Notes under the pieces: generated by a model
Seen by the model: the letters and a program-made list of their open reading frames with translations, nothing else
The model's database searches: none
What the model was told of the DNA's origin: nothing
In this document: piece by piece, positions 1-64,000 of the stretch
How positions within the stretch are numbered: position 1 is the stretch's first letter
Layout: every line of letters begins with the position of its first letter
Program-made: the position numbers and the translations under genes
Source: Spirosoma foliorum
Lineage (GTDB): Bacteria > Bacteroidota > Bacteroidia > Cytophagales > Spirosomataceae
DNA: 64,000 bases
Assembly: GCF_014117325.1 (NCBI RefSeq)
Contig: NZ_CP059732.1
Location: forward strand, 7,019,001-7,083,000
Direction: 5' to 3'

Positions 1-1
1 T

Positions 2-70
2 CAAAAAGCCGCCATTGCTGAATTGAAAAAACGTAATGCAGAACGAGGAACATCAGTCATTAAAGCATGA
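2..70 (+). CDS. 3' end of an unidentified gene cut by the window edge
   Basis: An open frame enters from the left edge and stops at TGA 68-70. Its last residues end in the lysine- and arginine-rich tail LKKRNAERGTSVIKA, a charged helical composition typical of a real protein end. It overlaps the start of the next gene by about 35 bases in another frame, which suggests translational coupling of a two-gene unit. Too little is visible to name a family. Confidence 0.45.
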   Translation, partial: QKAAIAELKKRNAERGTSVIKA

Positions 71-557
71 TTTTATTTTTGGTGGTGGCCCTACAAACTC
101 CTATTATTTTGTAAATGGAGTAGGAATAACCTACGAAGTGATGTTTAAGCCATCAGGCTATTTATTTCCAGAATATCCTGAATTCAATAAGGATGTATAT
201 GAGTTCATTATTCGTATTGAAGAAAATATACTTACTATAAATCCTCCATCTGACTCTCTTCTACCCCCAACGATTGCTGCTATATTTCGAGATTTCTTTA
301 AACGAGAAGGTGCAGTAGTCGTTTATATTTGCGATTCATCGGATGGACGGCAAGCCATTCGTTTCAGAAAATTCAATTCCTGGTATAGTTATTTCGAAGG
401 TAGAGGGACAACGCTAATGAAGATAGATCTGGAGTTTGAGGATAAGGAAGTTCCCGTTTATACTTCGCTTATTCTACAAGCTAAACATCCATTGCTTCAA
501 TATATCATTGTGGCTTATCAAAGGTTAATTCTTTGGGCTGATAGCAATGACAAATAA
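36..557 (+). CDS. DUF6169-like hypothetical protein
   Basis: A 173-residue soluble protein with no signal peptide or membrane segment. The central stretch VYICDSSDGRQAIRFRKF followed by W and aromatic residues resembles what I remember of the DUF6169 family of Bacteroidota, small proteins of unknown function; this is recognition from memory, not a search. The ATG at 36 is the only good start before the conserved part and lies inside the end of the preceding open frame, so the two are probably cotranslated. A toxin-antitoxin-like arrangement would fit the overlap but nothing in the sequence proves it. Confidence 0.65.
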   Translation: MQNEEHQSLKHDFIFGGGPTNSYYFVNGVGITYEVMFKPSGYLFPEYPEFNKDVYEFIIRIEENILTINPPSDSLLPPTIAAIFRDFFKREGAVVVYICDSSDGRQAIRFRKFNSWYSYFEGRGTTLMKIDLEFEDKEVPVYTSLILQAKHPLLQYIIVAYQRLILWADSNDK

Positions 558-593
558 AATGGACGCGTTCCCAGCCTAATCTGCCCCAGAATC

Positions 594-1967
594 ATGAATC
601 AGCAAGACATTATCGACTTCATCAATCAAAGTGATAGCCCAAAAATCAAATATGCGTTTACCGATATTGATGGCGTTCTGCGCGGCAAAATCATTCATCG
701 ACAGAAGTTTCTGGATGGCTTGACCGATGGGTTCGGTTTTTGTGATGTCGTTTGGGGTTGGGATTCATCCGATACGCCTTACGATAATGGTAAAACAACG
801 GGCTGGCAATCCGGCTATCCCGACGCGCCGGTTCGGCTTGATGTTTCTACCTTTCGGCAACTTCCCTGGGAAGATAATATTCCCTTTTTTCTCGCCGATT
901 TTAGTCCTAGCCCAACTAATCAGCCGTCTAGCTACGCTTTAGCCGCTTGTCCACGTAGTTTGCTCAAACGCATTGCCAGCCAGTGCCAGCAAATGGGTTT
1001 CCACGCTGAATTTGCCCAGGAGTTTGAGTGGTTCAATTTCCGCGAAACACCCCAAAGTCTACAGCATAAAGACTTTCGGCAATTAGAGCCACTTACGCCA
1101 GGCATGTTTGGGTATTCTATCCTGCGCCCTTCGCTCGAAAGTGCCTTTTATCACGATCTATTCGATTTACTGGCTCAATTCGATATACCGCTCGAAGGGC
1201 TTCATACCGAGACGGGGCCGGGCGTTTACGAAGCGGCTATCATGCATGATGAAGTCGTTAGAGCCGCCGACAAAGCTACTCTATTCAAAACCGCTGTGAA
1301 GGAAATTGCTTACCGACATGGCATAGTGGCTACGTTTATGGCGAAATGGAACGCTGATTTGCCCGGTTGTAGCGGTCATATTCACCAGAGTCTCTGGAAC
1401 CCCGAACAGACAAAAAATCTGTTTTATGATGCCACTCAACCAGATAACATGAGTGAGCTAATGCGCCAGTTCATGGCCGGCCAATTGTATTGCCTGCCCC
1501 ATATTACGCCCATGTTTGCGCCAACCATCAACAGCTATAAACGGCTGGTTGAAGGTGCCTGGGCCCCTACTACATTAACCTGGTCGGTAGATAATCGGAC
1601 AACTGCGCTTCGGGTGTTAAATCATAAGGAGGCCTATACGCGTGTTGAACATCGGGTGTCTGGTTCCGATACAAATCCGTATCTGGCAATAGCTGCGTCA
1701 TTAGCTTCTGGCTTGTATGGCATCCGGCATAAATTAACATTAGACATTCCAGCTTCGGTTGGAAATGGTTATGCCGATAAGCGGAATGGCATATTACCTA
1801 CGAATTTGGACGAAGCCACGCGGGCAATGGCCAATTCGCCAGTGGCGGCTGAACTGTTTGGCGTCGAATTTGTTGACCATTTCACGCGCACTCGCGACTG
1901 GGAATGGCGGCAATATCTCCGCCAGGTCAGCGACTGGGAACTGAAACGATATTTTGAGATTATTTAA
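594..1967 (+). CDS. Glutamine synthetase family protein
   Basis: A 457-residue ATP-dependent ligase of the glutamine synthetase fold. The N-terminal beta-grasp part contains YAFTDIDGVLRGK. The catalytic part shows HTETGPGVYEAA with metal-binding acids, the GCSGHIHQSLW metal/ATP loop, then SYKRLVEGAWAP and SVDNRTTALRVL, which are the family's glutamate and ATP sites, and HRVSGSDTNPYLAIAA near the C-terminus. The length matches the class I subfamily that includes gamma-glutamyl-amide ligases such as PuuA as well as true GlnA. No adenylylation tyrosine loop is evident, so the amine substrate is open; ammonia or an organic amine is possible. It stands alone, followed by a perfect inverted repeat. 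Confidence 0.88.
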   Translation: MNQQDIIDFINQSDSPKIKYAFTDIDGVLRGKIIHRQKFLDGLTDGFGFCDVVWGWDSSDTPYDNGKTTGWQSGYPDAPVRLDVSTFRQLPWEDNIPFFLADFSPSPTNQPSSYALAACPRSLLKRIASQCQQMGFHAEFAQEFEWFNFRETPQSLQHKDFRQLEPLTPGMFGYSILRPSLESAFYHDLFDLLAQFDIPLEGLHTETGPGVYEAAIMHDEVVRAADKATLFKTAVKEIAYRHGIVATFMAKWNADLPGCSGHIHQSLWNPEQTKNLFYDATQPDNMSELMRQFMAGQLYCLPHITPMFAPTINSYKRLVEGAWAPTTLTWSVDNRTTALRVLNHKEAYTRVEHRVSGSDTNPYLAIAASLASGLYGIRHKLTLDIPASVGNGYADKRNGILPTNLDEATRAMANSPVAAELFGVEFVDHFTRTRDWEWRQYLRQVSDWELKRYFEII

Positions 1968-1970
1968 AGA

Positions 1971-2056
1971 GTTTTCTGTTTACGGTTCACTGTTTACGGT
2001 TGGCTGACGCATGATCGCTTCGCGCAACCGTAAACAGTGAACCGTAAACAGAAAAC
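1971..2056. repeat. Perfect 32 bp inverted repeat with GCTGACGC core
   Basis: Left arm 1971-2002 and right arm 2025-2056 are exact reverse complements over 32 bases. They are built from repeated words (GTTTACGGT and GTTCACTG). The 22-base centre begins GCTGACGCAT, a core that recurs in other spacers of this window. No T-run follows either arm, so this is not a classical terminator. It fills almost the whole spacer between the synthetase and the phosphotransferase gene. Confidence 0.9.
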
Positions 2057-2064
2057 CATAGAAT

Positions 2065-3105
2065 ATGCGTCTTGTCGATTATCCTACCATTATAAAAAAG
2101 GCCTGGGCAGAGTTTGATGGTTCTGTTCCAATCCTGACTATTGAAGATATTAGTGCAAAGGTTTCAACCAATCACGTCTTCAAAGTTACGTTTGAGGATG
2201 GCGAGCATATCATCGCTAAGTTGTCTTATTTCGGTAAGTATGAGCACTTTCTGGAAGACCATCGCATTATTCATGCGTTGGCCAACAATCTGCTCTATCC
2301 GTTTGAGAATGTACTTGCTAAATCGCTGGTGCGTGATGGTCAGGTTTATACGTATCGACAAAAAGATAGTTTTGTTGATGCCTGGGTGGTGTTCTATAAC
2401 CCAATTCGAATTCAGCTAAAACTTCCCCGTCGGTTAGAAGAGCACCATATTCAAATGCTTGGCCGACAGGTTGCGAAGTTCCATAAGGCTTGTTCTCGGG
2501 TAAGTACAGTGCTGCCTAAATCATCAAAAACGCTACGTTCAGATGTTTGGGATCTGCTAGATTTACTAGATACAGAAGTTGGTCAGTTTGAGCACCGACT
2601 GCATATCGATGAGTTAAAACGACAGTGCGAATTGTTTCTAGCCAACCGACAAAAACTCGTAGCAGGCACTGTAGAAACCATGCCTGTTTTCGTTGACTGG
2701 AATATTGGCAACTTTTCAGTTACGCAAAACCTCGAACTTTACTCTCGTTGGGATTACGATTGGTTTCGCATCAGTTATCGGGTCCTGGATTTTTACTTTT
2801 TCAGTCGGGTAGTTTCCAATGCTGGCGACCGGACGGTATTTAGTTACGTTATTGGGCCATTGATGGAAGAACGCTTCCTGCTGTTTTTAAAAGAGTACCA
2901 TAAAGTATTCCCGCTTACCGAAAACGAAATTCGATTCCTGCCCGAAGCTTATCGTTTTTTCATACTCAACTACGTGATCAAATACGGTCGTTATTTTTTC
3001 CACCGAACCTATGCGATCAAATTGCAACGCGAGGCATATGAAATCTATTTCCCATCTATTGAGCAGTTTGATGCCGATAAAATCCTACGAGCATTAGGGA
3101 TATAG
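2065..3105 (+). CDS. Aminoglycoside phosphotransferase (APH)/choline kinase family protein
   Basis: A 346-residue cytoplasmic protein with the eukaryotic-like kinase fold of the APH family. The N-lobe has NHVFKVTFEDG with a following HIIAKL lysine that would bind ATP. The C-lobe shows FVDWNIGNF, corresponding to the catalytic Asp-x(4)-Asn loop (HGDLHxxN in classical members), and RWDYDWF as the metal-binding aspartate element. The usual catalytic histidine before the aspartate is replaced (VDW), so activity is not guaranteed. A small-molecule kinase role is likely from family knowledge; the substrate cannot be read from the sequence. It is monocistronic, between a palindrome and the sigma-factor operon. 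Confidence 0.75.
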   Translation: MRLVDYPTIIKKAWAEFDGSVPILTIEDISAKVSTNHVFKVTFEDGEHIIAKLSYFGKYEHFLEDHRIIHALANNLLYPFENVLAKSLVRDGQVYTYRQKDSFVDAWVVFYNPIRIQLKLPRRLEEHHIQMLGRQVAKFHKACSRVSTVLPKSSKTLRSDVWDLLDLLDTEVGQFEHRLHIDELKRQCELFLANRQKLVAGTVETMPVFVDWNIGNFSVTQNLELYSRWDYDWFRISYRVLDFYFFSRVVSNAGDRTVFSYVIGPLMEERFLLFLKEYHKVFPLTENEIRFLPEAYRFFILNYVIKYGRYFFHRTYAIKLQREAYEIYFPSIEQFDADKILRALGI

Positions 3106-3176
3106 CTTTCTCGATAGATGACTTTTGTCACGACAAGCCGTCAAAGCATCGCTCCAGGCATTGAGCATATAGCTTG

Positions 3177-3773
3177 ATGATAAACAATCTACGTGACTTG
3201 TCATTGTTGGTCAAAGAAATTCAGGAAGGCAGTAATCAGGCTTTCCGTGAATTCTATGACCAAACAAAAAGTCAGGTATTTACGCTGGCATTGGGCTATG
3301 TTCACCGTCGCGAAGATGCCGAAGAAATTACGCAGGATGTTTTTGTCGAAGTATTTCGCTCGGCAAGTACTTTTAAAGGAGACGCTAGTCCGACAACCTG
3401 GCTCTATCGAATTGCGGTTAATAAATCGCTCGATTTCTTAAAACATCAAAAGCGACAGAAGCGATTTGCTTTCCTTACCAGCCTGTTCGATGCTTCCACC
3501 GGCGACGTACTACACCATCCTACCGATTTTTATCACCCAGGTATTGCCCTCGAAAACCAGGAGCGTGCGGCTATCTTATTCCGCGCTATTGACAAGCTTT
3601 CCGACAAGCAAAAAACAGCTTACGTTCTAACAAAAATCGAAGGATTGAACAATATTGAAGCGGCAGCAGTAATGGTAATAAGCGTAGGAGCCGTTGAGTC
3701 GTTACTACAACGAGCCATTGAAAATCTAAAAAAACAATTGGCCGGTTTATATAAAACTCTACAGAACCCGTAG
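3177..3773 (+). CDS. ECF (sigma-70 family) RNA polymerase sigma factor
   Basis: About 198 residues, the normal size of an ECF sigma. Region 2 is seen in HRREDAEEITQDVFVEVF and the following TWLYRIAVNKSLDFLK (core binding and -10 recognition). Region 4 is the helix-turn-helix LSDKQKTAYVLTKIEGLNNIEAAAVM and LLQRAIENLKKQL. The ATG at 3177 is preferred to the in-frame TTG three bases upstream. The next genes encode a one-helix membrane protein and a CpxP/Spy-like periplasmic protein, an arrangement common in Bacteroidota envelope-stress operons. The target regulon cannot be read here. Confidence 0.92.
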   Translation: MINNLRDLSLLVKEIQEGSNQAFREFYDQTKSQVFTLALGYVHRREDAEEITQDVFVEVFRSASTFKGDASPTTWLYRIAVNKSLDFLKHQKRQKRFAFLTSLFDASTGDVLHHPTDFYHPGIALENQERAAILFRAIDKLSDKQKTAYVLTKIEGLNNIEAAAVMVISVGAVESLLQRAIENLKKQLAGLYKTLQNP

Positions 3774-3803
3774 GAATCCTCAACTCCTGTCGTCTCAATC
3801 AAT

Positions 3804-4127
3804 ATGGAACCTAAGAAAAATAAATGGATCAACGATATACTTTCTAGTTCAGATGGCATCCAGCGGGTTGACCCAAGTCCGTTTCTATTCGCCAAAATCC
3901 AGAATCGACTCGATACGGAAGCTTCCACAGTATATCTATCAGCCCGAACAGTCTGGCTTACAATTGCTTCGTTTGCCTTATTGCTACTGCTTAACTGGCA
4001 TATTATAAGCCAGCAGTCGGCCCCCTTTAGTCCAAACTCTGCTGAGTTAAACGCAGTTGTGTCAGACATGCAGCTTTATCCGTCTACCAATCAACCATAT
4101 GATCTATGGAGCGGACAAAGCTACTGA
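3804..4127 (+). CDS. Probable anti-sigma factor-like single-pass membrane protein
   Basis: A 107-residue protein with a charged cytoplasmic N-terminus (WINDILSSSDGIQRVDPSPFLF), one transmembrane helix near residues 47-66 (VWLTIASFALLLLLNW) and a short outer tail. Small proteins with the DGIQR-PSPFL segment directly after ECF sigma genes are frequent in Bacteroidota and are thought to act as anti-sigma factors; no classical zinc anti-sigma motif is present here, so the role is inferred from position and topology. Its end overlaps the next gene by 22 bases, which implies translational coupling. Confidence 0.65.
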   Translation: MEPKKNKWINDILSSSDGIQRVDPSPFLFAKIQNRLDTEASTVYLSARTVWLTIASFALLLLLNWHIISQQSAPFSPNSAELNAVVSDMQLYPSTNQPYDLWSGQSY

Positions 4128-4660
4128 CCCTTGCTGTACTTGGTCTGCTCTTAGTTAATCTGCTGACCATTGGTTTTTTGATCTTCAGGTCTGATCAATC
4201 TCCTCATAAGGATCAGATGCAAGGACCGCAGCCCGATGATAAAGGACCATCCCGACTAATTATTGCTCGACTTCATTTCGATGAACAGCAGCAAAAACAA
4301 TACTTAGACCTAGTTAGGCAGCATAAACAGCAGACGATGCAGTTAAATACTAAGTCGATTCGGCTGTTTCAATCCTATTACGGTCTACTCACTCAAGTTC
4401 ACCCTGATTCAACAAAGAGTTCGCTGGTTCGGCAAATTGCAGATGTACAGCAGCAAATCGCTGAACTGAACTTTTCCCATTTCCAGCAAATCAAATCACT
4501 TTGTCGTTCAGACCAACAGGCAGATTTCGCGAAATTAGTCACTGACCTAGCTCGTTTATTTGGCCAACGTCAGCGACCACCCCACTCTCATGGCGAGGGG
4601 CCACCGGATGATCGTCCAGGTGGGCCACCCGAAAACTTCCCCCCTCCTCCTAGAAATTAA
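4106..4660 (+). CDS. CpxP/Spy-like periplasmic stress protein, membrane-anchored
   Basis: A 184-residue protein with an N-terminal hydrophobic anchor (residues 6-28), then an alpha-helical region rich in Gln, Leu and Arg with the repeat-like element LHFDEQQQKQYLDLVRQH. This resembles the LTxxQ-type helices of CpxP/Spy and periplasmic heavy-metal sensors. The C-terminus is a His- and Pro-rich tail (PPHSHGEGPPDDRPGG) that could bind metal ions. As third member of the sigma/anti-sigma operon it probably senses envelope stress or metals in the periplasm and feeds back on the sigma pathway; that is inference from similar operons. Confidence 0.65.
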   Translation: MERTKLLTLAVLGLLLVNLLTIGFLIFRSDQSPHKDQMQGPQPDDKGPSRLIIARLHFDEQQQKQYLDLVRQHKQQTMQLNTKSIRLFQSYYGLLTQVHPDSTKSSLVRQIADVQQQIAELNFSHFQQIKSLCRSDQQADFAKLVTDLARLFGQRQRPPHSHGEGPPDDRPGGPPENFPPPPRN

Positions 4661-4882
4661 TTGATAATGTCTACTCCTTCTAATAACGAAAACTAGTTTT
4701 CTGGAGGCTCAAGTCACTGAACTCAGGGAGTTTATACAGGTAGGCTGTTATTAGCTGTTGACCAATTAATTATTGTTATACGAGCCCAGATTAAAGAAAA
4801 CTAATTGAAAATTCGGCTTGGGTCGTATTTTTACCAATAATCTATAGGTAAACAACGAACTTACTACTCAGCTAATCCCCTT

Positions 4883-5734
4883 ATGCAACTTACCGATTTC
4901 AAGACTGTAGCCGAAAACTATAAAGTAATTTTCTTCGATGCATTTGGGGTTTTAAAAAATTCAGAAGGTCTTTTACCGGGTATTGAACATACTTTCGACT
5001 GGCTTCGGGAGAGCGGTAAAGATTTTTATGTGTTAACCAACGATGCCTCGCGTGGGCCACACGAACTCGCCGAATCGTATTACCGAAAAGGCTTCTATGC
5101 CATTACACCTGAACGCATTATATCGTCGGGAATGCTGGCTCGAGAGTACCTGGATTTAAAGGTTCACAATGGAACTGTAGCCTATCTGGGTACTGAAAAG
5201 TCGGCCCATTATCTCGAAACCACTGGTCTAAAAACCCTTCCTATCAGCGAGGTTGATCTTAAGGATGTGGCTGATATTAATGCATTGGTACTTCTGGACG
5301 ATGAGGGTTTTGACTGGAATACCGACCTAACCAAGACCGTGAATTTGCTTAGAAAACGTAATATCCCGGTAATTGTCGCCAATACGGATAATACCTATCC
5401 TGTTTCAAAAACCCGTGTTGCCATTGCGATTGGCGCCATAGCCAAAATGATCGAGAACATTGTTGGCAAACAGTTTATCCGATTCGGTAAGCCTGATGCC
5501 CAATTGTTCATGTTTGCCTATGAGCGACTCGAGAATGCGGCTCATATTAGTAAGCGAGATATTTTGATGGTGGGCGACACCTTACGAACTGATATTCTGG
5601 GCGGTAACAAATTTGGCTTAGATACGGCCCTTGTACTAACCGGAAATACCCAACAACAAGACGCTGAAGTGCTAATTCGAAGCACAGGTATTATTCCAAC
5701 TTACGTCTGTAAGTCAGTTGTGATTCGTAATTAG
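4883..5734 (+). CDS. HAD superfamily hydrolase, subclass IIA (NagD-like)
   Basis: A 283-residue cytoplasmic protein. Motif I is IFFDAFGVL with the nucleophile aspartate, motif II is VLTNDASRG, and the C-terminal part has FGKPDAQLF (lysine) and MVGDTLRTDILGG (motif IV acids), followed by GLDTALVLTGNT. This order with a C2 cap is that of NagD/AraL-like HAD-IIA phosphatases. The second aspartate of the usual DxD motif is replaced by Phe (DAF), as in some IIA subgroups and in dehalogenases, so classical phosphatase activity is uncertain. Monocistronic, with AT-rich flanks. Confidence 0.85.
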   Translation: MQLTDFKTVAENYKVIFFDAFGVLKNSEGLLPGIEHTFDWLRESGKDFYVLTNDASRGPHELAESYYRKGFYAITPERIISSGMLAREYLDLKVHNGTVAYLGTEKSAHYLETTGLKTLPISEVDLKDVADINALVLLDDEGFDWNTDLTKTVNLLRKRNIPVIVANTDNTYPVSKTRVAIAIGAIAKMIENIVGKQFIRFGKPDAQLFMFAYERLENAAHISKRDILMVGDTLRTDILGGNKFGLDTALVLTGNTQQQDAEVLIRSTGIIPTYVCKSVVIRN

Positions 5735-5865
5735 ACTAGTTTTTTACAGAATACGCCATTGTATAGGAAACTATCTTTTTATTTGATTTCTATCTGCAAC
5801 CGGCTGATTTTTAGAACATTAGATCTATATACGCAGCTTTCACGAACGATTTATAGTCCAAAAAA

Positions 5866-5896
5866 TTGTTTGATAATACAAAGGTAAATACGTTTC
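5866..5896 (+). promoter_or_regulatory. Candidate Bacteroidota-type promoter for acpP-fabF-rnc
   Basis: TTG at 5866-5868, a 20-base spacer, and TACGTTTC at 5889-5896, seven of eight positions apart from the two free ones against the TAnnTTTG consensus. It ends 35 bases before the acpP start codon in an AT-rich spacer. Found by eye; transcription start not verified. Confidence 0.4.
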
Positions 5897-5931
5897 TTTG
5901 CGCAGTTTTTTAACTAGAACAGACTATCAAA

Positions 5932-6171
5932 ATGTCGGACATTGCACAAAAAGTTAAGAATATCATTGTTGAGAAACTGGGTGTTGAAGAGTCAGAAGTA
6001 ACGCCAGAAGCAAGCTTCACCAACGATCTGGGTGCCGATTCGCTCGATACAGTTGAGCTGATCATGGAATTTGAAAAAGAATTCAACTTGCCTATCCCCG
6101 ACGACGAGGCTGAAAAAATCTCTACCGTTGGTTTGGCCATCGAATATCTGGAAAAACACATCGGCAAGTAA
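5932..6171 (+). CDS. acpP: Acyl carrier protein
   Basis: A 79-residue acidic protein that carries the growing fatty acyl chain on a phosphopantetheine arm. The attachment motif [10 protein letters not shown] places the modified serine at residue 37. Length and helical acidic composition are standard for bacterial ACP. It is followed at 153 bases by fabF and then rnc, the conserved acpP-fabF-rnc order, which supports the call. Confidence 0.97.
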
Positions 6172-6324
6172 GCCCATTGACGGAAACCTGATTCGGAAGT
6201 AAGGCGACTAGGCCGAGCTCGAATGGTTCATTCCGATCAGTAAATCCATTAAGTACCTGGAAGTCAACACCAGCTAGTTTAGGCTTGGCGTTGTTTCTCT
6301 TTTTCCATTACGCAGTACAACTGT

Positions 6325-7575
6325 ATGACATTCAAACGAGTAGTAGTGACCGGCCTCGGTGCGTTGACACCCATTGGCAATGATGTACCCACTTATTGGA
6401 ACAACTTAGCCGCCGGTGTAAGCGGGGCCGGTCCCATTACGAAGTTTGACGCCAGCAAATTTCGGACGCGGTTCGCCTGCGAAGTGAAAGGGCTTGACGT
6501 CACTCAGTTTATTCCTCGGCAGGAAGCTCGTAAAATGGATGCGTTTACCCATTACGCGCTCATCGCTACCGAAGAAGCCGTTCGTGATGCGAACATGAAT
6601 CTCGATACCTTAGACAAAAACAAAGTTGGTGTCATTTGGGGATCGGGTATTGGTGGACTCAAATCGTTTGAGGACGAAATGATCGACTATGCTAAAGGTG
6701 ATGGTACTCCTCGTATCAACCCCTTCTTCATCGTTCGCATGATTGCTGATAGTGCATCGGGCCAGATTTCGATGCGCTACGGTTTCCGGGGCACAAACTA
6801 CGTAACAGTTTCTGCCTGTGCCTCTACGAACAACGCGATCATTGATGCGCTTAATTACATCCGTTTAGGGCGTCTGAACATGTGCGTTGTGGGTGGTTCA
6901 GAAGCGGCTGTTACACGGGCAGGCATTGGTGGTTTCAACGCCAATCGGGCTTTATCAGAACGTAATGACTCACCCGAAACAGCCTCCCGGCCTTACGATA
7001 AAGATCGTGATGGTTTTGTACTGGGAGAAGGGGCCGGTGCCATTATCCTCGAAGAGTATGAACACGCTCTGGCACGGGGAGCTAAAATCTATGCAGAATT
7101 AATTGGAGGTGGAATGTCTTCTGATGCTTATCACATCACAGCTCCACACCCGGACGGATTAGGCGCATTTTTAGCTATGCAGGATGCTCTTAACGACGCC
7201 GGTATCGCACCCACCGACATTGACTACATTAATACCCACGGCACCTCAACACCAATTGGTGACCCACAGGAACTGAAAGCGATCCATCAATTATTTGGAG
7301 AGCATTCATTCAAGCTAAATATCAGCTCGACTAAGTCGATGACTGGCCATTTGCTGGGTGCAGCGGGTGCCGTAGAAGCGATTGCCTGTCTAAAAGCGAT
7401 GGAACACCAAATCGTTCCTCCGACAATCAATCACTTCACTGACGATGAAGAAATCGACCCACGCTTTAATTTAACATTCAATACGGCTCAGGAGCGATCC
7501 ATAACAACCGTAATGAGTAATGCGTTTGGGTTCGGAGGTCATAATGCCATCATTATTTTCCGTAAACTTAGCTGA
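6325..7575 (+). CDS. fabF: 3-oxoacyl-[acyl-carrier-protein] synthase II
   Basis: A 416-residue condensing enzyme that elongates acyl-ACP with malonyl-ACP in fatty acid synthesis. The N-terminus VVVTGLGALTPIGND is typical of KAS II. The catalytic Cys is in VSACASTNNAI, the two His are in NTHGTSTPIGD and STKSMTGHLLGAAGAVE, and the C-terminus has SNAFGFGGHNA. It lies between acpP and rnc in the expected operon order; the stop codon is only three bases from the rnc start, so translation is probably coupled. Confidence 0.97.
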   Translation: MTFKRVVVTGLGALTPIGNDVPTYWNNLAAGVSGAGPITKFDASKFRTRFACEVKGLDVTQFIPRQEARKMDAFTHYALIATEEAVRDANMNLDTLDKNKVGVIWGSGIGGLKSFEDEMIDYAKGDGTPRINPFFIVRMIADSASGQISMRYGFRGTNYVTVSACASTNNAIIDALNYIRLGRLNMCVVGGSEAAVTRAGIGGFNANRALSERNDSPETASRPYDKDRDGFVLGEGAGAIILEEYEHALARGAKIYAELIGGGMSSDAYHITAPHPDGLGAFLAMQDALNDAGIAPTDIDYINTHGTSTPIGDPQELKAIHQLFGEHSFKLNISSTKSMTGHLLGAAGAVEAIACLKAMEHQIVPPTINHFTDDEEIDPRFNLTFNTAQERSITTVMSNAFGFGGHNAIIIFRKLS

Positions 7576-7578
7576 GTC

Positions 7579-8340
7579 GTGCAACTCGCTCTGCCTCGTA
7601 GTTTATTTAACCCTTTAGAGTGGTTTCGGTCTGGCAACAGCGATCCGCGCAAGAATCTGCGTCGTTCAATTGGCCATATTATTGGCGCCCGCCCATCAAA
7701 CCTGGGGTTGTATCAATTGGCGCTGCGTCACACGTCAGCGTCAAAGGCGACGGCTATTGAGGGATTTAGGGAATCAAACGAACGACTGGAATATTTAGGC
7801 GACGCCGTACTGGGTATGGTTATTGCCGAGTTTCTCTTCAAGAAATACCCCTACAAAGACGAAGGTTTCTTGACCGAAATTCGCTCCCGGATTGTTAACC
7901 GGGAAACACTGAACGGGATTTCCCGAAAAATTGGCCTCGATCAACTGATTGAATACGACGGAAGTCGAACTCGCAGTCTGCCAGCTCGCACATCGATGTA
8001 TGGCGATGCGCTCGAAGCATTAGTCGGGGCGGTTTACTTAGATAAAGGATTCCAGTTCTCCCGTCAATTTATTTTAAAAGACCTTCTCTCTCACTACGAT
8101 ATCGAATCGGTAGTGCAGAACAACGGTAACTACAAAAGCCGCCTGATCGAATGGGCGCAACGAGAAGGCAAAGAGATTCGTTTTGAAATTGTCTCCGAAA
8201 AAGGCAACAGCCACTTTCGCGAGTTTATCGCCCAGGTTCTTGTTGACGATGAAGCGTTTGCTACGGGTAGCGGCTACAGCAAGAAAAAAGCGGAACAAGC
8301 TGCCGCCGAAAAGGCATTTGAGCAATTAGCAATCAAGTAG
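7579..8340 (+). CDS. rnc: Ribonuclease III
   Basis: A 253-residue double-strand-specific endoribonuclease that processes rRNA and other structured RNA. The RNase III signature NERLEYLGDAVLG is near residues 67-79 and the second catalytic acidic cluster is YGDALEALVGAVYLDKG. A C-terminal dsRNA-binding domain runs from about residue 180 (NYKSRLIEWAQREGK) to the end (GYSKKKAEQAAAEKAFEQL). The start is GTG at 7579, three bases after the fabF stop; the first conserved residues need this start. Confidence 0.95.
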   Translation: MQLALPRSLFNPLEWFRSGNSDPRKNLRRSIGHIIGARPSNLGLYQLALRHTSASKATAIEGFRESNERLEYLGDAVLGMVIAEFLFKKYPYKDEGFLTEIRSRIVNRETLNGISRKIGLDQLIEYDGSRTRSLPARTSMYGDALEALVGAVYLDKGFQFSRQFILKDLLSHYDIESVVQNNGNYKSRLIEWAQREGKEIRFEIVSEKGNSHFREFIAQVLVDDEAFATGSGYSKKKAEQAAAEKAFEQLAIK

Positions 8341-8713
8341 ACTTTCACACTTCATAGCTTATAAGCTATCCGGCTTCTGCCTTCCTCTTAGGGCAGACTG
8401 TGAATTATTCACAAATAAATTGTTCATTTTGGCATTATTTCGAACTTGGGTGGTATAAAATCATGTCAAATCGTCATGATCGTACTTATTTATACTATTG
8501 GTACAAAATTTGAAATTTACCATAAGTTGGTAGACGGTTCCTATGCGTTAAAGAGTCATTAAAGGTCCAAAACGCTCTCTAACAAAGCCTTGTTAAATTT
8601 TGTTAAGCACCCACAAGACCTGGATTTTTCGGAAGCGACTTTCCGTTATACCTACAAACAGTGAAAGCTGTCTCTAACACAAAAAGAAAGCAATTAGATT
8701 TTCCCATTTAAAC
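8341..8713. promoter_or_regulatory. 373-base spacer upstream of htrA with palindromic operator candidates
   Basis: No gene is visible here. ATAGCTTATAAGCTAT (8354-8369) is a perfect 16-base palindrome and could act as a small terminator stem or operator. TGTGAATTATTCACA (8399-8413) is a palindrome around one central base, similar in layout to CRP/FNR-type sites. ATCATG and CATGAT near 8460-8480 form a third inverted pair. ATTGGTACAAAATTTG at 8497-8512 recurs with one difference at 32539-32554. I see no clean TTTG/TAnnTTTG promoter. The long leader suggests that the protease gene is regulated. Confidence 0.45.
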
Positions 8714-10258
8714 ATGAAAAGCAACTGGAAATTATTAGCGTTGATAGCACTTCTATCGAGTGGAATAACGCTGGCCGCTTACAGCCTGTTGGGATTCAAC
8801 AACCGGGATGTAATTTTTAACGAATCGTCGCCAGCCCCAACTATTTTGGGTCGTTTGGCCTCAATGCCAGGTGGACCATCATCTGTGCCAGGTGATTTCT
8901 CGACCGCAGCCGAAGCCGTAACCCCAACGGTTGTACATATTCGGACGACAATGACTCGTACTGTTCGTCAGCAACAAATGCCCGACATTTTTCGGGAGTT
9001 CTTCGGCGATGAGTTTGGTGGACAACGGCAACAACCCCGTCGTCAACAGGGACAGGCTTCTGGTTCAGGCGTAATCATCAGCAAAGACGGCTACATCGTT
9101 ACGAACAACCACGTAGTGCAGGATGCCGACGAAGTTGAAGTAATTATGACGGACAAGCGTAGCTTCAAAGCGAAAGTAATTGGCACTGATCCATTAACAG
9201 ATCTGGCCGTTATTAAAGTAGAAGCAAACAACCTGCCTTCTATCACACTTGGTGACTCTGATGCGCTGAAATTAGGCGAATGGGTGCTAGCCGTTGGTTA
9301 TCCGCTTGATCTGGAGTCGACTGTTACAGCTGGTATAGTAAGTGCTAAAGGTCGTCGGATTGGTATTCTGGATCAGGACTACGCTCAGCGTCAAGGTCAG
9401 CAAGGGGCTCGTACAGATAAACAAGGTGATACTCCTGTAGAAGCTTTCATTCAAACAGATGCAGCTATCAACCCAGGCAATTCGGGTGGAGCCTTAGTTA
9501 ACCTACGTGGTGAATTAGTTGGAATCAACTCTGCGATTGCTTCAGCAACTGGTTATTACAGCGGTTATGGCTTTGCAGTTCCTGTATCTCTCGTGAAGAA
9601 AGTATCTGCTGATCTGCTTAAATATGGCAATGTACAACGCGGTTACATTGGTATTCTGCCTATTGAACTAAATAGCACTATAGCGAAAGAAAAGGGCGCC
9701 AAAGTAGGTCGGGGTATCTATGTTGAAAACGTTGTTGAAAAAGGCGCTGCTGAAGCTGCTGGTCTGAAAAAAGGCGATGTTATTGTGAAGATGGAAGGCC
9801 AGGCACTGGATTCAGATGCTCAGATGCGTGAAATCATCGGCCGTCGTCGTCCTGGAGATGCTGTTACGGTTACAATTAACCGCGATGGCACCGAACGCGA
9901 TGTTAAAGTCGAGCTTCGTAACCGGAATGGTGGTCGTGATATCATCAAGAAAACGGAAGTTACAGCAGCGAACACCTCACTAAGTACACTTGGTGCTCAA
10001 TTCGAAGACCTCTCTGCTCAGGATGCTAAACAATTAGGCGTAAGCGGTGGTGTCCGGGTCAAGAAGATCGTTGATGGCAAACTGGCTGAAACTGATGTTG
10101 AAGAAGGCTTTATTATCGTGAAAGCTAACGGCAAAAACGTTAAAAGCACAAAAGACCTTCAGGCAATTATGGCGTCGGTGAAAGAAGGTGAAGGCTTGAT
10201 GCTGATCGGCATGTACCCTAACAGCTCACGGATGTACTACTACGCTGTGCCAGTCTAA
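8714..10258 (+). CDS. htrA: DegP/HtrA-family periplasmic serine protease
   Basis: A 514-residue envelope quality-control protease. An N-terminal hydrophobic segment (about residues 7-26) serves as signal or anchor. The trypsin-like domain carries the triad His133 (TNNHVV), Asp163 (LTDLAVIKV) and Ser257 (GNSGGALV). A Gln/Arg-rich loop at about 85-115 corresponds to the LA loop region. Two PDZ domains follow (about 310-400 and 420-514). Length agrees with two-PDZ Do proteases. Monocistronic, preceded by a long regulatory spacer and followed by a hairpin terminator. Confidence 0.95.
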   Translation: MKSNWKLLALIALLSSGITLAAYSLLGFNNRDVIFNESSPAPTILGRLASMPGGPSSVPGDFSTAAEAVTPTVVHIRTTMTRTVRQQQMPDIFREFFGDEFGGQRQQPRRQQGQASGSGVIISKDGYIVTNNHVVQDADEVEVIMTDKRSFKAKVIGTDPLTDLAVIKVEANNLPSITLGDSDALKLGEWVLAVGYPLDLESTVTAGIVSAKGRRIGILDQDYAQRQGQQGARTDKQGDTPVEAFIQTDAAINPGNSGGALVNLRGELVGINSAIASATGYYSGYGFAVPVSLVKKVSADLLKYGNVQRGYIGILPIELNSTIAKEKGAKVGRGIYVENVVEKGAAEAAGLKKGDVIVKMEGQALDSDAQMREIIGRRRPGDAVTVTINRDGTERDVKVELRNRNGGRDIIKKTEVTAANTSLSTLGAQFEDLSAQDAKQLGVSGGVRVKKIVDGKLAETDVEEGFIIVKANGKNVKSTKDLQAIMASVKEGEGLMLIGMYPNSSRMYYYAVPV

Positions 10259-10281
10259 TAACACAGTAAATCTTTAATGTG

Positions 10282-10348
10282 GCGTCGGGTTCTCAAACCC
10301 GACGCTTTTTTTATGCACAAAAAACGGTCGGGTTTGAGAACCCGACCG
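10282..10348. terminator. Terminator hairpin followed by its mirror-image REP-like hairpin
   Basis: GCGTCGGGTT then CAAACCCGACGC (10282-10305) is a hairpin with a 7-base T-run at 10306-10312, a convincing terminator for htrA. A second hairpin (10325-10348) with core TCGGGTTTGAGAACCCGA is the reverse complement of the first core, so the pair is also one larger palindrome. The minus-strand gmd gene ends 29 bases further right, and an A-run lies left of the second hairpin, so the unit can terminate in both directions. The core belongs to the family of GC-rich palindromes scattered through this window. Confidence 0.75.
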
Positions 10349-10376
10349 CACAAGAATCATTATTGTATTCTCTCTT

Positions 10377-11489
10377 CTATTCGTAATAATTCAGGATCTG
10401 ATGCCCGCTATTAGCTAAAAGTTGATCACGACGGAATAGGTCGATATCAGCTGTCATCATGTCTTTTACAAGAGCTGGCAGATCATATTTAGGTTTCCAG
10501 TTCAACTTAGTCATCGCTTTAGTTGGATCACCCAAGAGCAAGTCAACCTCGGTTGGACGGAAATAACGTGGGTCTATACAAACCACTTCTTTGCCCACTT
10601 CAACAGGGAATTCAGGGTTGGTCGAACTTACTACCGTTCCAACTTCAGAAACACCTTCGCCAGAGAACGCCAATTCAACGCCAATTTCGGCAAACGACAT
10701 CCGTACAAAATCACGTACGCTGGTTGTTACACCCGTAGCGATCACATAATCTTCAGGCTTGTCCTGTTGTAGAATCAGGTACATTGCTTCAACGTAATCC
10801 TTTGCATGACCCCAGTCGCGTAGGGAGTCCATGTTGCCCAGGTAAACTTTGTCCTGCAAGCCCAAACCAATACGCGATACAGCACGGGTAATTTTGCGTG
10901 TCACAAATGTTTCACCACGTAGTGGCGATTCGTGATTAAACAGAATTCCGTTGCAAGCGTACATATTGTAAGCCTCACGGTAGTTAACCGTAATCCAGTA
11001 GCCATACAATTTAGCTACCGCATAAGGCGAACGCGGGTAAAATGGAGTCGTTTCAGACTGAGCGTGTCCTTGAACACCACCGTATAGTTCAGATGTAGAC
11101 GCCTGATAAATACGGGTTTTTTCTGTAAGGCCTAATAAGCGAACTGCTTCTAGGATACGCAAGGTACCAATACCATCAACTTGAGCCGTGTATTCGGGTT
11201 CATCAAAACTTACCCGAACATGTGACATAGCCCCTAGGTTATAAATTTCGTCGGGCTGAACTTCCTGAATGATGCGGATAATATTGGCAGAATCTGACAA
11301 ATCGCCATAATGTAGCTTAAGATTCACATTCTTTTCATGCGGATCTTCGTATAAATGGTCAATACGTTGGGTATTAAATAGAGAGCTTCGGCGTTTAATA
11401 CCATGTACTTCATATCCTTTCTCTAACAGTAATTCAGTCAAATAGGCCCCGTCTTGTCCAGTAATACCAGTAATTAGTGCTTTTTTCAT
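10377..11489 (-). CDS. gmd: GDP-mannose 4,6-dehydratase
   Basis: A 370-residue extended short-chain dehydrogenase that converts GDP-mannose to GDP-4-keto-6-deoxymannose, the first step to GDP-fucose or GDP-rhamnose for surface glycans. The N-terminal Rossmann motif is [16 protein letters not shown]; the active site has ASTSELYG and [15 protein letters not shown] (Tyr-x3-Lys); [16 protein letters not shown] is characteristic of Gmd. Normal length. No fucose synthase gene is adjacent, so partner enzymes must lie elsewhere. Confidence 0.96.
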
Positions 11490-11571
11490 ATCATCTTAAA
11501 TAGGTCATGTTCAACGTATAAATTTGTCAAAAACTACTCAAAGGTAATGTATGTTTGGGAAATCTCGTCCA

Positions 11572-12159
11572 TTACTTTATTAATAGGCTACGGCGGATAT
11601 CTACTTTATCCGGCTGTAACTGCGCCGAGGCAATTAATCTACGAATGGAATTATAGTAGCGTTCGGCATCTAAACGACGCATAAAGTCACCTACCTTGAG
11701 TTTATAAGTCGGTTGATTGTATGTCAGATAAGGGCTTAGTTCCGGGAAATTCTGCGAAATCAATAGCTTCGCGCCATCGACCTCCTGACGTTGATTTCCA
11801 ACATACACCTGAATACGATAGCCGGGCGCATAACGTATGGTTCGATTTTGCGTAGCAATTGTATCAAGGACCAAATCGAGCCGTCGATTAATATGCAGCG
11901 CTTCAATGGGGGCGTTCGGTTTACGTGTATCCGTTTTTCGGGGTGTGGTCGTCGGAGTTGCTGGGGCTGTTGGGCGGCTTGCAACGGGCGAAGTGGTTGA
12001 CGTTGACCCATATACAGGACGTACCGAAGCTAAATCTTCGTTATAGCTATTATAGTCGGTAGTCATTCGGCTTGAGCTGACAGGACGACTTCCTGCGCAA
12101 CCACTTAGAATGAATACCGCCAGTATAAATACTCCCCCTACTTTGTAATGCATACTCAT
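11572..12159 (-). CDS. SPOR-type lipoprotein
   Basis: About 195 residues. From the ATG at 12159 the protein starts with a short lipoprotein signal, MSMHYKVGGVFILAVF followed by ILSGC lipobox; an upstream in-frame ATG at 12186 would add nine unneeded residues. A Ser/Thr/Pro-rich linker (about 25-85) precedes a C-terminal region GYRIQVYVGNQRQEVDGAKLL to PTYKLKVGDFMRRLDAERYY, which fits a SPOR domain that binds denuded peptidoglycan glycan strands. Such proteins act in the cell envelope, often at division sites. It lies downstream of murB in divergent orientation. Confidence 0.78.
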   Translation of the reverse strand: MSMHYKVGGVFILAVFILSGCAGSRPVSSSRMTTDYNSYNEDLASVRPVYGSTSTTSPVASRPTAPATPTTTPRKTDTRKPNAPIEALHINRRLDLVLDTIATQNRTIRYAPGYRIQVYVGNQRQEVDGAKLLISQNFPELSPYLTYNQPTYKLKVGDFMRRLDAERYYNSIRRLIASAQLQPDKVDIRRSLLIK

Positions 12160-12274
12160 CGACAAATAAAACGCTAAAATAGCCATTTTGGCATTCGAAT
12201 ACGTGAATCCACCAAGCTCAGTACAAACCCATGCCGGATTTTAGTTAATTTTGGCTATTCACCAGAAATACTAC

Positions 12275-13300
12275 ATGCTGAATATACAAAGCCGCGTATC
12301 GCTCAAGCCCTATAATACATTCCGGATTGATGCCAATGCGCGGTATTGGGTCGAGATTAGTAACGAAGAGGATCTTCGGACTTTGCTTCAACTCTCGGAA
12401 TTTATCGATACCCCAAAACTGATTCTTGGTGGTGGAAGTAACGTGCTCCTCCGTCAGAATTTCGATGGGTTGGTGGTTAAAATTAATATTCAGGGAATTG
12501 ACATTATCCGGGAAGATGACAACCACGTTTACTTGACGGCTGGTGCAGGGGTCAACTGGCACGAGTTAGTTCTTTTTTGTGTAAAAAGAGGCTATGCTGG
12601 TATGGAAAATCTTTCCTTGATTCCAGGTACGGTTGGTGCGTCTCCAATGCAGAATATTGGCGCTTATGGTGTCGAGTTGGAGCAAGTATTCGAGTCGCTC
12701 ACGGCTATTCATATATTAACTGGCGAAAAACGAACATTTACTCACGTCGATTGCGCTTTCGGTTATCGGGAGAGCGTTTTTAAGCGAGAGTTGAAAGGTC
12801 AGTACATTATCACAAGTGTTACGTTTCAGCTAGATAAGCAGCCTACTTTTCATACTCGTTACGGAGCTATTCAGGAAACACTGACCGCTATGGGTGTATC
12901 GGAAGATAAGCTGACGATTAAGGCGGTTAGCGATGCTGTTATTCAGATTCGTCGTAGTAAACTACCTGATCCTGCCCAAATTGGCAATGCGGGAAGTTTT
13001 TTCAAGAATCCTGAGATTCCTAAAGCTCAATTCGATACCCTAAAAACCGACTATCCAACCCTCCCCGGCTATCCCGCTGGAGATGAACAGGTAAAGGTTC
13101 CGGCGGGTTGGTTGATTGAACAGGCTGGCTGGAAAGGCTATCGCTCCGGCGATGCAGGCGTTCACGCCAAACAGGCATTGGTATTGGTCAACTATGGTAC
13201 TGCTACAGGCGACGAAATAATATCCCTGGCCAAACAAGTTCAGCAATCGGTGCAGGAGAAATTCGGAGTTAGTATCTCTCCAGAAGTCAATATTGTTTAA
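12275..13300 (+). CDS. murB: UDP-N-acetylenolpyruvoylglucosamine reductase
   Basis: A 341-residue FAD enzyme that reduces UDP-GlcNAc-enolpyruvate to UDP-MurNAc in peptidoglycan synthesis. Signatures: LGGGSNVLL and IPGTVGASPMQNIGAYGVEL for FAD binding, YRESVFK, GNAGSFFKNPE with the catalytic Ser, and the C-terminal SPEVNIV. The C-terminal length fits type I (E. coli-like) MurB. I prefer the ATG at 12275 over an upstream TTG at 12251, because a perfect TAnnTTTG box (TAATTTTG, 12246-12253) covers that TTG. The stop codon overlaps a perfect inverted repeat. Confidence 0.95.
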   Translation: MLNIQSRVSLKPYNTFRIDANARYWVEISNEEDLRTLLQLSEFIDTPKLILGGGSNVLLRQNFDGLVVKINIQGIDIIREDDNHVYLTAGAGVNWHELVLFCVKRGYAGMENLSLIPGTVGASPMQNIGAYGVELEQVFESLTAIHILTGEKRTFTHVDCAFGYRESVFKRELKGQYIITSVTFQLDKQPTFHTRYGAIQETLTAMGVSEDKLTIKAVSDAVIQIRRSKLPDPAQIGNAGSFFKNPEIPKAQFDTLKTDYPTLPGYPAGDEQVKVPAGWLIEQAGWKGYRSGDAGVHAKQALVLVNYGTATGDEIISLAKQVQQSVQEKFGVSISPEVNIV

Positions 13301-13356
13301 AATCGTAGGGGGAGGAAGTTGATGCCGTTGGCAAAACTTCCTCCCCCTACGATTTT
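13299..13356. repeat. Perfect 22 bp inverted repeat at the murB stop codon
   Basis: Left arm 13299-13320 and right arm 13335-13356 are exact reverse complements over 22 bases (AAAATCGTAGGGGGAGG...), with a 14-base loop. The first two bases of the left arm are the last two bases of the murB TAA stop. The right arm ends in TTTT, so it could act as a bidirectional terminator between convergent murB and the ROK kinase. Confidence 0.85.
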
Positions 13357-13367
13357 AGCCCTTTATC

Positions 13368-14282
13368 TTACTCAAAGCAGAGCGAAGCCGCGCCAAGCAA
13401 GCCCGCGTCGTTTCCTAAGGTCGCTTTTTTAATGCTCAAGCCATTTTTGTAATAATCGTTGAGCCAGTAGTCAAGCGTTTTATTAACGGCAGGTATAATA
13501 TAATCGAACGAGGCAGATAGCCCACCGCCAATCAACACCTGCTTGATATCCAATATTTTAATCAGTGCCGCTAAGCCTTCACCCAGTATTTCACCAACTT
13601 CGGTCCAGATTTGTAACGCTAGCTCGTCATTTTCAGCGGCAGCAGCAACCAAACCGGTTGTTGAGATACTGCCATCATTAGGCAAATGCGTGTCGCCTTT
13701 AAATTCGCTTCGGCGCAGATTAGCTAAATCCAGCAATTCTTTCTTGCCAATATTTCGCTCCAGTACCCGACCGTTACGGGAAGGGATATGGCCTGGCTCC
13801 ATGGCGTTGCCATCGCCACCGGTGAAAATTTTCTTGTTGATGATAGCCGCACCACCTACACCAGTGCCCAGGGTAATAAAAATGTAATTTTCCGTGATTT
13901 TCTCTTCGGCAAAATAATATTCGCCCAACGCGGCTGCATTGGCATCATTAGCCAGAAAAAATTGGGTACCAGGAAATCGCTTGCTTAGGATTTCTACCAT
14001 CGGAACGCCATTGATTTCTGGAATGGCGGTAATTTCAAGAGGAACTGTTCGTTCACGGTTTAACATACCGGGCAAACCAATTCCAACCATCTTTACATCT
14101 TTATTATTTAGCAGTTGGAGCGCAACCGCATCACCAAAGCGATCGACAAAATGGCCCGATTCACGCCAGCTAATGGTGTCGTGGCTATAGAAATTGGAAA
14201 TTTTACCGGTATTCGCATCGACAATACCCATTTTGACGTTCGTGCCGCCGACGTCAATACCCAAATACTCAACGGAAGCCAT
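13368..14282 (-). CDS. ROK family sugar kinase (glucokinase-like)
   Basis: A 304-residue ATP-dependent sugar kinase. The N-terminal phosphate loop is YLGIDVGGTNVKMG, the catalytic site FLANDANAAALGE, and the adenosine/phosphate motif ITLGTGVGGA; GGGLS near the C-terminus completes the fold. The ATG at 14282 is chosen over an upstream TTG at 14291. The usual ROK zinc cluster CxCGxxGCxE after GH is missing: here the region reads EPGHIPSRNGRVLERNIG. This zinc-less variant may still be active. Glucose is the likely substrate by family, but N-acetylated hexoses are possible. Confidence 0.85.
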   Translation of the reverse strand: MASVEYLGIDVGGTNVKMGIVDANTGKISNFYSHDTISWRESGHFVDRFGDAVALQLLNNKDVKMVGIGLPGMLNRERTVPLEITAIPEINGVPMVEILSKRFPGTQFFLANDANAAALGEYYFAEEKITENYIFITLGTGVGGAAIINKKIFTGGDGNAMEPGHIPSRNGRVLERNIGKKELLDLANLRRSEFKGDTHLPNDGSISTTGLVAAAAENDELALQIWTEVGEILGEGLAALIKILDIKQVLIGGGLSASFDYIIPAVNKTLDYWLNDYYKNGLSIKKATLGNDAGLLGAASLCFE

Positions 14283-14379
14283 TCGTAGCAATAATCAGTT
14301 TATCAGTGAACAATTTTCAGAGCTCAGGAACGATGAAGCAGGGCGCAAGATACGAAACCTTAGCCGTTAATGGCTAACG

Positions 14380-15054
14380 CTAAATATCACCCAGTTGAGG
14401 ACGGATAAGAATTTCTTCGACAACGGCACTTTTTGAGAGCGAATAAGCCGCCCAGGCGCTGTTAGCTACATCTTCAGGCTTCATAAAACGCTCTTCGGGC
14501 AAATCACTACCCTCCCAACTCGCTGTCAGGGTTGCGCCCGGTAAAATAGCCGTTACTTTCACGCCATGTGGTTTCAGCTCTTCCCGCAAGACCCGACTCA
14601 TTCCCAACAGGGCAAATTTTGAAATACAATAGGAACCACCATTCGTATAGGGTGTAATACTGGCGGTGGAACACATCATAAAAATATGTCCCTGCCGACG
14701 AGAAATCATTCCGCCAACTAACCCACGCGAGAGATGGTAAGCGCTGGCAACGTTCGTATTCATCAGTAACTCAAATGTACCCTCGGCCTCGTTGTGAATT
14801 TGACCCGGCTGAAACACACCCGTATTATTGACCAGCACTTCTACAGGCCGATTGAGTGACTGGGTGTAGTCAAGTAAGACATTTACGCCATCTCTTGTTG
14901 ACAAATCTGCCGCAACAGGCAACAGATTTTCTCCTTGTATACCGTCAACCGAACGAGCGCAGATAACAGCATCAAATCCTTCGGCAACAAATCGGTCGGC
15001 AATGGCGCGGCCGATACCTTTGGTGCCACCTGTTACAATGATTAGTGGATTCAT
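14380..15054 (-). CDS. Short-chain dehydrogenase/reductase
   Basis: A 224-residue classical SDR. The dinucleotide loop is VTGGTKGIGRAIADRF, the core has VNNTGVF (a variant of NNAG), the catalytic Ser is in MMCSTASITPY and the Tyr-x3-Lys is in GGSYCISKFALLG. The motif types point to an NAD(P)-dependent oxidoreductase; the substrate is unknown. Resembles FabG-like and sepiapterin-reductase-like members. Stands alone, divergent from the mlaE-type gene. Confidence 0.85.
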   Translation of the reverse strand: MNPLIIVTGGTKGIGRAIADRFVAEGFDAVICARSVDGIQGENLLPVAADLSTRDGVNVLLDYTQSLNRPVEVLVNNTGVFQPGQIHNEAEGTFELLMNTNVASAYHLSRGLVGGMISRRQGHIFMMCSTASITPYTNGGSYCISKFALLGMSRVLREELKPHGVKVTAILPGATLTASWEGSDLPEERFMKPEDVANSAWAAYSLSKSAVVEEILIRPQLGDI

Positions 15055-15217
15055 TAAAAAATCTTTTATGTTTCTTGCCTCTTTACTTCTTTCAATCAGG
15101 AAGGTTTAGCTCAGGACGCAAGTTACATAGAAACCATTCTATCTTTACCGGGGTTCTTCCGGGTATATAATACCGACCTGCTCCTACCTAAAGTCGGTTT
15201 GTTTCGCTACTCGATTT

Positions 15218-15949
15218 ATGTCACGATTAGGCAGTTACTTTATCTTTTTGGGAACGCTCTTCCGCAATCGGGAGAAGCTCCGGGTTTATCTGAGTCTTAT
15301 TCTGAACGAGTGTACCTCTATTGGTGTCGGTTCCATTTTTATTGTCGCGTTGGTGAACACCTTTATTGGCGCTGTTACCTGTGTACAAACGGCTTATAAC
15401 CTAACCAATCCTTTCGTCCCTAAAAATATTATCGCCCTTATCGTGCGGGATAGCTCAATTCTGGAGTTAGCACCAACGTTATCGTGTATTGTACTGGCCG
15501 GTAAAGTAGGCTCTAATATTGCCAGCGAAATAGGGACTATGCGTATTACAGAACAGGTTGATGCGCTCGAAGTAATGGGTATCAATTCCAGTTCGTATCT
15601 AATTTTGCCCAAGGTAATTGCTTCTGTTCTGATGTTCCCGTTACTGGTTATTATGGCTGGCTTTCTGGCTATTTTAGGTGGTTATATCGCCGGAACGTTA
15701 GCGGGCGTTATTTCGGCCGAAGACTATGTATCGGGCCTACGTTTCGAGTATAAGCCGTTTGGGGTTACGTTCGCACTAATCAAAACAGTTGTATTCGCTT
15801 TTCTTGTCTCAACAATTTCAGCTTATCAAGGATATAAAGTAAGCGGAGGTGCCCTCGAAGTCGGTGCGGCCTCTACAGCCGCCGTAACCAACAGTTGTAT
15901 CGCCATCGTAGCCGCCGACTTTATCCTGACTCAGATGCTGTTAACTTAA
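15218..15949 (+). CDS. mlaE: MlaE-family lipid ABC transporter permease
   Basis: A 243-residue inner-membrane protein with five to six hydrophobic segments. Family motifs include LAPTLSCIVLAGKVGSNIASE and GTMRITEQVDALEVMGI, the conserved MlaE cytoplasmic loop, and PLLVIMAGF. MlaE works with the ATPase MlaF and an MCE protein to move phospholipids between the membranes for outer-membrane asymmetry. The ATPase gene follows after an 88-base palindromic spacer; no mce gene is adjacent. Confidence 0.9.
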   Translation: MSRLGSYFIFLGTLFRNREKLRVYLSLILNECTSIGVGSIFIVALVNTFIGAVTCVQTAYNLTNPFVPKNIIALIVRDSSILELAPTLSCIVLAGKVGSNIASEIGTMRITEQVDALEVMGINSSSYLILPKVIASVLMFPLLVIMAGFLAILGGYIAGTLAGVISAEDYVSGLRFEYKPFGVTFALIKTVVFAFLVSTISAYQGYKVSGGALEVGAASTAAVTNSCIAIVAADFILTQMLLT

Positions 15950-15952
15950 TTT

Positions 15953-16030
15953 TGAATGATTGACTGATTGACTGATTGAATAGCAAAGAAGCGATTTATT
16001 CAACCAGTCAATCACCCAGTCATTCAATCA
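15953..16030. repeat. Imperfect inverted repeat of TGATTGAC-type words between mlaE and mlaF
   Basis: Left arm TGAATGATTGACTGATTGAC... (15953-15981) and a complementary right arm (about 15998-16030, ending CAGTCATTCAATCA) enclose a short loop. The arms are made of tandem four-base-shifted words. No T-run is present. It occupies the whole spacer of what should be one operon, so it may attenuate or stabilise the mRNA rather than end it. Confidence 0.8.
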
Positions 16031-16037
16031 TTGGCCA

Positions 16038-16784
16038 ATGATTGACATTAAAAATATATCGAAGACGTTTGGGGATCGGCAGATTTTGGCTGGCATCAAT
16101 GGAACGTTCAAACCTGGTGATACAAGCCTGATTATTGGCGGAAGCGGCACGGGTAAAAGCGTGCTGCTTAAGTGTATGATTGGCTTGATCAAACCCGATT
16201 CAGGACAGGTATTGTACGACGGACGGGACTTTCTAACCAGTAATCTGGACGAACAGAAAGCAATTCGACGAGAGATGGGCGTTTTATTCCAGGGGTCAGC
16301 TTTGTTTGACTCAAAGACCGTTCTGGAAAACGTTCGGTTTCCGCTCGATATGCTGACCGATCAACCCGAACGGGAAAAAGTAGATCGGGCCAAAGAGTGT
16401 TTACGACGCGTTGGTCTGGAAGCTGCCGCCGATCGGATGCCGTCGGAAATCAGTGGTGGTATGAAAAAGCGGGTCGGTATTGCGCGAGCTATTGTGCTGA
16501 ATCCTAAATACCTTTTCTGTGATGAACCCAACTCTGGTCTCGACCCACTGACATCCATAAAAATAGATCAGCTTATCTCTGAAATAACGGATGAGTATCA
16601 GATTACAACCGTGGTTATTACGCACGATATGAACTCAATGATGGAGATTGGCGAGAAAATTATGTTTCTCTATCAGGGCAAAAAACTGTGGGAAGGAAAT
16701 AGCGATACACTTATCCACTCGGATGTAAAAGAGTTGAACGAGTTCATCAACGCGAATAAGCTTATTCGGGAAATGGAGAAGTAA
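16038..16784 (+). CDS. mlaF: MlaF-family lipid ABC transporter ATP-binding protein
   Basis: A 248-residue ABC ATPase, partner of the upstream permease. Walker A is IIGGSGTGKSVLLK, the Q-loop is MGVLFQGSALFDS, the ABC signature ISGGMKKRVGIARAI, Walker B YLFCDEPNSGLDP and the H-loop VITHDMNSM. The GM(K/Q)KR variant of the signature is typical of MlaF. Cytoplasmic, energises phospholipid transport. Confidence 0.92.
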   Translation: MIDIKNISKTFGDRQILAGINGTFKPGDTSLIIGGSGTGKSVLLKCMIGLIKPDSGQVLYDGRDFLTSNLDEQKAIRREMGVLFQGSALFDSKTVLENVRFPLDMLTDQPEREKVDRAKECLRRVGLEAAADRMPSEISGGMKKRVGIARAIVLNPKYLFCDEPNSGLDPLTSIKIDQLISEITDEYQITTVVITHDMNSMMEIGEKIMFLYQGKKLWEGNSDTLIHSDVKELNEFINANKLIREMEK

Positions 16785-16798
16785 AAAGATGACTGCTT

Positions 16799-17518
16799 CT
16801 ATAATGCTGGCTTAGTGAGATAGATAACCGGATCAAAAACAAGTAGGTCACCAGTAGCATCGACCAGAACATTCTGGTCGTGCAAATCTTCGATAAATAG
16901 GGTCCGGTCAGCATTGGCATAGTTATCTTCATACCGACGCAAAAACCCTAATTGATTCATCAGACGTTCAACTTCATCTCGAGTTGCTCCTCGAACAGCT
17001 CGTAACGCTTTCTGTGAAACAACAGGCCGTAGTTGAGGAAATTCATCACCCGACTCAACGACCACCATCATCCCTTCAAATCTGTATAGCGTTCCGGGGA
17101 ATAGCCAATTATGCAGAGTTAAGCGCTCAAAATATTCCAGATAACTTGTGTGAAAAGCTAAGTTGTTACGCTTGTAGACAAGACTTCCAGCATGAATAAC
17201 TTGGTTTTCGCCACCTTCTATACAGCCAGAATCATACCAACGGTTGGTAAAATCATCTGCATCCCAAACACAATTAGCTGTTATTGACCACGCATACAAA
17301 GCCTCGGCTTCAAGAAGTTTTATTTCTTCGCTTAATCGCCAAATTTCACTGTGTCCCGCTTGGATTGCTGGGCTAAGCGACGCGTTTGTTCGATGAATTC
17401 TTCTTGTGACATCAAGGGCTGCTCGGAGATTTTCTTGATCAATCGATTGTTCAACGCTTTGTGGAAGTCGTTCAATTCGATCTCTTTGGCTTTCTTCATC
17501 GGCGTGAGAATTAGGCAT
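16799..17518 (-). CDS. Polyvalent-protein-type kinase domain protein, start uncertain
   Basis: A frame of up to 239 residues. The part from about residue 70 on matches my memory of the putative polyvalent protein kinase domain of Bacteroidota: GGENQVIHAGSLVYKRNNL (ATP-binding Lys), FHTSYLEYFERLTLHNWLFP, LGFLRRYEDNYAN, and the catalytic FIEDLHDQNVLV (His-x3-Asn) plus LLVFDPVIYL (metal Asp). The first 60 residues read unlike a natural protein and overlap a better-looking small frame (17332-17499), and no ATG, GTG or TTG lies between. The true start may therefore be non-canonical, or the two frames may be joined by a frameshift. Such domains are often found in mobile elements. Confidence 0.65.
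   Translation of the reverse strand: MPNSHADEESQRDRIERLPQSVEQSIDQENLRAALDVTRRIHRTNASLSPAIQAGHSEIWRLSEEIKLLEAEALYAWSITANCVWDADDFTNRWYDSGCIEGGENQVIHAGSLVYKRNNLAFHTSYLEYFERLTLHNWLFPGTLYRFEGMMVVVESGDEFPQLRPVVSQKALRAVRGATRDEVERLMNQLGFLRRYEDNYANADRTLFIEDLHDQNVLVDATGDLLVFDPVIYLTKPAL
17332..17499 (-). CDS. Small overlapping hypothetical protein
   Basis: A 55-residue frame starting MKKAKEIELNDFHKALNNRL and ending RDTVKFGD, with helical, charged composition and a MSQEEFIEQTRRLAQQ segment. It looks more protein-like than the 5' part of the kinase frame that it overlaps for its whole length. Its ATG lies 19 bases downstream of the kinase frame's ATG, and it stops where the convincing kinase sequence begins. 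Either this is a separate small gene upstream of the kinase, or the natural N-terminus of one protein made by a frameshift. No family recognised. Confidence 0.5.
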   Translation of the reverse strand: MKKAKEIELNDFHKALNNRLIKKISEQPLMSQEEFIEQTRRLAQQSKRDTVKFGD

Positions 17519-17552
17519 TTTTGTAAAGATAAAAAGTTTAAACGTGAATTGT

Positions 17553-19688
17553 TCAGAACCGCCAACGCGCCTGCACCTTCACTTCCGTTTTATGCGGAGC
17601 ATCAATCTGGTCGAGGTCAGAGCCAACGGTGGTCTGATTGGTCAAATCGGTTCTGGCCCAACGAACCCAGACGTCCAAATGGCGATTCAAGCCGTATTGC
17701 ATCAATAAATAATGGCGGATACCTCGGTCGAAGTAAGCTGGAAAGGAGAACGCATAGAGGACATCCCGCTCATAGACATACTGCCGACTATCATAATCAT
17801 CGGTACCAAACAGGGCAACCCGACCGCTTAAACTAAGGCGTCGATAATCCAGCGTGGCATCCTGAACCAAAACGAATCCACGAGAAACGGGTTGCCCTGA
17901 ATACGCAAACCCACCCCATTGCGCTCGCGATCGCAACGATAAACCACGCATGAGCTTATACTCGGCATTGAGGGCGTAGTTCCGTCGCGTAGTACCAACA
18001 ACATCTTTGACCTTGCCAATCGTCAGATTTTTCTGCTTATGCTCTTCATGGTAGACAGCATAAAACGCCGTTTTTCGATTAGGAGTGTACCGTGCCTGAA
18101 ATAAGTAATCGAATCCGTCCGACGGTTTATCAACCAGATATTTCAGCCACGGGAAATTAAAATAGTCGAAAAAGCCGCCTATAGTCAGCTTCCGATAAAC
18201 GGTATATTTCAAACCCAGGTACGCGCCCGACTCATTAATTGTTCGGCTTCCTTCACTAAAGCCATTGCTATAGAAACTGTGAAAGCTGCGGTCGTAATGT
18301 CGCAACACAATAGCCATATCAATCTTTTTAGTCAGGCTGGCTAGTGCGCCACCCACTGCCCCAATTCCGCCTGAATTCGTAGCAGAACCGCTGCTGCGGG
18401 CTACTTCAGAAAATAGATTCCAGTTTCGCCAGATGTAGCTCCCGTGCACACCCACAACGAGATTTTGCTTTCCTGTAAATTCATACTGGTTGTATGGAAG
18501 ATCTCGCTTCTGAAAAAATTTATCAAACGTCGTTCGCAGGAAGGTTAACCCAAGTTGAAACTGGCGACGATTATGATACAGAAGATGCGCGCCAACGTTC
18601 GTTTCGAGCAAGCTTCCCTGATCGTCAATCTCAGCTTGTGTTCGGTGTAAGCCCGACGTTTGCAACGAGGTAGCGGTAGTCTCGCCCAGGCTATCGGCAG
18701 TTAGATTAGCATCACGATGGTTTCGGGAAGCTAACAGTGTTATATCTACCGTTCGATGCAACGAATAAGTGGCCGTTGCGCCCCGGAAATAACCATATTC
18801 TGTAAGCGAAGTATAAGGTCGGGCGCCTAGTGTTGGTCGACGAACGGTCTGAACTGTTTCGGCGCTTTTGCCCAGAACAAATCCCGCCGATAAGACGAGC
18901 CCCTGCCCGACTTGTACTTGATAATCGCCCACGAGTATATTCCGCCAGCGCCCCCGGTTTTGTAATTGGGCATGAAACGAAATGTAATCGGCCCCATAGT
19001 GTCGGGTTGAAGGTTGCCAGTTTATCAATTCACCAGGGTCTTTTTCCGCTGTTAGGCCAATGCTGAACATTCGAGGGCGACTGTAGCGATAGCGGGCATA
19101 ATACTGACCAGAATTACCCAAATACCGAGTTGGCAGATTACCCTTTTTGTCAGGTTCAGCCCCAGAAAACCCTTTTTGCTGCTCCAGAACCTGTTCGTAA
19201 CGGACAATTAGATAGTTATCCGTTGGATTCGGCAAAGCGCCAAATAAGCTCGGAGTTCCAGCTACTGTAACGAAAGGTAGCAACCGACGAATCGTTGGCA
19301 AGTCGAAACCCGGCACAGCCTGTAGCTCATAAATGGATAACAGATCACCAAATTCGGCTCTATAAGCAGCCAGACTGCTTAATTGGCGTTCCGTAAGAAG
19401 ATACGTAGTCTCTAGCTCGTCTCGGCTCGCCACGTTAAGATCGAGTGGATTTGCGTAAAGTTGGGTCAGCGCGTCATATACAGACTGATAATCAATACCC
19501 TCAGTTTGTACAGGAAACAGATCCTGAAGATATCGACTAATATCATCCGAACGATCCGCATTCCGACCAACAGATGTAGTTGATTGCGCAAAAACAGGAA
19601 TAGCGGTCGCAAATCCGACCGCTATCAGTAGACAAAGAGTTCGTAAAAATCCTTTTTGTTCAAGTACAGTACAGTTTGTCTTCGCCAT
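17553..19688 (-). CDS. Helix-hairpin-helix (ComEA-like) plus outer-membrane beta-barrel protein
   Basis: A 711-residue exported protein. A signal peptide ends near AIPVFAQ (about residue 35). Residues about 75-145 contain two helix-hairpin-helix units (LDLNVASRDELETT and LSIYELQAVPGFDLPTIRRL), the DNA-binding fold seen in ComEA. The rest is rich in alternating aromatic and polar residues with many Tyr/Arg strands, ending in VKVQARWRF with terminal Phe, as in outer-membrane barrels. Bacteroidota encode many proteins of this build; a role in DNA uptake is a guess, since the HhH may simply be a protein-binding module. Confidence 0.75.
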   Translation of the reverse strand: MAKTNCTVLEQKGFLRTLCLLIAVGFATAIPVFAQSTTSVGRNADRSDDISRYLQDLFPVQTEGIDYQSVYDALTQLYANPLDLNVASRDELETTYLLTERQLSSLAAYRAEFGDLLSIYELQAVPGFDLPTIRRLLPFVTVAGTPSLFGALPNPTDNYLIVRYEQVLEQQKGFSGAEPDKKGNLPTRYLGNSGQYYARYRYSRPRMFSIGLTAEKDPGELINWQPSTRHYGADYISFHAQLQNRGRWRNILVGDYQVQVGQGLVLSAGFVLGKSAETVQTVRRPTLGARPYTSLTEYGYFRGATATYSLHRTVDITLLASRNHRDANLTADSLGETTATSLQTSGLHRTQAEIDDQGSLLETNVGAHLLYHNRRQFQLGLTFLRTTFDKFFQKRDLPYNQYEFTGKQNLVVGVHGSYIWRNWNLFSEVARSSGSATNSGGIGAVGGALASLTKKIDMAIVLRHYDRSFHSFYSNGFSEGSRTINESGAYLGLKYTVYRKLTIGGFFDYFNFPWLKYLVDKPSDGFDYLFQARYTPNRKTAFYAVYHEEHKQKNLTIGKVKDVVGTTRRNYALNAEYKLMRGLSLRSRAQWGGFAYSGQPVSRGFVLVQDATLDYRRLSLSGRVALFGTDDYDSRQYVYERDVLYAFSFPAYFDRGIRHYLLMQYGLNRHLDVWVRWARTDLTNQTTVGSDLDQIDAPHKTEVKVQARWRF

Positions 19689-19787
19689 AACTTGATCGCT
19701 AGAAAGTCTGCTAGCAAGTGAGACGAAAACAACCCAATAAAGATACTATTCAAAGCAAAAAATATACATATACGTACATTTTGCTTA

Positions 19788-21044
19788 TTAAGAGAAGCGT
19801 CTTTTTAAGATTTCAACCAATTCACTGACTTCATCACTACTCATATCCCATAGATACTGAGACGCATAGCGATAGGAAATCAGATCTAACGCCTGGCCAT
19901 AGTTATTCAACGTATCGATTTCCTCGACAGCCTGATTGTAGGCGCTTGAATTCCCGTTGAAAAGTTGATTGATAAACCGGAATTTCTGATTTAACGAAAT
20001 ACTCCGGGCAACACTCTCAATTGGCGCCCGATGGAAAGTTTCGGCAACGGTCGATGGTTCAGCAGGTGCTGTGTCTCGCAACGTATCGTTCAGAGAAGGG
20101 GGCGTATCAACAGCAATAATTGGTTGTTTAACCTCAGTAGGTGTTGTAATTGCCCCTGTTTGCAACGGTGATGGCTGACTGATAGGCGCAACGGGTTCTG
20201 GTCCGCCCGACGTGCCATCGATAAATTTAGTCCCAGACGAGCTGAAATCCTCCACTAAATCTGGCGCAGGCGTTAAGTCTGGCCGGGGTGGAATAGCAGG
20301 GCTGGTTGTTTCAGCTAACGATTCTATTGCTACTAGTGGCGCTGGCGGAACGGTAGACTCTATAGCTGTATCAAAAAATGAGCGGAGCGGGGCAGCAGGG
20401 ATACTATCGGGTACATGACTGCGCAACAACGCCGATACGTCCATTGGCAACTTCTCCGAAAACTGAGCAACAAATTTGTCATATTGCTCAATTTCGTGTC
20501 CTTTCTGAGTCAAGGCTTCATCCAGGTAAATCAAAGCCTGATTCACATAAATAAACGATTTCCCATTCATCCGTTGGGTGATATGCGCCGGAATGAACTG
20601 GTTGATCTTCGTATAACGCACTATTTGCTTAAGCGCAGCCGATGTTACCGTAAAATCGGGTTGTCCCCGCAGGAGATCATCAAAGTAAGAACGAGGGTCA
20701 AAAATCAGGATAATTGCGCGCCGGGTAGCATCCGCCAGAAGTGGTTCCAAATGCTCCCGTCGAACCGAAATATATTGCGACACCACATTCATAAAGTTCT
20801 GTAGAGCCTCCTGGACTTCCTCATTGGTAAAGTCAAAATAAGGACTCCGGAACTTTGCCGCATCGGCCTGCCACTTATCCGACAAACTACTGATAATAAA
20901 CAGGTTAATTTGGCTAATAGGGGTAAGCGAAAGGATTTGCTTACCATTCATAGTCGCATGCTGTTGATAGAAATCAGAGGCAATCCGACGAGCGTAGGAT
21001 TTACTATATTCAGTAAGGGCGTTGGCGTTAAACTTGTTCGACAT
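19788..21044 (-). CDS. Conserved protein of unknown function with Pro-rich linker
   Basis: From the ATG at 21044 (MSNKFNANALTEYSKSYAR) the protein has about 418 residues; an upstream in-frame start at 21200 would add 52 residues of poor quality. The N-terminal half (to about residue 235) is alpha-helical and soluble, the middle (about 235-330) is a Pro/Ala/Thr-rich linker, and the C-terminal 80 residues are helical and acidic (IEEIDTLNNYG-like and ELVEILKRR). No signal peptide or membrane helix. Divergent from tdk. I do not recognise a family. Confidence 0.7.
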   Translation of the reverse strand: MSNKFNANALTEYSKSYARRIASDFYQQHATMNGKQILSLTPISQINLFIISSLSDKWQADAAKFRSPYFDFTNEEVQEALQNFMNVVSQYISVRREHLEPLLADATRRAIILIFDPRSYFDDLLRGQPDFTVTSAALKQIVRYTKINQFIPAHITQRMNGKSFIYVNQALIYLDEALTQKGHEIEQYDKFVAQFSEKLPMDVSALLRSHVPDSIPAAPLRSFFDTAIESTVPPAPLVAIESLAETTSPAIPPRPDLTPAPDLVEDFSSSGTKFIDGTSGGPEPVAPISQPSPLQTGAITTPTEVKQPIIAVDTPPSLNDTLRDTAPAEPSTVAETFHRAPIESVARSISLNQKFRFINQLFNGNSSAYNQAVEEIDTLNNYGQALDLISYRYASQYLWDMSSDEVSELVEILKRRFS

Positions 21045-21250
21045 TAGGAAAAGCCTTTGTTTTGTAAATATATAACTTTCGGCTACAAACCGATTGGTGT
21101 CAATAAAGAAATCAAATGCAGCGGGATGCGCCCCATGGTTTAAGCCCACAACGGGTAAACCATGTGGATAAATAAAACAATATTCATTCCTCTTGTTCAC
21201 GGCAGGTTGCAGTTGATTAACTAATCTTCTCAGTTTATTGCGTTTAACTA

Positions 21251-21880
21251 ATGTTTATTGAACCCTCCCGACGACGCGAACCACCCCACCTACGCACAGG
21301 TTGGATTGAAGTGATTTGCGGCTCTATGTTTTCTGGTAAAACCGAAGAATTAATTCGTCGGCTTACACGGGCTCGTATTGCAAAACTGAATGTTCAAATC
21401 TTTAAACCTGCAATAGACACACGCTACCACGCCGAAAATATCGTTTCTCATTCTGAAATGGCCATTCATTCAACTCCTGTGCAAACAGCGGGCCAGATTC
21501 TCGCGCTAGCCGGTGATTGTGATGTAGTAGGGATAGATGAAGCCCAATTTTTTGATAAAGACATCACAACTATTTGTAATGAACTGGCCAATCAGGGAAA
21601 ACGCGTTATAGTCGCTGGCCTTGATATGGACTTTTCGGGGCAGCCTTTTGGTTGTATGCCCCAGCTTTTGAGCATTGCTGAATACGTCACAAAGGTCCAT
21701 GCTATTTGCGTAGTCTGTGGCGATATTGCTCAGTACTCCTACCGACTCGTTCCATCAAAAGAACGCGTACTACTCGGCGAAACCGACAGTTACGAAGCCC
21801 GCTGCCGACGTTGTTTTAACCTTGGCAACGAGGCTGGCCGCAAGGAGTGGGCCTACGAAAACATTACGAATGATGAATAG
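21251..21880 (+). CDS. tdk: Thymidine kinase
   Basis: A 209-residue type II thymidine kinase that phosphorylates thymidine in nucleotide salvage. The P-loop is [14 protein letters not shown], the DEAQFF motif gives the Walker B acid, [11 protein letters not shown] is the lasso region, and the zinc site is formed by CVVCGD and CRRC. The end overlaps the start of the next gene by 11 bases (ATGATGAATAG), so translation of the two is coupled. Confidence 0.95.
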
Positions 21881-24176
21881 GCTTATCGATATACAGATAA
21901 AAAAAGCAGGACTCAAGAAATCACTTTCTAAGTCCTGCTTTTTGTTGGTATTATTTTATTTAGCACTCACTCAGTATTCAGCACTTGGTCAAATTGGCCT
22001 ATGGCAAACGCATGTCAGCTACCAGTCGGGTCAGTCAGTGGCAGTAGTTGGGACGAAAATATATGCAGCCACGCAGAATGGTTTTTTCTACTACGACAAA
22101 GCCACCAACGAAATAACCACGCTCAGTAAAACCTCGGGCTTGAGCGATGTAGGTATCAGCCGACTCCTCTACCTAGCTGATCAGAAAAAGTTGCTCATTG
22201 CCTACAGAAACGGCAATCTGGATCTTTTAACACTAACCGCCACTGGCGAACCGGGCACCGTAACCAACATCAACACAATTGTTTCGGCATCAACCTTACC
22301 AACAGCACGCGGTATAAACCATCTGAATCGTATTGACAACAACACCTATCTCAGTACCGATTTTGGGTTGGTTGTGTTGGACTTGGGTAAGAATGAAATA
22401 CGGGACACCTACTTTAGTCAACGCGCCGATGGCACGCCTTTACCCATTTACCAGACAGCGGTCACTAACGATAGTCTATATGCGTTAACCGGTCCAGCAA
22501 GCGCGACAAACACGGGCTTTAAACTCCGCGCGGTTCGCTTTGCCACCAGTGTCAACATTGTTGACCCAGCCAACTGGCGAACAGTAATTGAACCCGGTAC
22601 ACAAGTCTCATCCATTGTAACCAATCAAGGGCGGTTATCTGCCACGGTTAGTGGAACGGGCATTTATGAGCGGCAAAATGGGAAATGGGCACTAACGCAA
22701 TCCCTGACGAATGCTATTATTCGGCAATTCCCAGCAGCAACTGGTTTACTGTTAGCTACAGATAAAGCTATTACCTCGCCTGGTTCCGGCTCATTTTCAG
22801 GCTCACTTTTAACTGACCCACGCGAGGTTGTAGCCGACGGCAATACAATATGGGTTGCCGATACTAAAAATGGATTGCTGCTCGGAAATGCAGGTCAATT
22901 TCAGCGGATTGCCCCCGAAGGTCCAACCCGTGATTCGTTTGCTAATCTATATACATACCCTCAGGCATTGGCAGCCTTACCTAATGGCCCCCTTGATGCC
23001 ACATTGCTAACCGCCAACCAGCCTCCTTATGAGCTTTTTTCAGTACCGGATGCCCGGTGGGTTAATTCCTTACCAACAGGATTAAGTTACGGCTTTAATT
23101 CGGCGGCCTATTTGCCCACTGAGCAGAAACTCTACCTGGGCAGTTTTGGCGGTGGCTTATGGACTCAAACCGGGGGAGAAACACCAACACCTGTCACATT
23201 GCCGGCGACTATAAGTCCCTATATCAGTAGCCTGGCTACCGATACCGATGGAAACTTGTGGCTAACAACGGGTAAAACACCTGCCTCACAACAAGCAACT
23301 TTGCACGTTCGACGAACGGATGGCACGTTCCAATCTTTCCCTATTGTCAGTCAGACAAATATTGTACAAATCGTTCCCGACGACAACGGCTTTCTCTGGC
23401 TTCGCCCCGATCTGGGCGGTGGGTTACTCGTTGTTGATCCTCAAAACAATCGTACCCGATTTCTGACGACACAAACAGGGCAAGGAGGTTTGCTTTCCAA
23501 TAGCATTCGGGCATTGGTGAAAGATCGCAATGGATCAATCTGGACAGGCACCGATCTTGGCCCAACTGTCTTCGACAGCCCATACGCAGCCTTCGATGCA
23601 ACGATTGACGCTCAGCCTCCCCTACTTAACCGAAGACGATTGCTAGCTAATGAACTCATCACAGCCATTGCCGTAGACGGGGGCAATCGAAAATGGATAG
23701 GTACACAAAAGGGAATCTATCACGTTGCGGCCGATGGCTCACAGCTATTGGATACGTTCACGGCAGATAACAGTCCTCTACCGAATAATCTTGTTCAAGC
23801 ACTAGCTATTGAACCCACTACTGGCAAAGTATTTATCGAAACGGGTGCCTCAGGCAGTTCCAACGGATTGGTATCCTATCAGGGACCAGCCACAGAACCT
23901 GCCGAAGCGCTATCGGAGCTGACTATTTTTCCAAATCCAGTTCGTCCTGATTTTAATGGCACAGTCGGGATTAATGGGCTTACCGAAAACTCAACCGTAA
24001 AAATCCTTGATGCCGGAGGCCAGTTAGTCTACGAAACCAAGTCACAAGGCGGTACCGCGACCTGGAATCTCCGCGATTATCGGGGCAGGCAGGCACAAAC
24101 AGGTATTTATTTAGTTGTGGTCGTTACAGCCGATGGTTCAGAAGGGCTTCGGGGGAAACTGGCGGTTGTCCGGTAA
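21870..24176 (+). CDS. porZ: PorZ-like type IX secretion protein (two beta-propellers and sorting domain)
   Basis: About 768 residues from the ATG at 21870 (or 21873). A signal peptide spans roughly residues 20-40 ([20 protein letters not shown]). The mature start [14 protein letters not shown] and [22 protein letters not shown] are like PorZ, the surface protein that delivers anionic lipopolysaccharide to type IX cargo in Porphyromonas. Repeats such as [20 protein letters not shown] and [10 protein letters not shown] are two-component-regulator propeller blades. The C-terminus ([12 protein letters not shown] onward) is a type A sorting domain. Naming as PorZ is from N-terminal likeness and architecture. 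Confidence 0.78.
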
Positions 24177-24247
24177 CCTCTGCTGTTGAAATAAACTGTA
24201 TTTCTCACGGTATTTTCTCACATACCTAAAGAAGCTACCAACCCGCA

Positions 24248-24279
24248 TTTGACGAATCAGGTCATTTTGCCTACTTTTG
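24248..24279 (+). promoter_or_regulatory. Bacteroidota-type promoter for pdhB
   Basis: TTTG at 24248-24251, a 20-base spacer, and TACTTTTG at 24272-24279, an exact match to the TTTG/TAnnTTTG consensus of Bacteroidota housekeeping promoters. It would start transcription near 24286, about 60 bases before the pdhB ATG. This is the best promoter match I found in the window. Confidence 0.6.
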
Positions 24280-24347
24280 ATCAATTTTTCAGCCATCTGG
24301 CCTGATTTCGATCAGGCAGGTAACTAACCGAAAGCAACACACTCAGC

Positions 24348-25328
24348 ATGAGAGAAATACAGTTCCGCGAAGCCCTGCGGGAGGCCATGACGGAAGAAAT
24401 GCGCCGGGACCCACTGGTCTATCTGATGGGCGAAGAGGTCGCCGAATACAATGGTGCTTACAAAGTTAGCCAGGGTATGCTGGACGAATTCGGTCCGGAG
24501 CGCGTAATCGATACCCCCATTGCCGAACTTGGCTTTGCCGGTATAGGTGTTGGTTCAGCCATCAATGGTCTGCGACCAATCATCGAATTTATGACCTTTA
24601 ACTTCTCGCTGGTTGCGATTGATCAGGTCATTAACTCGGCAGCTAAAATTATGTCGATGTCAGGTGGGCAGTATTCTTGTCCTATCGTGTTCCGGGGTCC
24701 AACGGGTAATGCGGGCATGCTATCCTCACAACACTCGCAGAACTTCGAGAATTGGTTTGCCAATACGTCGGGTTTGAAAGTGGTTGTTCCATCCAATCCT
24801 TACGACGCCAAAGGTCTTCTGAAATCATGTATCCGCGATAACGACCCTGTTATTTTCATGGAGTCGGAGCTGATGTACGGCGACAAAGGTCAGGTACCCG
24901 AAGAAGAATACTTAATTCCAATTGGGCAAGCCAAAATTGTTCGCGAAGGAAACGACGTAACAATCGTGTCGTTTGGTAAAATCATGAAAGTAGCTTTAGC
25001 TGCCGCTGATGAGCTAGCGAAAAATGGAGTTTCGGCAGAAGTAATTGACCTTCGCTCGGTTCGTCCGATTGATTACGCGACTATTATCAACTCGGTGAAG
25101 AAAACCAACCGATGTGTGATTGTTGAAGAAGCCTGGCCGCTGGCGGCTATTTCGTCGGAGTTGACCTACAACATCCAACGGAATGCCTTCGATTACTTAG
25201 ATGCACCAGTTGTACGTGTGAACAGCATGGATTTACCCTTGCCTTACGCACCAACACTGATTGAAGCTATTCTGCCAAACGTGAAGCGCACGTTGCAAGC
25301 GGTAGAGGCAGTTATGTATAAGAAGTAA
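24348..25328 (+). CDS. pdhB: Pyruvate dehydrogenase E1 component subunit beta
   Basis: A 326-residue transketolase-like subunit of the pyruvate dehydrogenase complex, which with E1 alpha decarboxylates pyruvate using thiamine diphosphate. Family sequences: LMGEEVAEYNGAYKVSQG, TPIAELGFAGIGVG, MTFNFSLVAIDQVINSAAK, FRGPTGNAGMLSSQHSQ, and PVVRVNSMDLPLPYAP at the C-terminal transketolase domain. Full length. E1 alpha is not adjacent. Own promoter upstream and a strong terminator downstream make it monocistronic. Confidence 0.95.
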   Translation: MREIQFREALREAMTEEMRRDPLVYLMGEEVAEYNGAYKVSQGMLDEFGPERVIDTPIAELGFAGIGVGSAINGLRPIIEFMTFNFSLVAIDQVINSAAKIMSMSGGQYSCPIVFRGPTGNAGMLSSQHSQNFENWFANTSGLKVVVPSNPYDAKGLLKSCIRDNDPVIFMESELMYGDKGQVPEEEYLIPIGQAKIVREGNDVTIVSFGKIMKVALAAADELAKNGVSAEVIDLRSVRPIDYATIINSVKKTNRCVIVEEAWPLAAISSELTYNIQRNAFDYLDAPVVRVNSMDLPLPYAPTLIEAILPNVKRTLQAVEAVMYKK

Positions 25329-25440
25329 GTAATGCGGGTGGAAACCCGCATTACTAAAAAAAGCGTTGGCCTCATCAGCCAACGCTTTTTTTGTTTTGTT
25401 ATAAACAAAAATACCCGGTCGTTTTGAAGCGGCCGGGTAT
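25329..25440. terminator. REP-like palindrome, bidirectional terminator and further hairpin after pdhB
   Basis: Directly after the pdhB stop, GTAATGCGGGTGG...AAACCCGCATTAC (25329-25354) is a palindrome with the GCGGGTGGAAACCCGC core also seen at 38754-38804. AGCGTTGGC/GCCAACGCT (25362-25386) with flanking A- and T-runs is a strong bidirectional terminator. A third hairpin with TACCCGG/CCGGGTA arms lies at 25411-25440. Confidence 0.85.
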
Positions 25441-25553
25441 TGATTGATGCAATTGTAGGTAAAACGCCTGAAGTATAATTTTAGTTTAGCAGTTGAAAAA
25501 TAATGAAATAGTTTTTCAATATAATCGTAACATGAATAAAATCAGATATTCCC

Positions 25554-25892
25554 TTGGCTAAAACTACCGCATTGCGCCCTTCAGGTCGCACCATTTATGA
25601 GGTGACCATTCAGTATACAGGCTCATTATCGACCATTCGTCAACGAGAGCCAACGGTCATCTTCTTTTCTAATCTCCGCAAAGCTGTAGATGCTATTACA
25701 GCGGAGTTGGCCTTAAATAACTGGCCACCCAAAGTCAATTACATGGCTGTTTACAGGGGAGTAAAGCTCAGAAGTTTTTATAGCTGCGATTTCCATATGG
25801 CCGACATGCGGATTTTCCGGATTAAAATCATCCCAAGAATTCTCAATCCGGCATTGCCCCGATTGGGTATCGATGAAAACCCAGCGAAGTAG
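25554..25892 (+). CDS. Small basic hypothetical protein
   Basis: A 112-residue frame whose only upstream start is TTG at 25554 (MAKTTALRPSGRTIYEVT). It is basic, without signal peptide; YEVTIQYTGSLSTI and LRKAVDAITAELALN suggest an alpha/beta fold. A nine-codon ATG frame (25532) overlaps the TTG in another frame. No family recognised; the weak start leaves some doubt that it is expressed as shown. Confidence 0.45.
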   Translation: MAKTTALRPSGRTIYEVTIQYTGSLSTIRQREPTVIFFSNLRKAVDAITAELALNNWPPKVNYMAVYRGVKLRSFYSCDFHMADMRIFRIKIIPRILNPALPRLGIDENPAK

Positions 25893-26019
25893 AATACTGT
25901 TAGGAAATGGTCAAGGGTGGTTAGGTATTGTCAAGCGTTGAACGTAAGCTTCATCCCTAGTTTGACTTACCAAATCATGCTTTAGCCGATAAAGGAGAGT
26001 TAGTAATCCTTCAACTCCA

Positions 26020-27600
26020 ATGAATCATCAACGTTTAGTAGGAATCATTTGTTGGCTATCGCTATTGAGTCCATCGGTTTACAGTCAGACTACCTTAACA
26101 ACCCTGCCCCTGTCTGTTACCGTTGCTTGTCCTGGATCGACAATAGACGTTCGCTTTATAATGCCTGACGACACGTACAGGTATGTCACAGCGGCTACGA
26201 CCTATTCTGTACAAATAGCCATTGGGGGCGATTATTTCGATATTCCAACCAGTAAAACTCGAAATGCCAGTCTGGGACTAAGTGCTAGCCTGCCAAAGTC
26301 GTTAGCACCCGGAGGGACTTATTCGGTTCGTATGACGATAAAAAACCCGGACTACACGGGTACGCCCAGTCCAACCAGGTTAATCATTAAAGGCCAGGCG
26401 GCTATTCCTTCTCCACCACTTGTCGACTCCCTGAATGTGGATTGTATGTCTACCAATCGGTCCTCCATGGCTGGATTATATTCAGACATATCATTTCGAC
26501 TCGCTCCCAACGCTACCCCCCGGCTTTATTATAACGAGCCAGGAGGCAGTTTTACCGACTATGCGGAGTTTCCATATGAAACCAAACTACCCTCTGGAGA
26601 CTATGTCCGCGATAAGCAGTATGGCTATTTTCAACTTAACAAAACGGGTGCAACGTCAACCACCTACGTCTACCCCGTTTCGGAACATATTTATTACCTA
26701 ACCCAGCTAATCGATGGTTGTGAGAGTGAGCCGGTTGCCAGCAAGCTGCGCATTCTCTGGAAAGCGAGTGGTGGACCAGGGGTACTCAACCCCATGAAAG
26801 ACAATTATCGTTATGGGCAGGTTGGCTATTGCCAGGGAGAAAAGGCTCTTCCTTTGAATGTCAATGGCCATCTGCCACCACCCGAGAATTTTCAAGTCGC
26901 TTACTGGTTAGGAGATCCCTTATATCAGCCTCGTACCTTCATTCCACCTACGCCGGATACTAGTCAACCCGGTCACATGGTTTATAGCATGAATCTATTT
27001 CCAATTGATTATAGCAAAGGCTGTGGAAATGAGAATCTGCTTACCTATACGTATGTAAAAGTGACCGTTACGCCAACGCCGACCAAGCCCGTTGCCACTA
27101 CTGGCCTGATTGAATACTATCAGGGACAACCCTCAACGCCCTTGAGTGCTTCGGCCACGGATAGTACCTCAACTTTGGTCTGGTATGGCATGAACGCCAC
27201 TGGTGGCACCAGCTCATTAGCCGCTCCTCTGCCCCCCACCAACCAGACCGGGGAATTCACCTATTATGTAGCCCAAAAAGTAGGCGCCTGCGAAGGGGAT
27301 CGAACGGCGATCACTGTGCGTGTCAATCCCTTACTTGGTCTAGAGGACTCTTGGCTAGAAACTCACAGTCAGTTGTATCCCAATCCCGTGAATACCTGGC
27401 TAACGGTACAGGTTAGTGGGGTTTCGGCCCAACATCCGGCTAATCTGGAACTAGTTGATGAAACTGGCCGATCTTTACAAAAATACACCAGTCAACGGGA
27501 GACCAATGTGCTAAATCTGGATAGGTATGCAAGTGGAAATTATTACCTACGAATCCAACTGGATAATAAACAACTCGTGAAGCGGATTGTAAAACTATAA
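26020..27600 (+). CDS. Secreted protein with type IX sorting domain
   Basis: A 526-residue exported protein. Signal peptide MNHQRLVGIICWLSLL to PSVYSQ. The body consists of beta-rich, Ig-like segments with conserved Cys; TPTPTKPVATTGLIEYYQGQ and VCEG-type repeats are common in Bacteroidota surface adhesins. The C-terminus LYPNPVNTWLTVQVSG to YASGNYYLRIQLDNKQ and LVKRIVKL is a type A sorting domain, so it is exported by the type IX system and anchored or released at the surface. No catalytic motif seen. Confidence 0.78.
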   Translation: MNHQRLVGIICWLSLLSPSVYSQTTLTTLPLSVTVACPGSTIDVRFIMPDDTYRYVTAATTYSVQIAIGGDYFDIPTSKTRNASLGLSASLPKSLAPGGTYSVRMTIKNPDYTGTPSPTRLIIKGQAAIPSPPLVDSLNVDCMSTNRSSMAGLYSDISFRLAPNATPRLYYNEPGGSFTDYAEFPYETKLPSGDYVRDKQYGYFQLNKTGATSTTYVYPVSEHIYYLTQLIDGCESEPVASKLRILWKASGGPGVLNPMKDNYRYGQVGYCQGEKALPLNVNGHLPPPENFQVAYWLGDPLYQPRTFIPPTPDTSQPGHMVYSMNLFPIDYSKGCGNENLLTYTYVKVTVTPTPTKPVATTGLIEYYQGQPSTPLSASATDSTSTLVWYGMNATGGTSSLAAPLPPTNQTGEFTYYVAQKVGACEGDRTAITVRVNPLLGLEDSWLETHSQLYPNPVNTWLTVQVSGVSAQHPANLELVDETGRSLQKYTSQRETNVLNLDRYASGNYYLRIQLDNKQLVKRIVKL

Positions 27601-27615
27601 GCAAAGTCAGAGGCT

Positions 27616-27655
27616 GTTTTTTGTCATCCCTCCTAAAGTCGGGATGACAAAAAAC
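27616..27655. repeat. 15 bp perfect hairpin
   Basis: GTTTTTTGTCATCCC (27616-27630) and GGGATGACAAAAAAC (27641-27655) are perfect reverse complements around a 10-base loop. The U-rich stem end allows function as a weak terminator between the convergent sorting-domain gene and nadC. Confidence 0.7.
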
Positions 27656-27747
27656 AATTCAATTTTAGAGTAATCTAAAAAGTTTAAACAGCTACTACAT
27701 TTACAACTCCTGACAATACCTGACCACCCTTAACCATCCCCTATCCT

Positions 27748-28581
27748 TTAATACGCCTTCAGGCTCAAATCCAAACTTTTGATTTGGTGAGTTAAGGCTC
27801 CCGATGAAATAAAGTCAACACCGGTTTCGGCATAGGCACGAAGGTTCGTCTCATCGATTCCACCCGATGCTTCGGTAATGAATCGTCCATTAATCAGGCG
27901 AACCATATCGCGGATGCCATCGGGGCTAAAGTTATCGAGTAAAATCACATCGACTTGTCCAACCCGAAGCACTTCTTCCACTTCGGCCCGATTCCGAGTT
28001 TCGACTTCAATGCGTAATTGCCGACCCGTTTCTTTCAGATACGCAACCGCTTTAGTAATAGCGGCTTCGATACTTCCAGCATAATCGACGTGATTATCTT
28101 TAATGAGAATCATGTCATATAATCCGAATCGGTGATTCACAGCTCCGCCTATTTTGGTTGCCATTTTCTCACAAATACGGAAGTTTGGAGTGGTTTTACG
28201 GGTATCCAATAGTTTGGCCCGTGTGCCTTCCAATAGATTTACCAATTCGCGGGTGTGAGTTGCAATACCGCTCATGCGCTGCATGCAGTTGAGTACCAAT
28301 CGCTCGGCGGTCAGGATATTACGGGCGTTTCCGCTAACAGTGAGTACAACATCCCCAGGTTTGATACTGGCCCCATCGTGCATCAACACGTCGACTTCGA
28401 AGGCTGGATCGACTTCGGCAAAAATGGCCTGAGCCACTTCTACCCCTGCCAGAATACCCGTTTCTTTGACGAGCAAGCGAGCGCGCTTCTGGGCGTCGGC
28501 AGGAATCGTTGAGAGCGATGTGTGATCACCATCACCGACATCTTCGGCTAAGGCTAATTGAATAAATTCGTGCAAGTTCAT
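27748..28581 (-). CDS. nadC: Nicotinate-nucleotide pyrophosphorylase (quinolinate phosphoribosyltransferase)
   Basis: A 277-residue enzyme that converts quinolinate and PRPP to nicotinate mononucleotide in NAD synthesis. Family motifs: EDVGDGDHTS at the N-terminus, LLDTRKTTPNFR, GGAVNHRFGLYDMILIKDNH with catalytic residues, VDVILLDNFSPD, EASGGI and VDFISSGALTH. Full length. The nadA and nadB genes are not nearby. Confidence 0.96.
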   Translation of the reverse strand: MNLHEFIQLALAEDVGDGDHTSLSTIPADAQKRARLLVKETGILAGVEVAQAIFAEVDPAFEVDVLMHDGASIKPGDVVLTVSGNARNILTAERLVLNCMQRMSGIATHTRELVNLLEGTRAKLLDTRKTTPNFRICEKMATKIGGAVNHRFGLYDMILIKDNHVDYAGSIEAAITKAVAYLKETGRQLRIEVETRNRAEVEEVLRVGQVDVILLDNFSPDGIRDMVRLINGRFITEASGGIDETNLRAYAETGVDFISSGALTHQIKSLDLSLKAY

Positions 28582-28647
28582 AAGCGCAAGGTAAGTAGAT
28601 TATTCTTTTCTGACAGAATTACGGCAGAGCGGAATTGATTCTGCCTC

Positions 28648-28692
28648 ATAAACAAAAAAGACCGATCGGTTGATCAGTCTTTTTTGTTTATG
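28648..28692. terminator. Bidirectional terminator
   Basis: CATAAACAAAAAAGAC and GTCTTTTTTGTTTATG frame a GATC-loop-GATC inner stem. A-run on one side and T-run on the other permit termination in both directions; it lies downstream of the minus-strand glycoside-hydrolase-like gene. Confidence 0.8.
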
Positions 28693-28698
28693 GCCCGA

Positions 28699-28774
28699 GT
28701 TTTCCCGCTTAAAGTCGTGCCAAGGTTTGTCATCCCCTCAATAGAACCGTGGCACGGCTTTAGGCGGGAAAACT
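28699..28774. repeat. Long imperfect inverted repeat at the end of the GH-like gene
   Basis: Left arm AGTTTTCCCGC...GTGCCA and right arm TGGCAC...GCGGGAAAACT pair over about 30 bases with a few mismatches, loop about 15 bases. It ends two bases from the stop codon of the 28777-32373 gene. Same layout as the other spacer palindromes. Confidence 0.8.
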
Positions 28775-28776
28775 AG

Positions 28777-31700
28777 TTAATGCACTTTCAAAATTTTTCG
28801 GATGGTTCGGTCAGCGCCCTGATTAATTTCAAGCAAATAAATGCCGTAAGGAAGCGCCGATAAATCGACTTTCTCCGAAAAGGTCGTCGAGTTTTTTTGC
28901 AGCGTAACCTGCTGCCGCGATACGCCCAGATTAGCATCAATCAACTTGACATCCACATTGCCTACATATGGGCTATTGAGCTGGAGAACGACATGATCGC
29001 TCGACGGATTTGGGTAAACACGAATTGATTCAGTATCAATTGAACCCGTTCCCAGACGCGCAGCGCCCGAACCACCCACCGAAACGAATATGGGCGTTTC
29101 GGAGAGCGTAAGTGCAATCTGATTATTGACAGTTGGCTTTACCTGCAACGCCATCGTATCGCATCCAGCTTTAGGTGTATATACATTCGCCACCGCTCCC
29201 GTCTTCAAATCCAGTGTGTACGACCCAGTACGCCCAATTTCATCTGGAATCCATAAAGCATACATTGATTGGCCATTGTGTTCATATCGATCCACATTTG
29301 GATTTGTACTTAGCGACTCCTTGAATACATAATCGCCCATGAGTTTTTTTGCCTGATAGAAATAGTCGGCGGTGGGTTTGCGGGTAAAATCGGCATTAAT
29401 AAAACCCATTGAGCAGAACTGCGTGGAGCAATCCAGATTCAGGTCATAAGTCTGGTAAAAATCAACTCGATCGATCCCTTCCCGAGCGTACAGAAGCGCT
29501 GTTCGTAAATTCCAGTCGGCCTGTGTGGTGGTTGCTGATTTGTTACTGATGGCGATGGTATGAAGCGGACTTCCCTGGTTTAAATCGTAACCTGTTTCTG
29601 ATATATAAACCGGCATATCGTAGCAGGCATCGTGTGCCAGTTTCAGTACGTTTCGAGCTACCTGCGTCGCAACTGACAACTCTGGGGCTGCCCCTCGTGC
29701 CGAAGCCCCACTCCCATTTTGCATCGAACTGGAATTATCGGGATAGAGGTGATAATTGATAACATCCCAGCAAAGGTCAACACGTCCATCGGGTTTGTAG
29801 CCACGAAATTCTTTACACCAGTCAATCATTCCCCGGATATAATCCGTGCCATTAGCAATTGAGCATAAACCACCCATCACAACGGTCATACTTGGGTCGG
29901 CATTTTTCACGCCAACGCCAGCGCCCATCGTGTTTTTATGCCCGTCGTAAAACGCCGACATATTAGCCGCGTATTCACGACCGGTTTGGTAGGCCACCCG
30001 CCCCCGCCACCATTTGTCACGCTCATTATCGCACTCCATGTAATTAATCAGACCGAGGCCGATTTTCACGACGTTGGGCGGATCATTCGTCCAGCGCGGG
30101 TTAGTATTTACCTTTACCAAAGCCGGATCGACGGATGTATTCTTTCCGTAACGGGCAGCATATTGAAAGGCTACCTTTGCCTGTTCGATGTACGACAATG
30201 GATTCGAATAATCTTTTCCATACCGTACTGGCACGTTATCGCTACCCTGTTGGTCGGCGGGGTAGGTGGCGTTCATCCAAGGGGTCATATCTTTCAGGCA
30301 GGCCATTACCTCAATGCCGTCTGATTTGCAGCGCTCATACATTAGGTCATAATTCCAGCCACCCGAATGCGTTGGATTGAATGTGTAATTGCCTTCGGTC
30401 AGTTCCAGTTTCTCCCAATCCATATAGTGCCGCATCACCCCGAACGACTGCATCGCCTTTACTTTAGGGACCGAAATACCCGAAACGCCAGTCTGATAAA
30501 AATCCCATTCAAACGCGTTTATACCAAGCAGGTTTTTAAAAGTTGGGTTTTTAGCCGGTAATGAACTGGCGGTTCTATTCCCAACTTGATAGGAGCCGTA
30601 GAGTTCGAGTTCACGTGGCCAGAAATCTGTTGTATTAATCACCAGGTAACGTGCTCCGGCCACCACATTGTCGAGCAGAAACTTAGCATCTCCCTGTGTA
30701 CTTCGGGTTGGGTAAGGGCCTACCCAGGTATCGTATTCGAGCCCCTGGAATTGAGCGATTTCAATTCGTCGCCAATCACTGGTGATGATCGACAATCGCA
30801 TTGGACTTGAGGAATTACTTCCATTTCCGTCATATAGTTTAATGGCTTTAATATCCATCGATTCACCCGGTAGCAAAGGGTAATAAGCATCGTACGTATT
30901 CAATATTTTGCCCCAACCCGTTTGTACCTCATCGCTTGTATTGCCATCAAACAAGGCATTCAGCCCATTGCTAACATTATTAAGTTGATACCAGCGACTG
31001 GCGTCGATGGGAATTTTATCACCCAATACGACTGGTGCGGCTGTAGTTGTGCTAACCGGTGTGGTTACTGTTCCAGCGTCCCCAACCGGATGCCCATACA
31101 CCCGAATTTTAATGGGTAGTGCATTACAGTATTTATGAATCACGATAGCCTCAGCGACTATCGACGGAAACGATAACTCCTGCCACTTCATGTAATCGGG
31201 TCCGGTAAAGGAGCCAAGCAGGGTTTTCTGCGTTCCGTTGAGGGCGTAAATCAAGGCTGGCGTACTCGAAAACTGATCTTCGCCGTCGTACAATTCCAAC
31301 TTAGTCAGGGTGCTTTTGGCTTCTAGCTTAAGTGTCAGATCCATCCATCGGCAATTGTCGCTGCTCCAGTCGGTTTTCACCAGGCTACTCATATCATCGT
31401 TGAGGTAGGGCGTGTAGTTTTGTGGAGTAGCTAGATTCGATACTACACTCGTAACATTCACCCGTTCCTGAGCATATAAAATAGCATCGAGCGGATCGTC
31501 GGGTAGTACCTTCCCATATGCCCGAATCTTGACAGGGATGTTATTGCAGTATTTATGAATCACGATACCCTCGGCAACCATCGGCTCCGTTAAGGCATAG
31601 GATTTGAACTCCATGTATTTGTCGCCCGTGAACGTACCGATCAAGGTTTTCTCTTTGCCATTCAGTGCATAAATCTGGGCTGGTGACGATTCAAATGTTC

Positions 31701-32373
31701 CCTCCGCATCATACAAGTCAAGTTTAGTCAATAAACTCTTTTTGCTGAATTTGACGGTCACATCCGTCCATTGAAAATTAGACGGCTGCCAGTAAGAAGG
31801 CACCAGATTAGCCAGATTATCATTCAGGTAAGCCGAATAATCTTCACCCGTAACGGGTTTGTCTTTTGCCGAAACAAGCGTAAGCAAATCGAGTGGCTTG
31901 GGAATTGTGGTTGCGGATGTAATAGGCTGGCCAAATACCTTGATTTTTTGCGGGATATTGTTGCCATACTTATAAATCATAATGGCATCGGCTACCAATC
32001 CCTGAAACGGGGTGAGCGTTACCCAGTTCATGTACGTAGAGCCATCAAACGAGCCAATCAGCACCCGTTGGGTCCCGTTCATGGCATAGAGCAAAGCAGG
32101 TTGATCGGGAAATGAGCCATCGTAGTCATACAGCGACAGGCTTGATATCAGGCTTTTTTTCTCCAGCTTGAGCGTGACCTGAACCCATTTGGCATTATCC
32201 GACCAGGCACTCTGTACGAGCTTACTAACATCATCATTGAGCCAGGGCGAATAATCCTGGCCTGTGTTTTCGCTGGGTGTAATGGATACAACTTTAAGGC
32301 GAACGGGAGTGGTTGCGGTGTGCCCTATGGTGGCAATAAGGACAAAGAGGAAGGTAAGTAGTAGTTTGAACAT
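28777..32373 (-). CDS. Large secreted glycoside-hydrolase-like protein with N-terminal repeats and sorting domain
   Basis: A 1198-residue exported protein. Signal peptide MFKLLLTFLFVLIATIGHT. Residues about 25-430 hold three tandem repeats of about 135 residues (each with YSPWLND or YTPYLND, KLxLYDxxG, ALNGTQKTLxGSF, IVIHKYCNNIPxKIRxYG), a galactose-binding or discoidin-like beta design; a divergent fourth copy follows to about 600. Residues about 610-1060 look like a (beta/alpha)8 glycosidase of clan A: INAFEWDFYQT, GVMRHYMDWEKLE, YMECDNERDKWW with the probable acid/base Glu after Asn, and PVYISETGYD with the nucleophile Glu. The C-terminus is a type A sorting domain (IRVYPNPSSDHVVL to RKILKVH). 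Substrate unknown; a cell-wall or plant polysaccharide is likely. Confidence 0.8.
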   Translation of the reverse strand: MFKLLLTFLFVLIATIGHTATTPVRLKVVSITPSENTGQDYSPWLNDDVSKLVQSAWSDNAKWVQVTLKLEKKSLISSLSLYDYDGSFPDQPALLYAMNGTQRVLIGSFDGSTYMNWVTLTPFQGLVADAIMIYKYGNNIPQKIKVFGQPITSATTIPKPLDLLTLVSAKDKPVTGEDYSAYLNDNLANLVPSYWQPSNFQWTDVTVKFSKKSLLTKLDLYDAEGTFESSPAQIYALNGKEKTLIGTFTGDKYMEFKSYALTEPMVAEGIVIHKYCNNIPVKIRAYGKVLPDDPLDAILYAQERVNVTSVVSNLATPQNYTPYLNDDMSSLVKTDWSSDNCRWMDLTLKLEAKSTLTKLELYDGEDQFSSTPALIYALNGTQKTLLGSFTGPDYMKWQELSFPSIVAEAIVIHKYCNALPIKIRVYGHPVGDAGTVTTPVSTTTAAPVVLGDKIPIDASRWYQLNNVSNGLNALFDGNTSDEVQTGWGKILNTYDAYYPLLPGESMDIKAIKLYDGNGSNSSSPMRLSIITSDWRRIEIAQFQGLEYDTWVGPYPTRSTQGDAKFLLDNVVAGARYLVINTTDFWPRELELYGSYQVGNRTASSLPAKNPTFKNLLGINAFEWDFYQTGVSGISVPKVKAMQSFGVMRHYMDWEKLELTEGNYTFNPTHSGGWNYDLMYERCKSDGIEVMACLKDMTPWMNATYPADQQGSDNVPVRYGKDYSNPLSYIEQAKVAFQYAARYGKNTSVDPALVKVNTNPRWTNDPPNVVKIGLGLINYMECDNERDKWWRGRVAYQTGREYAANMSAFYDGHKNTMGAGVGVKNADPSMTVVMGGLCSIANGTDYIRGMIDWCKEFRGYKPDGRVDLCWDVINYHLYPDNSSSMQNGSGASARGAAPELSVATQVARNVLKLAHDACYDMPVYISETGYDLNQGSPLHTIAISNKSATTTQADWNLRTALLYAREGIDRVDFYQTYDLNLDCSTQFCSMGFINADFTRKPTADYFYQAKKLMGDYVFKESLSTNPNVDRYEHNGQSMYALWIPDEIGRTGSYTLDLKTGAVANVYTPKAGCDTMALQVKPTVNNQIALTLSETPIFVSVGGSGAARLGTGSIDTESIRVYPNPSSDHVVLQLNSPYVGNVDVKLIDANLGVSRQQVTLQKNSTTFSEKVDLSALPYGIYLLEINQGADRTIRKILKVH

Positions 32374-32573
32374 AGATGGTGTTTGAGGTTATTCACCTAC
32401 CCACAAAACCCATGCCGTTTAACTAAAACGCACTGATAATCTGAAAGTTAAACCGTTTACCGCATTTTAGTATAGTTATCAGGAGACTACAACCCGTTTT
32501 TTGAAACTCTATACAATTTATACTTGCATTCTTCCAATATTGGTACGAAATTTGTCATCCGCAAAAGGAATCT

Positions 32574-32957
32574 ATGAAGCAACCGCGCATTATACAACGT
32601 CTTTCGAGCCTCATGCTAGCCTCCCTGCTGCTATTTACAGCTGTTTGGGGTTATGGCAATGTGACTCATGCCAAGACCGCTATAGCGCCTAAAGCCGTTG
32701 CCGAACAGACGAAATCAGGTAAATCGACTGATGCGCCCGCTGCGGCTAAGCTAAGTACGGCCCAATTTGAGGCAGTCGTTACTCCCGCGATTCAATTGGG
32801 AGAGTCAGGCCAGAGCGCCTTTTTGCTTCCTGCACCAACGCTCCTGATTTTATTGTTGTTGAGCGTTCCGCTCCTGCGGTCCTTCACGTTTCCGCATTTC
32901 TATTTTTCTTATTTCAAGCACGTTTTTGGCCATCATATAGCCACAAATGCCCCCTAG
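32574..32957 (+). CDS. Small exported protein with C-terminal membrane helix
   Basis: A 127-residue protein. Signal peptide up to about residue 33 (LMLASLLLFTAVWGY), an Ala/Lys-rich middle, and a hydrophobic segment PTLLILLLLSVPLLRS near residue 88-103 followed by an aromatic/His tail. No family recognised. ATTGGTACGAAATTTG lies at 32539-32554, 20 bases before the start codon, and matches a site upstream of htrA. Confidence 0.6.
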   Translation: MKQPRIIQRLSSLMLASLLLFTAVWGYGNVTHAKTAIAPKAVAEQTKSGKSTDAPAAAKLSTAQFEAVVTPAIQLGESGQSAFLLPAPTLLILLLLSVPLLRSFTFPHFYFSYFKHVFGHHIATNAP

Positions 32958-33094
32958 AGTGCGCGTTTAGGCCCACGCAGCCTTGCCATGGCCTTATTTA
33001 TTCCCGTTTGAGTCTATGCCCACCAGTGGCCGACTTCATTATTTATCACCCTAGTAATTTATAGCCAAATCACGGGCGTAGCCTGTGTATCCCA

Positions 33095-36000
33095 ATGCAA
33101 AACAAAACCGGAATTCTCATTCTGACAGGCGTCATTGCAGCCATCTGCATCTACTTCCTGTCGTTTACATTCGTCTCGCGGAACATCAAATCCGACGCAG
33201 AGGCTTATGCCACTGACAAAGCAGGCGTAGTTGACCGTAACAAAAAACAACATTATCTCGATTCGCTCTGGAAAGAACCCGTTTATTTAGGAAGTACGCT
33301 TCAGGAAGTAACCGAACGCGAATTAGGCCTTGGCCTTGATTTACAAGGCGGTATGCACGTTGTGCTGGAGGTATCACCTGCTGATATTCTTCGCAGCTTG
33401 TCGGGCAACAACCGTGATCCAAAATTCAGTCAGGCTCTGAAACAAGCGCAGGAAGATCAGAAAACCAGCAACACGAGCTTCGTCGATTTGTTCGCGAGTG
33501 CGTTTAAGAAGCTGGCTCCCGATACTAAACTGGCCTCTGTGTTCGCTACGAGTGCTAACCGTAGCAAAATCAACTACCAATCATCGGATACCGAAGTACG
33601 GAAATTGCTGAACGACGAGGTGAATGGTGCTACCACGCGGGCGTTCCAGATCATTCAGGCACGGGTCGATAAATTTGGGGTAGCTAACCCAAACATCCAA
33701 CGGTTGCCAGGTTCAGGCCGGATTCAGATTGAATTACCGGGCGTTGATAACCCAGAACGTATTCGCCGTTTATTAACGGGTGCAGCTAAACTTGAGTTTA
33801 CAGAAGTTTATCGCCTGAACGAATTAGCTCCAGCTATTGAAGGCATTGGCGCTTATCTGTTAGCGCAGGAAGCGGCTCGTAAATCGGCTGTTAAAACGAC
33901 AGCACCTGCTGCTGGTTCGGCTGCCAAAGGCGCATCAAGCCTTGAATCGCAATTAGCACAGGGAAGCAAGAAAGATTCGACTGCGAAAAATGACACAGCG
34001 GCTGCCGCTGCTCAGGGTACAGCGCTGACTCAGTTATTCTTGCCCGTTGGTCAGGATCAGCTAGGCGTTTACCTGAAAGATACTGCCCGTGCCAATGCCG
34101 TTCTGAACGCCCCTGAAGTAAAAGGACTATTCCCTGCTGATGCATTCTTCGCCTGGGATCGTAAGACATTCAAAGCAACAGATGGCAAAGAAATTTTACC
34201 CCTGTATTTCCTAAAAAAATCAGGTGGTCGTGCTCCATTGGAAGGCGATGTAATTACGGATGCTGCTAACGATTATGATGATCGTGGCCGTCCGGAAGTA
34301 ACAATGAACATGAACCCAGAAGGTGCCCGTAAATGGCGGAACCTGACGGCAGCAAACGTAGGTCGTCCAGTGGCTATTTTGCTTGATAACCTGGTTTACA
34401 CGGCTCCAAACGTACAGAATGAAATTCCAAACGGTCGTTCGAGCATCTCGGGGAACTTCACCGTAGAAGAAACCAAGGATATGGCCAACGTACTGAAGGC
34501 CGGTAAACTGCCTGCGCCAACCAACATCGTTGAAGAAAGCGTTGTGGGTGCTACGTTGGGTTCAGAAGCCGTTAGTGCTGGGGTTCTTTCGTCGATTATC
34601 GGTATTTTGTTAGTACTTGGCTTTGTGGTGTTCTACTACAACCGTGCTGGTCTTATTGCTGATGCTGCCCTGATTGTCAACCTGTTCTTCCTGATGGGCG
34701 TTATGGCGTCGTTGGGAGCGGTATTGACTATGCCAGGTATTGCCGGTATCGTACTGTCGATCGGTATGGCCGTAGATGCGAACGTACTTATTTTCGAACG
34801 GATTAAGGAAGAGCTGGAGCTAGGTAAGAGCTTTAAAGTAGCCGTTGCCGATGGGTTCAAGAACGCAATGTCGTCGATTATCGACTCAAACGTAACGACC
34901 TTCCTGACGGGTATCGTACTGTTCATTTTCGGTACAGGTCTGATTCTAGGCTTTGCCACAACGCTGATTATTGGTATTCTAACGTCGTTATTCGCAGCTA
35001 TCTTCATTACTCGCCTGTTGCTGGAATATTATATCCGCAATGGTAAGACGCTAACCTTTAGCTCAAACTGGGCAAAGAAACTGTTTGCTGATTCTGATTT
35101 TGATTTCGTATCCCGACGGAAACTGTACTACACCGTTTCGTCGGTCATTATCGGTTTAGGTATCATCTCTGCCGTTTTCCGGGGCTTCGGCTTAGGCGTT
35201 GACTTTAAAGGTGGCCGTTCTTACGTAATTCGTTTCGAAAAATCAGTAAGTACTGATGACGTTCGGAACGCGTTAGAACCCGTTTTAGGTGGATCGCCAG
35301 AAGTAAAAACCTACGGTGGTACAGGTATTGGTGCCAATCAGGTTAAAGTAACGACGCCTTATCTGGTTGACGATAACTCGCAGGGTGCCGATAAGAAAGC
35401 CGAAGCAACGGTTTATAAAGGGCTGAGTAGCATTCAGGGCAATCCGGCTAAAATTGAAAGCTCACAAAAAGTCGGTCCAACCATTGCGTATGACTTACTG
35501 ACATCGGCCTTATGGTCTATTCTGCTGGCCGTAGCAGTCGTATTTGTGTACATCCTGATCCGGTTCAAGAAACTGGCCTTTGGTTATGGTGCGGTTGTGG
35601 CCATGTTCCACGATGTACTGATCATCCTGGCTATTTTCTCGATCTTCAACGGATTCCTTCCGTTCTCGCTTGACGTTGACCAGGCTTTTGTGGGCGCTTT
35701 GCTGACAATCATGGGTTACTCCATGAACGATACCGTTGTGGTATTTGACCGGGTTCGTGAGTATCTGGCCGAAAACAAAGGCAAGAAAGAATCGATTGCC
35801 ACGATCATTAACAACGCCCTGAACAGCACACTGAGCCGTACAGCTGTAACCGGTTTCTCAACCATTCTGGTACTGTTAGTCCTCTTCATCTTCGGTGGCG
35901 AAACCATTCGTGGTTTCTCGTTCGCGATGCTGATTGGTGTTGTGGTTGGTACGTACTCGTCGCTGTTCGTTGCTACGCCGATTGTGGTTGACGCCCTGAG

Positions 36001-36169
36001 CCGCGATCAGGAGAAAGAAGTGATTACCCCAACGATCAGCGATAAGAAAACGGGCTTTGATGCCATCCCTGCTGATTTCACGACGGCTGCTCCTGCTACG
36101 CCAGAAGAATTCACAGCCAAGAAGGAAAAGAAAGAAAAGAAGCCTCTGATTCGGCCTTCACAATCGTAA
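33095..36169 (+). CDS. secDF: Fused protein translocase subunit SecDF
   Basis: A 1024-residue inner-membrane protein that uses the proton gradient to pull proteins through SecYEG. The N-terminal SecD half begins MQNKTGILILTGVIAAICIY, has the LGLDLQGGMHVVLEV motif and a periplasmic domain with an Ala/Lys-rich insertion (about residues 265-305), then six membrane helices with GMAVDANVLIFERIKEEL. The SecF half follows with FGLGVDFKGGRSYVIRF and YSMNDTVVVFDRVRE. Fusion and length are typical of Bacteroidota. The C-terminal tail is Lys-rich. Confidence 0.96.
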   Translation: MQNKTGILILTGVIAAICIYFLSFTFVSRNIKSDAEAYATDKAGVVDRNKKQHYLDSLWKEPVYLGSTLQEVTERELGLGLDLQGGMHVVLEVSPADILRSLSGNNRDPKFSQALKQAQEDQKTSNTSFVDLFASAFKKLAPDTKLASVFATSANRSKINYQSSDTEVRKLLNDEVNGATTRAFQIIQARVDKFGVANPNIQRLPGSGRIQIELPGVDNPERIRRLLTGAAKLEFTEVYRLNELAPAIEGIGAYLLAQEAARKSAVKTTAPAAGSAAKGASSLESQLAQGSKKDSTAKNDTAAAAAQGTALTQLFLPVGQDQLGVYLKDTARANAVLNAPEVKGLFPADAFFAWDRKTFKATDGKEILPLYFLKKSGGRAPLEGDVITDAANDYDDRGRPEVTMNMNPEGARKWRNLTAANVGRPVAILLDNLVYTAPNVQNEIPNGRSSISGNFTVEETKDMANVLKAGKLPAPTNIVEESVVGATLGSEAVSAGVLSSIIGILLVLGFVVFYYNRAGLIADAALIVNLFFLMGVMASLGAVLTMPGIAGIVLSIGMAVDANVLIFERIKEELELGKSFKVAVADGFKNAMSSIIDSNVTTFLTGIVLFIFGTGLILGFATTLIIGILTSLFAAIFITRLLLEYYIRNGKTLTFSSNWAKKLFADSDFDFVSRRKLYYTVSSVIIGLGIISAVFRGFGLGVDFKGGRSYVIRFEKSVSTDDVRNALEPVLGGSPEVKTYGGTGIGANQVKVTTPYLVDDNSQGADKKAEATVYKGLSSIQGNPAKIESSQKVGPTIAYDLLTSALWSILLAVAVVFVYILIRFKKLAFGYGAVVAMFHDVLIILAIFSIFNGFLPFSLDVDQAFVGALLTIMGYSMNDTVVVFDRVREYLAENKGKKESIATIINNALNSTLSRTAVTGFSTILVLLVLFIFGGETIRGFSFAMLIGVVVGTYSSLFVATPIVVDALSRDQEKEVITPTISDKKTGFDAIPADFTTAAPATPEEFTAKKEKKEKKPLIRPSQS

Positions 36170-36181
36170 GCTAACGGTTGT

Positions 36182-36269
36182 ATGAGTGGATGAGTGAATG
36201 AGCGATTGAGTGACTAAAAAATGTAGCGAGAAATAATTCGCTCAATCACTCATCCACTCATTCACTCAT
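36182..36269. repeat. Inverted repeat of GAGTGAATGA-type words after secDF
   Basis: Left arm ATGAGTGGATGAGTGAATGA... (36182-36213) and right arm (36238-36269) are nearly perfect reverse complements over 32 bases; the loop is AT-rich. Same class as the mlaE/mlaF spacer: low-complexity words specific to this place. Confidence 0.88.
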
Positions 36270-36347
36270 TTTATTTCGTATCTTTCCCGACGTTTAACCT
36301 AAGATTATTTCTCCAAACGACACAATCACCAAACTCTATTTCCCTAC

Positions 36348-37850
36348 ATGGAAACTAAATTAAAACCTGTTGATACCAGTGTCTGGCGTAAAAAGCCCCT
36401 TGCGGCTTATGAAGCCGACATGAAGAAAAGTGAACTCAAGCGTGTATTAACGCGCTGGGGATTGACCTCGCTGGGCATTGGTGCCGTCATCGGAGGTGGG
36501 ATTTTTGTATTAACAGGTATTGCAGCCCACGACTGGGCTGGTCCAGCGTTGGCCTTGTCATTTGTACTAGCCGGTGTAGCCTGTACGTTTGCCGCTCTTT
36601 GTTACGCTGAGTTTGCTTCTATCCTTCCTGTAGAAGGTTCAGCCTATGCGTATTCGTACGGAACGGTTGGTGAAATTTTCGCCTGGCTCATTGGCTGGAA
36701 CCTGATTCTGGAATACATGATGGGGGCTACCACCGTAGCGGTGAGTTGGTCGGGTTATTTCGAGAAGTTACTCCATCTCTTTCATATTGAGCCTCCCATC
36801 TGGCTAATGAACGATCCTGTTACAGCACAGGAAAAAGCAGCAGCGCTTCGGGCGGCTGGCGTGGCTGTGCCAGACTTCTCCTTCGCCATGAACCTCCCCG
36901 CTTTCCTGATTGTATTGGTCGTCACGTACATTCTGGTGAAGGGTATTAAAGAAGCCGCCAGCACGAATAACATCATCGTAATTGTGAAAGTAGCGGTGGT
37001 TATTTTCGTGATTGTTGTCGGTGCTTTTTACGTGGATACAGCCAACTGGCATCCATTCCTTCCTGAGCCTGTTATTGATAGCGGTGGTCAACAGCACTAC
37101 GGTTTCAATGGTATTGTAACGGCAGCGAGTATTGTATTCTTCGCTTATATCGGATTTGACGCCGTTTCGACGCAAGCCGGCGAAGCAATTAACCCTAAGA
37201 AAGACGTACCCTTCGCTATCATTGCTTCGCTTGTTATCTGTACAGTGCTCTATATTCTGGTTTCGCTTGTGTTAACAGGTATGGTGCCATTCAAGAGTCT
37301 TGATTTGAAAGCCCCCGTAGCGCAGGCATTTGCCGATAAAGGTTTAACCTGGGCCGTTTACATCATCACCATTGCCGCGCTGGGTGGTCTAACTTCTGTA
37401 ATGCTGGTAATGATGCTCGGTCAGACACGGGTTTTCCTGGGTATGGCAAAAGATGGTTTGATCCCTCCGAGCTTGTTTGCAGCCATTCACCCTAAGTTTA
37501 AAACACCCTGGAAAAGCACGATTTTGGTAGGTATCATTGTATCAATCGTTGCGGCCTTGACGCCAATCGATAAAGTATCGGAGTTAACCAGTTCGGGAAC
37601 ACTGCTGGCCTTTGCCATGATTTGCGGTGCCGTTTGGTTGTTACGGGTTCGGGAGCCTAATCTGGAACGGCCTTATAAAACACCTGTACTACCCTTGATC
37701 GCTACATTGGGGATCTGCGCCAACCTGTATCTGATGTACAATCTGCGTACAGACACCAAAATATCATTTGTGGTTTGGTGCTTCATCGGACTGATTGTTT
37801 ATTTCACCTACAGCCGGAAGAATAGCCACCTGAATAAGCCACAGGAATAA
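36348..37850 (+). CDS. APC-family amino acid permease
   Basis: A 500-residue inner-membrane transporter with about 12 to 14 hydrophobic helices. Family motifs: LGIGAVIGGGIFVLTG in helix 1, FAALCYAEFASILPVEGSAYAYSY at helix 3, and FFAYIGFDAVSTQAGEAINP at helix 6. This is the cationic-type amino acid transporter subgroup (YfnA/CAT-like). Substrate not deducible. Followed by a strong bidirectional hairpin. Confidence 0.92.
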   Translation: METKLKPVDTSVWRKKPLAAYEADMKKSELKRVLTRWGLTSLGIGAVIGGGIFVLTGIAAHDWAGPALALSFVLAGVACTFAALCYAEFASILPVEGSAYAYSYGTVGEIFAWLIGWNLILEYMMGATTVAVSWSGYFEKLLHLFHIEPPIWLMNDPVTAQEKAAALRAAGVAVPDFSFAMNLPAFLIVLVVTYILVKGIKEAASTNNIIVIVKVAVVIFVIVVGAFYVDTANWHPFLPEPVIDSGGQQHYGFNGIVTAASIVFFAYIGFDAVSTQAGEAINPKKDVPFAIIASLVICTVLYILVSLVLTGMVPFKSLDLKAPVAQAFADKGLTWAVYIITIAALGGLTSVMLVMMLGQTRVFLGMAKDGLIPPSLFAAIHPKFKTPWKSTILVGIIVSIVAALTPIDKVSELTSSGTLLAFAMICGAVWLLRVREPNLERPYKTPVLPLIATLGICANLYLMYNLRTDTKISFVVWCFIGLIVYFTYSRKNSHLNKPQE

Positions 37851-37873
37851 TTCCTGGTTTTAATAGTGTCATT

Positions 37874-37920
37874 TAATGAAAAATGCCCGCTAGCTTTAAG
37901 TTAGCGGGCATTTTTCATTA
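37874..37920. terminator. Bidirectional terminator
   Basis: TAATGAAAAATGCCCGCTA and TAGCGGGCATTTTTCATTA are exact 19-base arms with a 9-base loop and T/A-rich bases in the outer stem. It follows the permease gene. Confidence 0.85.
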
Positions 37921-37955
37921 GTCTATAGACTAAACAAGTGTAGTTTTGTTCTGCG

Positions 37956-38753
37956 ATGAATGGACAGGAATTATTCGGATATGCTTCAGCTCTGGTAGTA
38001 GGCTTAGTGATCGGTCTGGCTGGGGGTGGAGGTTCTATTCTGACCATACCCATTTTTGTCTATATTTTCAGTATTCCTCCCATTCTGGCAACGACCTATT
38101 CACTGTTTGTTGTAGGGTCGACTTCATTGGTAGGATCAATCAATCATATCTGGAAAAAGCAGGTTGACTTAAATGTTACCGCTGCGTTTGCACTACCTTC
38201 GTTCATCTCTGTCTACTTAAGCCGCCGATTTCTGGTTCCTGCTCTACCAGACCCGTTATTCCAATTTGAAAGATTCCAACTATCGAAGAGCGACGCCATT
38301 TTATACTTCTTCGCAATTGTTATGGTAATTGCTGCTAGAGCCATGATTCGTAGTGATCGCCCGGAGCAAGGTGAAGCTGCCGACGGGCGCCCACGCTATG
38401 GCAGTCTGGCCCTAGATGGGCTGGCGGTGGGCTTACTGACAGGGACTATTGGCGCAGGTGGTGGATTTTTGATTGTACCAATGCTAGTCCTGATGGCTGG
38501 CTTGCCAATCCATCGGGCCGTAGCGACTTCTGTTTTGATTATTGCCGTTAATTCGTTCGTTGGTTTTTTAGGTGATATTCATCATACAGGCTTAAACTGG
38601 AATTTTCTGCTGCCCTTTACGGGTTTATCCATCATCGGGATTTTTGCGGGAATGTATTTAGCCCGCTTCGTAGCCCCTGACCGACTAAAAAAAGGATTTG
38701 GCTGGTTTGTGTTAGTGGTTGCGCTATATATGATTAGCCGGGAAGTAATGTAA
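37956..38753 (+). CDS. TauE/SafE-family sulfite exporter
   Basis: A 265-residue membrane protein with about eight hydrophobic helices in two related halves (VGLVIGLAGGGGSILTIPIF and VGLLTGTIGAGGGFLIVPML). The glycine-rich helix pairs are the family signature; members export sulfite or organosulfonates. The next gene is a persulfide dioxygenase-rhodanese protein, so together they likely detoxify sulfide via sulfite, as in cst-type operons. A TAGTTTTG box (37941-37948) lies eight bases before the ATG; if real, the mRNA would be nearly leaderless. The stop codon is inside a palindrome. Confidence 0.9.
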   Translation: MNGQELFGYASALVVGLVIGLAGGGGSILTIPIFVYIFSIPPILATTYSLFVVGSTSLVGSINHIWKKQVDLNVTAAFALPSFISVYLSRRFLVPALPDPLFQFERFQLSKSDAILYFFAIVMVIAARAMIRSDRPEQGEAADGRPRYGSLALDGLAVGLLTGTIGAGGGFLIVPMLVLMAGLPIHRAVATSVLIIAVNSFVGFLGDIHHTGLNWNFLLPFTGLSIIGIFAGMYLARFVAPDRLKKGFGWFVLVVALYMISREVM

Positions 38754-38808
38754 CGCGGGTGGAAACCCGCGATTTTAATCAGAAGCTGCGGGTTTCCACC
38801 CGCGCTAC
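38750..38808. repeat. Inverted pair of GCGGGTGGAAACCCGC palindromes holding the tauE-like stop codon
   Basis: GTAACGCGGGTGGAAACCCGC (38750-38770) contains the TAA stop at 38751-38753. Its inverted copy is 38788-38808 (GCGGGTTTCCACCCGCGCTAC). Each copy is itself a hairpin and the two pair with one another. The same core is found after pdhB. Confidence 0.88.
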
Positions 38809-38813
38809 ACAAC

Positions 38814-40217
38814 ATGATCATCGAACAACTATACACGGGCTGTCTGGCTCAGGGAGCTTATTATATCGAAAGTAACGGGGAAGCCGCCATCATTGACCCA
38901 CTTCGGGAAACGACGCCTTATATCCGAAAAGCGGAAAAAGCGGTTGCCCGAATCAAATACGTTTTTGAGACACACTTCCATGCCGATTTCGTTTCGGGAC
39001 ATATTGATTTAGCCAAGAAAACAGGGGCTACCATCGTGTATGGCCCCAATGCAAACACAAGTTATGAGGCTTATCATGCGCAGGATGGCGAAACCTTTTC
39101 GCTAGGCGACGTGACCATAAAAGTGCTGCACACGCCTGGCCATACACAGGAATCCACAACCTATTTGCTCATCGACGAAACGGGAAAAGACCACGCTATT
39201 TTCACCGGCGACACGCTTTTCATTGGCGATGTAGGGCGTCCAGATCTGGCCATTAAAGGCGATCTGACCGAGCGCGATCTTGCCGGAATGCTCTACGATA
39301 GCCTGCATACGAAAATTATACCCCTTGCTGATGACGTGATTGTCTACCCAGCTCACGGCGCGGGTTCGGCTTGCGGGAAGAATATGAGCAAGGAAACAAC
39401 CGATAAACTCGGCAATCAGAAGCGTTTCAATTATGCCCTTCGCGCTAAATCGAAGGAAGAGTTTATTGAAAAAGTCCTCGATGGACTAACCACGGCTCCA
39501 GCGTACTTTGCCGAAAACGCCCGGCTCAATAAAGAAGGTTACGAATCGATTGATCGTGTTATGCAACGGGGTAGTCAAGCACTTTCGCCCGATGCCTTCG
39601 AAACAGCGGTTAACGAAACGAGCGCGCTGATTTTAGACGTTCGTGATGCCGCAGACTTTGCGAAGGGATTTATTCCCAACTCAATCAACATTGGTCTGAA
39701 TGGCCAGTTTGCACCCTGGGCTGGCGCGTTGATCCCTGATTTAACCCAACCTATTGCACTTGTTACTCCCACAGATCAGGAGAGCGAAACTGTGCTGCGA
39801 CTAGCCCGCGTTGGTTACGATAACTGCATAGGTTTTCTGAACGGCGGATTCGATTCCTGGAAAGAATCAGGCAAAGAAATCGACACCATTGAATCCATTT
39901 CAGCCGAGGAGTTTGCGCAACGCTGGCAGCAAAACCCTGCCATGCAAATTGTGGATGTACGCAAGCCTGTTGAATTTGCTACAGAACACGTTAAGGATGC
40001 TGAAAATCTGCCGTTAGACAATTTAAACGATCATATGGCTGCTATCGGCCGTACGGAGCCGGTTTATGTACATTGTGCCGGTGGCTACCGGTCGATGGTC
40101 GCCAACTCAATCCTGAAAGCGCGCGGCTTCGATAATGTCGTGAACGTAGAAGGCGGGATGGGGGCTATCAAAAAAACAAGCGTACCGATTGTAGTCGATA
40201 CGCCTGTTTCTCATTAA
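38814..40217 (+). CDS. Persulfide dioxygenase-rhodanese fusion (CstB/ETHE1-like)
   Basis: A 467-residue cytoplasmic protein. The N-terminal metallo-beta-lactamase fold carries ETHFHADFVSGH (His54, His56, Asp58, His63), HTPGHTQES and FTGDTLFIGDVGRPDL, which is the ETHE1 type non-heme iron site. Two rhodanese domains follow: the first (about 255-350) lacks a clear active Cys, the second (about 365-465) has VHCAGGYRS with the sulfur-carrying Cys. This is the layout of CstB, which oxidises persulfide to sulfite and thiosulfate. It is next to the sulfite exporter gene, a fitting pair. Confidence 0.93.
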   Translation: MIIEQLYTGCLAQGAYYIESNGEAAIIDPLRETTPYIRKAEKAVARIKYVFETHFHADFVSGHIDLAKKTGATIVYGPNANTSYEAYHAQDGETFSLGDVTIKVLHTPGHTQESTTYLLIDETGKDHAIFTGDTLFIGDVGRPDLAIKGDLTERDLAGMLYDSLHTKIIPLADDVIVYPAHGAGSACGKNMSKETTDKLGNQKRFNYALRAKSKEEFIEKVLDGLTTAPAYFAENARLNKEGYESIDRVMQRGSQALSPDAFETAVNETSALILDVRDAADFAKGFIPNSINIGLNGQFAPWAGALIPDLTQPIALVTPTDQESETVLRLARVGYDNCIGFLNGGFDSWKESGKEIDTIESISAEEFAQRWQQNPAMQIVDVRKPVEFATEHVKDAENLPLDNLNDHMAAIGRTEPVYVHCAGGYRSMVANSILKARGFDNVVNVEGGMGAIKKTSVPIVVDTPVSH

Positions 40218-40505
40218 TAGGTGCTTTAGTTAGTAATTCTTCACGAGTATTAATTGTATTGTTAGACTGAAGTCAAGTGCCTACCTTGACCTTGTTTGTT
40301 TGAATTCTTAATAGATGGCATAGAAAGAGGATAAAGAATAAGCTAAAATCAACAAATTGCTTGACAAAGTAGGTTACAACAAAAGAACAGGAGCGCAAGT
40401 ATGCCATTAGTCAGAATTGTCGTTACGTAATTTTTATTGAATGGCAGTCTACAGTCGAAGAATAAGCGTAACATTTACCATAAATCTTGGTCAACGTTTA
40501 GATTA

Positions 40506-41339
40506 ATGCATACTTGCCGAACGCGTACTCTTATTGAGGAAGTACCTACCGATGGGCACAGTCCCATGAAGTTCCTATGCGATGATGGCAACCTGTATTA
40601 CTGTAAGTATAGAATTCGGTCAAACGCTATTGAACTGGATTTTTTGGCTTATGAAGTAATCAGCCATACGATATTACGTACCCTTAATCTACCAACACCT
40701 GATGTCGCACTGGTGGAAGTACAGGCAGGATCGTATCGCCCGGATCAATTACTTGCGAATCGTCGTTTTATAAAACCGGGCATTATTTGCTTTGGCTCTC
40801 GCGCCCTATCCCATGCTGATTTGGTTCGCCAGACAGAAGCCATCTGTTCAACCCGTGCTTTTAAACGTTTACTGAACCCAACCGACCTGATTCGTCTGGC
40901 CGTGTTTGACCTTTGGACAGACAATATTGATCGGGGCCGAGCATTCGAGGGCGGGTATAATTACAATCTGCTTCGTGTACCTCATGAAGGCAAGATTCAG
41001 TTTGTAGCGTTTGATAACGCCTTTACATTCGGGGGTGAAAATGGTCTTCGCATTTTCAATCCAGACTGGCCATTGCTACCTCAAAATCGTCTGTTTAATA
41101 GCCCCTATTACAAAGCGGTTGTGAAACATATTACACCAAGCCGACGTTTCACAGTGGCCAACGATTGTCTATCTTTGTGCTATGAACGGGGAAAACAAGC
41201 TATATATACTGCATTTGCGAGCTTACCGCCTTCTTGGGGAACACCACCATCGTTGCGGGCACGAATGGTCGATTTCTTACTGAACGATCAGAGACGAATT
41301 GCTATTCAGACACTCCTTAATCAGTCCATACCCTTTTGA
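40506..41339 (+). CDS. HipA-like kinase
   Basis: A 277-residue protein from the ATG at 40506; an in-frame TTG at 40437 would add 23 residues of low quality. The N-lobe has MKFLCDDGNLYYCKYR with an ATP-binding Lys. The catalytic loop is FDLWTDNIDRG and the metal site FVAFDNAFTF. These match the stand-alone HipA-like kinase family (HipA_2), which lacks the HipA N-terminal domain. Usual neighbours of this family are DUF3037 genes; here the next gene is a different 289-residue protein 13 bases downstream, an apparent operon. Substrate unknown; HipA itself phosphorylates glutamyl-tRNA synthetase. Confidence 0.78.
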   Translation: MHTCRTRTLIEEVPTDGHSPMKFLCDDGNLYYCKYRIRSNAIELDFLAYEVISHTILRTLNLPTPDVALVEVQAGSYRPDQLLANRRFIKPGIICFGSRALSHADLVRQTEAICSTRAFKRLLNPTDLIRLAVFDLWTDNIDRGRAFEGGYNYNLLRVPHEGKIQFVAFDNAFTFGGENGLRIFNPDWPLLPQNRLFNSPYYKAVVKHITPSRRFTVANDCLSLCYERGKQAIYTAFASLPPSWGTPPSLRARMVDFLLNDQRRIAIQTLLNQSIPF

Positions 41340-41352
41340 TTGACCGTTCATT

Positions 41353-42222
41353 ATGAATACGTTCATTACGCCTTTATTTGTACAGACTAACCCGCTGTCG
41401 CTTGAAAAAATCGTCTTTGGGCTCTTGGGCGTGTCGGAGCAGGCCGTCTATTTTCATACGTCCGATCATAAACTATCCGTCGCTGAGCAATTGCTTGGGA
41501 AGCCGGTTGCCCAGTTCATCAAGAATAGCCTGAGCAGCTTGCGTGAGACAGTGAAGCAACACAACAAAGCGTTTAAACAGGAGATATTTGGTAAAGCACT
41601 ATCAGCATTCAACGCATCGTATATTAATACATTAAGTCAATACAGTAACGGACTTCTCCAATTTGGCGAACCAATGCCCCTTGCTGGTGGCCTATCGAGA
41701 ACACAGTTCGTTGATTTGTATGAAAAGTTTGTTGGAGAACCCTACAATCCAGCCGCTAGTGGGCGCGGTGCCTTTGCGCGGCTTGTCAAAAAAACACTTG
41801 ATGTGCCAGGTTTAGATCAAAAGGCTGACATTTATTATCCGTTGAAACCGGGCAAAATCAAAGGTTTGCTTAAACCAACCAATGTAACGCTGCTTACTAC
41901 GCATGGTGTCCTGATCGTTTATCAACAAATCGACTTTACTAATACAGAGGCTGTTGTAGCGAATAACCTGTATGAATATGAAGCGGTAGCTGACGTACTG
42001 AATTCTTACTCAAAAGCTAATTTTAACCGACCTGGTCAATTCAAGATAGTTGCTGAAACTCCCCCTATTCTGGCACCTCAGCATAAACAATTCGAGACAA
42101 TAAAAGAGATCAAAAAAAGCATTTTTTCTGTTATCACACCTCAACAATTGGCCGAAGAGGCACGACTTATTGCGTCAAATGGTCATGTAAAAGCGTCGGT
42201 AATTTTAGAAGAGGAAAAATAG
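41353..42222 (+). CDS. Unknown protein paired with a HipA-like kinase
   Basis: A 289-residue soluble protein without signal peptide or membrane helix. It begins MNTFITPLFVQTNPLSLEKI, has a helical middle (SLRETVKQHNKAFKQ), a GGLSRTQFVDLYEKFVG segment and a C-terminal beta/helix region ending ASVILEEEK. It sits 13 bases after the HipA-like kinase gene and before a near-perfect bidirectional terminator, so the pair is an isolated two-gene unit. It does not resemble DUF3037, the normal partner, as far as I can judge. Function unknown; regulator or substrate of the kinase is possible. Confidence 0.6.
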   Translation: MNTFITPLFVQTNPLSLEKIVFGLLGVSEQAVYFHTSDHKLSVAEQLLGKPVAQFIKNSLSSLRETVKQHNKAFKQEIFGKALSAFNASYINTLSQYSNGLLQFGEPMPLAGGLSRTQFVDLYEKFVGEPYNPAASGRGAFARLVKKTLDVPGLDQKADIYYPLKPGKIKGLLKPTNVTLLTTHGVLIVYQQIDFTNTEAVVANNLYEYEAVADVLNSYSKANFNRPGQFKIVAETPPILAPQHKQFETIKEIKKSIFSVITPQQLAEEARLIASNGHVKASVILEEEK

Positions 42223-42239
42223 AAGCTTGGGTCTTTAAT

Positions 42240-42288
42240 AAACTGAATGGCCTAACGTCAAATCATTTGACGTTAGGCCATTCAGTTT
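42240..42288. terminator. Near-perfect 24 bp palindrome, bidirectional terminator
   Basis: Arms 42240-42263 and 42265-42288 are exact reverse complements over 24 bases around a single central C. AAACTGAATGG begins and CCATTCAGTTT ends it, with T-rich sequence following. Placed between convergent genes, it likely ends both transcripts; the absence of a loop makes cruciform formation possible. Confidence 0.85.
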
Positions 42289-42321
42289 ATATTTTTACTT
42301 CATGGAATATGCTCTAAATAT

Positions 42322-42630
42322 TCAATCAGTGAGCGTGACATATTCAACTTCTTGGACAACGTATTGCTTAAGTCGATTGCTTAATGATGAGGGCGTTACA
42401 AGCTCAATTTTACGATGCAGAGAATCCTCAAAAAAGAAAGCTAAGTGCATTAGATTCTTAAATGACGCTTGCCCGATTCCATATTCAACCAATAAATCAA
42501 TATCACTATCAGGACGCTGTTCGTCCCGAACAAACGATCCGAACAAGCCAATCTTTTCAACGCCGAACGCTCTAATCTGTGCCCGATTCCGTCGTATAAA
42601 TTGAAGGATTATCTGCTTATTCAGTTCCAT
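42322..42630 (-). CDS. MNT-type minimal nucleotidyltransferase, without HEPN partner
   Basis: A 102-residue protein of the minimal nucleotidyltransferase (MNT, polymerase beta) fold. The active site is IGLFGSFVRDEQRPDSDIDLLVEY, with GSxxR and the DxD metal pair. Its relatives are usually the antitoxin of MNT-HEPN toxin-antitoxin pairs, where they AMPylate the HEPN ribonuclease. Here no HEPN gene is adjacent: downstream is only the terminator and upstream the M16 peptidase start region is on the same strand. It may be a solo remnant or act in trans. Confidence 0.88.
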   Translation of the reverse strand: MELNKQIILQFIRRNRAQIRAFGVEKIGLFGSFVRDEQRPDSDIDLLVEYGIGQASFKNLMHLAFFFEDSLHRKIELVTPSSLSNRLKQYVVQEVEYVTLTD

Positions 42631-42686
42631 AATTTACGGATCTATAATTAACAAAGGTCGCAAAAAACTAATTAACCTCACATGTA

Positions 42687-45548
42687 CTACTTCTTCTCCG
42701 GCATCAGCACAAGTCGAATGTAATTCGAGCCAAAATACTGATTGGCAGCCGCCTTCGTGCTTTCAACCGTTACTTTGTTCAGTTGCTCGCTTTCATGCAG
42801 GACTTCGTCGGGAGCATCGCCGTTGTAATACTGATTCTGGAGGTAGCCGAGCCAGAACTGGTTATCTTTCAACTGCACTTCGGTTTCCCGGCGAGTTTCG
42901 GCCTTGAATTTAGCGATGTCGGCTGGGAGCGCGCCTTTCTGTTTTAAATCGTTAATCAATTCCTGCGTTTTGGCAATGAGCTTATCAACGTTTTCGGGGG
43001 CGCAACCGAAGTTGATGCGGAAGGTATAACGGGGCACCGGATATTTAGCGTAAGCTGCGTTGGCACCAACACCGTAAACACCACTTTCCTCTTCCCGAAG
43101 CTTTTCAATCAATTTGATTTCAAGCACTTCGGCCAGTGCGTCCAACTGGGTTGCGGTTTCCGGCGACCAGGTGATGTCGCCTGTGTACACCAGTTGTACG
43201 GATGCCTTCGGGTCAAGTCCTTTATAAACGGTTTTGCTAACTTCACCTTTCGGTGCGCGAATGCCCAGATCCTTAAACTTCTCTGCCTTATCGCTTGCGG
43301 GTAAACCACCGAGGTATTTTTCGACCAACGGCTTTAACTGATCTTCCTTGAAATTACCGACGAAATAGAACGTAAAATCGCCCGCATTGGCAAAACGCTC
43401 CTGGTAAATTTGCAACGCACGGTCAAGATCAATTTTATCTAAATCTTCTGGTTTAAGTGGTAATCGACGGGGATTGTGATTGCCGAGTGTAACCGAGACT
43501 GTATCCTGAAATACGCCTTGCGGTGTTGGTGTATTGATCCGATTTTGTAACGCACTTCGTTGGTTCGACAGAAAGCCCTTGACAACATCGGCATCTTTAC
43601 GCGGTTGGGTGAAATAGCTGTAAAGCAATTGTAAAGCGGTCTCCAGATCTTTCGGAGCTGCGCTACCGTTGATACCTTCGCTCAATTCGCCCACATACGG
43701 AAACACGTTCACCTGTTTTCCGGACAAGAATTTACCCAGTTGAATCTGATTGTAAGCACCCGTACCGCCCATAGCCGTAAGGGTAGACGAAAACCGAGCC
43801 GACTGAAAATCCTTCAGGTCATAGAGCGAAGTACCGCCGAAACTGCTGGCCGAAAACAGAATCTGGTCATTCTTAAAATCTGTTGGTTTCAAGATCACCC
43901 GAACGCCATTTTTGAGTGTCCATTCTGTTACGCCGATGTCGGCAACTTTCTTTTCATTGACAACGGGCGAGCCGGTTGGTTGCGTAGCCAGCAGTGGGCT
44001 ATCAATGGTTTTGTCTTCATAAGCGGTCAAGCCTTTTCCGGCATCATCGACGTAACTCAGAATTTGTGCTTCCGTTGGGAGTTTAGCTTTGTCTTTTTCG
44101 GGAGCCATGACAATAACTGCCCGGTTATCGTTGTGGATGAATTGATCAACCAGCGCATTTACTTCGGCCAGTTTGATACCGTCCTGCTCTTTTTTCAGGA
44201 AATCATAATAGAACTCAATACTGGTGTATGGTTCTTTGTCCGTAAAATTCTGAACGTATTCGTTTACATAATTCACCGACCGGGTTTTGTTCCGTTCGCT
44301 GTATGCCTGCTCTACGTTGGTCATGAATTCCTGCTTCGCACGCGCCAATTCGGTAGGTGTAAAACCGAATTGTTTCACCCGCGCGTTCTCATCCAAAACG
44401 GCCCGAATGGCTTTTTCGACATTTCCCTCCTTAGCCACAGCAATAGACGTAAACGCATCCAGATTACCCAGAAAATCGCTATAATTACTATAGCCACCTA
44501 AAAACGGCGGATCAGCACGTTGGGTTAGTTCCTGAATTCGATTGCCCAGCATGGTGTTGAACAAGCCACGCTTGATGCTCTCGCGCAGGTCATTCAGTGT
44601 TTTCTCTTTGATTTCAGGTCGTTTGTAAATCACCTGCACCACCGTGTTAGGTTGTTCAGGATCAGTCACAATAACCACCTTCGTGTCTTTGTGCGCGGGA
44701 ATCTCGTACTCGGTGCGTGGTTTCGGATTTTTCACAGTAGGAATTCGTCCGAATTTTTCGCGAATAATACCTTCTACCTGCTTTATATCGAAATCACCTA
44801 CGGCGATAACGGCCATCAGGTCAGGGCGATACCAGTCTTTATAATATTGCCGTAGCACTTCGGGCTTAAATGTCGTCAACACCTGCTCCGTGCCGATGGG
44901 CAGGCGTTTTGAGTACTGCGAATTATTCAGCAAAAGTGGGAAATACTTGTCGCGCATCCGCTGACCAGCGCCACGCCCGAGTCGCCGTTCTTCCAGAATG
45001 ACACCCCGCTCTTTATCAACTTCCGTTGGGTCGATGGTAGCGTTATGCGCCCAATCTTCCAGAATCTGAAATGCTTTCGAAAACACATTGGCCGAATCTG
45101 TTGGTACAGGCAATTGATAAACCGTTTCGTCGAAACCCGTATACGCATTCAAATCAGCGCCAAAGCGAACACCCGCCGATTGCAGAAAATTGACCAGTTC
45201 ATTCTTTGGAAAATTCTTGGTGCCGTTAAACTCCATGTGTTCCATAAAGTGCGCCAATCCCTGTTGATTATCAGTCTCCAATACCGACCCTGCCCGAATA
45301 ACCAATCGCAATTCAGCGCGATTTTTCGGCTCAACATTTTTGCGGATGTAATACGTCAGCCCGTTAGGTAGTTTGCCTACTTTAACTGCCGGATCGAGTG
45401 GAATAAGGGCATTAAGACTAGGAGAAACAGCTTGTGAAGCAGGCTTCGGAGTAGGTTTGGCAACTGTTGTCTTAGATTTAGGAATCGGTTGCGCCACTAT
45501 CAACGTAGCGCTCATGAACAAACTCAGTGAGAGTGGAAAACGTACCAT
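42687..45548 (-). CDS. M16-family zinc metallopeptidase (PqqL-like)
   Basis: A 953-residue exported peptidase. A signal peptide ends near LIVAQ (about residue 20), followed by a Pro/Lys/Ser linker. The inverted zinc motif HxxEH is HFMEH at His100, Glu103 and His104 in AGSVLETDNQQGLAHFMEH-type context; the distal Glu is likely in the ERGVILEE segment near 180. Four M16 domains are expected from the length (two active/inactive halves). Bacteroidota have many such proteins in the periplasm for oligopeptide degradation. Monocistronic. Confidence 0.92.
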   Translation of the reverse strand: MVRFPLSLSLFMSATLIVAQPIPKSKTTVAKPTPKPASQAVSPSLNALIPLDPAVKVGKLPNGLTYYIRKNVEPKNRAELRLVIRAGSVLETDNQQGLAHFMEHMEFNGTKNFPKNELVNFLQSAGVRFGADLNAYTGFDETVYQLPVPTDSANVFSKAFQILEDWAHNATIDPTEVDKERGVILEERRLGRGAGQRMRDKYFPLLLNNSQYSKRLPIGTEQVLTTFKPEVLRQYYKDWYRPDLMAVIAVGDFDIKQVEGIIREKFGRIPTVKNPKPRTEYEIPAHKDTKVVIVTDPEQPNTVVQVIYKRPEIKEKTLNDLRESIKRGLFNTMLGNRIQELTQRADPPFLGGYSNYSDFLGNLDAFTSIAVAKEGNVEKAIRAVLDENARVKQFGFTPTELARAKQEFMTNVEQAYSERNKTRSVNYVNEYVQNFTDKEPYTSIEFYYDFLKKEQDGIKLAEVNALVDQFIHNDNRAVIVMAPEKDKAKLPTEAQILSYVDDAGKGLTAYEDKTIDSPLLATQPTGSPVVNEKKVADIGVTEWTLKNGVRVILKPTDFKNDQILFSASSFGGTSLYDLKDFQSARFSSTLTAMGGTGAYNQIQLGKFLSGKQVNVFPYVGELSEGINGSAAPKDLETALQLLYSYFTQPRKDADVVKGFLSNQRSALQNRINTPTPQGVFQDTVSVTLGNHNPRRLPLKPEDLDKIDLDRALQIYQERFANAGDFTFYFVGNFKEDQLKPLVEKYLGGLPASDKAEKFKDLGIRAPKGEVSKTVYKGLDPKASVQLVYTGDITWSPETATQLDALAEVLEIKLIEKLREEESGVYGVGANAAYAKYPVPRYTFRINFGCAPENVDKLIAKTQELINDLKQKGALPADIAKFKAETRRETEVQLKDNQFWLGYLQNQYYNGDAPDEVLHESEQLNKVTVESTKAAANQYFGSNYIRLVLMPEKK

Positions 45549-45621
45549 TTGGTCGTTTGAATTAGGTTATGATTTTGGAAACGAATGTACACAACAATAA
45601 CGATTGGAGAAGGCGAATCGT

Positions 45622-46017
45622 TTAATGCTTCCAGATGAGGAGAATCGTAACAGCTAACGAAGCAATGACTGAGAACCAACAGATAGCGATGACCCAACGG
45701 GTTGGAATTTCCCACATGGGCGCGTGAAGCATCTCTGTTTCCTCATCGACTTCTACGGTGCCGTAGAAATTTCGTGTACAAAAGTCATCCCAGTCCTCAT
45801 AATCAACGAATTGGGCGAGGGTATCCAGAAAAGAAGACGAAATAACAGTCGATGATTGCCAGAAGATCTGTAACTCTTGTGCATCGACAACTCGGTAGGT
45901 ATGTTTATAAATAAGCTCACTCAATTGCATAAAGTCGCGGAAACGCCAATGGGACGATTGTTCCCAGCGCAAGACGCGCTCGATCTGCTGTTTGAGGTTA
46001 TTCGTATGCCGATTCAC
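45622..46017 (-). CDS. Hypothetical tail-anchored membrane protein
   Basis: A 131-residue protein starting at GTG 46017 (MNRHTNNLKQQIERVL). The first 100 residues are hydrophilic with many Trp, Phe and acidic residues; residues about 107-128 (WVIAICWFSVIASLAVTILLIW) form a C-terminal membrane helix. No family recognised. Next to the nitrate island but separated by a palindrome. Confidence 0.6.
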   Translation of the reverse strand: MNRHTNNLKQQIERVLRWEQSSHWRFRDFMQLSELIYKHTYRVVDAQELQIFWQSSTVISSSFLDTLAQFVDYEDWDDFCTRNFYGTVEVDEETEMLHAPMWEIPTRWVIAICWFSVIASLAVTILLIWKH

Positions 46018-46042
46018 ACAGTAATACTACTGATTTTTCAGT

Positions 46043-46136
46043 AAAAAAATGTATAATGAATACTGTAAAATGTAGAATCATAGGCGGGCAACACGCTGTA
46101 ATTATGCATTTTACATTATTCATTATACATTTTTTT
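46043..46136. repeat. 32 bp inverted repeat covering the end of the nitrate-reductase-associated gene
   Basis: Arms 46043-46074 and 46105-46136 pair over 32 bases with two mismatches (AAAAAAATGTATAATGAAT...). The right arm encodes, on the minus strand, the last residues KKMYNE and the TAA stop (46116-46118) of the neighbouring gene. Words such as ATGTATAATGAAT repeat within the arm. Confidence 0.9.
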
Positions 46137-46604
46137 ATCCTCTAAAAACTCCCGAATTGCTCTCGGGAAATTTGCGCCTTCGTGGCCGGATCGACTTAGT
46201 TTCACCAGGGCAAATCGCTGTAAAACATCGAGTTGCAGCCATTGTTGAATTGTGATGGGGTTGCACTCCCACTCCAGTGCTTTCTGTAGAACCTCATTGG
46301 GTACTTCGCCTAAACACTCCCAACTGGCATCAACCTCGCCCAGATTACTTACCTGATGATGGCATCGGATCTGGACAAGATTGATCAGATCAAGTCGATA
46401 TTGAGCAATTTCGGCAGGTGTATAACAGGGTTGCGTTGCTAATCGAGCTTTGTCATCAACGGTAAGTTTCACCCATTCAGGGAGCTTTAATTTGATGCCG
46501 CACGTATCCAGTTTGTAGCGAACGACCATCGGAATGCACCGAAGCGTTTCGACAAAGTCGCTCTCAAAAGCGAAGAAAATAGGAGCTATAGCAACTGGTT
46601 TCAT
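46116..46604 (-). CDS. Nitrate reductase associated protein
   Basis: A 162-residue cytoplasmic protein. FAFESDFVETLRCIPMVVRYKLD, CGIKLKLPEWVKL and the C-terminal ALVKLSRSGHEGANFPRAI-type segment agree with the nitrate reductase associated protein family (Nitr_red_assoc) found next to assimilatory nitrate reductases in cyanobacteria and Bacteroidota. Role not established; a maturation or regulation function is likely. The last residues KKMYNE and the stop are in the palindrome arm. It lies eight bases after the rubredoxin-fusion gene, thus in its operon. Confidence 0.88.
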   Translation of the reverse strand: MKPVAIAPIFFAFESDFVETLRCIPMVVRYKLDTCGIKLKLPEWVKLTVDDKARLATQPCYTPAEIAQYRLDLINLVQIRCHHQVSNLGEVDASWECLGEVPNEVLQKALEWECNPITIQQWLQLDVLQRFALVKLSRSGHEGANFPRAIREFLEDKKMYNE

Positions 46605-46612
46605 AGGCTATT

Positions 46613-48070
46613 TTAGCTTACTAACTCTACAGTTAATTCGCGCAACTCAGCTTTAGGAGCGTCGCAGGTTGAACATTGATAATCGACAGGCAACTGATCG
46701 AATCTTGTACCCGCCGGAATATTACTTCGTGTATCACCATATTGTTCATCGTAGACCGTAAAACAATGTGGGCATTGATATATGCTTGTGGCTTTATTGG
46801 GCGAAGACTCGGTTTTCTCGGTATCGATGCGTACCGTTTCACCATCTTCTTCCAGTCGTCGAGCGTTAAATTTCCGACACAGGCGATTTAGCTGATTGGG
46901 CAAATGAAGTTTGAATAATCCTTTTTCAAACAGTCGATACGTGCGGCTATTGGGGTTGAAGTTTTCGGTACAATAGATGTCGTAAACACTGAATAAGGCT
47001 AACTGACCTAGTCGAAGCAACGGCCGTTTACGTACCAGCACTGATCCAAATACTTCTGATTTCGGGCGAGTCTGAACGCCAAAACACAGGCCAAACGTTC
47101 GGGTGTCGTTTTTAGCGAAGTACCGCAGCACGTAGTTTTTCAGTTCGGTTCCTTCATCGGTATGATCTTCCGTTTGCCAGGCAAGTTCGTTGGCAGCATG
47201 GCGCACATTGATATTGTGTTTACCCAATACATACGACCAGGCTGCACGATCTTTTTCACCAATCCCCTTAATAATGAGCGATTTCCAGGGTGTCACGCAC
47301 AATTCGCCGATTCGGGTTTTCAGGCAGAGTGCACAAACATCCAGCAGAAAAGCAATCGAAAAGTGTTCGTCACGGCGGTATAAACCCAACCATGAACGCT
47401 GCCCATAGCGATTGAAGCCTTCATAATACGGCAAGGAAAATTCCGGCAATTCGACTTCCTGCACGGCAGGTTGTGTAATAAACGACTGCGCTCCTGTAAC
47501 GGCCTGATAAAGCAATTCCTCATCCTGAAGACCCTCTCCTAACATGGCCTCCTCAACCGCTTTAGCCAGTCGACCAATGTTATTGGTATAGATCAATTCC
47601 GGCCATCGAAAGAGTGTATTCGTTTGTTTCGGGCGGACATATAGATACCAGAAATGAGGGTCGGGCGAGGCAATGAAATTAAGGTTTCCGGTAAAAAACG
47701 GCGTAAAGCTCTGGTTCGAATCGGATAGATTGACTTTCAGCCGTGGTTGATAATCAAACTGATCGAGCACGGTATGATATTCACTTTCGCGCAGCCACGC
47801 TCCGGTTCTGAACACGTCTTCTCCACAATACGAGCTGATAATATTCGGGTACTGCTCTGAGTTTAGTTCATAGGTAATCTGGTGCTGCTTCAGGTCTTTT
47901 TCCAGAAACCGCATGTCTTCATAATGCACCGTCATGAGCAGCTGCTGACGTGCCCCAAAGCGTACAGTGCGCACCTTGGCCTCATACGCCAGTTTCAGCA
48001 GCGTTTGCAACGTACCGGGCGAAACAATCCCGGCAGGCAGATTGACTTTTAGGGTATAATAGTCGCGCAT
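46613..48070 (-). CDS. Degenerate nitrite/sulfite reductase-like protein fused to rubredoxin
   Basis: A 485-residue protein. The N-terminal part has the ferredoxin-like half-domain of nitrite/sulfite reductases (LKVNLPAGIVSPGTLQTLLK, VRTVRFGARQQLLMTV) and a second copy with LCVTPWKSLIIKGIG. The CxxxxxC-CxxxC cysteines that hold siroheme and the 4Fe-4S cluster in true reductases are not visible. Residues about 430-475 are a rubredoxin: CPHC (Cys433, Cys436) and CSTC (Cys466, Cys469) with VYDEQYGD and GTRFDQLPVDYQC. It may thus carry electrons or bind siroheme-like ligand rather than catalyse. Placed between nitrate reductase and the associated protein, it is a candidate electron donor for nitrate reduction. 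Confidence 0.75.
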   Translation of the reverse strand: MRDYYTLKVNLPAGIVSPGTLQTLLKLAYEAKVRTVRFGARQQLLMTVHYEDMRFLEKDLKQHQITYELNSEQYPNIISSYCGEDVFRTGAWLRESEYHTVLDQFDYQPRLKVNLSDSNQSFTPFFTGNLNFIASPDPHFWYLYVRPKQTNTLFRWPELIYTNNIGRLAKAVEEAMLGEGLQDEELLYQAVTGAQSFITQPAVQEVELPEFSLPYYEGFNRYGQRSWLGLYRRDEHFSIAFLLDVCALCLKTRIGELCVTPWKSLIIKGIGEKDRAAWSYVLGKHNINVRHAANELAWQTEDHTDEGTELKNYVLRYFAKNDTRTFGLCFGVQTRPKSEVFGSVLVRKRPLLRLGQLALFSVYDIYCTENFNPNSRTYRLFEKGLFKLHLPNQLNRLCRKFNARRLEEDGETVRIDTEKTESSPNKATSIYQCPHCFTVYDEQYGDTRSNIPAGTRFDQLPVDYQCSTCDAPKAELRELTVELVS

Positions 48071-48075
48071 AGGTT

Positions 48076-48162
48076 AATGATTGACTGATTGAGTTGTTGA
48101 ATGACAGAATAGAGTATGCGTCAGCCTATTCAATAATTCAATCATTCACTAATTCAATCATT
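48076..48162. repeat. Imperfect inverted repeat encoding the C-terminus of the nitrate reductase fusion
   Basis: Left arm 48076-48111 and right arm 48127-48162 pair over 36 bases with about a quarter mismatched. The right arm, read on the minus strand, encodes MIELVND and the TGA stop of the nitrate reductase fusion. The loop contains ATGCGTCAGCC, the complement of the GGCTGACGCAT core seen at 2001-2011. Confidence 0.8.
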
Positions 48163-51100
48163 GATAAGAGTATACTCCGCACCTCCGGTCGACACGAGCC
48201 ACAACCCGTTCCGGCACCCGTTTTCTGGCAGAGCTGCTGAAAATCGGTGCAACCCGCCTGAATCGCTCGTTCCAGATTTCCCTGACCTACCGTATTGCAG
48301 GAGCAGACGAGTTTGCCTTCTACTGGATCAACTTTTTTGCTGGCTCGCAGGAGTTGAAGGCGCTTATCCGACAGTTCGATACCATTGGCAATCAGGTCGC
48401 GGAATTCGGCAAATTCGTTTTTGTCGCCGACCAGAATAGCGCCGACAAGTTTATCGTTGTGAACGATGCACTTTTTGTAATACCGTTTCGACTTGTCGAT
48501 AAAGACGATCTCTTCAAAATTGGCTCCTTGTCCCGCAGGCACTTCGCTGATACCGATACTGCACAGGTGCAAGCCTTCCATTTTCAGAATATTCATGGCA
48601 AGGCTGCCTCGATAAGGTTGCGAAATATCGCCCGCCAAGAAACGAGCGGCTGTCTCGGCCTGTTGTTCGGCGGCTAGCGTAACACCCCACATTTGGCCGT
48701 TCCATTGAGCAACTTCGCCAGCCGCAAAAATATCAGGATCAGAGGTTTGCAAATAATCGTTGACTACAACACCCCGGTTGCAGGCAAGTCCGGCAGCACG
48801 GGCGAGTTCGATGTTCGGCTCGGTTCCGATAGCCATTACAACGACCTGACAATCCAGCTTCCGGCCCGATTTCAGTTGAACGCCTTCCAGTCGATCAGTT
48901 CCGGCAAACGTTTGAATTTCTTCGTTGAAATAAACATCGATGCCGCGATCCAATAGCTCCAGATACAATAATTCGCTGGCCAGTGGGTCAAGTTGGCGCT
49001 CCATAAAACGACCTGACCGATGAATCAGCGAAACGCGAACACCAAGTTGACGTAAGGAAGCGGCCAGTTCCAAACCCAATAAGCCACCACCCACCACGAC
49101 GGCCTGTGGTGAATCGCCGTTCAGAAAGGGCATGAGCGAATCAGCGTCAAGTCGCGAACGCATGTTGAAAATACCGGGCAGCTTCGGTACACCTTTTGGC
49201 ATAAATGCGCGGCTACCCATTCCTAGCATCAGTTTGTCGTACGAATGCTCCGTACCATTTGTATCGACGGCAACTTTAGCGTTTCGGTCGATATGGGCAA
49301 TACCGACACCTTTATGAACTGTGATGTTTGCTTCGGCAAATTGATCTTCTCGGAGTTTGACAAGCTGCTCCCATGTCTGCTCGCCACTAATATAATCGGG
49401 CAACAAAACCCTGTTGTAGAAGGGATAAATCTCTTTGGAGAAGACGTGTATTTCATCCTCAGAATTTAGGTTCCGATACGCATTAATAAAACCCAATCCA
49501 GCTGAGCCCGCGCCAATGATAATTATCTTCTCAACGGGTTTCCGATACGGGACCACCTCAACCGCTGAGAACTTAAAATCGGGCTCTTTCGAACGCGGGT
49601 CAACGAGTGAGCTGGTCAGGTTATTGGCTCGATTGAGATTACTGTTCAAGAGCTTGCCCCAGTGCATCGGCAGAAAACAGAGACCTGGCCGCACATCGTC
49701 AGTCAGTTGGGCTTTCACGCGTACCTCACCACGCCGTCCCCGAACTTCAACTAGCTGACCGTCCTGAATTCCGCGTTCGTTGGCATCGTCGGGATGTATT
49801 TGCAGGAACGGTTGCGGAATGTGCTGATTCAGTTTCGCCACCCGACCTGTTTTGGTCATGGTGTGCCACTGGTCGCGGATACGACCAGTGGTTAAGACAA
49901 GCGGAAAGTCACTATCAGTTGGTTCAGAGGTATTTTCGTCGGGTACCGCGTGGATTTGGGCGCGACCATTGGGTGTATAAAATTGGTTATCTGTGAAGAG
50001 TCGCTTTGTGTCCGTCTCCCCTGTCCCCTGCTCCTTGCTCCTTGCTGGATACGGCCACTGAACGGTTTGTTTTTCTTTCAATAGATCATAGCTCACGCCC
50101 GTCACATCGACATTCGTTCCGGCGGTGAGTTGAACATATTCGTCGTAAATATCTGAGCTATTCGCGTAGGAAAAGGACGCTTCAAATCCCATTTTCTGAG
50201 CGAAACGCCAGATAATTTCGGCATCGGGCAGGGCTTCACCGGGGGCATCAAGCACTTTGGGCAAGTAAGCAATCCGGCGCTCGGCATTGGTCATAGTGCC
50301 TTCTTTTTCGAGCCAGGCAGCCGCGGGTAATACAACATCAGCAAACTGTACGGTATCAGCTCGATTCGAAACATCCTGAACTACTACGAAACGCGCATTT
50401 TTCAATGCTTTTTCGGCGGCATTCGCATCGGGCATACTCACCAATGGATTGGTGTTGATAATCCAGATGGCCTTTAATTGATCATTGGCCAACGCATCGA
50501 ACATCTCGGTGGCTGTTAGGCCCGGTTTAGCTGCAATCTTGACTGGGCTATTCCAGAAGGCTTCGACTTCGGCGCGGTGGACGGCATTGGTTACCTCGCG
50601 ATGAGCGGGTAATATATTGGCCAGGCCACCCGTTTCGCGACCACCCATTGCGTTGGGCTGGCCGGTTAAGGAAAATGGTCCGTTACCCGGTTTGCCAATC
50701 CGGCCCGTAATCAGGTGGAGATTAATCAATGACAGGTTCTTGTTCACGCCTACCACCGATTGATTCAGGCCCATTGTCCACAGTGACAGAAACCCTTTCG
50801 AGCGACCAATCCAATCTGCTGCGGTTTGAATCGCTTCGACTGAAACCCCACAAATCTCGGCAGCCTCTTCAACCGAGCGAAGCATTACCTGCTCACGGTA
50901 AGCCAGAAAGCCATCGGCATGATTGGTAATGAACTCGTTATCGATGTAGTTCTTCTCAATCAATAATCTCCCAATGGCGTTGTTCAGGACAATGTCGGTG
51001 CCGGGACGAAGAGGTAAATGCAAGTCAGAAGACCGGGCGGTATCGGTTCGGCGGGGGTCGACGCAAATGATTTTGACGTTTGGATTGGCCGCCTTGTGGG

Positions 51101-51656
51101 CTTCAATTCGACGCCAGAGAATGGGATGGCACCAGGCCGGATTTGCTCCTTCGACCAAGAAAAGATCAGCCTCTTCGATGTCATCGTAACAAACTGGCAC
51201 CGAATCTTCGCCCAGCGACAGTTTGTATCCCACAACCGCTGAACTCATACAAAGCCGAGAATTCGTATCGATGTTATTAGAGCCAATAAATCCCTTGATA
51301 AGCTTGTTGACCAGATAATACTCTTCGGTCAGGCACTGCCCCGACACATAAAACGCCACCGAGTCAGGGCCGTATTTCTTGATAAATGTTTTAAAAACAG
51401 CCGCTGTTCGTTCCAGAGCCGTATCCCAACTCACCCGTTGCATGGGCATGTTCCGATTGAATCGCATCTGCGGATACAGTAGCCGATCCGACTGGTCCAT
51501 GACCGTGTAATGCAGATTCATGCCCTTCGAGCACAGCATCCCTTTGTTTGACGGGTGCTGTTTATCGCCCTCAACGGTCAATCGTCCGTTCGGTTCCTGT
51601 TTGACTACGATTCCACAGCCAACACCACAATAGCAACAGGTCGTTTGATGAGTCAT
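48138..51656 (-). CDS. Assimilatory nitrate reductase fused to NAD(P)H-type FAD reductase and BFD [2Fe-2S] domain
   Basis: A 1172-residue cytoplasmic enzyme. Residues 1-700 are a molybdopterin nitrate reductase: 4Fe-4S cysteines in CCYCGVGC (7-14) and Cys42, the Mo-ligand Cys136 in TNSRLCMSSA, and a C-terminal cofactor domain (FPLVLTTGRIRDQWHTMTK). From about 707 an FAD/NAD oxidoreductase follows: IIIIGAGSAGLGF, VVVGGGLLGLELA, SDPDIFAAGE, like the NirB or NasB N-terminus. Cys1118, Cys1120, Cys1152 and Cys1155 form a BFD-type 2Fe-2S domain. Thus catalytic and electron-input subunits, separate in Klebsiella NasA/NasB, are one chain. The last seven residues come from a palindrome arm. First gene of the nitrate reductase operon after the transporter. 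Confidence 0.93.
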   Translation of the reverse strand: MTHQTTCCYCGVGCGIVVKQEPNGRLTVEGDKQHPSNKGMLCSKGMNLHYTVMDQSDRLLYPQMRFNRNMPMQRVSWDTALERTAAVFKTFIKKYGPDSVAFYVSGQCLTEEYYLVNKLIKGFIGSNNIDTNSRLCMSSAVVGYKLSLGEDSVPVCYDDIEEADLFLVEGANPAWCHPILWRRIEAHKAANPNVKIICVDPRRTDTARSSDLHLPLRPGTDIVLNNAIGRLLIEKNYIDNEFITNHADGFLAYREQVMLRSVEEAAEICGVSVEAIQTAADWIGRSKGFLSLWTMGLNQSVVGVNKNLSLINLHLITGRIGKPGNGPFSLTGQPNAMGGRETGGLANILPAHREVTNAVHRAEVEAFWNSPVKIAAKPGLTATEMFDALANDQLKAIWIINTNPLVSMPDANAAEKALKNARFVVVQDVSNRADTVQFADVVLPAAAWLEKEGTMTNAERRIAYLPKVLDAPGEALPDAEIIWRFAQKMGFEASFSYANSSDIYDEYVQLTAGTNVDVTGVSYDLLKEKQTVQWPYPARSKEQGTGETDTKRLFTDNQFYTPNGRAQIHAVPDENTSEPTDSDFPLVLTTGRIRDQWHTMTKTGRVAKLNQHIPQPFLQIHPDDANERGIQDGQLVEVRGRRGEVRVKAQLTDDVRPGLCFLPMHWGKLLNSNLNRANNLTSSLVDPRSKEPDFKFSAVEVVPYRKPVEKIIIIGAGSAGLGFINAYRNLNSEDEIHVFSKEIYPFYNRVLLPDYISGEQTWEQLVKLREDQFAEANITVHKGVGIAHIDRNAKVAVDTNGTEHSYDKLMLGMGSRAFMPKGVPKLPGIFNMRSRLDADSLMPFLNGDSPQAVVVGGGLLGLELAASLRQLGVRVSLIHRSGRFMERQLDPLASELLYLELLDRGIDVYFNEEIQTFAGTDRLEGVQLKSGRKLDCQVVVMAIGTEPNIELARAAGLACNRGVVVNDYLQTSDPDIFAAGEVAQWNGQMWGVTLAAEQQAETAARFLAGDISQPYRGSLAMNILKMEGLHLCSIGISEVPAGQGANFEEIVFIDKSKRYYKKCIVHNDKLVGAILVGDKNEFAEFRDLIANGIELSDKRLQLLRASKKVDPVEGKLVCSCNTVGQGNLERAIQAGCTDFQQLCQKTGAGTGCGSCRPEVRSILLSMIELVND

Positions 51657-51660
51657 GATT

Positions 51661-51760
51661 TTAGAGGGGAGGAAAGGGAGGAGGGGGAAGAAAGGGATAG
51701 AAGTGGAAATTATTTTTATTCCTTTCCTCCCTCTCTTCCCTTTCCTCCTTTCTCCCCTAA
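51661..51760. repeat. Purine/pyrimidine-rich inverted repeat between transporter and reductase
   Basis: The G/A-rich left arm (TTAGAGGGGAGGAAAGGGAG..., 51661-51697) and the C/T-rich right arm (51720-51760, ending CTCCCCTAA) form an imperfect hairpin that takes the whole spacer. The transporter's TAG stop (51757-51759 on the minus strand) lies in the arm, and the other arm ends four bases before the reductase ATG. Confidence 0.82.
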
Positions 51761-53058
51761 TTCAGTTGCAATTCAACATCTGCTGTTTCTACCACCGTTT
51801 CTTTGCTGAAATTCACCAGGAACAAAAGCAATCCGGCAGCGGCTACGATGCAGCCGATGTAGAGAAAAGCCTGCCCGTAGCTGATAGATTGTGACTTAAA
51901 CAAGAAGGCCATCAGCATACCACCGAGGTTTCCACCTGCCCCCACTACGCCCGAAATAACACCGACGGCTTTAGGATTTACAAAAGGCACAATGGCGTAG
52001 GTGCTTCCATTCGACATTTTCAGGAAAAGAGCAAAGGCAATCATCGACAGAATGGCCATCGGTAAGCTTCCGGCCTGAGCAAACAGCATAATGCCTGCCC
52101 CTTCCAACACCAACATACCTGCCAGCAGAACTCCTTTACCGCGCATACCGTATTTGTTCCCAACTTTATCGGCTACGATACCGCCGAGTGCACGGGCAAA
52201 AATGTTCATGCCACCGAAGAGCATTGCCCAGAAGCCTGCCTGTGTTTCTTCCAGTTTGAAATTGTCGAAGAAGTAGAGAGCTGCTACGCCGTCGAACGTG
52301 ATTTCCATACCGAAGCAGCATGCATAGGCCAATGCAAGCGCCCATACACGAATGTCAGCGCAGGCTGCCCAGAAACTTACTTTTTCTGCTTTGGCAACAG
52401 AATGCCCAATATCACTGTAGTTGCCAGCGGGAGTATCTTTCGTAAAGCGGTAATAAACAAAGGCCATCACAAGCATAAACACGCCCGGCACAAGCATAGC
52501 CAGTCGCCACGCTTCGGGCTTGGTGTAGCCGAACCCAACAATAGTTGCCATAATGACGGGCATGGCTAATTGTGTAATGCCACCGCCAAGATTACCCCAA
52601 CCACCTGCTACCGCATTGGCCGTGCCTTTGATTTTTGGCGCAAACATCATCGATGTATGAAACTGTGTGATCACGAATGAAGCCCCAATCACGCCAATGG
52701 CCAGCCGGAACAGCAGGAAAGTCGTGTAATCGTGGGCCAGACCAACGAACATAACGGGCAACGACCCCAGCACTAGCAAGGCCGTGTACGTTTTACGTGG
52801 CCCCCAGGTATCGCACAACCGACCGATAACCAGTCGGGCCAGAATGGTAGCCGATACGGCGGCAATGATGGTATTACCAACCTGTGGTTTCGTCAGGCCC
52901 AGATCGGCCCGGATAGCAGGCATCAACGGAGCGAGGCCGAACCAGCCAAAGAAACAGACAAAGAAAGTAAGCCACGTAATGTGAAAAGTTTGCATCTGAA
53001 TACCTTTCACACTGAAGATATTGAGCTTCTGAAGCGGTTTATTCGTATCGAAATTCAT
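51757..53058 (-). CDS. NarK-type nitrate/nitrite MFS transporter
   Basis: A 433-residue 12-helix permease of the major facilitator superfamily. Signature elements: FFVCFFGWFGLAPLMPAI in helix 1, GRLCDTWGPRKTY after helix 2, and the nitrate-signature-like AGGWGNLGGGITQ in helix 5 with the second GAGGNLGGMLMA in helix 11. Those two Gly-rich elements are typical of NasA/NrtP nitrate porters. Same operon direction as the reductase genes. Confidence 0.94.
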   Translation of the reverse strand: MNFDTNKPLQKLNIFSVKGIQMQTFHITWLTFFVCFFGWFGLAPLMPAIRADLGLTKPQVGNTIIAAVSATILARLVIGRLCDTWGPRKTYTALLVLGSLPVMFVGLAHDYTTFLLFRLAIGVIGASFVITQFHTSMMFAPKIKGTANAVAGGWGNLGGGITQLAMPVIMATIVGFGYTKPEAWRLAMLVPGVFMLVMAFVYYRFTKDTPAGNYSDIGHSVAKAEKVSFWAACADIRVWALALAYACCFGMEITFDGVAALYFFDNFKLEETQAGFWAMLFGGMNIFARALGGIVADKVGNKYGMRGKGVLLAGMLVLEGAGIMLFAQAGSLPMAILSMIAFALFLKMSNGSTYAIVPFVNPKAVGVISGVVGAGGNLGGMLMAFLFKSQSISYGQAFLYIGCIVAAAGLLLFLVNFSKETVVETADVELQLN

Positions 53059-53102
53059 GGTCGAATGTGTTTAGAAAACAGGTATATGATTGATTGGGAG
53101 GT

Positions 53103-54632
53103 CTATTTTTGAGCTGGCTTGGCAGCCAGAAAATCGGGCCGAATGTTGATCATCAGGTACGCCCAGGTACCCGTCTTGCTTTTCTGATCCATCGTGCCTT
53201 GTTTGGCGTATTCGAGGCTATTGGTTCCATTCATGATGGAATAGCCAAATTCTACGTTGGTGAACTTGTTCAGGGCGTAGTTGGCAATGAAGTCGTACTC
53301 CATACCGAGTTTGGCCGATAACAGCGTGCCTGCGGGTACATCGGCCATTTTGTTGTAAGTTGGTGCGGCTAGAGCCAAATAGTGAATATCCAGACCCGTT
53401 GTCAGGCGTTTGCCGGTGTATTTGAATTTCAGGAACGCATCCTGCACACCACCTGCTGGCGAGCCAGTTCCGGCGTAGAAATAATCCATTGAACCGCGGA
53501 ATTTGTGAGGAGTGCCATACAAGGGATCAAATCGGCTGGTTTCGCCTGATTGAATTGTCGTGGCATTATTCCCCGAAAGCACCTCATAACCAGGCCCGAA
53601 ACTCAGCAAGCCTTTCTGAATCATGAAGTTAGCTCCATAGTGATACGCGTTTTTGATCGTCAGTCCATCGCGATCTTTTCCGCTTTGCCCATACGCAAAA
53701 GCCTGCCACTGTACTTTCCCTTTCCCCAACTGACCAACTAGCATAGCGCCGTAGGTTACACGGGAATTCACACCGGCAACGTCATAACGTCTCCCATATA
53801 CGTAACCCTGCGAAGCACTACCCAAACTGTCGATCCGGTACTTCTGGAAATCGTCTTTGAAGAATAGGGCAGAGAATTTCGTGGTGTTAAACTTGCGCGT
53901 CAGATAGAGCATCTGAAACGATTTGAACTGCTGATTCTGGCCGTTCGTACTTAATGGCGTCAATAAAACAGGCGCTCCCCCTTTGCCCGACGTTGGCAGA
54001 AAACCAGCCGGAATAGCGAGTGTTATGTTTTGGGTAGACAGGGCCGACGCTGGTGCGTTACCAGCTGTGTAATAATCGCCCACTACGCCAAAGGCATCGG
54101 TATTCTGATTAAAGCCAACGCCTAAATCGAGGGCCCAACCTTTATGCTGCCCTTTCAGAATGGCCGCATCGAATCGGCGGCCCTGCTGAAGCCAGTCCAG
54201 ATTACCAATCAGCCGTGAATCATCGTAAACCATTTCCTGGCGACCGATTTTCAACGATAGATTCTGAATCGGTCTGAATTTGATCGTTGTATCGGCGCTG
54301 TTGGCGAGGGTAATATCGGCCCAGGCTTCATGTACCATCAGCCGGTTTCCATCGGCATTATTGATTGTGGCGGCATCCTGGCCCCACACCCGAATATCCT
54401 GAATGGACGTTTGAAACTGGATGCGCTCCCATTTGTAGCCGAATGTCAGTCGGGTTCGTTGCGAGGTAAAAAAGGCCGCTGGCGCATCTTTCGGAGCCAG
54501 ATTACCAACGCCATTTCGCAGTTCGGTTCGCGTACGCAACTGCCCCACGAGTGAGAATTGCGCGAATAGTGTTGACTGCGTTACCAGCAAACTAATGCCA
54601 GCATACAACAGTCGTTTGATTGTATAATTCAT
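53103..54632 (-). CDS. Alginate-export-family outer-membrane porin
   Basis: A 509-residue protein from the ATG at 54632 (a TTG at 54644 is in frame upstream). A signal peptide ends near STLFAQ. FSLVGQLRTRTELRNG, TSQRTRLTFGYKW, VYDDSRLIGNLDWLQQGRRFDA and many Tyr/Phe strands fit the alginate_exp beta-barrel family. In this operon it probably lets nitrate or nitrite through the outer membrane; family members elsewhere export alginate, so the substrate is inferred from context. Confidence 0.82.
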   Translation of the reverse strand: MNYTIKRLLYAGISLLVTQSTLFAQFSLVGQLRTRTELRNGVGNLAPKDAPAAFFTSQRTRLTFGYKWERIQFQTSIQDIRVWGQDAATINNADGNRLMVHEAWADITLANSADTTIKFRPIQNLSLKIGRQEMVYDDSRLIGNLDWLQQGRRFDAAILKGQHKGWALDLGVGFNQNTDAFGVVGDYYTAGNAPASALSTQNITLAIPAGFLPTSGKGGAPVLLTPLSTNGQNQQFKSFQMLYLTRKFNTTKFSALFFKDDFQKYRIDSLGSASQGYVYGRRYDVAGVNSRVTYGAMLVGQLGKGKVQWQAFAYGQSGKDRDGLTIKNAYHYGANFMIQKGLLSFGPGYEVLSGNNATTIQSGETSRFDPLYGTPHKFRGSMDYFYAGTGSPAGGVQDAFLKFKYTGKRLTTGLDIHYLALAAPTYNKMADVPAGTLLSAKLGMEYDFIANYALNKFTNVEFGYSIMNGTNSLEYAKQGTMDQKSKTGTWAYLMINIRPDFLAAKPAQK

Positions 54633-54798
54633 GAGAATAGGCAATCAGATAAAGAAGAAAATGAACGGTAGAGACAACAGGAAATCAACCTACCCAAGTG
54701 GGGTAAGGACGTGTAGAACAGACCAGAATGGTGACTTTGAAGGCGAGAAGATAAACGCCTGACGGACTATCGATTAGCTAGTCCCGCGCTGAGGCCAA
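54633..54798. other. Leader part of the 350-base gap upstream of the porin gene
   Basis: No gene is visible. Small hairpins TACCC/GGGTA around 54699-54713 and GGCG/CGCC around 54745-54764 occur in what would be the porin mRNA leader on the minus strand. No known riboswitch pattern recognised. The right-hand part of the gap is the small-RNA candidate. Confidence 0.4.
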
Positions 54799-54907
54799 TT
54801 TGCTTTACCTGTGATTTTTCATTTTCTTTGAAGTGTTTGTGTTTTTCGCATAGACAAATCCCGTTTAGCCGATCCAAAGGTGCCCCCACACCGGATCGGC
54901 TTTTTTT
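54799..54907 (+). ncRNA. Candidate small RNA with its own promoter and terminator
   Basis: On the plus strand, TTTG (54799-54802), a 20-base spacer and TTTCTTTG (54823-54830; one deviation from TAnnTTTG) make a plausible promoter. A GC-rich hairpin with a 7-base T-run ends at 54907. Nearby genes on the left are all on the minus strand, so this terminator serves no known gene. A transcript of about 70 bases, from roughly 54837, is predicted. No good small open frame is seen inside. Position between porin and cobA suggests a role in nitrate assimilation control. Confidence 0.45.
54867..54907 (+). terminator. Strong orphan plus-strand terminator
   Basis: AGCCGATCC (54867-54875) pairs with GGATCGGCT (54893-54901); an inner GGTG/CACC stem closes over CCCCCA. 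T-run 54901-54907. The minus strand has no T-run after the stem, so direction is plus only. Confidence 0.85.
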
Positions 54908-54999
54908 AGTTGTAGAGTTGTAAGGTTATAGAGTTATAGAGTATTTACACGCTGCAACTTTACAACTCTATAACTCCATAACCTTACAACTCTACAACT
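54908..54999. repeat. 35 bp inverted repeat encoding the end of cobA
   Basis: Arms 54908-54942 and 54965-54999 pair over 35 bases with one mismatch (AGTTGTAGAGTTGTAAGG...). The right arm on the minus strand encodes VVEL and the TAA stop of cobA (54984-54986). Repeated words TAGAGTT and TTGTA build the arm. Confidence 0.92.
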
Positions 55000-55748
55000 C
55001 CAAAACTACTTCGCATACACTCGGCCAGATAAGCTGGATGCAACGAAACAACTTCGCCGATGACTAGCACAGCGGGCGCCCCCACGCCTTGCTCTGCCGC
55101 CAACTGCGGTATACTCCAAACCTGGCCTATTACACACTGCTCATCGGCACGCGTACCGTTCTGTACAATTGCCATAGGCAAATGGCCGCGTCCGGCCTCA
55201 CAAAAAATTGCACAGATCTCATTTAGCTTACGCATACCCATCAGCACCACTACGGTTGCTTTCGACTGAGCCGCTAGATGAATATCTTCCGAAAGCTCGC
55301 CGTTACGCGTGGTACCCGTAATAACCCAAAAACTCTCACTTACCCCCCGGCTCGTTACCGGAATACCCTGCGAAGCCGGAGCTGCTATACTACTCGATAC
55401 TCCTGAAATCACTTCGGTCTGAATACCATATTGTCGGGTATACGCAAGCTCTTCGTAGCCACGCCCAAATACAAATGGGTCGCCCCCTTTGAGCCGAACA
55501 ACATGACCGTACTCCTGCGCAAATTGGACAATCAGCTCATTAATTTCTTCCTGGCTAAACGAGGCTTTTCCTGCCCGTTTTCCCACGTAGATTTTCAGAG
55601 CCCGTTCGGGTGCAAACTCCAGCAATGTATAATTGGCAAGATCGTCGTATAGAATAACGTCGGCTTGCTGAAGCGCCCTGACCCCTTTCAAGGTGATCAA
55701 TTCGCCGTCGCCGGGACCCGCCCCTACGAGTGTTAGCTTTGGCATCAT
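54984..55748 (-). CDS. cobA: Uroporphyrinogen-III C-methyltransferase
   Basis: A 254-residue SAM-dependent enzyme that methylates uroporphyrinogen III to precorrin-2 on the way to siroheme. Motifs: KLTLVGAGPGDGELITLKG at the N-terminus, YVGKRAGK, VVRLKGGDPFVFGRGYEE, and PVTSRGVSESFWVITGT. Siroheme is the cofactor of NirB, encoded divergently from 56027, so its placement fits. The last residues VVEL come from a palindrome arm. Either of two adjacent ATGs (55748 or 55745) may be used. Confidence 0.95.
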   Translation of the reverse strand: MMPKLTLVGAGPGDGELITLKGVRALQQADVILYDDLANYTLLEFAPERALKIYVGKRAGKASFSQEEINELIVQFAQEYGHVVRLKGGDPFVFGRGYEELAYTRQYGIQTEVISGVSSSIAAPASQGIPVTSRGVSESFWVITGTTRNGELSEDIHLAAQSKATVVVLMGMRKLNEICAIFCEAGRGHLPMAIVQNGTRADEQCVIGQVWSIPQLAAEQGVGAPAVLVIGEVVSLHPAYLAECMRSSFGVVEL

Positions 55749-56026
55749 TTGGCTTTTCGTTTAGTGATCAATAGTGGTATTATACTATTATTAACTAGTT
55801 GCCCTTATTGACGATTTATGGTTCAAAAGTAGAGATGAAATTCTTAAAAACAAGTCTTTTTCAAAAAAATATCTTTAATAATCAATCTAAAACGGAATAA
55901 TACATTAGGATTTACCAAAAACACCTTTTATTTTTGACTAGCCTTTTTTGGGAGGAATAAGGCCACTTTATTAGATAAATACAATAATAAAACGGGGTTT
56001 TCACAATGTTATAGTCATAGTCAACT
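55749..56026. promoter_or_regulatory. Divergent cobA/nirB control region
   Basis: A 278-base AT-rich spacer between divergent genes. TATTTTTG at 55929-55936 is an exact TAnnTTTG box facing nirB, but a TTTG at the correct distance upstream is missing, so the promoter may need an activator such as the NarL-like regulator encoded downstream. No clear repeated operator was found by eye. Confidence 0.4.
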
Positions 56027-58546
56027 ATGAACACAAACAAAAACAAGCATATCGTCGTCATTGGCAACGGTATGGTAGGCTACAAGTTCTGCGAAAAGCT
56101 AGTAGCCAAAGAAAAAAATGAGCACCGATTTACACTAACGGTTTTTGGGGAAGAACCACGTGTAGCCTACGATCGGGTTCACTTAAGCGCCTATTTCGAT
56201 GGCAAAACGGCCGATGACCTGACGCTTACCCCCCAAAGCTGGTATGCCGAAAAGGGCATTACGCTCTACCTCACCGACCCGGTTATAGACATCGATCGGG
56301 AGCGAAAAGAAGTCCGTTCGCATCATGGTGTTGTAGTACCTTATGACTACCTGATATTAGCTACGGGATCGGGAGCCTTTGTTCCGCCGGTAGCGGGTGT
56401 AGAGAAAGACGGTGTCTTTGTTTACCGTACTATCGAAGACCTCGACCTCATTCAGTCTTACGCACGTAAGGCGCGTAAAGGAGCCGTTTTAGGGGGTGGT
56501 CTCTTAGGTCTGGAAGCTGCCAAAGCCTTACTCGATCTGGGTATGGAAGAAGCCCACGTCGTTGAGTTTGCTCCTCGATTGATGCCCCGCCAAATTGACG
56601 ATGCGGGCTCGGGTATCCTGCAACGACAGCTTGAATCGCTGGGACTGAATATTCACCTGTCGAAAAGTACACAGGAAATTACGGGCGATGATTTCATTAC
56701 GGGCATGCAGTTTTCCGATGGCTCGCGTCTGGATGTCGATATGCTGGTTATTTCGGCAGGGATTCGTCCGCGCGATGAGCTGGCAAAGTCGTCGGGACTG
56801 GATACACACCCGCGCGGGGGCATACTTGTCGATAACTTCCTGCAAACCTCCGACCCCGCCATTTTTGCCATTGGCGAATGTGCGGTTGTGCATCACATGA
56901 TATACGGTCTGGTGGCTCCAGGTTATGAAATGGCCGAAGTAGTAGCCTCGCGCTTACTGGGCGAAGAAAAGGAGTTCAAGCCCTATGACATGTCTACGAA
57001 GCTCAAGCTTATCGGCACCGACGTAGGGTCGTTCGGTGATCCGTTCGCTTCAGAACCCAACTGCAAAACGGTGGTCTATGAAAATAAGGCAAAGGGTGTT
57101 TATAAACGGATCAATATATCGGCCGATGGAAAAGAGCTGTTGGGCGGGATTCTTGTTGGCGATGCCGAGCAGTATAATATGCTTCTGCAAACCTGCAAGA
57201 ACAAGACCATTCTCCCACCCGACCCCGAAGACCTGATTCTGGGTTCACGGGGTGGCGAAGAAGCTGGTGCGGGCGTCATGGGCTTACCTGATGATGCGTT
57301 GATTTGCTCTTGCGAAGCGGTAACCAAGGCTATGCTTTGCCACGAGATTGGCGAGAATGGTCATGATACAGTCGACGCACTCAAGAAGGCCACCAAAGCC
57401 TGTACTGGTTGCGGAGGTTGTACGCCGATGGTGAAAGATATTATCCAGGGCGTACTGAAACAGAAGGGCGTTTACGTCCGAAATATCCTTTGCGAGCACT
57501 TCGATTTCACCCGGCAGGAACTGCTGGATCTGGTAAAAATCAATAACCTGAAAACGTTCAATGCCGTACTGGATCACATCGGCAAGGGCGACGGTTGCGA
57601 AGTCTGCAAACCCGCTCTTGCCTCGATTCTGGCAAGTCTCTGGAATGAGAACATTCTGGAAAAAGGCCGGGCTACCATTCAGGATTCCAACGATCGCTTT
57701 TTGGCTAATATTCAAAAAGGGGGTACGTATTCAGTAGTTCCACGCATTCCGGGTGGAGAAATTACGCCTGATAAATTGATCGTAATTGGGCAGGTCGCCA
57801 AAAAATATGGCCTTTATACCAAAATCACGGGCGGGCAACGGATTGATCTGTTCGGCGCACATGTCGGTGATTTACCCATCATCTGGGAAGAACTCATAGC
57901 CGCCGGTTTTGAGAGCGGCCATGCCTACGGGAAATCGCTACGCACCGTAAAAAGCTGCGTGGGTAGTACGTGGTGCCGTTATGGTGTACAGGACTCGGTT
58001 TCGTTCGCTATTGAAGTCGAGGAACGCTACAAGGGCGTCCGGTCTCCGCACAAAATCAAGTCGGGCGTATCGGGCTGCATCCGTGAATGTGCCGAAGCCC
58101 AGAGTAAAGACTTTGGGATCATCGCCACCGAAAAAGGCTGGAATCTATACGTTGGTGGCAATGGTGGTTCCAAACCTCAGCATGCCCAATTACTCGCTTC
58201 TGATGTGGACAAAGAAACCTGCATCCGCTACATCGACCGATTCCTGATGTTCTACATCAAAACCGCCGACCCGCTTACTCGTACTGCCACCTGGCTCAAC
58301 AAACTGGAAGGTGGCATGACCTATTTGCGCGCCGTCGTTGTCGATGATGTACTGGGAATAGCCAGCGATCTGGAGCGTGAAATGCAACTATTGGTCGATA
58401 CGTTCAAGTGCGAATGGAAAGAAGTGGTTGACAATCCAAACCTCCGCGCTCGCTTCACCCACTTTGTAAACGTACCCGAACAAAAAGACCCGACCATTCA
58501 ATTCGATTCGTTGCGTGATCAGAAACGGGCAAAAGAGTGGGTTTAG
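56027..58546 (+). CDS. nirB: NADH-dependent nitrite reductase large subunit
   Basis: An 839-residue siroheme enzyme that reduces nitrite to ammonium. Residues 7-320: FAD/NAD domain (VVIGNGMVGYKF, VLGGGLLGLEAA, AIFAIGE). Two BFD-like 2Fe-2S regions: Cys427, Cys429, Cys462, Cys465, and a second with CEVC near 524-527. The C-terminal sulfite-reductase-type half has GEITPDKLIVIGQVAKKYG and the siroheme/4Fe-4S ligands Cys644, Cys650 (CVGSTWC), Cys684 and Cys688 (CIREC). Length and layout match NirB. First gene of nirBD and the two-component pair. Confidence 0.97.
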   Translation: MNTNKNKHIVVIGNGMVGYKFCEKLVAKEKNEHRFTLTVFGEEPRVAYDRVHLSAYFDGKTADDLTLTPQSWYAEKGITLYLTDPVIDIDRERKEVRSHHGVVVPYDYLILATGSGAFVPPVAGVEKDGVFVYRTIEDLDLIQSYARKARKGAVLGGGLLGLEAAKALLDLGMEEAHVVEFAPRLMPRQIDDAGSGILQRQLESLGLNIHLSKSTQEITGDDFITGMQFSDGSRLDVDMLVISAGIRPRDELAKSSGLDTHPRGGILVDNFLQTSDPAIFAIGECAVVHHMIYGLVAPGYEMAEVVASRLLGEEKEFKPYDMSTKLKLIGTDVGSFGDPFASEPNCKTVVYENKAKGVYKRINISADGKELLGGILVGDAEQYNMLLQTCKNKTILPPDPEDLILGSRGGEEAGAGVMGLPDDALICSCEAVTKAMLCHEIGENGHDTVDALKKATKACTGCGGCTPMVKDIIQGVLKQKGVYVRNILCEHFDFTRQELLDLVKINNLKTFNAVLDHIGKGDGCEVCKPALASILASLWNENILEKGRATIQDSNDRFLANIQKGGTYSVVPRIPGGEITPDKLIVIGQVAKKYGLYTKITGGQRIDLFGAHVGDLPIIWEELIAAGFESGHAYGKSLRTVKSCVGSTWCRYGVQDSVSFAIEVEERYKGVRSPHKIKSGVSGCIRECAEAQSKDFGIIATEKGWNLYVGGNGGSKPQHAQLLASDVDKETCIRYIDRFLMFYIKTADPLTRTATWLNKLEGGMTYLRAVVVDDVLGIASDLEREMQLLVDTFKCEWKEVVDNPNLRARFTHFVNVPEQKDPTIQFDSLRDQKRAKEWV

Positions 58547-58565
58547 CATTGAGTACTGGCGAACA

Positions 58566-58681
58566 CTGGCGCGAGTTTAAACTCGTGCCAGTCAATGAAG
58601 TCAGCATTCGCTGACGCATATATTAGACGGAACGCCAGTGAATACTGGCAATATTATAGGCACGAGTTTAAACTCGCGCCT
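58566..58681. repeat. Compound palindrome between nirB and nirD
   Basis: Two copies of the hairpin core CGAGTTTAAACTCG (58566-58591 and, inverted in flanks, 58658-58681) enclose a small stem GTCAGC-attc-GCTGAC (58600-58615), followed by GCAT; thus the GCTGACGCAT core lies in the centre. Arms with ACTGGCG and CGCCAGT add further pairing. This lies between two subunits of one enzyme. Confidence 0.85.
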
Positions 58682-58696
58682 GTCAACATCTTATCA

Positions 58697-59050
58697 ATGG
58701 AAACAAAGACAATACATAAAGACGAAATAACCTGGCATCCGGCCTGCAACACGGCCCACATTCCTGAAGATGGGGGCGCTTGCGTGCTACTGGGTGGGCG
58801 ACAAATCGCCATTTTTAATTTTTCCCGTCGGGGCGAATGGTATGCGACGGAGAATGAGTGTCCGCACCGTCAGCAAATGGTTTTGTCGCGCGGTATGATC
58901 GGTACACAAAGCGATGAACCGAAGGTGGCCTGCCCATTTCATAAAAAGACATTTTCACTGAAAACGGGCGACTGCCTGAATGACGACGGCTATAAGATTG
59001 CGACTTTCCCGATAAAAGTAGTCGACGACATGGTGTATATTGGGGTGTAA
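58697..59050 (+). CDS. nirD: Nitrite reductase small subunit (Rieske-type)
   Basis: About 117 residues from the ATG at 58697 (METKTIHKDEITWHPAC); an earlier in-frame ATG at 58595 lies inside the palindromic spacer and would add 34 unrelated residues. Rieske-like motifs CPHRQQMV and ACPFHKKTFSLKTGDC are present with both Cys-x-His and Cys-x2-His, although NirD proteins often lack these ligands, so a true cluster is possible here. It completes NirBD. Confidence 0.92.
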   Translation: METKTIHKDEITWHPACNTAHIPEDGGACVLLGGRQIAIFNFSRRGEWYATENECPHRQQMVLSRGMIGTQSDEPKVACPFHKKTFSLKTGDCLNDDGYKIATFPIKVVDDMVYIGV

Positions 59051-59051
59051 A

Positions 59052-59154
59052 CGTTTTCGGTATTTGGTTTTCGGTTTACAGTGGCTGACGCGAGAGCAAC
59101 CTAGGATGCGTCAGCTACCGTAAACTGAAAACCAGATACCAAAAACCAAAAACG
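59052..59154. repeat. Inverted repeat with symmetrical GCTGACGC/GCGTCAGC core between nirD and the sensor kinase
   Basis: Arms CGTTTTCGGTATTTGG... (59052-59091) and ...CCAAAAACCAAAAACG (59108-59154) pair with an insertion in the right arm. GCTGACGC closes the left arm and GCGTCAGC opens the right one, separated by 16 bases containing CCTAGG. It is the most complete example of the shared core. Confidence 0.85.
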
Positions 59155-59159
59155 GATTC

Positions 59160-60644
59160 ATGACTCAACTCGATCAACAGGTAGCTAGTCGACTAACCCG
59201 GTTTTATATGCTGGCACTCGCTGTCATAGCGGTGCTATCGTTGAGCGGGCTACTGTTCATCAAGCATACGATCAGCACACATTATGACGATAGTCGTATT
59301 CTGAACGTAGCCGGACGGCAGCGGATGTTGAGTCAGCGCCTGACCAAACTGGCTATGTTACGCATTGAGGGCATTACGACGGCCGATACGGTTTCCTTCG
59401 ATTCGTTGCTTAACTCCTGGAGCCAGAGTCATATTCAGTTACGAAACGGCATGCTGCACATGGAAAAAAAGTATGTCGTCCGAAAGAGTAGTCGACTCGA
59501 CAGCATGTTTACGCGTGTTGCTCCCGTATTCGAATCCATTTACCAGAGCTTTTCCCGTATCAACGACCCAAAACGTACGATTGAAGAGAAGAAGGCATCG
59601 CTTCAAATTATTCTGCGCGATGAGTTTTCGTTCATCCAGCAGATGAACGACATTGTTTTTCAGTTCGATACAGAAAGCTTTGATCAGGTAAAACGTCTTG
59701 AACAAATTGAATGGCTGCTCACCCTCGCTACCTTACTAACGCTACTGATTGAAGGGCTATTTATTTTCAGGCCGGTAGTTAATCATACCAGGCACGTGGT
59801 TCGTCGGCTGGCCCGATCAGAGAAAGCGTTACAGTTAGCCAATAATCATCTGGAAATCGCCAACCGGGAGCTGGAATCAACAAATCAGAATCTGGCAGCC
59901 TCGAACCGAAAACTCGTTGAAACTCAACAGGAACTGCTTCGTACTACCGAAGAAAAATACCAATTGCAGCTAGCCGAAGACACGGTTCGGTCGGCTGCAC
60001 TGCTCGAAGGCCAGGAAGAAGAGCGACGGCGTTTTGCCCGTGAGCTGCATGATGGTATTGGCCAGATGCTTACGGGCCTGAAACTCCATGCCGAAAAACT
60101 AAAGGCGACTTCCTTTACTGATGAAAAGCAACGAGCCCGGTTCGCCGAACTTTGCGAGCTGATTGGTGATACGATTCAAACAACCCGGCAGGTTTCTTAC
60201 AACCTAATGCCATCGACACTAAGTGATTTCGGACTGGGATCAACGTTGCAGCTCCTGGCCGAACAAACAACCCGATCTTCGGGCGTTTCTGTCGTTTTTA
60301 CGGGTACTACTGATGCCAAACGGCTTAGCCCAGCTATGGAAATCGGGTTGTACCGTATTGTTCAGGAAGCTCTACATAATGCCCTGAAATATGCGGATGC
60401 ACACAGTATAAAAATTAACTTGCAACAGAGTCCGCAAAAACTGCTGCTAACCATAGACGACGACGGAAAAGGGTTTGTTCTAAACGCATCACCCACCGAC
60501 GATAAGCGACGATCAACAACGAATGGTCTTGAGAACATGCGCACTCGAACCCGTTTGCTCAATGGCGATTTTAGCATTAGCTCGAAACTCAAAAAAGGAA
60601 CGAAAATCCGTGTCAGTGTCAACCTATCCGAAAATCTCACCTAA
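59160..60644 (+). CDS. NarX/NarQ-like nitrate sensor histidine kinase
   Basis: A 494-residue membrane kinase. Helix 1 spans about 17-35, the periplasmic part about 36-183, helix 2 about 184-204. The sequence NVAGRQRMLSQRLTKLAM (50-66) is like the P-box of NarX/NarQ and PilJ-type sensors that binds nitrate or nitrite. A coiled coil (about 220-275) leads to a HisKA_3 domain with phospho-His297 in FARELHDGIGQML and an ATPase domain with NALKYA and DDDGKGF. Three bases from the regulator gene, thus one unit. It probably controls this nitrate island. Confidence 0.92.
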   Translation: MTQLDQQVASRLTRFYMLALAVIAVLSLSGLLFIKHTISTHYDDSRILNVAGRQRMLSQRLTKLAMLRIEGITTADTVSFDSLLNSWSQSHIQLRNGMLHMEKKYVVRKSSRLDSMFTRVAPVFESIYQSFSRINDPKRTIEEKKASLQIILRDEFSFIQQMNDIVFQFDTESFDQVKRLEQIEWLLTLATLLTLLIEGLFIFRPVVNHTRHVVRRLARSEKALQLANNHLEIANRELESTNQNLAASNRKLVETQQELLRTTEEKYQLQLAEDTVRSAALLEGQEEERRRFARELHDGIGQMLTGLKLHAEKLKATSFTDEKQRARFAELCELIGDTIQTTRQVSYNLMPSTLSDFGLGSTLQLLAEQTTRSSGVSVVFTGTTDAKRLSPAMEIGLYRIVQEALHNALKYADAHSIKINLQQSPQKLLLTIDDDGKGFVLNASPTDDKRRSTTNGLENMRTRTRLLNGDFSISSKLKKGTKIRVSVNLSENLT

Positions 60645-60646
60645 CT

Positions 60647-61321
60647 ATGTCGATACGAATTCTTATAACCGATGATCATTCTGTGGTCCGAAAAGGAATT
60701 CGGATGCTACTTGAAGATGAAGCCGACATCCAGATTGTTGGCGAAGCCTCAGATGGCGACGAGGCAGTCGAGTTGCTTTCCAGCATTCAGACGGATGTCT
60801 TGTTACTCGATATAACCATGCCTCGTATGTCGGGTATTGAAGCGCTCAAAGTCATTACACAGCAATACCCCAGGGTTAAAACAATTATGTTTAGTATGCA
60901 TAATAACCCGGATTACATTATAAAAGCCGTCCAACACGGAGCCGCAGGTTATCTATTAAAAGATACGGGGCTGGAAGAAATCCTGCACGCCGTCCGGACG
61001 GTGCACACGGGAGATTTATACTATCCGCCCAGCGCTTCGTCTGTAATCATTCAGCATTTAGTATTACCAGGTGCAACCCAGCGCAAAGAGGGCGGAGCGA
61101 CAGAGCCTTTGCGCGGATCGGTCTGGAATAAAATCACCTCCCGCGAGGCTCAGATCCTAACCTGCCTGATCGACGGGATGAGCAGTCCCGAAATTGCCAA
61201 TCGATTCGGTATCAGTCCGAATACGGTTGCCAATCAACGAGCGAGTATTATCCGTAAAGCGGGCGTCAAAAATACCGTCGATTTAATTCGTATCGCGCTG
61301 GAAGAGAAAAGCAGGTACTAG
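60647..61321 (+). CDS. NarL/FixJ-family response regulator
   Basis: A 224-residue transcription factor. The receiver has Asp9/Asp10 (ITDDHS), phospho-acceptor Asp55 (VLLLDITMP) and GYLLKD. A LuxR-type helix-turn-helix lies at about 155-215 (TSREAQILTCLIDGMSSPEIA and SPNTVANQRASI). Partner of the upstream kinase. Its stop codon shares the CTAG at 61318-61321 with the stop of the convergent next gene. Confidence 0.94.
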   Translation: MSIRILITDDHSVVRKGIRMLLEDEADIQIVGEASDGDEAVELLSSIQTDVLLLDITMPRMSGIEALKVITQQYPRVKTIMFSMHNNPDYIIKAVQHGAAGYLLKDTGLEEILHAVRTVHTGDLYYPPSASSVIIQHLVLPGATQRKEGGATEPLRGSVWNKITSREAQILTCLIDGMSSPEIANRFGISPNTVANQRASIIRKAGVKNTVDLIRIALEEKSRY

Positions 61322-62493
61322 ACCTTGATAATCACATTTTTTCGGTACATCCACCAAAGAATACCGAACCAGATCAGTACAAATGTCAGTGCCCCTGCCA
61401 GCGATGCATTTTTCGGGTCAGCAAAATGTGGGGCAATAAAGGTTCGGTACAGATACTCTTTCGACCCGACTTCGGTACCATCGGGCTGAGTTACATGAAT
61501 CAGGTTCATGATACGCGGAATAAGCCCTGACAAAAAGAACACTGTAATAGCATTGACACCAAAAGCGACAAACGGCAACACGCCCCGCTTATAGTGCTGT
61601 ACATCGATCAGCCAGTAGCACAAAGCCAAACCAAGCATGGCGAGGCCGCCCGCTAAAAGCACGTATGAACTGGTCCAGAGGGCTTTGTTAATCGGAAAAA
61701 GGCCATCCCAGAGTAGCCCAAGCAATGTAAGTAGACAGCCTGTGGCAAAAAGCCAGGCTACTTTCTCGGCCGCCACCCGATTGCTTCGTAACCACGTTCC
61801 GGTTAGCAGACCCAGTAAGCCCGTTCCAATGGCGGGTAGTGTACTTAGCAACCCCTCAGGGTCCCAAACTTTCGCGGGTTTGTATACGTGCGCAGGGGTT
61901 AGAATGATTCGGTCGAACCAGGCAGCCAAATTAGTTTCGGGTTCGAGATTGGCATACCCTACGCCCGGCACCGGAATAACCGTCATCAGGAACCAGTATC
62001 CCAAAACAATGCCGCAAAAAATATAGACTTGCTGACGAGGAGTTGTCTTCAGTAAAATAAGCGAACAGGCCAGATAAACCACGGCAATCCGCTGTAAAAC
62101 ACCCGGAATCCGAACGATTGTGATATCAAACTTCGGGAAGAAATTCAGAAACAGACCCAGCAAAAACAGCGTCACGCTCCGTTTGACAATCTTCCCGATT
62201 ACACCCTTTTCCATTCCACCAGTTCGCCCCAGCGCAAAAGTGATCGACACGCCAACAATGAACAAAAAGAACGGAAAAATTAAATCGGTGGGCGTCCAGC
62301 CATTCCAGGATGCATGCTCAAGAGGTGCATAAATATTCCCCCAATCACCAGGATTATTGACTGTAACCATAGCTGCGACAGTCAGCCCCCGAAAGAAATC
62401 AAGTGAGAGCAACCGTGATGAAGCGGTTGGGATTGTACCTACGGGCTTTAGCCCGTATTTATCTGCACTAATTTCAAATTCCGTCGTTTTCAT
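61318..62493 (-). CDS. DUF5009/heparan-acetyltransferase-like membrane protein
   Basis: About 391 residues from the ATG at 62493; an ATG at 62511 in frame overlaps the upstream gene. LSLDFFRGLTVAAMVTVNNPGDWG, PTDLIFPFFLFIVGVSITFAL and about ten membrane helices fit the DUF5009 family, related to heparan-alpha-glucosaminide N-acetyltransferase, which moves acetyl groups across membranes. Residues about 11-22 (YGLKPVGT) are encoded by a REP-like palindrome inserted in the gene's start (62435-62457). Confidence 0.85.
   Translation of the reverse strand: MKTTEFEISADKYGLKPVGTIPTASSRLLSLDFFRGLTVAAMVTVNNPGDWGNIYAPLEHASWNGWTPTDLIFPFFLFIVGVSITFALGRTGGMEKGVIGKIVKRSVTLFLLGLFLNFFPKFDITIVRIPGVLQRIAVVYLACSLILLKTTPRQQVYIFCGIVLGYWFLMTVIPVPGVGYANLEPETNLAAWFDRIILTPAHVYKPAKVWDPEGLLSTLPAIGTGLLGLLTGTWLRSNRVAAEKVAWLFATGCLLTLLGLLWDGLFPINKALWTSSYVLLAGGLAMLGLALCYWLIDVQHYKRGVLPFVAFGVNAITVFFLSGLIPRIMNLIHVTQPDGTEVGSKEYLYRTFIAPHFADPKNASLAGALTFVLIWFGILWWMYRKNVIIKV
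62435..62457. repeat. REP-like palindrome within the coding region
   Basis: GTACCTACGGGCTTTAGCCC plus GTA has the ACGGG...CCCGT stem of the palindromes at 63230-63314, with a TTTA instead of TGCA centre. It encodes part of the N-terminus of the DUF5009-type protein. Confidence 0.8.
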
Positions 62494-62507
62494 ATAGCAT
62501 CCCCAGA

Positions 62508-63167
62508 TCAAAATCCTTCGCTAAGATACGTATACGGCCACTCCTTCCAGTCATTCACTAAACCAGCTTTAACAGGATTCTGCAACGTATAATTTATGAT
62601 CCGCTTTAACTCTGCGGCATCACGTACATAATGATCATAACTTTCTGGTTGCCAGAATGCACCTGAACGACCCAATAGGCGATTAGCCTCAAACGCTGAA
62701 CCGCCCTTAATTAACCTCAGGGTCTGATACAATTGGCGATAGTTGTCTGTTGTGATGGCCTCATCTGGTTCTAGCGTATCCAGTTGATTGGCGGTATCAA
62801 CTACCAAATGTATATGATTTGGCATGATGCAATAGGCGAGTAATTCATACCCTTTTCCGTCAATGTCTTTAATTCGCTTAGCCAGCGCATCAGCAACAAG
62901 TGGATTCTTAAGCCAGTCATAACCATACTGGCAAGCATCTAATGTTCGCTCAATACGGGCAAAGTACTTTTTTTGCTCCCGATAAACTTCGTCTGAAATC
63001 CCATCTGCATTTTTCTCCTTCATGGCTTTTATCACTCGATCCCGTTCGGCGATAAACTCCCGAACAACAGCAGCCGGAAGCGAGCCTTTCAAACAGAAAG
63101 TCACAAAAAAAGAAGCCCCAACATATTGAAGATGGGGCAGATTACGCGCATATTCTATCTTCATCAT
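62508..63167 (-). CDS. REP-associated tyrosine transposase (RAYT, IS200-like Y1 family)
   Basis: A 219-residue single-strand DNA nuclease of the Y1 transposase fold. The HUH pair is in YCIMPNHIHLVV (His118 and His120, counting from ATG 63167); WQPESYDHYVRDAAEL holds the likely catalytic Tyr and NYTLQNPVKAGLVNDW is the conserved C-terminal element of RAYTs. These enzymes process REP palindromes rather than their own terminal ends. Palindromes with GGGCTGCAGCCC flank the gene on the right and a variant lies on the left, which supports the assignment. No IS ends or target duplications seen. Confidence 0.9.
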   Translation of the reverse strand: MMKIEYARNLPHLQYVGASFFVTFCLKGSLPAAVVREFIAERDRVIKAMKEKNADGISDEVYREQKKYFARIERTLDACQYGYDWLKNPLVADALAKRIKDIDGKGYELLAYCIMPNHIHLVVDTANQLDTLEPDEAITTDNYRQLYQTLRLIKGGSAFEANRLLGRSGAFWQPESYDHYVRDAAELKRIINYTLQNPVKAGLVNDWKEWPYTYLSEGF

Positions 63168-63229
63168 CAAGTTACGAGTTTAGTCCCAACTTCCTGACTC
63201 TGACGAACAAAGAAAAATATGTAACGTTG

Positions 63230-63314
63230 AACGTACCCACGGGCTGCAGCCCGTGAATGTTGTAAAAAAGATATTTTATAAATAAAATCACGGGCTGCAG
63301 CCCGTAGGTACGTT
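63230..63314. repeat. Inverted pair of REP-like palindromes upstream of the RAYT gene
   Basis: AACGTACCCACGGGCTGCAG... (63230-63256) and its inverted copy (63288-63314) each have the self-complementary core CACGGGCTGCAGCCCGTG or close variants. Separated by 31 AT-rich bases. This REP-linker-inverted-REP order is that of a REPIN next to its RAYT gene. Confidence 0.88.
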
Positions 63315-63315
63315 A

Positions 63316-64000
63316 TCAACCAAAAACCTTCTCCAGCTTTTTCTCTAAATCTTTCTCCAGTTTCAACAAGCCCTCTGTATTCGAGAGATAGGTCAACGCC
63401 CGATGGTGCCGGAGATCGAACGGAATGTCACCAGTCGATTGCGTGATTGGAATGACCAGTTTACCAAGTGTATGTGCGACGCCGGTTTCGTAAAACACAT
63501 TCGGGTTTCGGTCGGTGAAATCGGTGATAACCGCTTTTGACGTAAAAATCAGATCAAATACGTCCTGAATCAGAATACTATTGTCCCAAATACTGTCGGC
63601 CCGTTTGCATTCGATACCAAGTCGGGCGCATACATTCTGAATGGCCACATAGGTACCCAAAAACCGGCTCTCAAACGGCATCATTACTGATAACAGATTC
63701 GACTCAACTGATTTCACGGGCACGCGAAACACATCAGGCGCAAACGTAATGACTCGCTCGGGCACAACGGTTTGAACCGTCGAGATAAACTCCGGCAATT
63801 CCCGAATTGACCGATGCATCGTCGATTTTTTGGCTTCAACAAATCGTTCGATCTCGTACAGATTACTGGTGCTTTCGCTAATCAGTTTCGATAAAACCTG
63901 TAAACTATTTCCCTCATAATCATCATCCTTAAAATCCAGACTACGAAATAGTCGGGGATGATCTTCGATTATTTCGAGACTATCCGTCAAATAACCAACC
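63316..64000 (-). CDS. Nucleoside deoxyribosyltransferase/TIR-fold-like protein, 5' end beyond window
   Basis: At least 227 residues. The frame remains open to the right edge (VGYLTDSLE...), and the in-frame TTG at 63990 is probably not the start. The C-terminal domain from about SVMMPFESRFLGTYVAIQNV has ECKRADSIWDNSILIQD, VITDFTDRNPNVFYETGVAH and VIPITQSTGDIPFDLRHHRA. This is the flavodoxin-like fold shared by nucleoside 2-deoxyribosyltransferases and TIR-like NADases, widespread as unnamed bacterial genes and sometimes part of defence systems. Catalytic Glu candidate is in FYETGVAH. Function unproven. Confidence 0.7.
   Translation of the reverse strand, partial: VGYLTDSLEIIEDHPRLFRSLDFKDDDYEGNSLQVLSKLISESTSNLYEIERFVEAKKSTMHRSIRELPEFISTVQTVVPERVITFAPDVFRVPVKSVESNLLSVMMPFESRFLGTYVAIQNVCARLGIECKRADSIWDNSILIQDVFDLIFTSKAVITDFTDRNPNVFYETGVAHTLGKLVIPITQSTGDIPFDLRHHRALTYLSNTEGLLKLEKDLEKKLEKVFG

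Follow-up and report, generated by a model that had tools for sequence, protein, structure and literature searches.

Long hairpins after gene ends in a Spirosoma genome and its relatives, and their overlap with stop codons

Inverted repeats at gene ends in the window

The window is a stretch of 64,000 nucleotides of the Spirosoma foliorum genome (contig NZ_CP059732.1, positions 7,019,001 to 7,083,000). Its genes include murB, a TauE-like gene (TauE), a nitrate-reductase-associated gene (NR-associated), a nitrate reductase fusion (NR fusion), a transporter and cobA, all named as in an earlier note made from the letters alone. That note had pointed to palindromes in the spacers between genes, each with another arm sequence, and both observations hold. 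Requiring arms of at least 18, identity of at least 0.8 and a spacer of at most 60, we found 15 inverted repeats in the window against none in each of eight first-order Markov shuffles, and on re-measurement the arms are mutually different. Rfam gave no match in the window at gathering scores. The hairpins that figure below are the following, all without an assigned strand (.).

1971..2056, strand., perfect 32-bp hairpin of GGTTTAC heptads; GGCTGACGC occupies 2002-2010
13298..13357, strand., perfect 23-bp hairpin (arms 100%) in the gap where murB meets its convergent neighbour; the arms differ in all 7 Spirosoma genomes compared
15952..16027, strand., TGATTGAC hairpin that takes up the space between two codirectional genes
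36182..36261, strand., octad hairpin; octads of type AAAGAGTG or AATGAGTG occur at its orthologous sites
38749..38809, strand., GC-rich, REP-like hairpin after the TauE-like gene; arms 38749-38770 and 38788-38809, 95%
46042..46137, strand., heptad hairpin with an arm that encodes the last residues of NR-associated; arms 97%; another tail in each of the 3 Spirosoma orthologues read
48076..48162, strand., TGATTGA-type hairpin where the NR fusion gene ends; its loop contains GGCTGACGC
51663..51753, strand., purine-rich hairpin between the transporter and NR fusion genes, falling short of the stop at 51757
54902..55005, strand., AGTTGTAG-octad hairpin; arm 54965-54999 writes the VVEL-stop of cobA; same family in S. 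arboris
59053..59146, strand., GGTTTAC-type hairpin, with GGCTGACGC (59083-59091) facing GCGTCAGC

Six named stops had been placed inside palindrome arms, and five of them do overlap an arm. Expressed as edge minus stop, with a negative value where the arm overlaps the stop, the re-measured distances are -5 for TauE (stop 38753), -3 for murB (13300), -22 for NR-associated (46116), -11 for the NR fusion (48138) and -16 for cobA (54984). The transporter stop at 51757 lies outside, at +8, since its arm ends at 51748, or at 51753 by another measurement. The further claim that palindromes supply C-terminal residues is borne out for NR-associated, where an arm encodes about six residues (KKMYNE), for cobA (VVEL) and for the NR fusion, where two or three residues come from arm 48128-48148, or up to seven with a looser 76% arm at 48126-48162. 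In TauE the arm covers the stop and the last codon; in murB it covers the stop only. The core of the TauE hairpin, CGCGGGTGGAAACCCGCG, recurs after another gene (g41) in a second genome, G004, and this hairpin therefore belongs to a dispersed family.

Placement relative to stops across the genome

To sample the 8.85-Mb genome, 20-kb stretches were taken at 20 evenly spaced places and added to the window, 464 kb in all. With the minimum arm length of 18, this sample has 105 inverted repeats. Their edges are most frequent 0-5 nt after stops. A stop codon base lies within an arm in 15 of the 105 hairpins when any stop is counted (12 by the nearest stop only, 14 by the automatic gene set alone). 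For the 92 hairpin-stop pairs whose edge lies within 30 nt of the stop, 55 have their start 0-15 nt past it and 15 are on the gene side, compared with about 45 if they were spread evenly, so that in this sample stop overlap is depleted and not enriched. The earlier note had proposed a process that hits gene ends and creates new stops; the overlaps it was built on belong to the gene-side flank of a distribution whose peak is just after the stop. We thus rejected hairpins as makers of stops, and stop codons are not shown to be their target. These elements are 3'-end hairpins, some of which extend into the gene.

After leaving out 10 hairpins at stretch ends, the other 95 divide into 65 in tandem gaps, 26 in convergent gaps, 3 in divergent gaps and 1 inside a called gene, classes that are approximate because the gene caller missed some short genes (it called 38 genes in the window, where 50 ORFs were used for the stop-distance counts). 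Divergent gaps make up 18.6% of gap bases, and the probability of three or fewer of 95 hairpins falling there is 6e-6.

Protein C-termini in relatives

Orthologous C-termini separate the named genes into two kinds. The murB protein has identical end residues, or ends one residue later, in all seven Spirosoma genomes, next to seven different hairpins. At the 18 of 30 murB loci that were read (the other 12, on the other strand, were skipped) the C-terminus is likewise kept, and a hairpin is present in 13 of the 18. Five of six TauE orthologues that lack the window palindrome end at the same position, and in G004 a different hairpin appends QFKLKSH. For these two genes the same ends thus occur with another hairpin or with none, contrary to what the earlier note expected.

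In cobA, the NR fusion and NR-associated, tail and stop vary together with the hairpin, as that note had anticipated. The cobA product of the window ends in FGVVEL and its S. arboris orthologue in FGVVEF, each with an AGTT-octad hairpin, and most other relatives have FSMAW, VSMAY and similar residues; the other relatives examined have no hairpin of the AGTTGTAG-octad family, or have a different hairpin. The C-terminus of the NR fusion differs among most species read, and in S. arboris (L039) both arms of a GAAAGAG hairpin are translated, giving a C-terminal extension of about 26 residues. Orthologues of the NR-associated gene diverge after REF. Three of the six named tails are therefore written by a palindrome, and these are concrete cases of protein ends reshaped by non-coding hairpins. 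As part of the explanation favoured below, we consider it somewhat probable that stops and C-terminal residues in arms are by-products, arising where a hairpin extends into the gene. The closest named relative found for the transporter protein is that of S. arboris, at 97% identity, and its near relatives are from Spirosoma species.

After the cobA hairpin, a stretch of about 100 bases (GCCGATCCGGTGTGGGGGCACC..., window 54730-54905, on the - strand side of cobA) is nearly identical across Spirosoma, Larkinella and Fibrisoma. Its conservation is far above neutral and it matches no Rfam family.

Kept sites and changing sequence

Within Spirosoma, there are 18 gene ends of the window at which two or more of the genomes that carry the gene have a hairpin, and the start positions of these hairpins differ by a median of 5 nt. 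Of 101 orthologous hairpin pairs, 16 align above the 99% null, and 26 of the 59 arms that reach 20 nt or more are perfect. The structure of the Spirosoma hairpins, as predicted from their arms, is kept. Fourfold-degenerate site (4-fold) identity among these genomes is 0.39-0.58; at the nitrate locus it is 0.73 with S. arboris. Hairpin pairs of the window fall under the neutral 5% in 2 of 39 cases, and the hairpins g01, g29, g30 and g42 are more alike than neutral. Because neutral sites are near saturation at such distances, low alignability is not proof of exchange, and we set aside fast turnover as a conclusion from Spirosoma alone.

Larkinella humicola, C7 and punicea are equidistant and much closer, with a 4-fold identity of 0.813-0.816 over 80 kb and 0.81-0.83 at the nitrate locus. 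In the transporter and NR fusion gaps, the hairpins of humicola and C7 are almost alike and that of punicea is different; punicea has no hairpin after cobA. The 80 kb surrounding murB contain 17 sites where one or more of the three species have a hairpin, and at 14 of these sites two or more do. Hairpins g035, g040, g055 and g058 are common to the species. At g014, C7 has a different arm family, and at g053 punicea has a purine hairpin in place of a terminator; the hairpin at g045 is collapsed in punicea, and the tip of g046 is missing in C7. A comparison of g046 between humicola and punicea gives one clear case of arms changed together. Site g021 was rejected as a replaced hairpin, as its alignment retains the old hairpin next to a second element, and the alignments of g041 in C7 and g043 in punicea are ambiguous.

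Hairpin-bearing gaps also diverge more as wholes. The median identity of gaps with a hairpin is 0.72, and 18 of their 64 pairs fall under 0.60, roughly what random sequence gives, compared with 0.90 and 4 of 64 pairs for gaps without a hairpin (Mann-Whitney 3e-8, for pairs that are not independent and with convergent gaps counted twice). In the 16 alignable pairs of shared hairpins, 20 of 384 arm base pairs have changed compared with 42 of 280 loop sites; of the changed arm pairs 6 are compensated, 7 have become G-T and 7 are broken. Shared arms thus change less than loops, at about 3% vs 15%. The pattern indicates that arms change slowly and then wholesale, as far as alignments can tell. We discarded an automated comparison of hairpins, which placed 18 of 30 pairs below neutral and left 16 of 30 alignable, since variation in detected arm length makes it overstate change; what we say about change rests on whole gaps and on alignments read by eye. 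One part of the palindrome-making process proposed earlier is thereby supported to some extent, namely replacement, as seen in the swapped, collapsed and missing Larkinella hairpins and the more divergent hairpin gaps; the part that fails is the targeting of stops.

Periodic arms, density and transcription termination

Many arms are built from short repeated units. Among 80 arms of at least 24 nt, self-similarity at lags 7, 14, 8 and 16 is 0.365, 0.380, 0.326 and 0.317, compared with about 0.285 after shuffling, and recurrent units include TGATTGAC/TGAATGAG, AATGATG/ATGAATA, GGTTTAC/GGTATTC, AGTTGTAG, AGAGTTA/AGAGTGA, AAAGAGTG and GGAGGAAAGG. This periodic class comprises 29 of the 105 hairpins; some of the remaining ones are GC-rich and REP-like. 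Periodic hairpins start a median of 4 nt after the stop.

The simplest alternative is that these are ordinary transcription terminators sitting near stops, and nothing more. Their position after stops is what a terminator would have, 26 of the 95 classed hairpins lie in convergent gaps, some have A- and T-tracts (window 37874-37920; Larkinella g035 and g053), and a passage of PMC13155455 reports an enrichment of inverted repeats downstream of stops in bacteria of different phyla. Like intrinsic terminators, the hairpins here follow genes. Unlike them, the periodic class lies mostly between codirectional genes (23 tandem and 3 convergent, vs 42 and 23 for the rest; Fisher 0.04), 15 of 22 periodic hairpins end within 30 nt of the next start, and a T-run of at least 5 follows or ends 0 of 27 periodic hairpins and 6 of 59 others. 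The missing T-runs argue against canonical termination for the periodic class.

Density also counts against terminators alone. By one rule for all, there are 22.6 hairpins per 100 kb in this genome, 18.1 in six syntenic Spirosoma stretches, 12.5 at other Spirosoma loci, 17.3 in Larkinella and kin, 1.0 in Runella and 5.2 at other Bacteroidota loci, where the other Spirosoma, Larkinella, Runella and Bacteroidota values may be atypical because those sets are the flanks of one gene. On this evidence, we regard the terminator account as unlikely. Loss of the hairpin nuclease SbcD was considered as a cause of the high density. The best SbcD match in this genome scores 27 bits (G000:C1:3295839-3296087), below the cut-off of 77.65, and SbcD is above the cut-off in 10 of 19 genomes, several congeners among them. 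Hairpins per 100 kb number 20.0 in each of G004 and G009, which are without SbcD, and 11.7 in G011, which has it; these three relatives, the ones with both status and density available, are too few to judge this candidate cause.

A shared apical core and the question of copying

Most hairpins are without a common core, and a minority share GGCTGACGC. The core with its inverted copy 2-30 nt away occurs in 15 of 291 genomes of the order: in 12 of 46 in the own family and in 3 of 245 elsewhere, with one match each. There are 11 such pairs in this genome and 53, 65, 0 and 1 in four genomes of another genus, g9, and a reversed-core control gave one match in each of two genomes. Allowing one mismatch, the core is found in 9 of 123 hairpin loops of this genome, 11 of 79 in Larkinella and 7 of 75 in six Spirosoma, while permuted cores in the same loops average 0.2, 0.7 and 0.1 (maxima 2, 6 and 2).

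Two functions for the core were considered. Relative to the upstream gene, 14 cores are sense and 14 antisense (one mismatch allowed), and the 30 exact sites in this genome give 3 sense and 1 antisense; a strand-specific RNA loop signal was rejected for this absence of orientation bias, in a test diluted by hairpins that carry the core both ways. The 9-mer core was also considered as a DNA uptake sequence. It has 113 copies in this genome, compared with 54 for the reversed control, and 216 of 317 one-mismatch matches lie in coding sequence. Publications containing the core letters were, among the matches listed, unrelated by title.

Such a core could mark a mobile REP- or MITE-like hairpin family that inserts preferentially after genes, with the periodic hairpins and GGCTGACGC as signs of one superfamily. 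The concentration of the core pair in the own family fits this, as does the AGTTAAG family of Larkinella, for which each genome gives 83-90 matches; some are more than 90% identical, with up to 91% in the same genome. Of 20 members of this family fetched from Larkinella C7, 19 have a detected hairpin and 17 of these carry the core with at most one mismatch (13 exactly), though the query that selected them itself contained the core. Presence and absence is seen at hairpin 59053..59146, where the window gap is 109 nt vs 12 nt in S. arboris. Searches for copies point the other way. Only one of five hairpins searched has a close relative (more than 90% across nearly the whole hairpin) in the same genome: the C7 g014 hairpin, with 91% over 75 nt there and 94% over 69 nt in humicola (40 candidates scored per genome). 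For the two punicea nitrate-locus hairpins, punicea g053 and the window transporter hairpin, the same genome has no match above 77% that spans half or more of the hairpin; the punicea NR fusion hairpin has an 82% relative in the C7 genome (again 40 candidates scored per genome). The best other genome copy of the window TGATTGAC hairpin is 88% identical and the next 80%, and no shared termini or target duplications have been established. We hold a mobile superfamily to be possible but doubtful.

The four hairpins without a close same-genome relative argue against simple copying, and the one with such a relative argues against purely local formation; both copying and local formation may act. In the AGTTAAG family, arm similarity is 0.87 within an element and 0.91 to the nearest other element, which does not favour self-templating, in arms so repetitive that the comparison is not decisive.

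Further dispersed hairpin families follow genes elsewhere in this genome, with arms of the types GGAATGACA...GATTCCTCCTGACGTC and GACCCCGATGGGGTC...CTATAAACAT (sampled stretches L114, L116, L120 and L127).

Interpretation and relation to known systems

With moderate confidence, we favour the explanation that these are 3'-end hairpins selected for pairing, with interchangeable sequence, that are replaced or reshaped as wholes after genes. Long, near-perfect inverted repeats start a few nucleotides after the stop and often take up all the space before the next gene, and selection would maintain the folded structure rather than the sequence. Placement after genes and slowly changing arms suggest a role as folded RNA, where, judging by sequence features, the structure would probably protect the 3' end or slow ribosomes or polymerase. 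Single mutations that break pairing would be purged, so that a hairpin would change mainly as a whole, either when a member of a dispersed hairpin family is copied into its place or, by an alternative route, through fold-back template switching in which one arm is rewritten from the other. Against this explanation, hairpins compared in Spirosoma alone change no faster than neutral, and the compensated changes are only 6 of the 20 changed arm pairs. A bolder and rather improbable proposal is that Spirosoma, Larkinella and kin possess hairpin cassettes of their own, with a conserved apical core GGCTGACGCA and arms drawn from a limited alphabet of 7-8-nt units, exchanged wholesale at fixed post-gene sites by an undescribed hairpin-specific copying that rewrites C-termini too.

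Among the papers listed in literature searches, none dealt with these hairpins. REP/BIME/REPIN elements are, in passages of PMC3733652 and PMC12306157, likewise palindromes between genes and near stops, and GTAG REPs are reported there to give TAG stops to neighbouring ORFs. Unlike these, the hairpins here are long, have periodic arms and keep their site while their sequence varies, and most of those tested have few or no near-identical copies. REPs at most 15 nt from a stop are reported to lower translation (in a passage of PMC12306157), an effect that by analogy would be a close precedent for hairpin function here. Heptanucleotide direct repeats such as TAACTGA, described in PMC4679880 and present in some Bacteroidetes too, are also intergenic 7-nt units, some of which overlap stop codons; those repeats are direct and mostly precede start codons, whereas the window hairpins are inverted and follow stops. 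Template switching can make or repair a perfect stem in one event by copying arm from arm, as a passage of PMC8794818 reports for RNA genes; here it is a candidate explanation.

The hairpins offer a natural experiment on the origin and change of long perfect hairpins, with fixed sites, kept structure, exchanged sequence and relatives at useful distances. If a dedicated copying process does exist, it would represent a new kind of small genome element.
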